Positions 1-64,000 of a stretch of DNA of 64,000 bases are shown here, piece by piece. The notes below the pieces were generated by a model. That model had not been told where the DNA came from and ran no database searches. It worked only from the letters and a program-made list of their open reading frames with translations. Made by a program: the position numbers and the translations under genes. Within the stretch, counting starts at the first letter, position 1. Each line of letters begins with the position of its first letter. The stretch is from the NCBI GenBank assembly GCA_963931865.1, contig OZ007510.1, positions 3,959,366 to 4,023,365 of the forward strand, read 5' to 3'. This stretch comes from Axinella damicornis (Eukaryota > Porifera > Demospongiae > Axinellida > Axinellidae).

Positions 1-145
1 TGATGTGTGATGTTTTGTTAGTGTATTTTTGTGGTGACGTCAGTGTTCAAGCATGCAATGAATAATAAAGGGTGGATGGAACAATACTAGTAACAGGCAC
101 ACCCTATTTTGTTAGCTGTACAGTGTGTGTGTGTTTTAATTGGCC
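1..145 (+). other. Spacer upstream of DLG-A (VIPAS39 3' flank / DLG promoter)
   Basis: This stretch matches the short spacers at 17326-17496 and 26068-26235, which lie between a VIPAS39 stop codon and a DLG start codon. By that homology the window opens just after a VIPAS39 3' end, and the DLG-A promoter and 5' UTR lie here. An AATAAA hexamer is present at about 64-69 in this copy and is missing from the other two spacers. There is no clear TATA box. Confidence 0.55.
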
Positions 146-3100
146 ATGGCTGAAGCCCAAGGTGAGCCTGTTGGAAGATGTACTGAAAGAGTATGGTGAT
201 AGTTTACTAGCTACAGAAAGTGTATTGGTGATGAGGTGGAGCTGAATCCATGCAGTTTTAAATGTTTTCCAGCTCCTAGTTTGGGTCTTGATGACCTGGC
301 TGACGTGTTGGAGGAAGTTCTAAGCTCTAGTACCAAATGGTATGAGATTGGCCTCCGGTTGAAGCTCTCTATAGAGAATCTTGATGGCATCACAAGCCAG
401 TTCAGTGACCCCCGACGTTGCCTGCGTGAAATGTTGAAGGAATGGCTGAAAGGTGTTGGAGGGTCCAGACCAACCTGGGGAGCCCTGGTGGAGGCTCTCA
501 GAAGTCAAACTGTGGAAGAGCCCACCTTGGCAGGTCAGCTGGAGGCTAAGCACTGCCAGCCAGAGAGAAAGTCTCAAGGTAAGTGTAGACCGTGTATGCT
601 GTTTATGTGGCTGCAACTCGAGAGTTGTATTTCTATCCTGTTATAGAGAGTTGTCGCACTGCATTAGAGAGATTGCTTGTAAATAAACTGAAGATGAAAG
701 TCGAGTACCTAAGAAGCACCAAATGTTGCAGCGAGCAGGAGGAAGAATCCAAAGTCGATATGATCAAAGCTGTGCTGAGAGAGTATGTCACAGAATCCCA
801 GCAGTCGGGCAGCACCAAGGAGCACATAGAAGGTCACCTTCAGCGCAGAAGTGACTTTCTCCTTTCTGAGCCCATTTACAAGTGGTCTCTACAGCTTGTT
901 GCCGAAACATTTGAGAAGACAGCAGTGGACGAGTTGAACTCTGAGCCCCTCTCACCCAGCGAACCCAGTGGACCGCTCTTCTGCAAGGACACTGTCTATC
1001 ACGCAAGCATCTGTAGCCGTGCCATCAATGAGAGCAATACTGGTGACTACCTGAAGTTCTTCAAAACCAAGGTCCCTGGCCACTCCTTCCAAGCTGTCTC
1101 GATATCCCGATCCAAGCAAGACCACTACCTCATTGCAAGGCAGGGTGAATCAAAATACTACTTTGCATTTCAGAGTGAGCCAGATCTCTCACAGTGGCCA
1201 AAGCTGTTCAAGTCCTTCAGTGAAGGTAAACAGCCCCCCACATAGTATGGTTGGTGATTGCAATCCTAGCACTTTGTTTGTATGGTGATGAGCCATCCCT
1301 GCAGAAAGACGCCTAGCTATTGATACATCAGCATTAAGGTAGGAAACATGGGTACCGCGATCTCCGTAACCAAGTTGATGGATGAATGGGCAGCATCAAA
1401 GCGTACACAACAATACTTTGCATCAAACTGCTCCCTCTGCTTGAAAATGGCCTAGAACTCAATTTTAAGGCCCTCTACTAAAACTGAAAATTTGGACCCT
1501 CTCCAAGGCCCCACCCACACTCTGACCCCATCATCAATACACACACAAAAGTGGCCAAAACACTACGTATGGATTTACCACTTGCTCTCCTCAGTTGCAG
1601 GCTACAGCCCGAAACTCACTGCCGCCCTCAAAAACAGAGGTTTGGCTACCCTAGGCTTTCAAAACAAATTCCACGCACACCAACTAAAACCGACCAAAGC
1701 CAAGGCCAGTTTCCAAAAGGTCAACCTACCCCATGCAAAACTAGGTATGCTTTTCACGTTCACCTCTCAGTTACAGAGTTTTGGCCACACATCTACTCCC
1801 TCTCACCAGCCCACTCCAGCTACCAAACCAGCCAAATTCGCCCTAACACGAAAATGGGCGGGGCCTGTAATGCCGAAAGGTCAACTCTCTAGAGTACCTT
1901 GGCCAGGGAGCCGTCGGGGTGGTTACTAAAATCCGGAACGGAACGGAACGGAATGGAACGGTTCCGCCTACTAAAATACGGAACGCACGGAACGGAACGA
2001 TATCCAAGCTAGCATAATTTTCGCAGCGCAGGCAAAGACTAGGACTTAGAGGACGCTTGAAAATCATGGTAAGACTTGCTTGTCATATTCTGTTGAGAAG
2101 AGAGGAGGTATACTTGGCCAACCTTGGGTCTCTCTGCGGAGGCTTCTCCGCGCGCATACTGGCGATCGTGCCCTGGACTCAAAGCGAAGGGCTAGCTTGT
2201 TAGACTAGCGGAGGCTCATGGATCACTCTCTCTGGATCTGGGAAGCTCTCTAAAAATTGTAAATGTAGTGCCTAATCTTTTCCTCACCATGCATGAACGT
2301 GAGCGCATAATGCATTGCGCTGTGCCTGATGTTCCGTTCCGTGCGTTCCGTATTTTAGTAGGCGGAACCGTTCCATTCCGTTCCGTCCCGTTCCGTATTT
2401 TAGTAACCACCGCTGTCGGATGCTGTTCACTTTCCAGGCTGTTCTTCGGCCACTTCAGCAGACCCACAAACATGCATTCCTGCTCACTCCACCTAGCTAC
2501 TCATACTCAGATAGCCCATCACTACATTCAATAAGCTAGAATAGTTCCTTATTACACTCCTGGTAGGGGAAAAATTGTGCCGCGTAATGTAATCTAATCT
2601 AATCGAATCTAAATAAATAAATAATTAACGTTTGACTACTTCGGAATGGCCTACAAAGATTCTGACTACACCGTCGTGATCGCTATGATGCGGTGACACA
2701 AAATCAAAATAATTGTGCTGAAACTCACCTTGGTGGCGGAGATACAAGCGCTTTTGTCTCGCCGTGGCCGCCATTGCTCGCGCCCTCTCACCGACTTCCG
2801 GTGGCAGTACCGTTCTTAGGAAAGGCACACGAAGATTCTAACCACACAGCCGTGATCGCTGTCGTTCACTGACGCTTACATGCCAAAACTCACCGTGCTG
2901 GCTAAGTTGTGAGTGCTGTCTTGTCTTCCTTTTGGTCGCCATTGCTCGCGATTGACTGAGCCACGTGGCATGTGCGTTAATTGGAACGAATTGCAATAAT
3001 TAGCTTCGCTACGGCGAGGCAACCGCGGCGTTGCAACGGCTACCAGGAGTGCGGTTGCCCCTCGTTTAAAAAAAAAGAAAAAAAAGAGTGTTGTAACAAA

Positions 3101-6100
3101 TCTTCAAAGTACCGCACGGCCACATCAGAGTACCGATTTGAAACTTGAAAGGGCCGCTAGCTGCATCAAAGAGAGAAGCCCCCCTTGTTTATTCCGGTTG
3201 CCGCCATGGGAAAACGTAAACAGATTAATAACTCTATATAACCGTATGCGAGTGACGTCATCTCATTAATTATTCATGAGCAAAATTGTGCGATTTTGCC
3301 GGTGTCATGCTTCCTACCTTAATAAATATCGGCATTGCATAGCTATCGGATTCTCTTCAAATGAAGTTATGTGCATGCCTTAGAATTCATGGCCATGATC
3401 ATTCTTATGATCCCACTACAATTGTATATAGGGATCAAGATACAGAGTGAGAGATTTCCAGTCCGCTTCATTGTGGAGCTCCTGACCCACAAAAAGTGCC
3501 GCATCATCCTCACAGGCTAGTGATTATTGAATACCCTTGTGCAACTAATTAGTTGCACTACCTGTACCATTAAATTTTGTTCTAACAGGCTTTTCTTTTG
3601 GTGGTCTTCTGGCCTGTGCTGTGGCTGCTTGTGTGTGGGACTCTGACTACATCCCGGCCAGTCTTCTGAAGGAGAACATGGTCTGCATCACGTTTGCCCA
3701 GCCACACATCCCGGTCCCTTGGCTACCAGAAGTGGCCCAAGAGCGACCAGACCTGGTCTCCACAATACACACAATCTACTGGGAGGGAGATCTGGTCCCT
3801 CGGCTGTCCAGGTTTCTCAATGAGTGCTGCAGTTCCCTTGGAAGTGAAGAGAAGCACAGCCTCCAGCTCAAAATGCAAAGCCAGCCGGGATTGGTACGAG
3901 ATGTGTTTCCTGTATAATTATAATATTTTCATGATATAGCTTCTTTCAATTCTGTACAGCCTTTCAATGACCCATTAACCTCTCTTCTGTTTGAGCATCT
4001 TGGGAAGCTTCAAGGAGGTACTACAAAGGTACAAACTTCTTGCCCCCTAGCAACAGACATCCTCTTGCAAATCTTGAAGCATACGTTTCTTCACTATTCC
4101 AGGAAGGGAAGTCACCTGACATTACCAAAGCAAAGGGCCTTTCAGAACTGAAGGCTACATTAGTGGATATTGCACAAAGTCTGGCTGCTGCTGGTGGTTC
4201 CAATCAGCTTCTCCCACACACCACCCCCTACCTTGTGTCCCTTGACCCCTCTACTGGCCTCCAGTGGGGGAAGATGATACAGGAACAAGCCCTCCTCCAG
4301 TCCAACTACCTCCAGACAGGAGAGATTGAAAGCATCACCACAGAATTACTTAAGAAGGTACAGATGTATGTAAGCTGCTTTGTTTTGCTACGACTTTAAC
4401 ACATATTTGATGCCCTCAGCATTCTATGGCAGAATATTGCCAGAAGATCTTCCGAAGCTTCCTGGAGAAGTTCCCAGAATATACTCCTCCCTCTCGCACA
4501 AAGCAGTCACCTGTGGAGCTCACCATGCTCAATCCATCCATTACTTCAGTGGAACTCCACAGTCATGGCAACGAACTGGCTATAGTTGCAGAGGGGAGCA
4601 ACCTGTGGTTCTGCTACCAGATCTCCATTGGTGGCCACACTATCCAGACTCCAGCACACGATCTTAGTGGCACCTCCATCCAGTTCAACGTCCAGAGGGA
4701 GGAGAGCAAAATTGAAGTGGTAGAGGAGAAAGTCTGGGTTGTGGTGTACAGCCATTTCTCAAAGAAACCACTCAGTAACATTGTCTCAGTTCTTCGGAAG
4801 GTGAGTGGGTCTTGTGCTCCATCTACTGCTCCGGCCAATTAGGTGAGGCATGGGACCTCATTACTGAACTCGACACTCACATATTTGAATCTCCTGGTCC
4901 TTTATTAGCCCTCCAATGTGATGTCACTACTGTGTTTGTAGATTGGCAAACCAGAGTATTCCTACCTTCATCGCCGAGAGCCTTAGCGCAAGGCAACTAA
5001 TCTGTTCGCAATCTCAGCTAGTGAGCTCCTTAGTGCGAGGCAACTAATCTCTCCATGTAGGCCACAATCTCAGCTAGGGTTTGTATATATACCGTATAGC
5101 GGGAAAATTTGGCGGGGGTTTTAATTTGGCGATTTGGCGGTGCAGGAAAAAATCGCCAAATTAAATTCCGCCAATATTAAACCCCACCCCAGCCGGCAAC
5201 TCTGGTATGCGCGCGCACATTAGTAAATGCACATACGTACGTAGCGCTGTACCAGTATTTCAAGCTGCTGTATACTCCCAAGAGAACGCGACTTCGGGGA
5301 TTCCTCTCTCTCCAGGAAGGAACTACAAGCCGTTAACGGGACGTGGCCAACGATTGCGCTCGAGCGCATCACTGCCACAGCGCAATCCAGTCGCCGCTCT
5401 CGGACGGTGGAGCTCAACACTGTATGGAAAAAACGTAATGGCCTCTGACACATCTCTCTACTTCGAAGGCCTCCATGGTTAGCTGGTAACTAACTGGTCG
5501 CACTCGATCGATACTGCACTGAGCGCCTAGCGCGCCTTAGCACGCTGAGGCTTACGTCATTGCCGTTACGTCATTTGTGTCGAGGATCGATCGAAAATCG
5601 CCAAATTTAAAATTCGCCAAATTAAAAAAATTTAATACAGCGTTTTGGCTGAAATCGCCAAATTTAATGCCCGCCAAATTTTCCCGCTATACGGTATACA
5701 TAATCGTGTATATGTGGCAATAGTTAGTCATGCTTAGGAATGCAATTGTAGCAAGGTTCCAGGACTCAAAAGCACATGGCCAAATCATACGAGGAGTTCA
5801 GAGTACACCAAATGACAAAGTACAAGGTTCACAGTTCACACCACATACGTACTGCTACATCACTGCTACATGGTACATTCTGCTAATAGACTGTTACATG
5901 GTACATTCCAAATACACTGCTACATAACTCCCCCTCCACAAGAATTCGTCCCGAATTCAATGTTCAATGTAGCTCCCATACCATTCAGGCTGGGCACGGT
6001 CCCTGCGAGGGTAACGAGGTTCAGTGGGACCATCAGGCTCGTCAACGTCATCGCACTCTAGTGGTTCCATGTCTGCACCAAAATAATACGGGGTGGCATC

Positions 6101-9100
6101 TTGGCTCAGAGGTGGGTCCTCTCCATCGACAGAGTCAGGGACTTCCACATCAAATCTGGTCCCTGGGGTACATAGTTTCAGGCGGTTAAAATGAACCACC
6201 AGAACTCTCTTGTTCCCAGTCAGCTTTTTCACTCGGTAGTCACTGTCAGAGAGCTTAGTGAGCACTTGAAACGGACCCGTCCATGGGTGATGAAGTTTCT
6301 TCGATTTCCCTTGAGGAACCACTACAGAATGGAGCCAGACCAAATCTCCAACAGTAAATGGTCTGCCATGGACTCGCTTATCATAGTAGGCTTTCCGGCG
6401 GACATGTGATGCAGCTAGCTTTTCACGGACATGGCGGTAGGCCTCTTCAAGTGCCTTCCTTGTCGCAGCAGCATACTGTGTGGTGGGTACTTCCTTTTCC
6501 TTCTCATTTCCCATGCCATACATCAAATCGATAGGCATTCTAGCTTGCCTGCCAAACATCAGGAAGAAGGGAGTATACCCAGTGCTGGCGTGCACACTAG
6601 TGTTGTAGGCCATGCAAACTTTCGGTAGCTGGTCTTCCCAGTCAAATGGGTGAGTCTGAGTAGTGGTCGCCAACATATCCAGTAGGGTGCGATTGTAGCG
6701 TTCCACCAACCTGTCACATTGTGGATGGTACGGAGATGTTCTGGTCTTTTTCATCCCAAGGATGTTACAAACTTCATGCAGCACTGCAGATTCAAACTGC
6801 TTTCCTTGATCAGAATGAAGTTGTTCTGGGGGTGAGAATCGGCAAAACATTTGGTCTACTAACTTCCGAGCAACGGTTACTGCTTCCTGATTGGGGATAG
6901 CGTACGCCTCCATCCACTTGGTAAAATAGTCGCCTGCCACCAGAATGTAGGAGTTTCCTGCAACACTCTCCATCAGAGGCCCAAGGATGTCTACTGCGAC
7001 CACTTGTAGAGGGTAACCTGCCTTGATGGTCTGTAATGGACCACGATTCCGCTGAGGTGCTGACTTTCTCGTAGCACAGCTTGGGCATGTCCGAATCCAC
7101 TGGTCCACCTCTTGATGCATTCCTGGCCAGTAGAATCTTTCCTTGATTTTGGAGACTGTCTTTTCCACCCCAAGGTGTCCTTCCAGGGCACCTGAGTGGA
7201 GTTCTCGCATAATTTCTTCCCTCAAGGTGTGGGGCACTACCAATTGCTGCCAAGACCGGTTACCACCACTGTCTTCATACTTCCGTTTGAGCAGCCCACC
7301 ATCTGCAAGCAAACGCTCCCACAGCTGCAACAAGCGTTGGGCTTCTGGTCCCTCCTGTCTGACATCACCAGCATCTGGTTTTTCTCCTTTTTCCACTGCC
7401 TGGAGCAGGAGGCTAATCGGGCCATCTTCAAGCTGGAGCTTACGGTGGTCTTGAGGGGACCTCTCCACTAAAACAGCAATGGGACTATGAGCAGGAACTG
7501 GGATAGTTGCTGTGGAAGTTTCCTCATGGCTGTCACGTCCACACTGTGAGCATGGTCGTCGGGACAACGAGTCAGCATTACCGTGCCTCTTCCCTGGACG
7601 ATGGACGATACAGAAATGGAATTCCTGCAGTCTCTCCAACCACCGTGCAAGCTGGCCCTCTGGTTCCTTGAAGTTAGCCAACCAGGTGAGAGATCCATGG
7701 TCCGTACGGAGTTGGAACTCCCGGCCTAACAGGTAAGAGCGGAAATGTTGGACAAACGTCACCACTGCCAGAAGTTCCTTCCTGGTGACACAGTATTGGC
7801 GCTCATGCCGGGTAAGCACTCGACTGGCATAGGCCACGACACATTCTGATCCATCCTCTCGTGACTGTGATAGCACTGCCCCAATCCCAGTATCGCTAGC
7901 ATCGGTGTCCAGAGTAAAAGGCTTGCTGTAATCTGGAAACGCCAGAACTGGTGCTGTCACTAATCTGCGACGCAGCTCTTCAAAGGCATTCTGGGCTTTC
8001 TCAGTCCACTCAAACTTGGCCGTTTTCTCAGTCAAGTGATGAAGTGGCTTGGCGACTGTGGCGAAGTCTTTCACAAACCTTCTGTAGTAATTAGCTAGCC
8101 CCAGGAACTGCTGAACGTCTCGCTTTGACATGGGAACTGGCCAAGTAGCCACCTTCTCAGTCTTCCCGGGGTCGGTCCGTACACCCTCAGCACTAACAAC
8201 ATGGCCTAGAAACTCCACCTTCTTCAAACAGAGGTTGCATTTGCTGGGCTTTAACTTGAGCCCTGCCTCTCTCAGACGCTGAAACACGTTTCGAAGGTGA
8301 GCAAGGTGCTCCAGAAAGGTTTTCCCTGGGATGACGAGATCATCAAGGTAGACTAAACAGGATGACCACTGTAAACCAGCGAGAACTGCATCCATTAAGC
8401 GCTGGAAGGTGGCTGGAGCGTTGCAGAGCCCAAAGGGCATTACACGGAATTCGAATAATCCCTCTGGGGTGCAGAATGCTGTCTTTTCACGATCCTTGGG
8501 GTCGACCTCCACCTGCCAGTACCCGCTTAGCATATCCAAGGTGCTGAACAGCTTGGAGCCAGCTAGGGTATCAAGGGTATCGTCCACCCTGGGTAGGGGG
8601 TAGGCATCCCTTCTGGTCACTGAATTTACTCTCCTGTAGTCCACACAGAACCTGAGTGATCCGTCCTTTTTAGGGACAAGTACAACCGGTGAAGCCCACG
8701 GGCTATCAGAGGGTTGGATGACCCCCCTGCCTAGCATGTCATCCAGCAGTTTCTTGGCTTCTTGTCATCGAAACTGAGGGACCCTACGCACTTGCTGACG
8801 GATCGGTTGGGCCGTTCCAGTGTTGATCGTGTGTTGGATTCTCCCTGTTTGACCAAGGTCATGGGGTCCTGTGGCAAAAATGTCATGATACTCCAGTAGG
8901 AGGGCGAACAGCTGTTCTTTCTCCCCCTGGCTAAGGCATTGCTCAGATTGTTCAACCAGTTCCCACAACCTCTTTCGATGCGCTTCAGTAGGTTCGCCAG
9001 CTTCTTCGTCGTCCGAAACTACCGCAACACCCACGTCCCCTGGTGGCACACCCTCTACTTCTGCCACAACATTCTCTAGCTCAGCCACAGCAGTGCCTCT

Positions 9101-12100
9101 AGGAATGGTCACTTCTTCGTCTCTAGGGTTTAATAACCGAAGTGGAATGCTACATGCTTCTGGCAGCACAAGAGCTCGTGCAACCATCACTGCATTGCGT
9201 CCCTGAGGTTTCCCCTGCACTACCCACGTCTTACTAGTGGCTGCTGCTGGGACACTCCCCATGACTTCCATTTCACTGAATGGGGGTACCTTGACCGACT
9301 CTTGCAATATGACACTCAGGGTGGGGAATACCGATGAAGGCTGCCCTTTGGAGATGGGGAGTTTTAGTCCGCAGCTTTTCACATGCAACACATCACTGGC
9401 TTTGCCCATCTCGATGGTGCACTCCTGGTTGCGGAGGAAGTCTCGCCCAATGATCATGTCTATGGTTGGAGTCTCAGCTACCATCACTTCAACAGGGAAC
9501 TTCTCAGCAGCAAGTTGCAACTGGACACATGCACTTCCATACAATTGCAGTGGCTTCCCTTGCACACTTACCAGCTTCCTCCCTGCCGCATCCCTTAACT
9601 CAGACCCACTCCCCTTTGCTTTGTCCCACAAGTCTTTGCTCAAAACTGATGTGGCAGCCCCCGTGTCAATCAAAATACTTGTAGGTACACCATTAACTAG
9701 GCCTTCCAGCACACAATCTTTTCCAGAGGTTACTGATAAAGTAGGAATTATTGTACTCACATGAGCCTGATGTTCTCCCTCCAGTGCTTGGCTCATGGCA
9801 CAGGAGGCTCCCCGTTTCCCTGCTGCTGACGAGGCTTCTTCGGGGTCGGACAGTTTCGGGCAAGGTGGCCTTCACCTCCACAATTCCAGCAGTTCCCAGG
9901 ATTCGATCGCGACGATCTTCCTCTCCACCGACCACGGCTGGGGGCCCTGTTGCCCTCCGATGCTGGAAGCTGTCGTGCGCTCTTCAATTCGGTTTCAATT
10001 CGGTCCATGCGCTCCATAATCAGCTTCATTGCGTTGTCGTGGGCCCTTGAATTCACTGTGGCAACTGCCTCAGTGCTCTCACTCCCCATGCTCACAGGTG
10101 AGACTTCTGCTGACACAGATGGCTTCAGGAATGATTCCATCTCCAGGGTAGATCGCACTGCATCATCCACAGTGTTTGGCTTCGTCTGCTTGACACTGAA
10201 GGCCACCTGGGGGTTGTCCAATTGTGATAAGTACTGATTTAGGGCAAAGCGTTCCCTGGCTTCCTCTGGCAAATCCGGATATGCCCTGTCAGCCAACAGC
10301 CTCAGGTCATCTCCAAACGCTGCCCATCCCTCACCCGGTTTCTTCTTGCGAGTCACCAGCTGGGTCCTGTACAGTTCCTTCTTACTGTCTGGTTCAAATC
10401 GACTCTTCATAGCTGCGATGGCGAGGTCAAAGTCTGCCCTGGTTGCTTCAGGTAAACGTCGGAAGGCAGTCCCAGCCCTTCCCGTTAGGCGTACACACAG
10501 CCATTTGAGCTTGTTGGCTGCATTCCAGCCACACACCTGCGCAACACTATCAAAGTGATCAATCCACTCGTCCCAACTCTGCTCTCCCGTGTAGAGTTCT
10601 GGAATGACTGGTGGTTTAGCGGCCATTTTGCTGCTCGACTCGCGTTACTCTCTCGTTAGCTGCGCGAAGATACGATCCTGCCGACTACGCCAAATGTAGC
10701 AAGGTTCCAGGACTCAAAAGCACATGGCCAAATCATACGAGGAGTTCAGAGTACACCAAATGACAAAGTACAAGGTTCACAGTTCACACCACATACGTAC
10801 TACTACATCACTGCTACATGGTACATTCTGCTAATAGACTGTTACATGGTACATTCCAAATACACCGCTACACAATTACCAGTTAAGATTAAGTACACGC
10901 ACGTGTGATGGTACATACTGATCTTTGTACATTTTAGCGATGGATACTGAGGACGGGTAGTGCAACAAAGTCAGCAGCTCGAGCTCTTACTACTCTTCAT
11001 AGCCAAAGACAGAGAGCTAACCACGCCATGAGTTTCAGCGCTTGGGGAAGCGTGCACTACTTCAACGAACTCTTCCAATGTATGCTTTGGCATCTTCTTA
11101 AAACTTCTGACACGTGGCTGGCTTACTACATGAGGCAATGCCTACTAATTATGCTCATGTGCACGAGGCATTCTCTGCACATATTTATATTCCTAATAGA
11201 TTAACTGAATGGTGTAGTACTCAATCAACAACAATTTGTATGCTCTTGTTGTAGGAGTACCCTGTTACATCCAGACAACAACAGCTTGCCAGGCTCACCC
11301 CATCCCAGCTGATCGAGCTGGCCTATCTCAGCGCACTACTGGAACAACACCCATATGGCCCATTCCAACCAGTCTCACACAAGGTGGAGGTCATCAGGAG
11401 GTTTCTGGACGACGTAGTACCAGTTGTACCACTGGAGAGCATCGCATATGCCATTGCATATGGCAAACCATATGAGATTGCCATTCAGTGTTCTGAGGCT
11501 CTTATGTCTACACAGCTAAATCTTCCACTCTCTCTGCTGATGGAAAGTGGATTGGGAAATGCATGGTATCGATTTAAATCAGGAGTGTCACCTGCAATTA
11601 TTGGTGATATGCAAACCAAAGCTCGAGAGCAGTCTCCAGGCAAGCACCCATGGTGTCGTATCACCAAAGATTCCAAACAGCTTACAGTGACACTGCTCAA
11701 TGAGGAGAGGATAGCCTCTACAGCAACCAGTTTGGACTGGGAGAAACTGAAAGAAGAGTATGGTGAGGTTCCAGCTCAGGATGTTGTACCACATGAAGTA
11801 GCAGCATATCTACGGAAACTATTCATCGAATTATATGATCAGAAAAGAGCAGCAGAGAAGCAGGGTAATCCAGTTAACATCATATGTGGACTGAGTGTAG
11901 AGCAGTTGTACCCCATCACTACAGACCCCACCCAACAATTGTCCACATTGAAATCCCCACTCGATATTTTGCGAGCAGGAAAATGGAAACTAGACTCACT
12001 TACTAGAGAAGCTCAAGAAATTGCTCCTGCCAAGAGGTGCTTAAGTTCAGACAGCCAACATCCAAAAGAGAGAGGTATGCTGTCTCTGTGCAATGCCCTC

Positions 12101-13739
12101 ATGCTCAAGAGTGTGAATGAAATTCGACAAGGTGACCTAGCTATATGCACTTCTCTTCTTGGAGGCTTTATGGAGCAACAGGAAATTAATATACCTCTTG
12201 TGAAGTCCCAAAGTGATCGCTCAAAAGCACTTAGTCTTTCCGGAAGAGCAAGCGTAGGGGTGTGGGCACTGTCCAGCCTTGATTACTCTGCAATCCAGCC
12301 AATTCTTGCTCGATGCCATGGCAACCAACTACTGGTGAAGATTGAGAACCATGTGAAGGCCATATTCAGTGCGAAAGCAATGGCATCAGAAGGTGACGAC
12401 AACCAGTATGCAGCAAAGCTCCAGTTCATAGTGCAAGGGATACGGAAAACAGTGACCTGCAACACCCAGTACATCAGCTATTCCCTTGAACGTCAACTCA
12501 GTGAGCTGTGTGAAGACCGAAGGATAGATGCACATTTCCCTCTGGACAAATTGGTAGGACAGTGGGGAGTGCTCTTCAAGGAGAATATCCTATCTCTTGT
12601 GGCCATCTCCCATCGCCCACTCATTGCTCGCTGGTTGAAGTGGGCACTGATGGTTCACAACCTTCGTGAGGAGCTGGCCAAGTACACAGCAGTCGGGGTG
12701 GTTGGGCTGGTTAATTCTGGGAAATCCAGGCTGGTCAACACACTCTTTGGGATTAAAGTAAGTGCCTCATGTGGCCAACTTAGGTCACCTTGTATGCTGA
12801 TAACTCCCTCCACCTCTTTCTCACAGATCCCCACTGGGACCACAGAGGTGAAGCGCACAACTGTGCCCCTCATGTACAACCTGGACGAGAGAGTTGATGG
12901 TCTTGATGTGGTGGACTTCCCAGGAGTGGACGACAGAGACGAGACTATCTCAGACCTTGCAGACCTCCTCCTCACCCTGTCACAGATTGTCATCTTCGTG
13001 GTAGACTACAGGTATGTTGCTGTTATCAATAGCACTGTTACTGTATACCAGTATAGTGGAACGCCTCTAATATGGACACCCTTGAACCTGAACAGTTTGA
13101 TTAGCAAGGTGTCCTCATTTCAGTATTACATGAAGGATTGATCAACATTAACAAGGTGTCCTTAGATCAGGGGTGTCCTTGAAGAGTTGTTACATTGTAA
13201 TGTTGTTTATCCGGAGCATATTAGGCTCCTGGCTTTATTACTGTTGTTGTACGGTATAGGAAAGTCCACACGGAATCGGCCAAGAAGTGGCTGGAGAGGC
13301 TGCAGGTGGAGAATGTTCCTGTTCTGGTGTGCCTCACGTTTGCTGACAAGTTGTATGCTGAGCTCATGACAGAAGATGGCCAGCACCCCCTGAAGGAGAG
13401 TGTGAGATATGAGCTTGCAGTAGAACAAACTGTAAGTGTCTCCAAATTGCAACATGCTCTTCCTTGGGATTTTTAATGTTTCTCCTGCTTTCCTTTATGT
13501 AGGCAATCCAAGAGAAGCTAGGCTCCTCCCCCTCCCGTATGATCAAGTTCTTCTCATTCAGCCAGGACCGTGACTCAGTGCTCAACTGTGAGGATGGGAA
13601 GCGCAGGATGAGGGAGGTGGGCATCGGGACCCCCCTGGAGGTAGGGGAGTGGCTGGTGGGCGTGTTCCGGAAGCACTTTGGCCAGGATGACCTAGCTGAC
13701 AGACTGCACAGTGTCATACACAAAACTTTGGAACTTTGA
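146..13739 (+). CDS. DLG-A: Death domain - class 3 lipase - GTPase protein, intact
   Basis: Exons are 146-161, 273-578, 647-1225, 3432-3515, 3589-3893, 3960-4028, 4103-4357, 4420-4800, 11255-12757, 12827-13011, 13260-13431 and 13503-13739, giving 1363 residues in phase. A Death-type domain covers about residues 8-95. A class 3 lipase core follows, with the elbow GFSFGG (Ser331), Asp396 in EGDLVPRL and His443 in FEHLGKL. Residues 540-1120 are a large unrecognised region. A C-terminal GTPase has a P-loop G1149-LVNSGKS, the Switch-II motif D1196-FPG and a deviant G4 motif, TFAD (1254-1257). Exon 4 ends in a GC donor (3516). The start is the ATG of a 16-nt first exon, conserved in all three copies. 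Intron 8 (about 6.4 kb) holds a retrotransposon. I know no family with this architecture. The role, possibly Death-fold signalling coupled to lipid hydrolysis, is inference. The other reading is a catalytically dead, lipase-like scaffold of the EDS1 kind. Confidence 0.85.
1918..2411. mobile_element. hAT-like MITE in DLG-A intron 3
   Basis: The terminal inverted repeats are about 85 bp, begin GGTGGTTACTAAAAT and are rich in GGAAC steps (1918-2002 against 2330-2411). They are flanked by GCCGTCGG (1910-1917) and GCTGTCGG (2412-2419), an 8-bp target duplication with one mismatch. An 8-bp duplication with no transposase fits a non-autonomous hAT element. The small ORFs inside come from the repeat itself. 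Confidence 0.7.
2555..3051. repeat. Dispersed inverted-repeat element with CACTCCTGGTAG ends
   Basis: The element begins CACTCCTGGTAG at 2555 and ends with the reverse complement CTACCAGGAGTG at 3040-3051. Inside are two diverged tandem halves of about 170 bp, starting near 2657 and 2832, each with GATTCT(A/G)AC and CGCCATTGCTCGCG. Related pieces occur at 53370-53510 (a deleted copy with both ends) and 19055-19100 (one end). No coding capacity. Confidence 0.5.
5091..5695. mobile_element. MITE with ACCGTATAGCGGG inverted repeats (DLG-A intron 8)
   Basis: Terminal inverted repeats of about 50 bp start ACCGTATAGCGGGAAAATTT and end with the mirrored GCTATACGGT at 5686-5695. TA-rich sequence lies on both sides (...TATAT before, ATACA after), consistent with a TA target duplication, but the AT-rich flanks make the exact duplication ambiguous. 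The inner arms repeat (AAT)TTGGCG. It encodes no transposase. Confidence 0.6.
5747..5924 (-). repeat. 3' LTR of the gypsy element
   Basis: 178 bp, TG...CA ends, a direct copy of 10695-10872. It lies downstream of the pol stop in element orientation. Confidence 0.92.
5925..5939 (-). other. Polypurine tract of the gypsy element
   Basis: On the minus strand this reads GTGGAGGGGGAGTTA and directly abuts the 3' LTR, the usual plus-strand priming site. Confidence 0.75.
5957..8737 (-). CDS. Retrotransposon pol: reverse transcriptase, RNase H, integrase
   Basis: A 926-residue open frame from its first Met; the open stretch extends upstream to the stop at about 8762-8764. It shows RT with the active-site box YLDD, an RNase H start at DTDAS, an integrase HHCC zinc finger, and DDE-type core residues (Asp in AVDILGPL, HSDQG, and Glu in LVERYNRT). 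A GPY/F-like module follows, then an acidic and proline-rich tail. This is the standard Ty3/gypsy order. It is in the same frame as the protease ORF and separated from it by one TGA. Confidence 0.9.
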   Translation of the reverse strand: MLGRGVIQPSDSPWASPVVLVPKKDGSLRFCVDYRRVNSVTRRDAYPLPRVDDTLDTLAGSKLFSTLDMLSGYWQVEVDPKDREKTAFCTPEGLFEFRVMPFGLCNAPATFQRLMDAVLAGLQWSSCLVYLDDLVIPGKTFLEHLAHLRNVFQRLREAGLKLKPSKCNLCLKKVEFLGHVVSAEGVRTDPGKTEKVATWPVPMSKRDVQQFLGLANYYRRFVKDFATVAKPLHHLTEKTAKFEWTEKAQNAFEELRRRLVTAPVLAFPDYSKPFTLDTDASDTGIGAVLSQSREDGSECVVAYASRVLTRHERQYCVTRKELLAVVTFVQHFRSYLLGREFQLRTDHGSLTWLANFKEPEGQLARWLERLQEFHFCIVHRPGKRHGNADSLSRRPCSQCGRDSHEETSTATIPVPAHSPIAVLVERSPQDHRKLQLEDGPISLLLQAVEKGEKPDAGDVRQEGPEAQRLLQLWERLLADGGLLKRKYEDSGGNRSWQQLVVPHTLREEIMRELHSGALEGHLGVEKTVSKIKERFYWPGMHQEVDQWIRTCPSCATRKSAPQRNRGPLQTIKAGYPLQVVAVDILGPLMESVAGNSYILVAGDYFTKWMEAYAIPNQEAVTVARKLVDQMFCRFSPPEQLHSDQGKQFESAVLHEVCNILGMKKTRTSPYHPQCDRLVERYNRTLLDMLATTTQTHPFDWEDQLPKVCMAYNTSVHASTGYTPFFLMFGRQARMPIDLMYGMGNEKEKEVPTTQYAAATRKALEEAYRHVREKLAASHVRRKAYYDKRVHGRPFTVGDLVWLHSVVVPQGKSKKLHHPWTGPFQVLTKLSDSDYRVKKLTGNKRVLVVHFNRLKLCTPGTRFDVEVPDSVDGEDPPLSQDATPYYFGADMEPLECDDVDEPDGPTEPRYPRRDRAQPEWYGSYIEH
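8765..9796 (-). CDS. Retrotransposon protease and N-terminal pol region
   Basis: A 343-residue ORF starting at an ATGA overlap with the gag stop. A retropepsin motif IDTGAATSVLS lies near residues 43-53, followed by a linker leading into RT. The frame ends at TGA (about 8765), a few codons before the conserved start of RT. The TGA replaces what was probably an Arg CGA codon. Read-through is possible but unproven. Confidence 0.85.
   Translation of the reverse strand: MSQALEGEHQAHVSTIIPTLSVTSGKDCVLEGLVNGVPTSILIDTGAATSVLSKDLWDKAKGSGSELRDAAGRKLVSVQGKPLQLYGSACVQLQLAAEKFPVEVMVAETPTIDMIIGRDFLRNQECTIEMGKASDVLHVKSCGLKLPISKGQPSSVFPTLSVILQESVKVPPFSEMEVMGSVPAAATSKTWVVQGKPQGRNAVMVARALVLPEACSIPLRLLNPRDEEVTIPRGTAVAELENVVAEVEGVPPGDVGVAVVSDDEEAGEPTEAHRKRLWELVEQSEQCLSQGEKEQLFALLLEYHDIFATGPHDLGQTGRIQHTINTGTAQPIRQQVRRVPQFR
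9793..10626 (-). CDS. Retrotransposon gag
   Basis: 277 residues. The N-terminal half looks like a gag capsid with a WDEWIDHF segment near residues 15-22. A basic region follows, then one CCHC zinc knuckle (CWNCGGEGHLARNC) near residues 243-256. The stop overlaps the next ORF start as ATGA, suggesting coupled translation of the protease frame. Confidence 0.88.
   Translation of the reverse strand: MAAKPPVIPELYTGEQSWDEWIDHFDSVAQVCGWNAANKLKWLCVRLTGRAGTAFRRLPEATRADFDLAIAAMKSRFEPDSKKELYRTQLVTRKKKPGEGWAAFGDDLRLLADRAYPDLPEEARERFALNQYLSQLDNPQVAFSVKQTKPNTVDDAVRSTLEMESFLKPSVSAEVSPVSMGSESTEAVATVNSRAHDNAMKLIMERMDRIETELKSARQLPASEGNRAPSRGRWRGRSSRSNPGNCWNCGGEGHLARNCPTPKKPRQQQGNGEPPVP
10675..10692 (-). other. 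Primer-binding site, tRNA-Ser type
   Basis: On the minus strand it reads TGGCGTAGTCGGCAGGAT, two bases inside the 5' LTR. The complement is a tRNA 3' end with acceptor strand CGACTAC, discriminator G and CCA. This fits eukaryotic tRNA-Ser genes, which begin GTAGTCG. Confidence 0.7.
10695..10872 (-). repeat. 5' LTR of the gypsy element
   Basis: 178 bp, 176 identical to 5747-5924. It contains several GTAGCAGTG/TGTAACAGTC-like short repeats when read on the minus strand. Confidence 0.92.
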
Positions 13740-13882
13740 TGCATCTCACCGCATGCACTGCTCACACCATAGTTTTGTACCACCTTGTGGGTGGGGCTCG
13801 TATCTAATTTTGAACTTTACGGATAATTAAGTCGTCAAAACTGTAAGCTGTGTCACTGAATTTGTCGCGGTACAAGTTCACG

Positions 13883-17325
<3,443 letters not shown>

Positions 17326-17496
17326 TAATGACCGAACCCTACACAATGAATAATAATGTGTGACGTTTTGTTGGTATATGAAATATTTGTGGTGACATCA
17401 CTGTTCAAGCATGCAATGAATATAGGGTGGATAGAACATTACTAACAGGCACACTCTATTTGGCAGTTAGCTGTACATTGTGTGTGTGTTTTGGCT

Positions 17497-20400
17497 ATGG
17501 CTGAAGCCCAAGGTGAGCATGTTGGATGTGCTACATGCAGTAGTGATAGTAATGAGGTGGGATGAATCCAATTTTATGTTTTGCAGCTCCTAGTTTGGGT
17601 CTTGATGACCTCCGTGATGTGTTGGAGGGTATTCTAGCCTCTAGCACCAAGTGGTATATGATTGGCATCTGGCTAAAAGTCCCCTTGGACAAACTTGATG
17701 GCATCAAACAGCAGTCTGGTGATGCTGGGGGTCACCTTTGTGAAATGTTGAAAGAGTGGTTGAAAGGAGCTTCAGGGTCCAGACCAACCTGGGCAGCCCT
17801 GGTGGAGGCGCTCAGAAGTCAAATGGTGGGAGAGCCTGTGCTGGCAGATCAGCTGGAGGCTAAACATTGCCAGCCAGAGAGAAAGTCTCAAGGTAAGTGT
17901 CTCTGAACTGTCCCTTATATGATATAACCTCATACCCCGTCCTCTAACACACGTACTCATGATCAGGAGATTGAAAGAGGCTGGGTACAAGGCTATATAT
18001 CTACTGTTTATATGTAGACTTCTGCAGGGCCGTAGGAGTAGGTGCGGCAGGTGCGGCGGCCGCCGGACCAATAATATGCTCAGTCTGGCTAGCAAGTTGT
18101 TGAATCTTGCAGTTTCATCCCAAGATTGCACCAGAAACGATCTCAGAAGGTCTAAAATTCAAAATTTTCCTGGGGGAGATCCCCCTATGTCACGTGCTTC
18201 GCGCGCTTGCTACGCTTCTCGGTTGGCGCGCTGCACACGCCATGCCATTGCGCCCCCACGATTTCATCGCTCAAATATGCAAAGTGCTCTTCGCCTCACC
18301 AAACTAACATTGCTTCCTACGGGCCTGTTCTGGAATACACATGGCTGATTAGTGTCACCATTCCTAAATCGATTATATGCCATGTCTCTTCAACATAACC
18401 CCATGTTCTATCACATTTATGCAGGGAGTTGTTGCACTGCATTAGAGAGCTCACTTCTAAATAAATTGAAGAGAAACGTTGAAGACCTAAGCAGCATCAA
18501 GTGTAGCAGCGAACAGGAGGAAGAATCCAAAGTCGATATGATCAAAGCTGTGGTGAGGGAGTATGTCACAGAATCCCAACAGTCGGGCAGCACGAAGGAG
18601 CACATAGAAGGTCACCTTCAGCGCAGAAGTGACTTTCTCCTTTCAGAGCCCATTTGCAAGTGGTCTCTGCAGCTGGTTGCTGAAACATTTAAGAAGACAG
18701 CAGTGGACGAGTTGAGCTGTGAGCCCCTCTCACCCAGCGAACCCAGTGGGCCGCTCTTCTGCAAGGATACTGTGTATCATGCGAGCATCTGTAGCCGTGC
18801 TGTCAATGAGAGTGATGCTGGTGACTACCTGAAGTTCTTCAAAACCAAGGTCCCTGGCCACTCCTTCCAAGCTGTCTCAATATCCCGGTCCAAGCAAGAT
18901 CGCTACCTCATTGCCCAGCAGGGTGAATCAACGTACTACTTTGCTTTTCAGAGTGAGCCAGATCTCTCAAAGTGGCCACAGCTGTTCAAATCCTTCAGTG
19001 AAGGTAAGCAATCCCACATAGGTGATTGCAGTACTTTTACTTTGCTTCGTAACGAGGGGCAACCGCACTCCTGGTAGCCGCGATGCAACCGGTTGCAACT
19101 CGCTGGGTGGTCATAGTCTTCGTGGCAATGAAACTTTGAAAGACACTTTCCTATATTCACATGAATATCGGCATTACCAGTACATCTATCTGATTATCTT
19201 CAACTCATTAATAATTCATAGATGATCATTGTTATGGTCCCACTGCACTTGTATAGGGATCAAGGTACAGAGTGGGAGATTTCCAGTCCGCCTCATTGTG
19301 GAGCTTCTGACCAAAAAAAGGTGTCGCATTGTCCTCACAGGTTAGTGGATATGAAACTGCTTGTTCTCTTGTACAACTACGTAATAATGTACCACCTGCA
19401 CCATTTGTCCCGACAGGATTCTCCTGTGGAGGTCTTCTGGCCTGTGCTATAGCTTCCCGTGTGTGGGACTCGGACTACATCCGGTCCAGTCTTCTCAAGG
19501 AGAACCTGGTCTGCATCACGTTTGCCCAGCCACACATCCCTGTCCCTTGGCCATCAGCAGTGGCCAAAGAGCGACCAGACCTGGTCTCCACAATACACAC
19601 AATCTATTGGGAGGGAGATCTGGTCCCTCGGCTGTCCAGGTTTCTCAATGAGTGCTGCAGTTCCCTTGGAAGTGAAGAGAAGCACAGCCTTCAGCTGAGA
19701 ATTCAAAGCCAGCCGGGATTGGTACGAGATGTATTTCCTTCATCAGGGGTGTAGACAAGTTTGTAAGAGTGGGGGACTTGGATGGGAGGATGAAGCATGG
19801 GGGGGGGGGGGGGGGGGGGGGTGATCGTGTGCGAAGTGCACGCAATTTGTTTCAGTTATATGTAACCATGAACGTTAGCATTACGTAGACTTGCATGCAA
19901 ACATGTCACTGTTGCGTTGGCTGGTGAAGCCTACATCTGTTGGCCAGCTCAATTCCCAAGCCAGTGGTATTTCAATGCAACCAGAAAGCCAGACCCAGAC
20001 TACATCATCAACCAGTTCGAAAGGTGCCGATGCCCGGCAGCCTGCTTCGTCTTAACTGGTACATGATTCTGCATGTACATAACAACAAAACAGATGATCT
20101 TGAGTTGGATGGTATAGTGAATGAATTTGTATCACGCAACAGTAGTCGCCTGCTAATAGTATTCATTGTATAGAAAACTGGTGGTTTATTATTTGACAGA
20201 GGAATCTCCCCTTGTCTACACCCTTGCTGTATATAATATTTTCATGATATAGCTTCTTTCAATTCTGTACAGCCTTTCAAGGACCCAGTAACCTCTCTTC
20301 TGTTTGAACATCTTGGGAAGCTTCCTAGAGGTACTACAAAGGTACGAACTTGTTGCCCCTAGGAAGGGACACCCTCTTGCAAACGTTTAAGCATGCTTTT

Positions 20401-23400
20401 CATCATTATTCCAGGAAGGGCAGTCACCTGACGTTACCAAGGCAAAGGGCCTCTCAGAACTGAAGGCGACCCTAAAGGATATTGTTCAAAATCTGGCTGC
20501 TGCTGTTGGTTCCAGTCCATTTCTCCTGCACACCACCCCCTACCTTGTATTCCTTGACCGCTCTACTGGCCTCCAGTGGGGGAAGATGACACAGGAACAA
20601 GCCCTCCTCCAGTCCAACTCCCTCCAGACAGGAGAGATTGAAAACCTCACCACAGAATTACTGAAGAAGGTACAAATGAGTTGATTGTGCTGTAGTATTT
20701 CCACATGTACTTGAAAATAACCATATATGATACCTCTAGCATTCCATGGCAGAATATTGCCAGAAGATCTTCCGAAGCTACCTGGAGAAGTTCCCAGAGT
20801 ATACTCCTCCTCCTGCAAAGCAGTCACCTGTGGAGCTCACCATGCTCAAACCATCCATTACTTCAGTGGAACTCCACAGTCATGGCAACGAACTGGCTAT
20901 AGTTGCGGAGGGGAACAACCTGTGGTTCTGCTACAAGATCTCCATTGGTGGCCACACTATACAGACTCCAGCACACGATCTTTGTGGCACCTCCATCCAG
21001 TTCAACGTTCAGAGGGAGGAGAGCAAAATTGAAGTGGTAGAAGAGAAAGTTGGGGTTGTGGTGTACAGCCATTTCTCAAAGAAACCACTCAGTAGCATTG
21101 TCTCAGTTCTTCGGAAGGTGAGTGGATCTTGTGCTCAATCTACTGCTCAGGCCAATTAGGTGAGGCAGTGAGCTAGCCACGCCATGAGTTTCAGCACTTG
21201 GGGGAGTGTGCACTACTTCAGCAAACTCGTCCAACGTACGCTTTGCCATCTTCTTACAACAGCTTCTGGCACGTGGCTGACTTACTGCATGAGGCCATGC
21301 CTACTAATTATGCTCTCGTGCGTGAGGCATTCTCTGTGCATATGTATATTCCTAGTATAGAGTCTCTTTTATATAGTAAGTTGCACTCAAAAATGCAATC
21401 ACTTAAGGTTAATGGTACGTGCTGGTCTACGTGCGTTTAGCGATGGATACCGCAGATGAGTTGGAGGGGCCAGTGCAGTGCAGTCTGTGACTAATGAAAG
21501 AATGAGAAAATGGAATGCAAATGCTAGCTGAGATCGTGGCCTACGCGGAAAGAGCACTATTTGTTAATGTGGGGTATGAACTGTAGTGAACTATTGTTAG
21601 TAGTATGTGTTACGTACTTGTGGTTACTATATTTAGCCATTGTGCTGTATAACTATAGTGTATGCCACGTGCTGTACCAGTTGAGTTCTTGCTATCATAT
21701 TGTTCAAGTGATAAGACAATACCACAGTCCACATGGCTTTATTGTGCGCTGCCAATGCGGTCGCATATCAACACATGCACATAATCAAAGGTGTGTGTGA
21801 GCTCAGCAGAGATTTAGTTAAAAGCAGCTGCAACAGCACATAACAGAAGCTGCTTCAGCGTATGCAGAGTCCCAGGCATTTCTCCCTCCCAACAACTATA
21901 CACTGGCCTTCTACATGATGCCGTTATTCTCACCTGCACTAGGCATACTCTGTATTCCAGGTTACCTGAATGGTGTAGTACTCAATCAACAACCATTTGT
22001 ATGCTCTTATTGCAGGAATATCCTGTTACATCCAGACAGCAACAGCTTGCCAGGCTCACCCCATCCCAGCTGATCGAGCTGGCCTATCTCAGCGCACTAC
22101 TGGAACAACACCCATACGGTCCATTCCAACCAGTCTCGCACAAGGTGGAGGTCATCAGGAGGTTTCTGGAAGATGTGGTACAAGTTGTACCACTGGAGAG
22201 CATTGCATATGCCATTGCACATGGCAAACCAGATGAAATTGCCATTCAGTGTGCTGAGGCTCTGATGTCTGCGCAGCTAAATCCTCCATTCTCTCTGTTG
22301 ATGACAACTGGGTTGGCAGAAGCATATGGTCGAATTAAGTCTGGAGTTTCACCTGAAGTTATTATTGATATGCAAATCAAAGCTCGTGAGAAGTTTCCAG
22401 GCATGCTCCCATGGTATAGTGTCACCAAAGATTCCAAACAGCTGACAGTGACGATGTTGAATGAGGAGGGGGCGGCCACTTCAGCAACCAGTTTGGACTG
22501 GGAGAAGCTGAAGGAACAGTATGGTGAGGTTCCAGCACAGGATGTTGTACCACATGAAGTTACAGCATACATACACAAACTAGGAAGCGAGTTGCATGAT
22601 CAGGAAAGAGCAGCAAAGAAGCAGGGCAATCCAGTCAACATCATATGTGGACTGAGTGTAGAGCAGTTTTACCCCATCACTACAGACCCCACTCAACAAG
22701 TGTCCACATTGAAATCCCCACTCAATATTCTGCGAGCAGGAAAACAGAAGTTAGACTCACTAACTAGAAAAGTTCAAGAAATTGGTCCTGTGAAGAGGTA
22801 CTTAAGTTCAGACAGCCAACATCCAAAAGAGAAAGGTGTGCTGACTCGGTGCAATGCCCTCATGCTCAAAAATGTGAATGAAATCCGACAAGGTGACCTA
22901 GCTATATGCACTTCTCTTCTTGGAGGCTTTATGGAGCAGCAGGAAATCGATATACCTCTTGTGAAGTCCCGAAGTGATCGCTCAGAAGCACTTAGTCTTT
23001 CCGGAAGAGCCAGCATTGGGGTGTGGGCACTGTCCAGCCTTGATTACTCTGCAATCCAGCCAATTCTTGCTCGATGCCATGGCAACCAACTACTGGTGAA
23101 GATTGAGAACTATGTGAAGGCCATATTCAGTGCGAAAGCAATGGCGTCAGAAGCTGACGACAACCAGTACGCAGCAAAGCTCCAGTTCATAGTGCAAGGG
23201 ATGATGAAAACAGTGACCTGCAACACCCAGTACATCAGCTATTCCCTCGAACGTCAACTCAGTGAGCTGTGTGAAGACCGAAAGATTGATACACATTTCC
23301 CTCTGGACAAATTGGTAGGACAGTGGGGAGTGCTCTTCAAGGACAATATCCTATCTCTTGTGGCCATCTCCCATCGCCCACTCATTGCTCGCTGGTTGAA

Positions 23401-24460
23401 GTGGGCGCTGATGGTTCACAACCTTCGTGAGGAGCTGGCCAAGTACACAACAGTCGGGGTGGTTGGGCTGGTTAATTCCGGGAAATCCAGGCTGGTCAAC
23501 ACACTCTTTGGGATTAAAGTAAGTGCCTCATGGGGAAGATTCAGGTCACCTTGCATACTGTTACCTTCCTCCACTTCTTTCACAGATCCCCACTGGGACC
23601 ACAGAGGTGAAGCGCACAACTGTGCCTCTCATGTACAACCTGGATGAGAGAGTTGAGGAGGGTCTTGATGTGGTGGACTTCCCAGGGGTGGACGACAGAG
23701 ATGAGACTATCTCAGACCTTGCAGACCTCCTCCTCACTCTGTCACAGATTGTCATCTTCGTGGTAGACTACAGGTATGTTGCTGTTATCAATAGTACAAT
23801 GGATCCCCTCTAATATCGACACCCTCGAGCCCAAACAGTGTGCCCGATTAGCAAGGTGTCCTCTTTCAGCCAGAAAATTTTACATGAAGGATTGATCAAG
23901 TGTCCTGATTAACAAGGTGTCCCATTATCAGGAGTGTATTAGGCTCATAGAGTCCAGATATTATTACTGTTTGTAGGAAAGTCCACACGGAATCGGCCAA
24001 GAAGTGGCTGGAGAGGCTGCAGGTGGAGAATGTTCCTGTTCTGGTGTGCCTCACGTTTGCTGACAAGTTGTATGCTGAGCTCATGACAGAAGATGGGAAG
24101 CACCCCCTGAAGGAGAGTGTGAGATATGAGCTTGCAGTAGAACAAACTGTAAGTGTCTCTAAATTTCAACATGCTCTTCCTTGGGATTTCCTTAATGTGT
24201 TTCTCCTGCTTTCTTTTACGTAGGCAATCCAAGAGAAGCTAGGCTCCTCCCCCTCCCGTATGATCAAGTTCTTCTCATTCAGCCAGGACCGTGACTCAGT
24301 GCTCAACTGTGAGGATGGGAGGCGCATGATGAGGGAGGTGGGCATCGGGACCCCCCTGGAGGTAGGGGAGTGGCTGGTGGACGTGTTCCGGAAACGCTTT
24401 GGCCAGGAGGACCTAGCTGACAGGCTGCACAGTGTCATACACAAAACTTTGGAACTTTAA
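17497..24460 (+). CDS. DLG-B: Death domain - class 3 lipase - GTPase protein, intact
   Basis: Exons are 17497-17512, 17587-17892, 18425-19003, 19257-19340, 19417-19721, 20273-20341, 20415-20669, 20740-21117, 22016-23518, 23586-23773, 23977-24148 and 24224-24460. They again total 1363 residues, with exon 8 one codon shorter and exon 10 one codon longer than in DLG-A. The domain order is the same. The lipase elbow reads GFSCGG instead of GFSFGG. The exon 4 donor is ordinary GT, where copies A and C have GC. The P-loop, DFPG and TFAD motifs are unchanged. Intron 5 carries a 23-base G run, and intron 8 lacks the retrotransposon found in DLG-A, so that insertion postdates the duplication. The frame is fully open, so this is the second apparently functional copy. 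Confidence 0.85.
19799..19821. repeat. Poly-G tract (23 G) in DLG-B intron 5
   Basis: An uninterrupted G run. Others occur at 53594-53627 and at the right edge (63976-64000). They may be real or collapsed or expanded by sequencing. Confidence 0.9.
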
Positions 24461-24594
24461 ATCCCACCGCATGCACAGCTCACACCATAATTTTGTATCA
24501 CCTTGTGGGTGGGGCTCGTATCTAATTTTGAACTTTAAGTCGTCAAAACTGTAAGCTGTGCCACTGAATTCATGTGACGCGGTACATGTTCACG

Positions 24595-24648
24595 ATGCCG
24601 CGACACAAAAGAGGAAAGCTTCACCTCGGAAAGAGGCGCTCCTTGGAG
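24595..24648 (+). pseudogene. Isolated exon 1 of the DUF445-type gene
   Basis: 54 bp encoding the same 18-residue MPRHKRGKLHLGKRR start and a GTAAGT donor. The next DUF445 exon is absent from the B-C interval. A degenerate VIPAS39 exon follows about 190 bp later. Confidence 0.8.
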
Positions 24649-24833
24649 GTAAGTTGATTTGTTATACATTAATTGTATGACAATAAATCGATGAGACGCT
24701 GCGGGCAGTGGTCCCGGCGGAGTGATCCTGATGACCTTACAAGCCTACATGTATATGGGCCAGTTGCTTTATTACTGGTGAGCCTGTGGACATGTTAGCA
24801 TGTAATGTAACGTGATCTCGGTATCTTATTACA

Positions 24834-26067
24834 GGATTCAGATCTTGAGTCAGAGCAGAGCAGCGGCATTGATGCTCAAGCCCCTCACCACCACACTGCT
24901 CTACTCCTGCCATTACCATAGAAGCGACCCCGAGGTAGAGCCTGCAACAGAATCCTTAATGATTAAATTTCTGGCCTCCATTAGAATAACATGCTTGTTT
25001 CCAGTATCTTTGCACACTGCAGCAGTACTTTTGAATCGCCCAGTCTGTCCAGGTCATTCAACATCTCTGAGAAGCAGTTCTTTCAGGTGGTGCTGTTGCC
25101 CTCTGTCTTCAACAGAACTGGAGTGCCTTGGACACACTTGTTACAACTAAGGTATCGTACGTACCTCAGTGCATGTGAAGATTCTGGCCTTGGCGGTTTA
25201 TTCCTGTACGTCACCTGGTTGTGTGAGTGTACCGATGTGCCCCTCTCTGCAGGGTGTGTTCGGACTATAGCTAGGTAAGAAGAGTCGTCCCATTGGGTTT
25301 GAGTGTGTGGTGAGGACTCTGTCCAGCAAGAGGCACAATTGAACAGTCTATACCTTCTCTGCGAGTGATTATTATTATGCCTTCTCTTTGGCCACGACAG
25401 ATATTGACCAAATGTCTCCAGGAGGTCGAGGACTTGGAAGTGAGATTGCAGCTAGCTACCGAAGTCCAGGTCTTTGATGTTGGGATTGAGGTAGGCCTCT
25501 TTCTTGTGGATTGCTCCTTCCTATATAGTAGGAGCTCCTCAGATGAGGTGTCTCATACCCTCCTTCCCATCTTCTCCCCTGAGTTGTAATCACCATGATA
25601 CCGTGTGCAGGTATTGCGGCAGCTGAAGGATCATGAGAGACTGGACTGTTACATCAACCAGATCCCTCCATCCAGGCATGGGGAGTTCCGAGGGAAGATA
25701 CAGTCTCTGCTCAACAACACTGTGAGTACTGGATTGCTGTCTGATTACCGTACTGCAAGCGAAGGAAAGCTGGGCGGGGCCTGGGACGAGGCTAGTCACC
25801 ACCCACTTTGGTTCCAATTACAAGAAATGTATACTGACAATCAGCAGTAATCAATTTAATCTCATGAATTTTGACCCACTAATAACTGCCTGACTGCAAA
25901 CTGAACACCCTATTGAAAGCGACGAAAAGCTGGGCAAGGGCCTGGGAACAAGCCTAGGTGGCTAGTATTATAGCTACTTGATTGAAGTGACGTAGTCTGA
26001 TGATATCTGAGTGACATTGTGTTGCTGTTGTTTTGTTGTTCCTCTGCAGCAAATCAAGTGGAAATGA
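24834..26067 (+). pseudogene. VIPAS39: Degenerate VIPAS39 3' fragment
   Basis: This is the second copy of the VIPAS39 3' exons, decayed. The first exon (24834-24933) is out of phase by one base relative to 15808-15918. The next exon (around 25034-25151) has lost part of its start. The exon after 25254 reads GVFGL then a TAG stop and has lost its donor by deletion. Only the exons at 25401-25490, 25614-25724 and the last one at 26050-26067 (QIKWK, stop) look intact. It is non-functional as a VIPAS39 unit but keeps the DLG upstream spacer. Confidence 0.8.
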
Positions 26068-26235
26068 TAATGACCAAACCCTACACAATGAATAATGATG
26101 TGTGATGTTTGTTAGTGTATGAAATATTTGTGGTGACATCAGTGTTCAAGCATGCAATGAATATAGGGTGGATGGAACAATAGTAACAGGCACACCCTAT
26201 TTTGCAGTTAGCTGTACAGTGTGTGTGTTTTGGCC

Positions 26236-29200
26236 ATGGCTGAAGCCCAAGGTGAGCCTGTTGGAAGATGTACTACAGTAAGTGTAATGGTGATAGTAAT
26301 TAATGAGGTGGAGCTGAATCCATGCAGTTTTAATGTTTTCCAGCTCCTAGATTGGATCCTGATGACCTGGGTGAGGTGTTGGAGGAAATTCTAGCCTCTA
26401 CCACAAAGTGGTACAAGATTGGCCTACGTTTAAAAGTCACCGTGGACAAGCTTGATGGTATCAGAAGCCAGTTCAGTGACCCTGGGGACCACCTTTGTGA
26501 AATGTTGAAAGAATGGCTGAAAGGAGCTGCAGGCTCCAGGCCAACCTGGGCAGCCCTGGTGGAGGCTCTCAGAAGTCAAATGGTGGGAGAGCCCAAACTG
26601 GCAGATCAGCTGGAGGCTAAACACTGCCAGCCAGAGAGAAAGTCTCAAGGTAACTTACTAAGTGCCTCCATGTAACTGTTGGGGAGAGGGTTTTTGGGAG
26701 GGGGAGGAGGGATATGGGGTGGAAGCGAGGAGGGGGAGAGAGGGGAGGAGAGTTGGAGGGAAAGGAGAGTGCATGGAAAGGAAGGGTGGTGGGGAAGGGG
26801 GAGGAGGGTGTAGTATCAACAGGTTTACGACCATATATATGTTAGGATAGGATATGTAGCTATATATACTGACTAAAAATGTAGCTATTTGACAGAAATT
26901 TTTATGCAATTGAATTCAGCTTGGTTGATCATATCTCCAGGCCCAAGTATCAACCTGGGATGTTGGAGTCCAATAAATAATTATATGCCACCACAGCACC
27001 ATGTCTCACCCCTTTCTATTCTATTATAGGGAGTCGTTGCACTGCATTAGAGAGCTCACTTCTGAATAAATTGAAGACAAAAGTTGAGTACCTAAAAGGT
27101 GCCAAGTGTAGCAGCAGACAGGAGGAAGAATCCAAAGTCGATATGATCAAGGTTGCGGTGAGGGAGTATGTCACAGAATCCCAGCAGTCGGGCAGCACCA
27201 AGGAGCACGTGGAAGGCCACCTTCAGCACAGAAGTGACTTTCTCCTTTCCGAGCCCATTTACAAGTGGTCTCTGCAGCTTGTTGCCGAAACATTTGAGAA
27301 GACAGCAGTTGACGAGTTGAACTCTGAGCCCCTCTCACCCAGCGAACCCAGTGGGCCGCTCTTCTGCAAGGACACTATCTATCATGCAAGCATCTGTAGC
27401 CGTACCATCAATGAGAGCAATACCGGTGACTACCTGAAGTTCCTCAAAGACAAGTTTCCTGGCCACTCCTTCCAAGCTGTCTCAATATCCCGGACCAAGC
27501 AAGACCGCTACCTCATTGCTCGGCAGGGTGAATCATCCTACTACTTTGCTTTTCAGAGTGAGCCAGATCTCTCAAAATGGCCACAGCTGTTCAAATCCTT
27601 CAGTGAAGGTAAACAATCCAACATAGATTGATTGGTGATTGCAATACGTTTACTGTGTTAGTGTGGTGACCCATCCTGCATAAAGACATTTTTGCCAACT
27701 CCCCCCAAAGTATAATATTATGTCCCATAAAAAATTATGCTGACTGTCATCTTGTAATTTTTAGCAGTTAGGCTCATCATTGATGGTCATAGTCATTCTT
27801 ATTGTCCACTTAAATAGGGATCAAGATACAGAGTGGGAGATTTCCAGTCCGCTTCATTGTGGAGCTCCTGACCAACAAAAAGTGCCGCATCATCCTCACA
27901 GGCTAGTGATTAATGTACCTTTGTGCAACTAATACATTGCACTACCTGTACCATTTGTTCCAACAGGCTTTTCTTTCGGTGGTCTTCTGGCCTGTGCTAT
28001 AGCTGCTTGTGTGTGGGACTCTGACTACATCCCGGCCAGTCTTCTGAAGGAGAACCTGGTCTGCATCACGTTTGCCCAACCACACATCCCTGTCCCTTGG
28101 CTACCAGAAGTGGCCAAAGAGCGACCAGACTTGGTCTCCACAATACACGCAATCTACTGGGAGGGAGATCTGGTCCCTCGGCTGTCCAGGTTTCTCAATG
28201 AGTGTTGCAGTTCTCTTGGAAGTGAAGAGAAGCACAGCCTCCAGCTCAAAATGCAAAGCCAGCCGGGATTGGTATGAGATTTATTTCCTGTATGTAATAT
28301 TTCATGATAATAGCTTCTTTCAATTCTGTACAGCCTTTCAAGGACCCAGTAACCTCTCTTCTGTTTGAGCATCTTGGGAAGCTTCAAGGAGGTACTGCAA
28401 AGGTACAACCTTGTTGCCCCTAGCAAGGGACACCATCTTGCAAAACATTTAAGCATGCTTTTCATCGTTATCCCAGGAAGGGCAGTCACCTGACATTACC
28501 AAGGCAAAGGGCCTCTCTGATCTGAAGGCAACCCTAAAGGATATTGTTCAAAATCTGGTTGCTGTTGGTGGTTTAAATCAGCTTCTCCTCCACAACACCC
28601 CCTACCTTGTGTCCCTTGACCCCTCCACTGGCCTCCAGTGGGGGAAGATGACACGGGAACAAGCCCTCCTCCAGTCCAACTGCCTCCGGACAGGAGAGAT
28701 TGAAACACTCACCACAGACTTACTGAAGAAGGTACCGATGAGTTGATTTTGCTTTGCTGGTTCCACATGTACTTGAAAATAAGTTCACATGCATCTGATA
28801 CTTCTAGCATTCCATGGCCGAATATTGCCAAAAGATCTTCCGAAGCTCACTGGAGAAGTTCCCAGAATATACTCCTCCCTCTCCCACAAAGCAGTCACCT
28901 GTTGAGCTCACCATGCTCAAACCGTCCGTTACTTCAGTAGAACTCCATAGTCATGGCAACGAACTAGCTATAGTTGCAGAGGGGAACAACTTGTGGTTCT
29001 GCTACCAGATCTCCATTGGTGGCCACACTGTACAGACTCAAGCACATGACCTTAGCGGCACCTCCATCCAGTTCAATGTCCAGAGGGAGGAGAGCAAAAT
29101 TAAAGTGGTAGAGGAGAAAGTTGAGGTTGTGGTGTGCAACCACTTCTCAAAGAAAAAACCACCCAATAACATTGTCCCAGTTCATCGGAAGGTGAGTGCA

Positions 29201-32200
29201 AGTTGTGCTCTAACCACTGCTCAGGCCTATTAGATGAGGCATGGGAGCTGTAACTCCACTCGAATGTTTGACACTCACACATTTGAACCTTGTGATCCCA
29301 AATTACCCAGCGATGCCAGTTAAGGATGTTAAAGATTGCTGAGAAGTGGAGTTGCACAACCCAACTCTGCCTTTGATCGCTGCCCTGGTGCAAGATAATA
29401 TAAGACACTTTGATTTAGCCAGTAAGAGAGAGAGAGCTGCAGTGGAAATTAGAATGCAAACTTAGTAACTACAACATACATACCTTATTGGGATTTAACA
29501 TACTTATAGCAAGTGGGCTTATATATTCCAACTGGCTGGCCTGAATTGGGTGTTCCTAGGTGTTGTAAATCTCCCGTATTGAGCTTGTATTGTGTCTGAC
29601 CAGCATGCTAGTGTGAGTAGCATTTTTCTGAGGCTGATCGGATGCCTAACATGCAGCTCGGCAGATGGGTGGTGACAACTTGTTCCCTAGTCTGGAATGG
29701 GTGCATGGGGCTCTAGCCAATTATTGAGCAGAAGGGTTGTTAGAGGCTTAGTTAGTGTCACCTTGGCATTGGATTTGATGTGTACAAGACCAGAACCTTT
29801 TTGCAAGCATGATGGTGGTATAAGGAACTAAGGGAACTGCTATCGAGTTATAGGTTGCTTGAATGATGTAGTATATATTCCATCACTGACAATCAGCCAT
29901 TTGTCTGCTCTTGTTGTATAGGAATACCCCGTTACATCCAGACAACAACAGCTTGCCAGGCTCACCCCATCCCAGCTGATCGAGCTGGCCTATCTCAGTG
30001 CGCTACTGGAACAACACCCATACGGTCCATTCCAACCAGTCTCGCACAAGGTGGAGGTCATCAGGAGGTTTCTGGAAGACGTAGTACAAGTTGTACCACT
30101 GGAGAGCATTGCATATGCCATTGCACATGGTAAACCAGATGAGATTGCCATTCAGTGTGCTGAGGCTCTTATGTCTGCACAGCTATATCTTCCATTCTCT
30201 CTGTTGATGACAAATGGGTTGGCAAAAGCAGTTCGTCGATTTCAGTCAGGAGTTTCACCTGAAGTTCTTACTGATATGCAAATCAAAGCTCAAGAGCAGT
30301 CTACAGGCATGCTCCCATGGTGTAGTGTCACCAAAGATTCCAAACAGCTGACAGTGACAATGCTCAATGAGGAGAGGGCAGCCACTTCAGCAACCAGTTT
30401 AGACTGGGAGAAACTGGAAGAAGAGTATGGTGAGGTTCCAGCACAGGATGTTGTACCAGGTGAAGTTGTAGCATATATATTGAAAGCACAGAAGGAATCG
30501 ACTAGTCAATGGATAGCAGCAATGAACCAGGGTAATCCAGTCAACATCATATGTGGACTGAGTGTAGAGCAGTTGTACCCCATCACTACAGACCCCACTC
30601 AACAACTGTCCGCATTGAAATCCCCACTTGATATTCTGCGAGCAGGAAAACGGAAACTAGACTCACTCGCTAGAGAAGCTCAAGAAATTGTTCCTGCCAA
30701 GAGGCACTTGAGTTCAGACAGCCAACATCTAAAAGAGAAAGGTGTGCTGTCTTGGTGCAATGCCCTCATGCTCAAGAGTGTGAATAAAATTTGACAGGGT
30801 GACCTAGCTATATGCACTTCTCTTCTTGGAGGCTTTATGGAGCAACAGAAAATTGGCATACCTCTTGTGAAGTCCCGAAGTGATCGCTCAAAAGCACTTA
30901 GTATTTCCGGAAGAGCAAGTGTAGGGGTGTGGGCACTGTCCAGCCTCGATTACTCTGCAATCCAGCCAATTCTTGCTCGATGCCATGGCAACCAACTACT
31001 TGTGAAAATCGAGAACTATGTGAAGGCCATATTCAATGCGAAAGCAATGGCATCAGAAGCTGATGACAACCAGTATGCAGCAAAGCTCCAGTTCATAGTG
31101 CAAGGGATGATGAAAACAGTGACCTGCAACACCCAGTACATCAGCTATTCCCTCGAACGCCAACTCAGTGAACTGTGTGAAGACCGAAAGATTGATACAC
31201 ATTTCCCTCTGGACAAATTGGTAGGACAGTGGGGAGTGCTCTTCAAGGAGAATATCCTATCTCTTGTGGCCATCTCCCATCGCCCACTCATTGCTCGTTG
31301 GTTGAAGTGGGCACTGATGCTTAACAACCTTCGTGAAGAGCTGGCCAAGTACACAGCAGTCGGGGTGGTTGGGCTGGTTAATTCTGGGAAATCTAGGCTG
31401 GTCAACACACTCTTTGGGATTAAAGTGAGTTCCTCATGTGGCTAACTTAGGTCACCTTGTATGTATACTGATAACTCCCTCCAATTTTTTCTCAGATCCC
31501 CACTGGGACCACAGAGGTGAAGCGTACAACTGTGCCCCTCATGTACAACCTGGATGAGAGAGTCGAGGGTCTTGATGTGGTGGACTTCCCGGGGGTGGAC
31601 GACAGAGACGAGACTATCTCAGACCTTGCAGACCTCCTTCTCACCCTGTCACAGATAGTCATCTTCGTGGTAGACTACAGGTATGTTGCTGTTATCAATA
31701 GCACAGTTATAAGTACAATGGATCCCCTCTAATATATCGACACCCTCAAGCCCAAACCATGTGTCTGATTAGCAATTAAGGTTTCCTCATTTCAGTAGGA
31801 CAATTTTACATGAAGGATTCATCAAGTGCCCTGATTAACAAGGTGTCCCATTATCAGGAGTGTATTAGGCTCATAGAGTCCTGATTTTATTAGGAAAGTT
31901 CACACGGAATCAGCCAAGAAGTGGCTGGAGAGGCTGCAGGTGGAGAATGTGCCTGTTCTGGTGTGCCTCACGTTTGCTGACAAGTTATATGCCGAATTCA
32001 TGACAGAAGATGGCCAGCACCCCCTGAAGGAGAGTGTGAGATCAGAACTTGCAGTAGAACAATCTGTAAGTGCTTCAAACTAATTATTGTAAGTAACATG
32101 CTCTTCCCTTTGCAAAGGGTGATATTTTTCTCCCTTTCATTTTATGTAGGCAATCCAAGAGAAGCTAGGCTCCTCCCCCTCCCGTACGATCAAGTTCTTC

Positions 32201-32386
32201 TCGTTCAGCCAGGATCGTGACTCAGTGCTCAACTGTGAGGATGGGAGGCGCAGGATGAGGGAGGTGGGCATCGAGACCCCCCTGGACGTAGGGGAGTGGC
32301 TGGTGGACGTGTTCCGGAAACGCTTTGGCCAGGAGGACCTAGCTGACAGACTGCACAGTGTCATACACAAAACTTTGCAACTTTAA
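26236..32386 (+). pseudogene. DLG-C: Death - lipase - GTPase copy with a nonsense codon
   Basis: Exons are 26236-26251, 26344-26649, 27030-27608, 27818-27901, 27967-28271, 28334-28402, 28477-28731, 28808-29191, 29922-31424, 31496-31680, 31894-32065 and 32150-32386. All splice sites are usable, with a GC donor at 27902. Total length would be 1364 codons. Codon 957 (30792-30794) is TGA where A and B have CGA, a CpG-type transition. Translation would give 956 residues: Death, lipase and part of the middle region, but no GTPase. Everything after the stop is well preserved, so the lesion is recent, a sequencing error, an allele, or a tolerated truncation. Confidence 0.8.
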
Positions 32387-32518
32387 TGCGCATGCACTGC
32401 TCACATAATTTTGTACCACCTTGTGGGTGGGGCTCGTATCTAATTTTAAACTTTACGGATAATTAAGTCGTCAAAACTGTAAGCTGTGTCACTGAATTTG
32501 TCGCGGTACAAGTTCACG

Positions 32519-34385
32519 ATGCCGCGGCACAAAAGAGGAAAGCTCCACCTCGGAAAGAGGCGCTCCCTGGAGGTAAGTTGATTTGCTGTCTTTGTACATT
32601 GTATGACAATAAACTGATGAGATCGACGCTGTGGGCAGTGGTCCCAGCAGAGTGATCCTGATGACCTTACAAGCCTACACGTATGGGCCAGTTGCTGTAT
32701 CACCGGTGAGCCTGTGGACATGTTAGTATAAGCTGTGGCTGGCACTGCAGAGATTGGGTAGAGAATACAGTGATGCCTTGTTGGCAGAGAAGACAAGAAG
32801 TGGTCTCTCCTTGTGGGTGTTCGGAACGGTAGGTCAAAACACCTACTAATTTGGTTGAGTCAAGTCTTCTCCTGACTGGAGTAGTTACTAGATGCTGCCA
32901 ACAGCTGAATGCACCAACTGCAAAATTCCTGCCTGTCTGTCCTGGCGGCAAATTGCAATTATTTAGTCTCAGATCTAGCCTCATTCCCAGGCCCGCGAGT
33001 GACTGTGAGCAACTGCAAGCAACGAAAAGCTGGGCGGGGGCCTGGGAACTAAGGGGGAGGGGTACCTCAAAGCCAGTATAACTCTGGAGGTGCCATAGTT
33101 GCTACTGCGAGAAGTTCTCGCGAGAAGCGCAGAAAATGTTTTTACCATCATATTTTCAGTTGTCAGGCATGGCAACTTGGTAGTTTCCACTGCTCCACTA
33201 GCAAGATGTACTTCCAGCCGTCCTTCTTAGCAGAAAATTATACTGTCATCTTTACAGTTGTCTGGAAGGGCTCTCATGGCAACTTGGTGTATTCCACTGC
33301 CCTGCTACTGCTTTCTGCTTCCGTGCCGCATATTTCTCAGCATCGTGCACTGTGTGGTGATTGCGCAGTCAGCATGGTATTATTGTAAACTAGGGGCATG
33401 CACATAGGCGTATGGTATCAGATCAGTGAAAGGGGGGCTACAGCCCCCCTCCTTGGATTCACTACTGTCTGACTATAAGGCCACTTCAACTCGATTGCTT
33501 TTCTGTTTCTTGGACCCAACCGGCCCTAAATTTCTACATGCATGCACTTGTAAAAATAGCAGTTCATACATGACTGTAGTCACTGTAGCAAAGCCTTCTG
33601 TGTGTGCCCGTGTTGCAGTGAAATGGCAAACCACACGCATGCAATTTCTTGTTTAATCAATGAGTATGAAGGCTGTAAGGACTTTGTGGCAGGCGATGCG
33701 GCGGGAATGATGTAATACACGTACAATGACTATTTTTTGCCGACCGACTGACCCTAGCCTGCAACAAAAACAGCCTGAGAAACAAAAAATGAAGTTGCAG
33801 TGGCCTAAGCTGCCTGTAACTGTATAACCACCACACAGCTAAATTGCCAGTGATTCTGTGACTTCAGTATGAGGCAACATTGTAAGCCACGCCTATTTTA
33901 CAGAGGTTCCTAGATCCTTGTAAGTGCAGGAGTGGCTAGCCATTGGACGGTTACAATTATCCATTGCTTCATTCACAGGACACCCTGCTGAACGAGGAGG
34001 AGAGGGCGGTGCTGTATGAACTAGACCAGACCTTCCTCCAGGATGTGGACGAGGAGAAGCAGCAGCCTGCAGGGCGCTGCCGAGGGGTGCTGCACACCTG
34101 TGAGATGATCTTCTCTGACAAGGGGGTCATCAGCCTCATAGCCTCCTTCTTTATCATGGTCATTGGGGTGGCCCTTCTGGTGCTGGCGAGGCAGTTGCAC
34201 CTGCCCTCCTGGGTGGATGAGGTCTCGAGGTATGTCATCTCTGCGGGGATCTTTGGGCTAGCCAGTGGAGGTACCAACTGGATCGCAATTGTCATGCTGT
34301 TCTACAAGATACCACTGCTGGTTGGAAGTGGGTGAGCTGACAAAGTCACATACATATTATGTTAAAAGTCATCTAGGCTGTGTGT

Positions 34386-34422
<37 letters not shown>

Positions 34423-35654
34423 TGTGTGTGTGTATGTATGCGCGTGCGTGCGTGTGTGTGACCCTCCAAAAACTCATTTCTTAGGCCATCCCCACCTCTG
34501 ATTAGTTATGGGATTTTGGGAGGGAAGAAAACAGCAATCTGAATAAACGTGATACAACTATCGCTTTTGTGTTGATTTGGTGTGCTATCTGTTTCTTGTG
34601 CCCCCAGGGTGTTCTACCGCCGCCACAAACAAGTCAGGGATGTTATCAAGCTGATTGTGCTGCACATGCTGTTTGACTCACAACACTTGGAGAACTACCT
34701 ACTGACAAAGATCCGCCAGTTCTCTTCAAATGTTCAAGTGGTGGATAACATCCAACAAGCACTGAACTCACCCGAGACCGAAAAGATAATCGAGGAGAGG
34801 CTGGAAGCACTCTACTCTCTCCCGGAAGCTCACTATTTGGAGGTACTGGGCCTCAGTAAAGAGCAGCTAAGACCCCTTATAAAGCCCTCTGTCATATCCC
34901 TGTGTGCCGAGTCAGCACCCATGGTCCTGGATACTGTCCTTGATGGAAAAAGAGATCAGGTGAGCTACATTCTGTAATAAGATGTACTGAAGGTACCTGT
35001 ACCATTTGGTGGTTTGATGAACCAGCAATCCAAATGGGTTTAAGGCTAGACTGTGTTTTAAGTTAAACCCTTTAGTGTATAATTGTGTCACAGGACTGCG
35101 GCAATGTCCTTGGGACTTACATGTAGGTTAGAACTGTGTCTGGGCTCGGCTGTGGAAAGGCCTTGGTTTGCACTGAGAGGGCTATTTCTGTCATTTTGGG
35201 CATAAAATGACTTAGATACGAGCTGTCTTGCCTTGTAGGGTGTCCATTTCCAGCATTCAAGGCTGATTTTCCAGCTACGGCAGTTTGGCATTTCAAAGAT
35301 TGTGGCTAGTCATGTATCTGCTGAAATTACCTGCGGCAGTTTCGAGCCCAGCATTATTTTAAGGGTTCTAGAGGCTGAAAATCTACTTTCATGTGGTCAA
35401 AAGACATACTTTCATGTGGTCAAAATTACTTCACTCTCCAGGGCATAAGTGTCCCTCGTTTCCGAGAGGAGATGGACCGCTACCTTAGCTGGCGTGTTGA
35501 AGAGTTGATAGAGAAGAAGATCGGCACCCTCATGAGGCGACTCATGTACAGGCACCTGGGCTGGTTGGTAGTGTGGGGGTGCGTCTTTGGCGTACTGATA
35601 GGCATCGTCACACAGGGAGTGAAGATCTCATTGAACTTCAGGTTTATTCTTTGA
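32519..35654 (+). CDS. DUF445-type membrane protein, complete
   Basis: Exons are 32519-32572, 33979-34331, 34608-34959 and 35442-35654, giving 323 residues in phase. A basic start precedes a membrane segment at about residues 68-88. A second hydrophobic stretch at 103-126 carries GGTNWIAIVMLF, the signature of DUF445 proteins, best known from bacteria. A charged, helix-rich middle follows, and a last membrane segment lies at about 293-311. Function is unknown; the topology suggests a small membrane-anchored protein. Its 5' part was copied twice with the DLG array. Its 3' end converges on the TOPOVIBL-like gene with only 181 bp between the stop codons. Family assignment rests on the motif and topology only. 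Confidence 0.75.
34378..34460. repeat. (TG)n microsatellite in the DUF445 gene intron 2
   Basis: An impure TG/TC tract of about 80 bp just after exon 2. Confidence 0.9.
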
Positions 35655-35835
35655 GCAGTGAAATGGACACTTTTACACAATAGAGAACATAAACATTACT
35701 ATTAGGGCTGATGCTCATGAGTGTAATGCTCGGTAAATCATGTACACAAATCTGCGCTTGAGTTTGATGTATTGTTTGTAAACCTGTACTAACTTGTTAG
35801 TCCCGGTGGAACCTCTGTAAACCTGTACTAACCTG

Positions 35836-38800
35836 CTAGTCCCAGTGGAAGTCTTCCTCTGCCACATCACAAGTCAAACTCTCATTCATGATGTCCGGGA
35901 CTGTGCCTGCTTCCAGTCGACCAGCTATAGTCCATTGTGGCTGTTGGCCGGTGGTAAACTTGTACTTCAGAGCTCCGTCACTGTTTTGTATGGATGGTTT
36001 CCTTGTCGCTGGTGGGGAGGTCATCAGAATACCAGCTGATTCTGTGAAATCTTCTGGGTCCCACTCAAGATCACTTGAGTTCCACGAGTCATTGTTAGTC
36101 CTCCTATGGGGACTGTCATTTGACACACACGCTTGAGAGACACAGGACTGAGAACATCTTGTGCTGGTGCAGAGTGTTGTAGCTTCATGGTACGTGTAGC
36201 CAGCTGTTTCTTCATTGCTGTCAACACTTTTCGGATAGTCCAATAAACTGTTACAATGTGGAGACAAGAGCTGGTCATTCACTTGTAATATACTAATTGC
36301 AGGGGTCTCCCTCTGATTGGGTGGAAGTAGTGTGTGGGAATCCATTGTCAGGTCATTCCACTCACTATCGTTGGGCCAGTTGTCAGCATTTTGATCCAGC
36401 ACAGTTGTGGCTCTCTCTGTGGGAGTCTGAGCATACCCACAGTTGGGAACACAAGCCACTGTGTCTTCCAAAACTGTCTCCTCTAGCTCTTCACCGTCAG
36501 TACTGAAGGCACCATCGAAGTCCACCTCCCAGTCAGTGAAACTGCCCTCGTCAACGGAAGACCCAATCTCACTGAGGCACTCCAGCTCATGAAACTCAGA
36601 GATGTTGTCCTTTTTGTGTGCTGCCGTCTGCTGCCTAGCACCTTGTCCATCTGCCTGCAGAGGCAGGTCCAGGTGTGGGCTAATGGCCAGTGCAGGACGT
36701 TGAGCCTCTTCAAATGCAGGAGGAGGGCCAAATGCGGTCGAGAATTCATCTTCGACTTCCGTACCCACACTTTCCAGTTCATCAAACCCTGTTGCTTCAG
36801 TTTCTGACATGCAGCTGTCAAGACTGAGTGATGGAGGTGAAGGGGGTGGGGCTGGAGAGGGGGTACGGGTGGGTGGTCGTGTGCTGGGGGGAGGTAATAC
36901 CGGCCTTGAGCCCAGGAGAGAGAGGCTGCACTCCTCCATCTGTGAGTCCACATGGTGATCTGGTTCAGTGCAGGTGAGAACACTGTCAGCAGTTGGCTCC
37001 ATGTCTTCTTCAACTGTTGTGAGAGCATCAAAGCAGTCAGCGTTTTCACCTGTGGTCCCTGTACACCCTAGCTGACCGTCAACCTCCGTACACTGATCCT
37101 CAGATTCATTTGCAGATCTCTTTGTTCTCTTTGAGTAGAACCTTGCTTGTAACAGAGACTGGCTGTTGAAGGTGAGAGGAAATATCTCGCTGCTCCTCTG
37201 GCTTTCAGCATCAGGTACTATACACTGTGTTGCCTCGGTGTCTGACTCACTGCCCCCACTCTCCCTTGCTGTGTTCCGCTCTATCTCGTCAGTGGTGGCG
37301 GTAATAATGGACCTCACTTGAGACTTTGTCGTCCTCCGATCAGCACTGCTAGTTGCCTGAATGATCTCTGGTGAGGTGGGCTCCTAGTGAGTAACAGGGC
37401 TACATCTGAGGCTGAGCTTATGTACGATAACCTGTTGAACTTTGTGTTGTTTGGTACAAGGAATGTGTTTGTTACATGCACTTACATCGGGATTGCAAGA
37501 GGCCTCGTCTGATGGGTGGGAGATCTTCAGCTTCTCCCTGGCCATCCTCCACAGCTTTTGGGTGACAAACCTCTCCACGTCATCCTCACTGTCAGCCTGG
37601 AGTGAATGAGTGGATGTGATAGGGCACATGCATGTGTATTACTGTACAGCAACTAGAGGTAAGGCATACCCCTATCAACTCTCTGCACGTCGTTTTGAAG
37701 TGCTCATCGCTGCTGTGCTGTACGATGCTTGAAACAGCCTCGGCTATCATGGGGATGGCAGTCCCCATTACTGAGCTGGTCTGCAAACATAACATATGGC
37801 AGGAATAATTCACTCCACGACATGTACACACACGAAATACTGCTGTAGTGGGACTCGTACTCAGTGTGTCTAACCTTTTCATGTGTTCCGTAGTTGCAGA
37901 TGAGTTTATTGAGCACAGAATGCAGGGCCTGGTGGAACTTCCTCGAGTGGCTTACCACCAGAGAGTCAAAGCTCCTCCGCATCTCGTATAGCACCTCCAC
38001 ATTCTGCCTCCACTGCTCGTTGTCGCTCCCAGCTCTCCTGCTGCCCTGCGAGCTGGCTGGCTCCAGAAAGATGAAGAGCTTCAGCGTGTGGTTGGCAGCC
38101 ACCGAAGAGCGCCTCCCTTCTCCTCCAGACCTGCTGTTGGTGACCTCACAGGCAATGCTGGGTACAACTGGAGAGTCGTCTAGCAACACAGAGAAGGGTA
38201 AATAGCCAGGTCACAGTACACTGTGGGTGCGGGCACTGCTGTGTATACCTGAGCTGATGTGCCCGTATCTGGGTGCCGTGGGCAACCCTATGGAGAGGCC
38301 ATAGTTCTCCCAATCAGCTAGGCTCCTCAGTAGGCAGTTTGCCTGTGCACCAGCTGAAAGCAGTGGTACTTGGAATGGACCAAATACCCATATCTGGGAG
38401 GGCCGTCAAGCTCAACCACTACTGCAACTTTCTACAATAGACTGTCATAGTACGTATGGTGACTAGAGGATACATATAGTGAGCTGCAGAGCTTGTTGGC
38501 AGGTATCTTCCTCCCGTTCCTGAGGGGCAAGTGTGGAGTGACGGCAGCAGTGCAGTAGAGCTTGAGGGACAGAGATCCACCATTCTTGAGAGAGATCTTG
38601 GGAATGGTTTGAGTGCCCCCCTTCAGTAGGTACAGCCTTGACTGCCTGGCTGGGGCAGAGCTGTGTGTATGAATGCCGCAAACATTTCAAAACAAGCCAA
38701 ACATCATTACTTTATAAGGACGCTTCTTACTCTGGGTTCATGAAGTGGTGCAGAGTAGTGATCAGCTTGTACGGAGAGTGGGCAACGTGTCGATATGGCT

Positions 38801-39844
38801 CTCTGTCATACTGCACAGTGTATGCAGTACCCACATTGTCCTTCACTCTCAGACTCAGGCGGAGTGGTACCTGCAATGTACCGACTGTTACTAATAGCAT
38901 GTGCATTGCTTTGGGCTGAATGCAAAAATGGTATTACCTCAGGGTTAATCAAATGTATGAGATGCAGCTGGGCTGAGAGCTTGCTGGCTTCAGAATGAAC
39001 CGTTTCTTTAGATAAATTCACCTGCAGGAGTAGGAGGGTAGGATTTGGGCAGTTAGCTTTGCTCTAGTCTCATTCCCACACGGCCTGGGAATGAGGCTAT
39101 GGCCATGGACTGATATGTCCATACAGTACTGTGTGACACAATAGTGCATACTGGAAATATGATAACCAGTCCTGCAGGTGGGAAGTCCTGAGGCCTAGGG
39201 ACAACTGATTCCCTGATGAGAGGACGGTCGTTCTCTGCAGAGAAACCCTGCACTTCAAACACCACCACATTGGCATGGTCCCCAATCCTGCGGCAGAACA
39301 GCTTCAACTGTGAGGGGTTGGTCCCTGTCCCAGCAGTGGCTTGCAGGAGGTACCGCAGGTGTAGGCCATGCTCACCTGCAAAGAATGATGCATGGTAGCA
39401 ATTACTTTGGTGGATCTCTCTCTCTCTGGTTCATTATTAATACTCACATAACTTGCACAGGAAAGAGTTTCCATCCAGAAAGTATGCACCGAGCCCACTT
39501 GCTGCAACTGGAGTATCAATGCAGTTTGCAAGGTGAGCACTGTTAATGGCAATGAGGAAACCATGCTACACAACAATTGCACTTGCCACTGTGGGCATAA
39601 AGCACCTCTGACACTGCATTTTACTTCGGTGCTGCTGCATTCAAGTCCCTCAGCAGTCAGGCTCACGGCGAGCTCAGGTTTCAGCTGCTGGAGGGATACC
39701 CTGGAGACATGGTCGTGCTGCAAGCCCATGAACAATAAGACTGCCTCAACCAGCTACAAAAAAAGAGAAGCACATTTGCAATTTGCTTTCATTATCAAGA
39801 GATGTTTATTTTACCTCATTGCATGCACAGCTGAGTGAAGCCAT
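35836..39844 (-). CDS. TOPOVIBL/TOP6BL-like protein, tentative
   Basis: Exons on the minus strand are 39844-39815, 39753-39625 (or -39667), 39565-39448, 39375-39152, 39021-38938, 38870-38731, 38645-38474, 38342-38249, 38179-37875, 37780-37670, 37596-37486 and 37383-35836. The total is 1021 (or 1007) residues. The middle (LKLFIFLEPA; then AIPMIAEAVSSIVQHSS and HFKTTCREL) resembles the transducer part of TOPOVIBL, the meiotic partner of SPO11. The last 515 residues are low-complexity and acidic and end EEDFHWD. TOPOVIBL binds REC114 through a conserved C-terminal Trp peptide, which would fit. The exon chain is solid, but the family name is a memory-based match and could be wrong. The start is an ATG 310 bp from the divergent ARID4 start. 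Confidence 0.5.
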
Positions 39845-40153
39845 TCCTGAAGAGTAAGTTAAAGCCTGCTCCTGTAATCACTAGTCCACGAGTGAATTTT
39901 CCCAGCATTTCCTCGGGGCAGTAGTTGCTAAGGAGTTGCTACGTTATCACGTGGTGAAAGACGTAATATGACGAACATCATTCGAACAACAGTACAGTCG
40001 AAGTGTGCGTGCAGCAGGGAGTGAGCATGTTTTTGTGGAGAAAAGCGTAGCAGAAAGCGGCTGAAAGGCGGGAGAAGCGTGAACAGGGGACGAGAAGAAT
40101 CTAGAGAAACCTCCAACAATCCGATCGAATTGAAACACCCAGCCCAAGCGAAA
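39845..40153. promoter_or_regulatory. Divergent promoter between TOPOVIBL-like and ARID4
   Basis: 309 bp separate the two start codons. It contains CACGTG (about 39939) and ACGTAA/TGACG-like sites close together (39960-39975). No TATA box is evident. Shared control is inferred from spacing only. Confidence 0.5.
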
Positions 40154-43100
40154 ATGGTGAGTGCCTGTACGGGCATGTCAAGACATCTGTTCCTTCTGCT
40201 TGTATGTATCGCTCACGTTATTTTCGGATAGGAGAGGCTCTTGTTACTGATGGGGGTGGGTCGTTTGAAGGGGGGTATTCCCGCGGTGAAAGCCTGTCAA
40301 TGAGCATATAAAAGCTTTGGCGCCTCAAGTATCTACCCACAGCCCCTTGAGGGGGAGTTTAGCTAGTGGCTGCAGTATACAGCCACCATCCCAAAATTGC
40401 TAGTGACTGGGTGATGTCGGGAGAAAGAGTAATACAGATCCTGGTCAGATTTCAGTGATGGAACTGGGAGAAACCATCTCAGTGTTTGTGTGTCTGTGGT
40501 AGAGCCTCATGGCGTGTATGGTGTACGTATATGGGAAGGTCATGGTTTACTGTGGGTGTGTATTGGAGATTTGTTCCATGTTATGACTCCACTCTCCCCT
40601 CCACATGCCCACCCCCAGTCCCACAGTGATGATCCACCATTCCTGACCATTGGTACGGAGGTCAGTGCCAAGTACCGGGGAGCGTTCTGCGAGGCGACCA
40701 TCAAAGTGGCCAAGAAGCTGGTGAAGTGTAAGGTGAGTCACACACTCCCGTGAGCTGACTGTGAGGTTACAAAGCACCTGTTTGTAGTGTCAAGGAGGAG
40801 AAGAAGCTGACATTGAAATCCTAGCCCTAACCAATAGAGCCGGAGTGAGCTGAAAGACACTGTTCCTGCATGTTATAGAACAGAGTGATTCTGAGCATCA
40901 ACTCACATACATTAAGGCAGTAGCACGTTACGTGTGCCTCAGCGAAACATTGGAAGCATTCAAGTTGGTTGTTGTGGTGTGATCATTACTGTGTTCATTA
41001 CTGTGTTTGATGACAGTGTCCACTGGTGAGCAGCCAACAAAGCTGCTCAAACGGAAGCCACAGATGTGTCCAGTGTCAGATGTTTCGAATGCATGTGTTT
41101 GGTGCTTGGTTCGAATTCTGAAGGGAAGGGCATGTGTTCACTATCTGGAGTGTGTGGAGCATTGTTAGTACTGGTAGCACCACCTCACCTCTGATGCTGA
41201 GTACTGGTAGCACCACCTCACCTCTGATGCTGAGTACTGGTGTCTATATTGGTGAAGCTGAATGCTGAGTAGCTGCTCAGATGTAAGGCACAGATATGTC
41301 TGTAAAGGGCATGGATTCACCGGCTGCTGTGTGTGTGTGTGTAGAGCGCTGTTAGTTGCACCTTTTTCATTCTACATGGTGTGTATATCGATGAAGCTGA
41401 ATAGGCCCTTGATCTGCTGACTAACAGGTGTGTATGTACGGTAGCCTTCACTGCGCATGTTTGTTTCTTTTACGCAGGTCTCCTATAGCAAGGGGCAGAT
41501 GACAATGGTCAGCAGCGATGTCATTAAGGGCCCCCTGAAGGTAAAATCACCTCTAAACATTGGAGTGTGTTCCTGTCAGATGGCCTATGTACTTGTTGAA
41601 TGGCAGTAACCTGGTTACAGATTTAGAGCGTGTTTTACTTTGTGTGTGTACATGCTAATCTGGGCTCTCCCTGCTAAGAGGTGGTGACACCCAGTGTGAT
41701 TCACACACCCATCACCATGTGAAGTAGTTTGTTCGTGGAATGTAGCTCCGAATTGCCAAACCACAGGACTCATCTGAACCTGTCGCCGGCTTTCAGCTGC
41801 AAGGGATGGGATTGCTATGTTGTTGTATCGAGTTCTGGGTTAGTTTTCCTCCTAGGATGCTGTATATGCCAGCTGTTCCACCCCATCCGTGTGGGTAGTA
41901 ATGGTTGCCCACCCCATCAGCACCAGTGAAATGTGGCATGAATTGAAGGTTATTGTGTGTGATGTGATGGTTGGTAGATGGCTGGGAGAGTGTCATAGTA
42001 ATGGCGTGAGTGTGGTGGCAATGGTTGGGAGTGTGGGAGTGATGGTGCTGAGTGTGGGAGAGTGATGGTGCTGGTGGTTGTGAGTGTGGGAGAGTGATGG
42101 TGCTGGTGGTGCTGAGTTGGAGAGTGATGGTGCTGGTGGTTGTGAGAGTGGGAGAGTGATGGTGCTGATGGTGCTGAGTGTGGGAGAGTGATGGTGCTGA
42201 TGGTGCTGAGTGTGGGAGAGTGATGGTGCTGGTGGTTGTGAGTGTGGGAGAGTGATGGTGCTGGTGGTGCTGAGTTGGAGAGTGATGGTGCTGGTGGTTG
42301 TGAGAGTGGGAGAGTGATGGTGCTGATGGTGCTGAGTGTGGGAGAGTGATGGTGCTGATGGTTGTGAGTGTGGGAGAGTGATGGTGCTGGTGGTGCTGAG
42401 TGTGGGAGAGATGGTGTTGGTGGTTGTGAGAGTGGGAGAGTGATGCTGCTGATGTTGTGAGTGTGGGAAAGTGATGCTGCTGATGTTGTGAGTGTGGGAG
42501 AGTGATGGCGCTGGTGGTTGTGAGAGTGGGAGAGTTATGGTGCTGATGGTTGTGAGAGTGGGAGAGTGATGCTGCTGATGTTGTGAGTGTGGGAGAGTGA
42601 TGGCGCTGGTGGTTGTGAGAGTGATGCTGCTGATGGTTGTGAGTGTGGGAGAGTGATGCTGCTGAGTGTGAGTGAGATGTGAGTGATCATGCTGAGTGTG
42701 GGAGAGTGATGCTGCTGATGTTGTGAGTGTGGGACGGCGTGAGTGGGAGAATGATTGTAGTGATGGTTGTGGCAGTGGCATGTAGATTGGAAACATAGTT
42801 GGAGTGTCATCATCATCATCCTAGCAGTGCTTGAACCCTAATAGGCTGTGGGTCAAGTGCAGTAGTGATTATCTGCTGAATATAGTATTTGTAAACACTG
42901 GTCCAGCAGAAACACTGGTAAACACTGGTCTGGTCTCTCTCTGCAATCTCATATCCCATGCACCTGCTGTCTGTTTACATTGTAAACAGTGAGGCCTTTA
43001 ATGTGCTGACCGGATCCTGCTTAGCTCTTACAGATTCGGTGTTCTTGCATGCCATTCTTCAGTGATCTACTAATCGGATCTGTTCTGTAGGTTGGATTAC

Positions 43101-46100
43101 AGGTGGACGTGAGACAGCCGGATGGACAGTACCAGCCGGCCACCGTCCACAAGCTAACAGACCAGAGCACGTACACTGTCGGTGAGTCACTAGAGTGTGT
43201 AAGAGCATTGGTGTGTACAGGAAGACTGAGGCACATTGCAAGCTGGAGAAACGTATGACTGGTTGCCTCACAACTGTCACTGTCTGATAGCAGTGTGTGT
43301 GGTAGCATGTGATCAATGCTCATGCTGGGATTGCTGCATCTGACCCTCCCCCAGTGTTTGATGATGGCGACGAGCGGACACTGAAGAGATCCTCACTGTG
43401 CCTGAAGGGAGCAAGACACTTCCACGAGAGTGAGGTAGGTCACACACCCTGCTCTCACACCCACACTGCTCACACCTGACACCTATTAACCTTGTTCATC
43501 TACAATTCTGAAAGGACCTTCCCATCTTCCCCCCCCCCCCCCCCCCCCCCACAATGAAGTTTATTACTGGGCACCTGTCTTTGAGAATCAGGAGTGGTAG
43601 CTCTTTTGATGGCATTCCTCAAGCCTCCGCACCATCCAGCGTTAATGCGAACTTTGTTACTGCATGGTGATCAGGTTTCATAAACACATGCTATCAGTGA
43701 AGCGAGTACCAAACTGATGTGCATTCAGCCATGCAGGAGTGGGATAATAATTGTGTAGACACAATATCAGCTTAGGAGCACGGGTACCCTGGTCCATGCA
43801 CAGCCATCTATGGTTACTGTGTGTCTTGTTTGTTGGTACAGCTGTTACCGATCCTCCCTCTCTCCCCAGAGCTTGGACAACACTCCACTTACTGACCCAG
43901 AGAACTTTGGAACACCTGTTGTGCAGGTGTGTAGGGTGGGGGTGTGTGGGGATGGAGTGTAGGAGCAGGGGTGGTGGTGTGTGGGGGTACAGTGAAGGGA
44001 TGTTGTGTGTGTGTAGGGGGAGAGGGTTGAAGGAAGGGTTGTATGGGGGGGTAGTGGAGGTGGAGAGTACAAAGAATCACCACAAGTCTCTGAGAGAGGG
44101 GAATTCTTGAACCTCCAGGAAGTCCACTTCCTGTGTTGTGTAAGGCATTCCAAATAGCATGATCACTTACAAGTGCAAGCTATTTGGTCTATTGAGCAAT
44201 CTAGTATTCCCCTGAGATGCTGAAGTGCCCAGGTGCCCTCCTGCCAGTGTTCCTGGTGCTGCGCAGCTGTGAGTGTGTGGATGTTTGTCTTCCTTCTCCC
44301 AGTCCTCCAAGAAGACTCGCAACAACAAGCGTCGCCGACTGAGCCACAGCCCCACAAGGGAAGAAGAGGCGACCAAGAGGAAGTGCTGCTACCCACCAGA
44401 GTTCCCTGTGGGCAAGGTGAGATGGAGGGAGGGCCTGAGACAGTGTTTCTTGTCTTGTGTAGGCACTGATCAACCATTCACCTGACATGCACAACTACCT
44501 GGGGGATAAGTATTGAACAACAGCCTCACCTGGCCCCGCACAGGGCCATGGATAGGATACCGTACACATACAACGTGCCTGCAGCATGCCTACAAAGTTG
44601 GTTGATATCTGATTGCCTCTGGGGGGAAAATTACAGTAACACATGTATTGGCCTATTAGACCAGCACATGCTGAGGGTGTGTGTGTATTATGCTCAGACA
44701 TGAATATCTTCTCCTGTGGAGTGTCTGCAGTCTCTGGAGATATACCGCTCAATTCAACTTTTCTCCTAACAGGTGGTGTTTCTGGAGAACGACAGAAGAC
44801 GATCTTGCTGGCTTCCTGCAGTGGTAAGGGTGCCCATTGTACTCAGCTTGTTGGAGTAGCTTCACCAGAAAGACTGGGTAGCTGTAGACAATGCAATACA
44901 CTACCAACTTTAATTCCTAACATCCTTGTTATTCCTTCTCCCCTCTTCCCTCTCTCCACCTCTCTTCTTCTCCCTCTCCACCTCCTCTTCCCCCTCCCCT
45001 CTTCACCTTTCTCCCTCTCCTTGACCCCCTTTCCCCTCTCTCTCACTCTCCTTCTCCTCCCCCTTCTCTCTCCCTTTCTGCCTCTCCTTCCTCCTTCTCC
45101 TCTCTCCTTCTCCCTAGATTGTCCCTGCACACTATGTCATGGAGGAGGAAGACATGACTCCTGATACCATCTGCATACGGTCATTCAAGGACGGAAGATT
45201 GTGAGTTGAGCTCCAGTCATGTGCTACACGATTATGTTTGCACTCAACTACATGAGCCCTCTAGTTGAGTCAGTTGTGCAGTTTGTTGTTTGAAGTGCAC
45301 ATCAAGTGCAGATGTGAATGATGATGCCACTCACACACACACACATGCACACACAAACAGTTTTGCCTCCACCAAAGATGAACTCCATGACTTTTCCCCT
45401 GACAAGGAGCCTCTCTCGAGCATGCTGGATGGAGAGATACAGGCCATGTACATGTGCAAGCCAGGTGAGCCATCTTTCTATCAACTAGGGTGAAGAATGG
45501 TTCCCAACCGTCTCCCTTCCACTCTGTCATTTATGGAAGGGGGGCATTGAAAAAATAGATCACAGACAACCGTCTCATGAAAGATGATATATCTAGTTTA
45601 GTATTGCTACACTGTATGTGTTAATAGAAGCACAACATAATGCATGTGACTTTCATGTGATACACATGTGACTTTCATGTGACATACTTGGTGAATTCAA
45701 TCTACAGTCATGTGATATGTGAAAGTGATGTGCACGTATGGTGTACCAGGTTTACACATGGTTGTGTGTCTATCTACAGCGATTGAGAAGGCAATGGTGT
45801 ATCTGGACACAGGGGGGCTTCCCTGGGACATGGAACTGTTCACCTTCAAAACGAGCGAGGTGGTCCCTGCTACGCAAACACCGCATCGGACTCCCGAGAA
45901 GATGGAGTCAGAGGAGGACTCAACAGCAGAGATGAATGCCTTCATGGACAAACTAAAGAAGTTCCTTGAGAGCAAAGGTATGTGGGATGCACCACTGGGA
46001 CAATTTAGTAGAAGGGCAGGAGCAATCCACCTGAGTGCCTCACTGAGAGGTACATTTGTAGTTTTGTTGTGTAGCATCATTCCCAGGGCCCGCCCCAGCT

Positions 46101-49100
46101 TTTGTCGCATTGCAAGCGGCAAAAGCTGGGGCGGCCTGGGAACGATGTTATGATTGTGTCTGTGTTGATGATTGTGGTTTGAAGGGGAGCCCTGTTTCTG
46201 GTACCTTGGTGATGCAATACTGAAGGAAATGGCACATTATCAGCAGCTAATTGCTTGCAGCTGGTGGTCCTAGAAAGAGCAACAGCTGTATATACCAGAC
46301 TGAGTATTGTACATTGACATTACAGGTACCTAGCCTCGTACCCAGTCCCACGCCCAGCTTTTCGTCGCTGCTTAGTACGGTAAAGCGGGGAGGGCCTGGT
46401 ACATTTCCTCACGTGAGTGACGTCAACGGTAGAAAGGGGTAGAAAGACCGGAAGTTTAACGTGGGCGTAGTGGATCTCAGAACAGCAAGAAGAGCGAAGG
46501 TACCAGGTAACACACCACACGTATCTAGCTAGCGGGGGGCGACTGTCATACTCACCGAGCGTTGAACGTGTAGATGGCTGAATAACACACAAAACGTAGC
46601 GTCTTCGTTCTGAAAATTTTGCGGTTTTTCAATTACGTCATGCTCACGTGAGGAAATGTACCAGGCCCTCCCCGCTTTACCGTACTAAGCAGCGACGAAA
46701 AGCTGGGCGTGGGACTGGGTACGAGGCTAACAGGTACCCATGTTTACCAGTGCACTTTTAGCCACTAGTACGGAGATGTGCAGCAAATAACTTGTTCATA
46801 TATAGCTATCTCTCACACTCAACATTATGTGCGATAATTCTGCACATAATGGAGAAGGTTTGAGGAATGTGCTCAGAATTTGTGGGAGGGGACAAGATAT
46901 TCATGTAGCCATGCCTCTGCGGGAAGTTTGCCTTGAAGTGGGCAGGTCTGAATAGGGTCAAGTCCGGCACCAACTGTTATCACACTATGTACCTGTAAAC
47001 CTTAAGACACACCCCTCCACCCTCACCTCACCTTCTCACTCTTCCTCTCTCTCCACAGGCACCCCCCTCACCCGGCAGCCGACACTCAGCCAGAAGGACC
47101 TGAACCTCTTCAAGCTCTACCAGCTGGTGAAGGAGAATGGCGGCATGGACCAGGTGACTCAGTGGCGCTCCCTCTACCTCCAGCTGGGCATGCCCCCCAT
47201 GTCCAACGCCTCTTACACCATCAAGCAAGCCTACAAGAAGTGAGTCCTTCCCCTCCCTCCCTCTTGCCCTTCTGCCGTCCTTCTGTCCTCCTCTCTCTCC
47301 CTTCATCCCTCCATTTCTCCCTCTCCCCACCCAGTCAGCATTTATTGCGGTTTAACAAGCCCTCTTTCATTGTCAGAGAATTACAGTCTCCGTCTTGCTG
47401 TTCCTGATTATGTTCTTCTCTCAGGTACCTGCTCGACTTTGAGTTGAGTGAGAAAGCCAAACCGAAGCCGCTGCCCTCACCGGTGGCAAGGCCCTCACCG
47501 GTGGCAAAACCCTCACTGGTGGCAAAACCCTCACCAGTGGCAAGAACCTCTCCCGGCAGACCCAACCGGAGGAGGCCTGTGTCACAGGAGACTGACGAGG
47601 AGCATGACAAGAGTAACAAGCAACAAGAGAAACCTGAAAAACCAGAGAGGGTTGAAAAACCAGAGAAAGTTGAAAAGAAAGTTGAAAAACCGAAGGTTTA
47701 CAAAGCAGGGAAATTTGAAAAACCAGAGAGTGTTGAAAGGCCAAGGAAGGTTGAAAAACCAGACAAGGCTGAAAAACCAGAGAAATTTGAAAAACCAGAG
47801 AAGATTGAAAAGCCAGAGAAGGTTGAAAAGCCAGCCAAGATCACTAGACAGGCTTCGAAAGACTCTTCCCTCAGGGAGCCCATGAAGGACGCCCATGTAG
47901 CGAAGCAGGACGAGGAGGAAGGGAACAAAAAGCTAGAAACTGTGATCAACAACGATGCCAAGTCGGAAATTTCAGACCACGATTCGTCACAGGTGAGAAT
48001 TTGACTAAGATTTGACCAATCAGATATCCACAATCAGGTGCTAGGCAGGAAGTATAAACCCCGCCTAGATTGCATTTTACCGCTTCAACCAAGTGAATAC
48101 GTGTACAGCGCTCTGCAGTGTTCTTGCAATATCCGGTCAGCAGAGCATCAACCGTATCAGCCAATCAGCGAACAAAATTCAAACTGCAATTGATTGGTTG
48201 ATACCGTTGGCGCTGTTGTAACCGAACGTTGCAAGAACACTGCAAAGCGCTATCTGTACAAGAGTTGCATCACATAATCTACTAGCAACGTCACATTAAT
48301 TTTTCAAAGTGTACCAGACCAAGTCTTATTTGTTGTGAGTAGTCAGTCACTCTGTTGATCATTTGTTGTGTACTCTCTCACTCACTCACAAGTGTTGATC
48401 AATTGTTGTGTACTCACGCACTGGCAAGTGTTGATCAATTATTTGTGTACTCTCTCGCTTTGTTCATGGGCAGTCATTGACAATTTGCATTCCAGGAATA
48501 CACAGCTGGTTCCACCTTAGCCCTCGGAGCTACTTCACATACTTGCTGTGGAATGTTGTGGGTGGTTTGTGCCACAGGTAGCCCATTCGAGTCTGCCCCT
48601 TTTCTAGACTGTAAAACAGGTAGCCAGGCTAAGCCAGCTCCTCTCAGCTTACGTCTGCCCTTGTTTCTAGGCAGTAAACTATTTAGTGCTATTTGAGATC
48701 ACACTTCTATGCACACCATCACATCCACACCGTCGCATCCACACCGTCACATTCACACCGTCACATCCACACCATCACATCCACACCATCACATCCACAC
48801 CATCACATCCACACCATCACATCCACACCGTCACATCCACACCGTCACATCCACACCGTCACATCCACACCATCACATCCACACCGTCACATCCACACCG
48901 TCACATCCACACCATCACATCCACTCACCCCGCAGGCTGACAGTGGCAGTAGCAACGGTGATGAGGTAGAGGACCACAAGCTGGAGAGAAGGGGGCTGGA
49001 ACGGTGTGCTGGAGGTTACCTGGAGAATGACAGGATACTAGTCTGGTACGGGAAGGGAAAGACGCTGCGGACATATGAAGCCAAAATCCTAGGGGTGGAG

Positions 49101-51775
49101 GAGACTGAGTCACGGCGAGACTACCTTGTGCACTATAACGGGTGGAACATGAGGTGAGGGATGGGAGCAGGTGGTGAGGGAGGGGAGCAGGTGGTGAGGG
49201 AGGGGAGCAGGTGGTGAGGGAGGGGAGCAGGTGGTGAGAGAGGGGAGCAGGTGGTGAGGGAGGGGAGCAGGTGGTGAGGGAGGGGAGCAGGTGGTGAGGG
49301 AGGGGAGCAGGTGGTGAGGGAGGGTAGCAGGTGGTGAGAGAGGGGAGCATGAGGTGAGGAAGGGGAGCAAGTGGTGAGGGAGGGGAAAGGAGATGTGGGA
49401 AGGGAACAGGAGGTGAGGGAGGGGAAAGGAGATGCGGGAAGGGAACAGGAGGTGAGGGAGGGAAACAGATGAGGGAGGTGTATTGGCATTGAGGCATCAG
49501 AACTCTGAGCAAGATTGACACAAGTGCAAGGAGCCTTAGCCTACGGTGTCAGTATTTTGGCCTAGTTGAGCTCTACTTAGAGCCGATGTATTCAACCTTG
49601 ACGTGATCATGTGAGCTGGAGTGTTTGTACGTCACTGTACATAGCAGCCTATAATGCTACTGGGATACAAGTCTTCCTGGATTCATTTTTGGCAGGTATG
49701 ATGAGTGGATAGAGGAGCACAGGATAGCTGGCCGGCCGACCAGCCCATCCAAGGGACCCACAAGACCGTTCACCAAGGTCTGCCCTGTTTAAAGTAAATT
49801 CTGTATGCATGTCAACCAGGTACTACTAAGCTGCACAACTTTTTTTCTGCTTCTCAGAAGAAGCACAAGAAGTCAAGGTGGCCCCCATCCCCCATTGATG
49901 AGAGCATTGGTGCTAAGGGAAAGGAGAGGAGAGAGAACAAGAAGACCCCTCAGTCCTCCGCTGGGAACCCTCCGCCCCCCTCCTCCTCAGCCTCCACCCC
50001 GGATGGAAGTGCCAGTGAGAATGGAAGCACAAGCAGCATTTCGAGTAATGGCAGCAAGAATGGGAAGGTGGGACAGGCAACACGGGGACCAGGCCGGCCC
50101 CCCAAGAGAAGAAAGTCTTCAGGACCAACTGAGGGCTCAGGAAATGGTGGGTGACTGTGGTTTGTGTGGATGGGTGACCTTGGTAGGTGTGTTTGTATTG
50201 CTGTGTGTGTGGTGATTCTATCATACTCCGCTTCTCTTCCACTGCAGAGTCTCCCTCCTCACCATCAAGCAAGCCCACACTCCCAGAGCCCTCCTCCACT
50301 GCTACCCCCGCAAGCAGGAAACCCTTACCCCTCTCTCCGAAAACAGAAACTCCTTCCCTCCTCTCCCCTCCCCCCACATCTAATTCAGAGCCCTCAAGAA
50401 CTGATGTTGCACAGAATGGGGAGATGGAACTGGATGAAGCCATTGAAGTAAAGAGGGAAGAAAACCTTAGCTGGTCTCTCAGGGGCACGGACGCTGCTGA
50501 CCCTCTTGTCTGCTCGGAGAGACTCCCAGGTACTCTGAAACTGAACATCAAGGAAGACCCCGACCAGCGAAGTCCATCCAGTCCATCAAAGTCAAGATAC
50601 GAAGACAGTTCTTCATCACCTTTGGTTTCACCGAAACATTTGCCTACTCCCTCGTTGAAGTCACCAGACCAGCCCTGCCCCAGATCCTCCCCCCCTGCCT
50701 CCCCTGATGCCCACAGCAACAATGACTCGGACCTCTCCAACTCACCCACACACACGTCATCTGGCGGGTTGGAAGACGGAGACGGGGAGGAAGGGATGGA
50801 AGTGGACGAGAAGAGTTCGGATGAGAAGTCTTCTCGGAGCGATTCTCCACATTGTGAGCAGCAGTCCCACTGCAAGGGGACACCGGAAGGGAAGCGGAGG
50901 CTGCGTGAGTTTGAGACTGAAGAAGAGTATGAGGAGAGAAAGAGAGCAAGGCGGACAAACATGAACTACGTCATCAACTTCAGTGAGTTGAGGATGATGT
51001 AGTGTACATAGATGATGATGCAAATACTTGTATTTCAGCCTGGCCTGGCCACTTCTTATTAAGGCCATTCCAGATTTCCCAACTGGTTTTCTTCTGTATG
51101 AGAAATAAGATAAACTGCCTTTACCTGTTCATGAAAGTCAAAACTCAAAAAGACTTTTATGTGGGTGCATAGTAACACTAGTTGCGCATGCAGGACATAG
51201 AAATGCCAGTATGCGAGACTATCCCAGAGCCACTGCCAGCATTGGAGCGTTCAACCAAACAAAGTTAACATTGCCTTAGTTTCATGGACAATGCCAGTCA
51301 GAGGCCAACCAGGACTTGTCAGCTGCAACTTTCAGTATTGTGCCTGGCCAGGAAACCAGGCATGGCAGTTTATAGTATCCAGAGTAAATTCCAAAGAGAA
51401 TACAGAGTGATGTACGGAAATAAGTATGTCGACCTACCGACCGTATTGTAAGAAATCCGTTAAGCAACTTGCAACAGCCTAACAGAAACGTAACTAGCAA
51501 ATTGGAAATGAGTATGAGTGAGACCTCCCCTGCCACAGGCCAGCTGCCAGAGATGACGAGTGGGGAGCGTGTTGCTCTGATACAGCAGAGGATTCGGGAC
51601 GTGCAGAAACGGTGGACAGAACTGAAGATAGAGGTGGCTCACCTCGACCGCAAAAGGAGGAGGGCAAGGAGGAAGGAGAGGGAAGGTGAGGAAGGCGGCA
51701 TCCATTTGCTGTTTCTTTTGGCAAACCTGCATGATACAATGTCGTGTATCAATACATTAAGATTAACCGTGTCTT

Positions 51776-51863
<88 letters not shown>

Positions 51864-52530
51864 GGAAGTGGGATGTTCGTGGGGTGGGACTATAGTGACG
51901 CAAGACCCACGACCTTCGTACTTTAATTTATTTACTGAACCTCGAACTCCGCGAGAAGAATGTTCGAAAACATTGAGCTGGAATCCAGCTGGGGGTGCAA
52001 GTGGATGCATGCAATCGGGGAGCAGCAGTCGAAGCGGACGCAATCGGGCGAGCAGCAGTTGAAGCGGACGCAATCGGGGAGCAGCAGCCGAAGCAGACGC
52101 AATCGGGGAGCAGCAGCCGAAGCGGACGCGATCGAGAGCAGCAGCTGAAGCGGACGCAAGCGGCGAGCATGCAGCAGCAGCTGAAGTGGGCGCAATCGGG
52201 GAGCAGCAGTTGAAGCGGATGCAATCGGGCCCGGGAGCAGCAGCTTATTCGAAGCAGACGTAATCGGCGATCAGCAGCTGAAGGGGACGCAATCGGGGAG
52301 CAGCAGCTCTGCACAGAGAGCTGTCCGGCGCTGGATTACTCACGGTATAGGCGAACGAGGGGGAAGTAGCTGAGCGAGCGAAGCGAGCGAAGCTACTTGT
52401 TATGTTTATCTCTCCACTCTCACATATGCACACACTGTACACAGCTGCCCGTAGTCATGCCAACCAACCATTTGCCACAATAACAACAACCCCCCAGCAA
52501 CAACAGTCACCTGCCATTGAGTGCCACTGA
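40154..52530 (+). CDS. ARID4: ARID4 (ARID4A/B orthologue), complete
   Basis: There are 19 exons: 40154-40156 (start codon only), 40619-40732, 41478-41540, 43091-43181, 43355-43434, 43870-43926, 44303-44416, 44773-44823, 45118-45200, 45361-45464, 45780-45977, 47059-47239, 47425-47992, 48936-49153, 49696-49777, 49858-50146, 50248-50982, 51539-51685 and 52445-52530. They encode 1087 residues. The start ([19 protein letters not shown]) is nearly the vertebrate ARID4 start. Tudor-like modules lie at about 8-115, RBB1NT at 174-260, the ARID DNA-binding domain at 300-385 ([12 protein letters not shown]) and a chromo barrel at 590-655 (YNGWNMRYDEWI). An AT-hook ([11 protein letters not shown]) lies near 745 and a coiled coil at 1015-1058 matches the family's C-terminus. 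The end AIECH mirrors the vertebrate ending. ARID4 is a nuclear subunit of the SIN3-HDAC repressor that binds RB. Confidence 0.95.
42035..42770. repeat. Minisatellite in ARID4 intron 3
   Basis: About 735 bp of imperfect units such as GAGTGTGGGAGAGTGATGGT followed by GCTG(G/A)TGGT(T/G). Unit length varies around 15-33 bp. It creates long repetitive ORFs on the minus strand that are not genes. Confidence 0.9.
43529..43550. repeat. Poly-C tract in ARID4 intron 5
   Basis: A run of 22 C. Confidence 0.9.
44936..45117. repeat. Polypyrimidine stretch before ARID4 exon 9
   Basis: About 180 bp of almost pure C/T on the plus strand runs directly into the exon 9 acceptor (TCCCTAG). It is an exceptionally long natural polypyrimidine tract. 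Confidence 0.85.
46331..46729. mobile_element. Foldback element with 87-bp arms and 9-bp target duplication
   Basis: The arms 46331-46417 and 46643-46729 are reverse complements and begin TAGCCTCGTACCCAG. ACAGGTACC flanks both sides (46322-46330 and 46730-46738). A 9-bp duplication fits Mutator-like (MULE) elements. The loop is about 225 bp with no coding content. It lies in ARID4 intron 11. Confidence 0.85.
48709..48928. repeat. 14-bp minisatellite before ARID4 exon 14
   Basis: About 15 units of CACATCCACACC(A/G)T, where the A/G position alternates along the array. It sits at the end of intron 13, just before the acceptor at 48935. Confidence 0.9.
49154..49470. repeat. 20-bp minisatellite starting at the ARID4 exon 14 donor
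   Basis: Units of GTGAGGGAGGGGAGCAGGTG begin at the first intron base, so the true 5' splice site (GAG/GTGAGG) is the first unit. There are about ten near-perfect units, then diverged ones with GGAAAGGAGATG(T/C)GGG. Confidence 0.9.
51779..51860. repeat. (TG)n microsatellite in ARID4 intron 18
   Basis: About 40 uninterrupted TG units. Confidence 0.95.
51990..52310. repeat. Minisatellite in ARID4 last intron
   Basis: About 11 units of roughly 28 bp, with core CGCAATCGGGGAGCAGCAG followed by (C/T)(T/C)GAAGCGGA. It makes spurious Ser/Gln/Arg-rich ORFs. Confidence 0.9.
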
Positions 52531-53500
52531 CCGCTCCCCTTCCCGTCTCAACCCCACCAAAATACCCATGACTTTTTTCTGGTGTAATTTTTTAATTTCC
52601 CATGCCTGCCATGTTAGCTCTCTCTCCACGAACATGGCAGACCCTTGGCCCTTTTTCTCCTCTCTCCCTCTTGTTCCCAATTGTGCTTCCCTGTGTTTTA
52701 TACATGTACATAGTGTGTAGGAAGTTAGCTAGAAATGCTGTATGGAGGACCCTTTCCACTTTGTACAGAAATTTTCAAGAAAATGTCATAGATTTAATTA
52801 TGTACATTGTATATGTTAATATGTGATCTCATTTTCTTCTTTTATGGCTGTTTGTGTATATGTATTATGTGTACATAACATGTTCATGAAATAAGTTTCT
52901 CTTCCGATTCATATCCTTAACTGTTTGATGGCAGAGACAAAGACTTGCAATACCGATTGTAGATCAACAGTTACACAACTTGTGATTCCTTGCATCTATC
53001 CTTGAGCATTCTCTTTTTGATGGCAGGATGAGGGCTTGCAGAGCCCCCTCCCCCTCAAGTTCTCATCAACTCCTACTCCCCTCTCCCAAGTCCTGCTGCC
53101 CCCTCCCCTCTTCCTGCACCCCCTCCCCTCTCCCTACACCCCCCCCTCTCCCTACATCCCTCCCCTCTCCCTACACCCTCCTCCCCTCTCCCTACGCCCC
53201 TTTGGGCATATAGACAAATCCCAGGTTGTACGGTTTAGTACAAACATTGCTACAAGACCATACCATGATATGCGATAGTACAGCATTACCCAATTGCAGT
53301 AAGTGAAGTGTGTTGTAATGTGACAGAGTACAAAGCAGTTCTCTGTGTTAACCACTTGTGAGCAGTATAGTTACACTCCTGGTAGGGGAAAAATTGTGCC
53401 ACGTAAATAAATAAAATAATGTAAGGTAAATAATTAACGTTTGAGTACTTCTGAATGGCCTGCAAAGATTCTGACTACACCGTCGTAGGAGTGCGGTTGC
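52531..53500 (+). other. ARID4 3' UTR and downstream spacer
   Basis: The sequence is AT-rich after the stop, with AATAAG near 52890 but no clear AATAAA. A C/T-rich block of CTCCCCTCTCCCTACA units lies at 53078-53200. A deleted copy of the CACTCCTGGTAG repeat lies at 53370-53510. No gene is seen. Confidence 0.5.
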
Positions 53501-53593
53501 CCCTCGATTGTAGTCGAATCTTCTTGTGTCACAGAAGGCAGCCATAAATGCAGATCTACCTAGGCTCCTCCCAACTGCTGGGCAGGATCGGGG

Positions 53594-53595
53594 GT

Positions 53596-53627
<32 letters not shown>
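53594..53627. repeat. Poly-G tract
   Basis: A G run of about 34 bases, preceded by GGGGGTGGGG. Confidence 0.9.
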
Positions 53628-53628
<1 letters not shown>

Positions 53629-53695
53629 TACACGTACTGTAACACTCATATTGGATAATTCTACGGTGTAGTACTCACAGATTCTAGAGCCACTA

Positions 53696-53905
53696 GTCTT
53701 GGTCTTCGAAGTCTTCATCAGTGCCTGCAGAGGGCACCTTGAGGTGTGCAGAAGGTCTACCAAGTGGAACATGTCATCCAACAGTGATCTACTCACATTC
53801 TACTCACATTCATGGCTTCAAAGTAGTAGAAGCAGTGGTATATTGGTTCCAGGAGGCTCTTGGGTAGGATGTACTGCATTGCCTCTCCTTGAACAACTTG
53901 GTCTC
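53696..53905 (-). pseudogene. DH-domain (SOS/RhoGEF-like) exon remnant, frameshifted
   Basis: On the minus strand an exon after a CCCAG acceptor (53905) reads DQVVQGEAMQYILPKSLLEP then IYHCFYYFEAMN. This closely resembles the DH domain helix of SOS-type exchange factors (VPVYHCLHYFE). The frame then meets an 11-bp tandem duplication (TCTACTCACAT at 53788-53798 and 53799-53809) that shifts it. Beyond it the frame LLDDMFHLVDLLHTS continues to a GTGAG donor at about 53695. A possible further exon (PGIVEEALCQW) lies at about 54035-54090 but its phase does not match. No other exons of the gene were found, so it is probably a relic. Confidence 0.45.
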
Positions 53906-54119
53906 CTGGGACTGAGAGGAAAGAGTGCTGGGGAACGGTGGAGGGGGAAGGTGAGAATGGTGAATATTTTGCAACTCATACTGCAGAGCGATGTCTACCC
54001 ACGCGGGAATGAACACAGATCAAGGTCATCTTCTCACATTATCACTGCTGTATTGCTGCCACTGACACAGTGCCTCCTCCACTATTCCTGGCTGTGAGCA
54101 ACCAATAATTACTTATGGC

Positions 54120-54300
54120 ATTTCTAAGGAGAAACAAAAAAAAACAAGCCTGGCCTCACTAAAAGGAAAAAAAGAAAAGGAAAAATAAACAGAGTCTAGC
54201 ATGAACTAAAAAGAAAAGAGAAAACAGACTATGGAAGAAAAAAAAGGAACGAGAAGAAAAAAAAGAAAAAAGAAAAAACAACAACCTAGCAACAACCCAC
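54120..54300. repeat. A-rich low-complexity tract
   Basis: A/G-rich on the plus strand (AAAGAAAAG-type), next to the tRNA-like element. No gene. Confidence 0.7.
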
Positions 54301-54477
54301 CCCTCCGTGACAGGTCAGACACCGAAGTGTAAGCCTCAGGAGCGCTGGATGGGCGTGACTGGAATCACAGGAGGCTAACCTGCTTTCTACCAGAACACCT
54401 TTAGCTTCGGTGGTCAGATGGGAACCGGCGTACTCAAGCTGCTAGGCGGGGAAGTCGAGAACCGGTGTGTACGGAGT

Positions 54478-54575
54478 GGCCCAGACTCGTACTCGGTTAT
54501 TGGGGAGGCGAACACTCAACCCCCAGGCTGTAAAGCAAGTGCTTAGCGAGTGTGCCATCCCGACTTCCCGCCAAA
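54478..54575 (-). repeat. tRNA-like SINE head (tentative)
   Basis: On the minus strand TGGCACACTCGCTAAGC resembles a pol III A box. GGGGGTTGAGTGTTCGCCTCC, 30-odd bases later, resembles a T-arm/B box. A longer inverted repeat with GGCGGG(G)AAGTCG surrounds it (54446-54458 and 54562-54573). No intact tRNA cloverleaf was drawn, so a degenerate tRNA-derived SINE is the likeliest reading. Confidence 0.35.
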
Positions 54576-54719
54576 ACTTGGTACAAATTCAGTATTTAAA
54601 CCCGCTTCCTGTTGCGCGCGCCCCTCGCGGTTCAAAGGTCACGAGCTTTAGCAAGTTTTGGCGGGAAATTGGATGGCGCAAGAAAGTTAGTTAGTCTATG
54701 AAATGGACATGCTGGGTGA

Positions 54720-55270
54720 TACCAGTACGAAACAGCTCTACACGAGTGTGCCATGCAAAGGCGGAATACTGACCTCACCCTCCTTCCAAAGCTAAGTATA
54801 TACCCGGAAACCAGACCTTCGCTGTGTGAAGGGTCTGATTCCGAGACTACACATGGAACTCTGCATTCATGCTGTTTTCCACTGACCTCCAGTTTGGGTT
54901 AAAGTTATTCAGATAACAACAGGATAGGATTATCGGTGTGCAGAATTCACCATATGAAACAAAAGACTATTATAGATTGATTGTAGAATGACCATTCCAG
55001 TTTGACTCCCTTGATATATCCTAGAGCACTGATCTGATGGTAGAGACAAGCACTTGCATGTACACTATTATAGAGCAACTTGAGACTCCCTTGATCGATC
55101 CTTGATATGAGCATGTGCTTTCTCAGAGACTATTAGAGCAACTTGTGACTCCCTTGCATATCTATGTTCTCAAGGACTTGCAATATTGATTGGTTGTCAG
55201 CAGGGCCGAGGACATGATAACAATATACCAGGTACATGTGACCAAATAAATACTATAGCTTCAGATCATC
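54720..55270. other. Spacer downstream of ADCK1
   Basis: AT-rich, with diverged repeats of a CCTTGA(T)ATATCCT...CTTGCA(A/T) motif. No gene seen. Confidence 0.4.
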
Positions 55271-58200
55271 TTAAAATGACAAAACAGCCTTCCACCACAG
55301 CCAAGTTTCATAGAGCCTCACAAAGAGGATTGATAGCTTGGTTCTGGTCCTGCAGAGAGCCCACTGAGTCCAAGACCTGGAGGTCAGTTCTTCGTGTTCC
55401 CCTATAGCCCGCAGACAGTACTTGGACATGGTGAGATAGGACTGTCTTTGTACCCGGGCACCCAGGACAAGCTCGATGCCCCGCAGGAGGTCATTGGTTT
55501 TGAGAATGAGCACCAACTGCCGCGGCACCTTGTCCAGGAGCTGGGTGATTTCTGCCATGAACATGGGAATACTCCTGCTGATAGCACGAAGCTGAAGAGG
55601 AGGATGGTGCAGGAGGTCAAGTGGTGGGAAGCCCCTTTTATCAGCCAAGACAGCAGAAACGAACCTCATTCTTGCTCCTTTGGGAGTTATTGACGAGGCC
55701 ATTCTGAATGCTCTCCCAATCCCTGGCAGTGATCATGCAAGCTAGTAGTGGGTAGAGCTCACTGGCATTCAGGGCCAGGCAGTACTGCTTAATGGCTGCC
55801 TTGTCATGTTGGAGGAGCGCCCTCCACAGCTTGCAGTAGGTTAGCCGGAAGTCGTCAGTAAGTTGCTACAGTGGGGAAAGAGAGTGGGAGGAAGGGAATC
55901 ACCTTTTCTGTGATCTCAAAATGATATACAGTGTACAGACAGATGGAAATGATCATCTGTTTTGTAACGCACAGTGTAGAGTCCGTGGTCCAAGAGTACG
56001 ATCTCAGCCTTCCCAGTCTCTCCTGCTCTCACCAACACATTCCCTGGGTGGGGGTCACAGTGGATGAACCCACGCAGAAAGATCATCTCGCTGTACATCC
56101 GGCCCAGCTTCAGAGTAACCTGTACGTGCAAGGAGGAGGAAGGCAAGACAGTGACAAGGAGCGAGCCAGGACCTTATGAGAGAGTACTATCAGGGTTTCA
56201 TCTAGAAACAAAATGTTTGGGGGGGAAGTAGTGGCATGTGCCGTGCAAAATGTTTTGAGGTTAATTAATTCCCCAGAAGAGGTGTGGCCTACAGCAGTGT
56301 CTGAGTCCTAATATGGTATTACCTATGATGTAATGATATAGTCAATCTCTTCTTTGGGGGGGGAAGCTTCCCCCCCCCCCCCAGTAGATGAAACCCTGAC
56401 TATATAAGCATAGCCTCATTCTCAGTCCCACACCCAGCTTTTTGTCACTTGCAGTACTGCAAGCGACGAAAAGCTGGGGGTGGGCCCAGCTTTTTGTCAC
56501 TTGCAGTACTGCAAGCGACGAAAAGCTGGGGGTGGGACTGGGAACAAAGCACACTCCTACTATAGAGCCTCATTCCCAGACCTTCTCACCCCAGTGTTTG
56601 TCGCTTGCAGTACCAGCAACAAACGCTGGGTAGAGAAGGCTACACTCCTACCTCATCAGCTGAGATGCTGTTGGTTTTGATGTATGCAAGGTTGTCCACC
56701 TTCCCACCCTCACAGAACTCCATCGTCAATACACGTGGAGTTGTGAGCGACCAATATACCTTAGGCACCTGACATAAAAAAGGGGGAGAGAAAACGTCTT
56801 AACTTACAAGAACAGTTAGTATAGAGTACTTTAGGCTATACAAGAGGATGGGAAGTACTTCAGTGGTCTGGTCACTGTTGCCCTCACTTCGAGCATCGTT
56901 GAGATCAGAACTCCAGCGAGTGGGACAGTCATTTATGAGCTTCTTATTACTCAAGGCAATTAGCTTCTCAGTTGCTTTGGTGGACTTATTTACTAATTAT
57001 TGACGTGCTGCTTTAACCCTTTTTCGACTTCTTGAAATCTATGGCTATACTTAGTCTCATTTCAATGTGGCCTGGGAATGAGGCTAGGTACACCACGGCA
57101 TGTATTCTCTTCTCTGTACCTTCATGAATATGAGGTGGCGGAACATGGTGGCACACTTCTCCTGGTTCTCTGCCTCGTGGCTGAAATCCAGCTCGTGAGG
57201 GAGGTTTCTCCGTGTCTCCTCTGCCAGCCACCGGAAGTGGAAGTCTGGGAAGAGCCAAGACACACACGTCACCAGGAACTGGAAGAGGAGGAGAGGTGCC
57301 AACACACAGATGCCTTGAACCAAGGGAGCTATACCTATCTGCCAGTGTAACCATAAACTGGTGGAATAAACCGACTCAGAAGCACATGAGCCACCAACCC
57401 CACCTAAATGCACTCCTCCCTTTCACATAAATAGGAAGCAAAATTTTGTAGTTCTGTGATCGTGCTGTTCTGAGTCCTAGGGAGCACATAAGGAACACGT
57501 TTTGTGTGACTCTTTTCACTCACATCCATTGTGTCCATATCTGTGTAGGCGTTCTTCCTCACATCCGGGTGCTGTATCTTCACAGCAACCACTCTTCCGT
57601 CCTCTCTGAGGACTCCGCGGTGGCACTGTGCGAGGGAGGCAGCACCCAAAGGGTCCTTGTCCAGCTCCGAGAAGAGCTCATTAACTGGGAGTGGGGAGTG
57701 GGGAGGTGGAGGGTCAACACCAGGCCTTCCAAACAGGCCTCTCAGTTTGTATGTCAAGAGATGTAATACGGCACGTCCTCTCTCCCCCCCTTTTTGATTG
57801 CTTACTCCACTACAAAGATAGATCCAAGCAAAAAACCAACCAAATGAATTGGTCTGCCCCTACTCACAATCATGGGACCATTTTGAGCATTGCAGGGGCA
57901 GTTTGGTATGTCTGTAGACATGCATGGGCAGCTGGTAAGTTTGCATGTGTAGACAAAATTTACTGACAAACGTTTCATGGAGGTCATGGATAGGGATAAC
58001 ACTGCACATTCTACCTGGTCTTCCCAATTCTTCCTCAATGACCTGCTTCATGTGTGGCAAGGGTGTCACGGGGGCCTCGCTGTGGAACACCTTGAACGTT
58101 TGTACATACTCTCGTGGAAGGAGGTACTGCAATGCACCCACATGCTGCCCCACCTTGATGAACAGGCCTCCATTATGGCTACACATCTGTTGAAGTCTCT

Positions 58201-58604
58201 TGGCAGAACGCAAGTGGACCTATCATGGAGAGAGGAAGAGGAAAATGGCTAGAGTTAGAGTATGGCAGGAGGGAGTGAGCTTGGTTGCTACTGGCAACAT
58301 ACTTCTGACATTGTTTGCCTATAGTGGGCCGACTCAGGGTCGAGGCCATTCAGCGACCACTTGTAGTCCAGACTAACATGGAATGCCTAAAAGGAAATGG
58401 TGGAAGGAGGCTCATAGTGACTAGTAGTGGTGGTGGGTGGGAAACTGAGGAACTCACAGCATAACTGGCCCTCCCAAATCTGACCACTCTAAGCGAAGAG
58501 TACCACGAGGATTTGAACCCCTCCGCCTCATAGAATGCGTAAGTGGCACCCACAGACGTTACCACCGTCAGCAGACCAGCCTTGTACAGCAGCCTGACCC
58601 CCAT
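55271..58604 (-). CDS. ADCK1: ADCK1 (aarF-domain mitochondrial atypical kinase)
   Basis: Exons on the minus strand are 58604-58458, 58386-58303, 58219-58015, 57684-57524, 57278-57120, 56768-56652, 56119-55973, 55865-55665 and 55591-55271. They give 513 residues, close to human ADCK1 (about 530). UbiB/ABC1-family marks are all present: the KxGQ motif K99-VGQ, the Ala-rich nucleotide loop GAASLAQCH (159-167), Lys181 in VAVKIQ, the catalytic HCDPHPGN (311-318) and the metal-binding LLDHG (333-337). A hydrophobic N-terminus (residues 4-25) fits mitochondrial targeting or a membrane anchor. The ending after CLRAIGEHEE is less conserved and may be spliced differently. ADCK1 is a mitochondrial protein linked to cristae and lipid homeostasis. 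Intron 6 carries hairpin elements. Confidence 0.92.
56410..56549. mobile_element. Hairpin element with internal duplication (ADCK1 intron 6)
   Basis: It starts TAGCCTCATTCTCAG and ends CTGGGAACAAAGCA. The palindromic core CAGCTTTTTGTCACTTGCAG / CTGCAAGCGACGAAAAGCTG is present twice in tandem. It belongs to the same family as 46331-46729. Confidence 0.7.
56561..56642. mobile_element. Hairpin element flanked by CACTCCTAC
   Basis: TATAGAGCCTCATTCCCAG...GAGAAGGCTA folds on itself around TGTTTGTCGCTTGCAG. The 9-bp duplication CACTCCTAC is perfect (56552-56560 and 56643-56651). The right copy is the ADCK1 exon 6 splice donor on the minus strand (GTAGGAGTG). Confidence 0.8.
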
Positions 58605-58778
58605 TCCTCCCTCCTTGCTGCATCCCGGACTGCTTACGTCAAGTTATGCAAACTTGAAGTGATGATGAGCTCCAAATAGAAGAATTAAGCATTTTGATAT
58701 TATTTTTCATATCGTAAAATTAGAACAGGATTATTTTCATATCGTAAAATTAGAACAGAACCTGCACAAAACGTGAAG
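58605..58778. promoter_or_regulatory. Divergent promoter of ADCK1 and SLIRP-like
   Basis: 174 bp between opposite start codons, including a tandem ATTTTCATATCGTAAAATTAGAACAG-type duplication (58704-58757). No TATA box seen. Both products are mitochondrial, so shared control is plausible. Confidence 0.5.
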
Positions 58779-59364
58779 ATGGCACAATTCGTCCCTAGGC
58801 TGTTTGTGTTTCGTTTGCATTGGACAATTTGCAGTGGTAAGCACCGAGAGCATACACATGTCATTTCCCCCTCGTCTAATGTGTTCATTTTTTTTTTTTG
58901 ATACTGCAGATTCATTGTGGAAATATTTTTCCAAATTTGGTAAAGTGAAGCAGGCAGATGTCAAGTTTGTAAGTGCTCTGAAACTCTGAGCTTGCTACTG
59001 TAGGAGTAGTGACAAATGTGCATTTGCCTGCAGAACTTCGAGACTGGTCGTTCCAGAGGGATTGCACATGTGAGAATGGAATCACAGGGGTCAGTTGACA
59101 AGATACTGAGCCAGAGGAATCACATGATCGAAGGCTATGAGGTGTGCTACTGTGCTACATGTATTGTGAGAACCTGTACTAATTGTTGTGCTGACTATTC
59201 TTCAGGCATCAGTGATCAAGGACAGAGAAGTTTCTCCCAAGTGGCAAAGGGGCACCGGTGGCCAGCAGACTGATGGCAACATGACTGCCAGTCCCGAGAT
59301 TAGCTCTGAGACTAGTTCCACTCACAAGACAGCCGACATTAGCAGTGAGATTGAGTACCACTAG
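58779..59364 (+). CDS. SLIRP: SLIRP-like mitochondrial RRM protein
   Basis: Exons are 58779-58836, 58910-58968, 59034-59141 and 59206-59364, giving 127 residues. A single RRM has RNP2 LFVFRLHW (residues 7-14) and RNP1-like SRGIAHVRM (about 46-54). The pattern (HWT..., L..YFSKFGKV, RNHMIEGYE) is that of SLIRP, which with LRPPRC stabilises mitochondrial mRNAs. Vertebrate SLIRP is about 109 residues; this one has a longer Ser/Thr-rich tail. Its start lies 174 bp from the divergent ADCK1 start. Confidence 0.8.
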
Positions 59365-59592
59365 CACAACCAGTGGTGGATACATGTCACAGCTTCTCAC
59401 CAAGTGATCATATATTATACAGTTTGCTGGAGGCCTCTGTGTTCCATCATTGCCATCTTTATCTCAACATGCAGTTCTGGTGGTAGATTCTGCATGATGT
59501 CATTCCCAGAGCCTAGTTGGTCTCATTCCCAGCTGCCTAATTGCATGGTCTCATTCCCAGACCATCACTGCAATTCTCATACACTGCACCCC

Positions 59593-59688
59593 TAGCCTCG
59601 TTCCCATGGAGGCTCCTCTCCCTGCCACACGTGCTGATGAAAAACGTTTTACCATATGCACACACGGGGGAGCCTAGGAACAAGGCTA
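59593..59688. mobile_element. Hairpin element with 9-bp target duplication
   Basis: It begins TAGCCTCGTTCCCA and ends GGAACAAGGCTA. It is flanked by CTGCACCCC (59584-59592) and CTGCACCCT (59689-59697). Same family as the foldback at 46331. Confidence 0.75.
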
Positions 59689-59952
59689 CTGCACCCTACT
59701 GTGGAAATTATTTCCCTTTTGCATGAAACCTTTCTCCTCAAGCTGCAGTATTCTCATGGGCATAAGTAGCCAAATCTGTTGCTTGGCTTACTTGCTATGG
59801 GTTAGCTAGTCCACCGGTTGTGAGATGTGCTGCACGCTATCAAACAAACAAATCCACTTCAATAATCCCACCATTCTTATTTGTTATTACTCTACATGTT
59901 ATGAATTGCAAATGGAAAATGGTCCCTAAAGTGTCGGGATGACCCCAGCGCA

Positions 59953-62900
59953 CTAGCTGAGATAAATAGTGATTGTGAAGTCCTCTGCTATGTTGGTGCC
60001 CGGTTTTCTGATCGTCAGCACCTGGCTTTTGTTGTCATAGATGAACAGGAGGTTCTCGCTCCCAGTACCTGCAGAAAGAGACAGTGGATCAGCTAGATAC
60101 ATCTCACTGGCAACCTCATGCCTGGTCCAATTCCCAGGGCCTTAAGTCTGGTTCGAGACTACATAGGGAACCCATGCACAAGCTTACACAAGTGAACACA
60201 TCAAGGTGTTTTCAAGATTCGAGGCATTTTTCTGAAGGGAGTGTATGACTTTAAATGGGTTTTTTTTTTACATAATTTGGGCAATTTCCCACATCAGATG
60301 TGCCTAACGTTCTACGTTTAGTTGATGCGTTCACATCACACTCATTGCCAGTCTCTGAAGTTTCGGAATGTACCTGAGCTAATCTTGACGGAGTTAGGAG
60401 CACTTGGAAATCCCACCACGATTACTCTTTCCAGCCAAGCTTTTGTACTGTAGGAGCCACTGGGGTCTCCAGAGCTGCAGTGAAATGGAGCAGGTGACTG
60501 TCATGTGACTACCATGAGGTAACCTCATCACCTTTACCTTCCAGTAAGTGTGTTTTTGCTGAATATGAACTTCCTCAGCAGAAACAACCCTTTCTTGTAA
60601 TCAAACGTGTGGCCATCATCCACGTACAACTGTCCCTTTGCTTCATTCTGAGGAACAATAAACAAAGACATCAACTGTATGCTAGCCTCACTCCAAGCTC
60701 AATTCCTCCTTGTCTTTGGTCATAGAAAGGAGAAAACATCTTCCCTCTATCTCTTCCATACAGTCACTACAGTTACTTTGCAGTACAGGAGCACAAACAG
60801 TGGAAGGCCACTGTACCACCACTGTACCGAAGGAAAATAAATCTTAAACGTTTTTGGCTATCACTTTTGACAGCCTTGAGTGTCAGTTGGAATACGTAAA
60901 TCTCTCTCACAAGTACGTATACCGTCACAGTAGGAAGTATATAGCAGCAAGGGGATATGCAGCCTTGTACCCATGCCTTCTCACACCAGTGTTTGTCGTT
61001 TGCAGTACTATTAAACCTGCAAGCTACAAACGCTGGGGTGAGAAGGCCTGGGGTACGAGGTTAGGGGAGACGCTCAAGCTTCAGCAGGAGAGCAGATACA
61101 TGCTCTTGAAACCACACCTCATTATCCAGAGCCACAACCAAGGTGTAGGGGTCATTGGCCATGAGGGAGGAACTGCGGCGGACCCTCATCTTCTTTGGTA
61201 TAATGGAGCCTCCTCTCAGAAATACTGGGATCTGTGCAAGACACAAAAAGATTTCACACACACACACACCACCAGACAGTCCTTGCAGAGGCAAGGTTAG
61301 CCTAGCCTCGTACCCAGGCCCTCACGCGGAACGCGCGTTCTGCGTGAGGGCCTGGGTACGAGGCTAAGGTAAGCCTAGGGGAAGAGCTTGCCTTGGTCAA
61401 AGGTGCACTGACAGAGTACCTACTGCCACCGCTGTACGGAGTGTAGTCCTCATAGTCGTACCATATCTGTGTGCATTGTGAGTGTACGTGTACGTGTGTG
61501 TGTGTGTGTGTGTGTGAAAGGGTGTGTATGTGTGTGTGCAGTGAGGTGGGTGTAAGTCACATGTACTGTACCCTGTGGCTACCATGTGACGTCATGAATA
61601 GTATTCCATTCATGTAGTATAGGATGCATATTAAACAGTTAAGTATGAGAGACTGACAGAGCTGCTTCCTGGGAGGTAGAGCTGGGCGGTGGTGACATAC
61701 TGCTCTGTGACCGGCTTCACCATGAGGTTTCTCCCAACCATAAACTGGTCTTCCATCTCATACGTGTTCTTGTCGCGGGGAAACTCCAGCCATACAGGCC
61801 TGCAGAACAAGTATACAACATATACCGTCACAAGGAGATAGTGCTCTAACAGACCCACTGCTCAATTCTCACAACAGTGTATCTATGCATCTACGTTCCT
61901 CCTCCCCTGTCCCCCACCCTCCCTCCCTTGCTCCCCTCCCCTCGCCTCCCCTACCCCCTTCCCTCTGTAGTATCTGCACACCTCTGGCCCAGAGTGGTCT
62001 AGCCTCATTCCCAGGCTCTCTATCCGAAAGAGTGGTCCTACCCTTCTGCACTGATTCTGACCTAGCCCTCTGGTAGTCACTCTCTGACCCAGTCCCAGAC
62101 TGGTCACAATATGTCTACTCACAAGCACAAACAGACAAAGACCTAGACACAAAGATACAGAGTACAACAAAGACTACAAAAGGGCAATAGAATGCAAAGG
62201 CCTCCCTCCCCAACTTCCCCCATCCTCTCTCTGCAACCTCTCCCTCTGTCTCTTCACACCCTCCCTAGCTTCAAACCCTTCTTCCTCCTCACCGCAACAC
62301 TGGCAGTCCAGTCACAGAAGACTCATAGAAGGTGGTGTACCACAGCGGCAACAGCTCATAGCGCATCCGGAGAGCGTCCCTCATTATGGCCATCTTGTCC
62401 GGGTCAAACAGCCAAGGCTCACGACGCCGTGTGTCCACATGTGCGTGAGCACGGAAGAACGGATAGAATGATCCAGCCTGTGAACAGAATGAGTACACAT
62501 TGAGGATGAAATTTGTAATCAGGATTTATAGAGAGACATACCTGGTACCACCGGACCAGCAATTCAGGGTCAGGGTTCTTGAAGAATCCTCCGACATCTG
62601 CCCCAACAAACGGAAGCCCTGCCACATTCATGGACAGGAGCATGGGCAGGGACATCTTGAGGTGGCTCCACTCAGCGGCATTGTCCCCTGTCCACACAGC
62701 ACCTATGGTCGTGGGAGAGGGGAGGAGGAAGAGGAGGAGGAGGAGGAGGAGGAACATCGTCATTGTGTCTCAATGACAACTCAGCAGGTTATGTTCACAT
62801 GCCGAAGACTGGCACATTTTGGAAACCATTTTCCACCAATTATGGCACATTTTGACATGCTAACAAGCCAAAATTGGCAGAAGCAGCACTCCTGTGACTG

Positions 62901-63958
62901 ATGTGCCATTTTTGGCAAATGGAACAACAAACCAAAATTGGCAGAAACAGCACTCCTGGTGAGTGACAGTACTCCTGGTGAGTGACAGCACACCAAGACT
63001 ACACAAGTCTTGTCTTTTTCGCTACATGCACACTAGCTGCCACTTGTTGTGGAGGGTGTCCTGCTGGCATACATAGCCTCATTGTTCCCAGGGCTTCTAC
63101 TACACCTCCAGTTGTTGATTGTTTACAGTAAGCGATCAAAAAACTAGCAGTGTAGAAGGCCTGGGGATGAGGCTAAGCATACAGCTATAGCAGACTAATA
63201 TGCTAGGTATCTTGGGCTAGGAATGAGATATGAAACTGGGATTTGCACCATTGTGATCAGCATGAAGGGAGCATTCCAATGATGTCCATTTTGCTGTTGG
63301 TTGAATTTTGACCCAAAATCATGAAAATTCATGGATTATAGCCTTTGGTTGAGTGCGATTTTTGACAAAAATGTGACCGAGATTAAAAATCATTTTATGG
63401 GTATCATTTGAAAGCGTGTTTTATGCTGACCGCAATGGAACAATTCCCAGCTTCATATCTCATTCACAGACTCATAACTAGTGCAACATTCTCTTCAAAG
63501 TCTATTACCAACTTGGTTCAATGGTATTTTTTTTGCAGAAATGGCACATCAGTCACCCTATAGAACAGGAGTGCTGTTTCTGCCAATTTTGACTTAATTC
63601 CAAAATTGGCATGTCCAAATGTGTCAGTAATTGGTAGAAAAAGGTTTCCAAAATGTGCCAAATTTGTTACAAAAATATATCTCCCGAGATACATGTAGGT
63701 ACTAATTTCACATGGCCACTTGATTTTCAGTATAAATTTCATCACGTTATAACATCTACAGCCTACCAAATCGCTGTGACCCAGTGAAGAATGCTCTAGA
63801 GAGCACGAATGGCCTCTCTTTCTCCCCAGACCTCAAGACCTGCCCCTCAGCTGTGGCCTGCTGCTGAAACATGCCGTAGATATTGTGAACATCTCTGTGC
63901 TCCCAGTTGCCATAGTGCCTCGTGTCCTTGTGCATGGTGATCTCAGGACCGTTGAACA
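59953..63958 (-). CDS. GANAB: Glucosidase II alpha (GANAB-type, GH31), C-terminal part
   Basis: Exons on the minus strand are 63958-63767, 62702-62542, 62477-62293, 61799-61658, 61466-61392, 61231-61118, 60647-60538, 60474-60374 and 60068-59953 (stop TAG). They give 397 residues; the 5' exons lie beyond the right edge. [20 protein letters not shown], the AVWTGDN acid/base box, [18 protein letters not shown] and DDGHTFDY follow GANAB closely. The enzyme trims glucose from N-glycans in the ER. The WxDMNE nucleophile exon would be in the missing part. The exon at 61466-61392 ends in a GC donor (AAG/GCAAGC). The exon 61799-61658 uses the weak donor TCT/GTCAGT. Confidence 0.93.
61303..61366. mobile_element. 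64-bp near-perfect palindrome, hairpin family
   Basis: TAGCCTCGTACCCAG is mirrored exactly at the other end, with one mismatched pair near the GCGC centre. It is flanked by AGGTTAGCC (61294-61302) and AGGTAAGCC (61367-61375), a 9-bp duplication with one mismatch. It lies in a GANAB intron. Confidence 0.8.
62806..63665. mobile_element. Inverted-repeat element in the GANAB intron
   Basis: Arms of about 110-130 bp (62810-62925 and 63535-63662) are diverged reverse complements, sharing GGCACATTTTGGAAACC, CAAAATTGGCAGAA and CAGCACTCCTGT. No coding region lies between. A hairpin with TAGCCTCAT ends (63068-63175) sits inside it, so the larger element is older. Confidence 0.6.
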
Positions 63959-63975
63959 CTGAGGGCTGGAGGGAG

Positions 63976-64000
63976 GGGGGGGGGGGGGGGGGGGGGGGGG
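63976..64000. repeat. Poly-G at window edge
   Basis: A G run of at least 25 bases to the end of the window. Confidence 0.9.

Follow-up and report, generated by a model that had tools for sequence, protein, structure and literature searches.

Three tandem genes in a 64,000-nucleotide stretch of Axinella damicornis DNA (hereafter the window) belong to a large family of sponge proteins that join a lipase-like domain to a GTPase. Our preferred explanation, on which our judgement is about evenly balanced, is that members of this family consist of a death-fold adaptor (Death or CARD), a helical linker, an EDS1-type lipase-like domain, an IPT/TIG-like sandwich, a variable helical region and an Era/EngB/IRG-like GTPase, followed in some members by ZU5, and that they act as cytoplasmic immune or cell-death switches. 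The domain order is observed in the genes and their relatives; the switch role in the cytoplasm is our inference.

All three genes lie on the + strand within the opening 32.4 kb of the window, and spliced reconstruction yields 12 exons for each. Copy A (146-13739; exons 146-161, 273-578, 647-1225, 3432-3515, 3589-3893, 3960-4028, 4103-4357, 4420-4800, 11255-12757, 12827-13011, 13260-13431 and 13503-13739) encodes 1363 residues with no internal stop in the spliced translation, and its boundaries are common to all three copies, which bears out the 12-exon model proposed for it in the initial annotation. Copy B (17497-24460; exons 17497-17512, 17587-17892, 18425-19003, 19257-19340, 19417-19721, 20273-20341, 20415-20669, 20740-21117, 22016-23518, 23586-23773, 23977-24148 and 24224-24460) is also open, encodes 1363 residues and is 87.3% identical to copy A. 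Copy C (26236-32386; exons 26236-26251, 26344-26649, 27030-27608, 27818-27901, 27967-28271, 28334-28402, 28477-28731, 28808-29191, 29922-31424, 31496-31680, 31894-32065 and 32150-32386) has 1364 codons, but these include an in-frame TGA at codon 957 in exon 9 (30792-30794), upstream of the GTPase, and copy C is thus truncated or a pseudogene. Three tandem genes with a common domain order had been claimed; this is borne out by A and B as open genes and by copy C with its stop.

The lengths of 10 of the 12 exons are equal across the three copies, the exceptions being exon 8 (3-6 nt difference) and exon 10 (3 nt). Introns begin and end with GT-AG in 31 of 33 cases, including intron 4 of copy B; in copies A and C, intron 4 is GC-AG. 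Intron 8 of copy A holds a Ty3/Gypsy-like element. Protein identity between copies is 87.2-87.9%, and the dN/dS values are 0.33-0.41 overall (0.39 for A versus B), 0.13-0.28 for the GTPase and 0.50-0.86 for residues 671-900. The most variable 40-residue block is residues 761-800, in which 52% of positions vary.

Three protein searches yielded at least 32 relatives that share the core wholly or in part; the searches were based on shared 5-residue words and, in two of the three, scored the best 7986 candidates, such that distant non-sponge relatives may escape. The idea that the family is confined to the window was accordingly dropped. Twenty-four proteins passed in one search, and the eight of these that carry an organism name are all from demosponges: two from Halichondria panicea, four from Amphimedon queenslandica and one each from Ephydatia muelleri and Geodia barretti. 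P0017, also among the 24, has a eukprot code and resembles the Ephydatia gene. A further search added eight more relatives. Identity of the relatives to copy A is 29-41%. The initial annotation had proposed looking for the same domain order in other sponges, and it is indeed present there. The alignment of the two Halichondria proteins covers 99%, with 39-40% identity. In the core-region tree, the window copies cluster with this pair (SH-aLRT 97).

Several relatives are encoded on contigs that exceed the coding sequence by little: one of 4180 bases holds 1331 aa, one of 4553 bases holds 1436 aa and one of 4523 bases holds 1323 aa. Since the gene has many introns, these cDNA-sized contigs look like transcripts that join the lipase and GTPase parts. 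Eleven of the 32 relatives (P0021-P0023 and P0025-P0032) stop 11-42 residues past the P-loop, and in copy A the exon 9/10 junction falls 10 residues past the P-loop; we read these early ends as the effect of prokaryotic-style gene calling, which breaks off at a single conserved intron. A scan of GTDB contigs for prokaryotic relatives used a pair of peptide patterns taken from A4 and matched 59 stretches, none of them confirmed, and PADLOC gave no match on three relatives. No description of the domain set appeared among the open-licence PMC papers listed for it, which is not proof of its absence in print; sponge Death/TRADD-N architectures are the subject of PMC8195603, and the word 'lipase' is absent from the portions available of that paper and of PMC12345144.

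The N-terminal adaptor, judged by profile matches, differs in type between family members, being Death in some and CARD in others. In copy A, Pfam Death and a family profile place a Death domain at residues 13-83, in exon 2 (273-578, +). The Pfam score of copy A is 26.4 bits for the first 100 residues, 25.1 for the exon 2 reading frame and 21.3 for the whole protein, relative to a cut-off of 22.6, and a 430-residue piece of copy B scores 14.0. Thus, the Death domain claimed initially is recovered from the N-terminus of copy A, but falls under the cut-off in whole copy A and in copy B. A profile of nine aligned N-termini (the three window copies and six relatives), eight of which reach E ≤1 against Pfam Death, finds the death domains of FADD (7.3e-6), PIDD (4.8e-4 and 9.2e-4) and RIPK1 in the PDB. 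Two relatives exceed the Pfam Death cut-off, Amphimedon P0016 (22.7, barely) and P0024 (25.2). Pfam CARD is well over its cut-off in P0021 (44.4) and P0023 (50.5) and under it in P0007, P0009 and P0011, and a profile of six N-termini, of which four reach E ≤1 against Pfam CARD, finds the CARDs of ICEBERG (0.0012), NLRC4 (0.003) and ASC (0.0059). At least three changes between the Death and CARD labels are needed on the core-region tree, where the CARD labels of P0004, P0010 and P0013 are readings of the N-terminus without a Pfam match of the full protein; this count leaves room for a single origin. The death fold is not resolved in a structure model of P0001, a Halichondria relative, in which nearly all of residues 1-110 have pLDDT <50; the underlying alignment combined members of the Death and CARD types, which may be the reason.

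The assignment of a class 3 lipase domain holds, as Pfam Lipase_3 (PF01764) matches copy A with E 2e-6 and 28.2 bits (curated cut-off 22). The best PDB sequence matches of the family profiles are EDS1/PAD4/SAG101 (4.3e-10, 3.6e-11 and 2.4e-11), and single relatives searched against the PDB likewise rank EDS1/PAD4 first (E 2.3e-10, 5.3e-8 and 6.4e-4). Copy A alone matched no lipase, EDS1 or death domain among PDB sequences at E up to 10; its matches were nearly all GTPases, with EngB the best (0.031), and included one chance-level hydrolase (0.59) outside the lipase region. The EDS1 link thus comes from the relatives and the family profiles. In the model of P0001, which is ∼40% identical to the window copies, residues 238-571 match the EDS1 family best by Z (18.8; 3.9 Å over 262 residues), although in Foldseek EDS1 (5.3e-6) and a fungal lipase (1.2e-5) come out nearly level, and the stretch 431-580, between the Asp and His positions, has pLDDT of only 52-85. 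At the level of the family, then, sequence profiles and the model of the Halichondria relative both identify an EDS1-type lipase-like alpha/beta-hydrolase domain, the fold being predicted on that relative; this affinity is not necessarily special when set against animal class 3 lipases such as diacylglycerol lipases.

The catalytic triad had been given as Ser331, Asp396 and His443, and the first two residues stand. The Ser331 codon (3594-3596, +) lies in the motif TGFSFGG, which aligns with GHSSGG of EDS1, and this position is Ser in 18 of 21 members; Asp396 (3789-3791, +) is Asp in 19 of 21. Across the family, His443 lacks conservation and was dropped, as was the reading that there is no conserved histidine, once a longer alignment revealed His539 (4420-4422, +). 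His539, which is His in 17 of 21 members and whose surroundings (fkkhslek) align to RDHHSYEE of EDS1 in the family profile, appears to be the better candidate for the triad histidine. All three residues are present in A, B and C, and a complete Ser-Asp-His is found in 14 of the 21 members.

The uneven conservation of this triad bears on a rival explanation, that the protein is a true lipase gated by GTP, in which lipid hydrolysis would release mediators or damage membranes and the Death/CARD domain and GTPase would merely place and time the enzyme. We consider this rather unlikely, even with the triad intact in the window copies, because 7 of 21 rows have a broken triad, among them all four Amphimedon rows and one of the two Halichondria proteins, because the nucleophile motif starts with GF, not GH, in 18 of 21 rows, and because the proteins ranked first in the relatives' searches, EDS1/PAD4, have lipase-like domains described as a non-catalytic scaffold in the portion available of PMC6377607.

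A region of roughly 580 residues between lipase and GTPase had been left as unknown. In the predicted structure, the EDS1-type lipase fold continues into this region, to about residue 555, and a beta sandwich follows. The IPT/TIG-like sandwich would occupy about residues 574-665 of copy A in exon 8 (4525-4800, +, approximate positions mapped from strands 589-679 of the P0001 model), and Foldseek matches it to the EBF1 IPT/TIG domain with a probability of 0.99 but an E of 0.056. The helical region (about residues 670-1130) has no convincing structural match of its own among the matches listed, which is not proof of a new fold; the C-terminal model gave weak Foldseek matches (best E 2.4e-3, none ≤1e-3).

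The C-terminal P-loop GTPase described initially holds, with Pfam matches in copy A to MMR_HSR1 (1.7e-10) and Dynamin_N (2.4e-7). The G1/P-loop GLVNSGKS (12704-12727, +), close to the end of exon 9, is found in 35 of 35 sequences, a count biased by the recruitment of most of the set through that region. The G3 motif DFPGVDD lies at 12914-12934 (+) and the G4-like motif CLTFAD, of the form T-x-A-D, at 13330-13347 (+), with IRG and EngB as the closest folds. Thus, the G1 GxxxxGKS/T, G3 DxxG and G4 [NT]xxD motifs of a TRAFAC GTPase (Era/EngB/IRG-like) are all present. P0009 has a ZU5 domain after the GTPase (22.0 bits against a cut-off of 21), and matches under the cut-off occur in P0004 (20.9) and P0008 (17.4).

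No single fold leads among the matches of the GTPase, with IRG, EngB and others level, and an immune GTPase is therefore inseparable from a generic one. The folds matched also include Der, eIF5B, mitofusin and EHD. These matches, together with the Dynamin_N profile and the predominance of GTPases such as EngB when copy A alone is searched, would fit a housekeeping or trafficking protein outside immunity, in which a large GTPase is combined with a lipase-like domain of regulatory function and a death-fold domain used for ordinary assembly. For such a protein, however, tandem copies with one broken, relatives only 29-41% identical to copy A and a changeable death-fold N-terminus would be unusual, and we regard this explanation as improbable. 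It is highly improbable that the Death-lipase and GTPase parts are separate genes or that the locus is dead, as the stop in copy C, the Ty3/Gypsy-like element and the GC donors might suggest, because A and B are open across 12 exons with a dN/dS of 0.39, the identical domain order recurs both in Halichondria and, on contigs of cDNA size, within single ORFs, and the early ends of 11 of 32 relatives fall near the exon 9/10 junction; indeed, the independent full-length relatives largely exclude a gene-model artefact.

If the family does act as a switch in immunity or cell death, the C-terminal domain would alter conformation or oligomeric state on binding or hydrolysing GTP, and the Death/CARD domain, freed or clustered, would recruit death-fold partners. 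The lipase-like domain may serve chiefly as a scaffold for regulation or dimerisation or as a ligand reader; in members whose triad is intact, the window copies among them, it might also act as a hydrolase. The tandem duplication, the broken copy and the fast-changing residues 761-800 are consistent with a role in biological conflict. The sensor-effector role suggested in the initial annotation is partly supported.

EDS1-type lipase-like domains are known as plant immune hubs, and EDS1 forms heterodimers with PAD4 or SAG101. A more far-reaching idea, which we hold as speculative and unlikely, is that sponges, as animals, possess their own equivalent of the EDS1 node of plants, in which an EDS1-type domain, catalytically broken in several members, is wired to Death/CARD and GTPase in one polypeptide; the same lipase fold would then be an immune hub in plants and animals, possibly reading small-molecule signals from sponge TIR proteins. 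A sponge protein in which an EDS1-type domain is fused to death-fold adaptors of animals and to a GTPase would make the shared immune use of the fold directly testable. The family also adds a large unannotated group of proteins to the cell-death and immune repertoire of sponges, with a changeable Death/CARD adaptor as in sponge NLRs.

Sponge NLRs, as described in the part available of PMC12909245, have a CARD, a Death domain or neither at the N-terminus, and NLRD and NLRC resemble the window family in combining an N-terminal Death or CARD with an NTP switch. The switch of the window family differs in being a TRAFAC-type GTPase toward the C-terminus, accompanied by a lipase-like domain, and a Pfam profile search found neither NACHT nor LRR in copy A or the 24 relatives. 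The ZU5 death proteins of the PIDD/UNC5 type are similar in that ZU5 follows the GTPase in some relatives (P0009), but copy A has no ZU5 match and the family carries the lipase-like domain and GTPase. CARD-bearing GBPs differ in that the GBP profile matches copy A with an E of only 0.24, and the G4-like motif of the window family, T-x-A-D, sets it apart from both GBPs and IRG; GBP and IRG immune GTPases are not known to have a lipase-like domain. Compared with the plant EDS1/PAD4/SAG101 proteins, the sponge family, in animals rather than plants, gave no match to the EP domain (PF18117; none with E ≤1 in copy A or with E ≤0.1 in 24 relatives) and carries Death/CARD and a GTPase in its place. 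The two are nevertheless alike in that EDS1/PAD4/SAG101 give both the top PDB sequence match and the top Z to the lipase-like domain, and in that the triad is kept in some members and lost in others.

The three window copies of the gene differ most from one another at residues 761-800, which are encoded by exon 9 and in which 52% of positions differ, and we consider this block of the window proteins a candidate sensor surface. Within the lipase-like domain, a histidine at residue 389 of copy A, seven residues N-terminal of Asp396, is conserved in 20 of the 21 aligned members; its position does not fit the expected order of the triad.

The duplicated unit exceeds the lipase gene, since another gene, whose ORFs look transmembrane, also occurs twice, 3' of copy A (15314-15667) and 3' of copy C (33940-34335); a Pfam search of the 33940-34332 frame of this gene returned no match. 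Intron 8 of copy A contains a Ty3/Gypsy-like retroelement on the minus strand (5957-10644), with profile matches to protease, reverse transcriptase, RNase H and integrase spread over two frames. Pieces of an ABC1/ADCK-type kinase and a GH31 glucosidase (57407-57859 and 62422-62769, minus strand) are ordinary neighbours.

Among the related proteins found by protein searches, P0021 and P0023 each have two CARDs, and the stretch separating them (about 200-350 in P0021, about 125-270 in P0023) had no Pfam match; judging by resemblance, it might be a TRADD-N-like domain. Three other relatives, P0004, P0008 and P0009, have a ZU5 match C-terminal of the GTPase, above the cut-off in P0009 only, as well as an additional C-terminal extension, and this combination recalls PIDD-like proteins.
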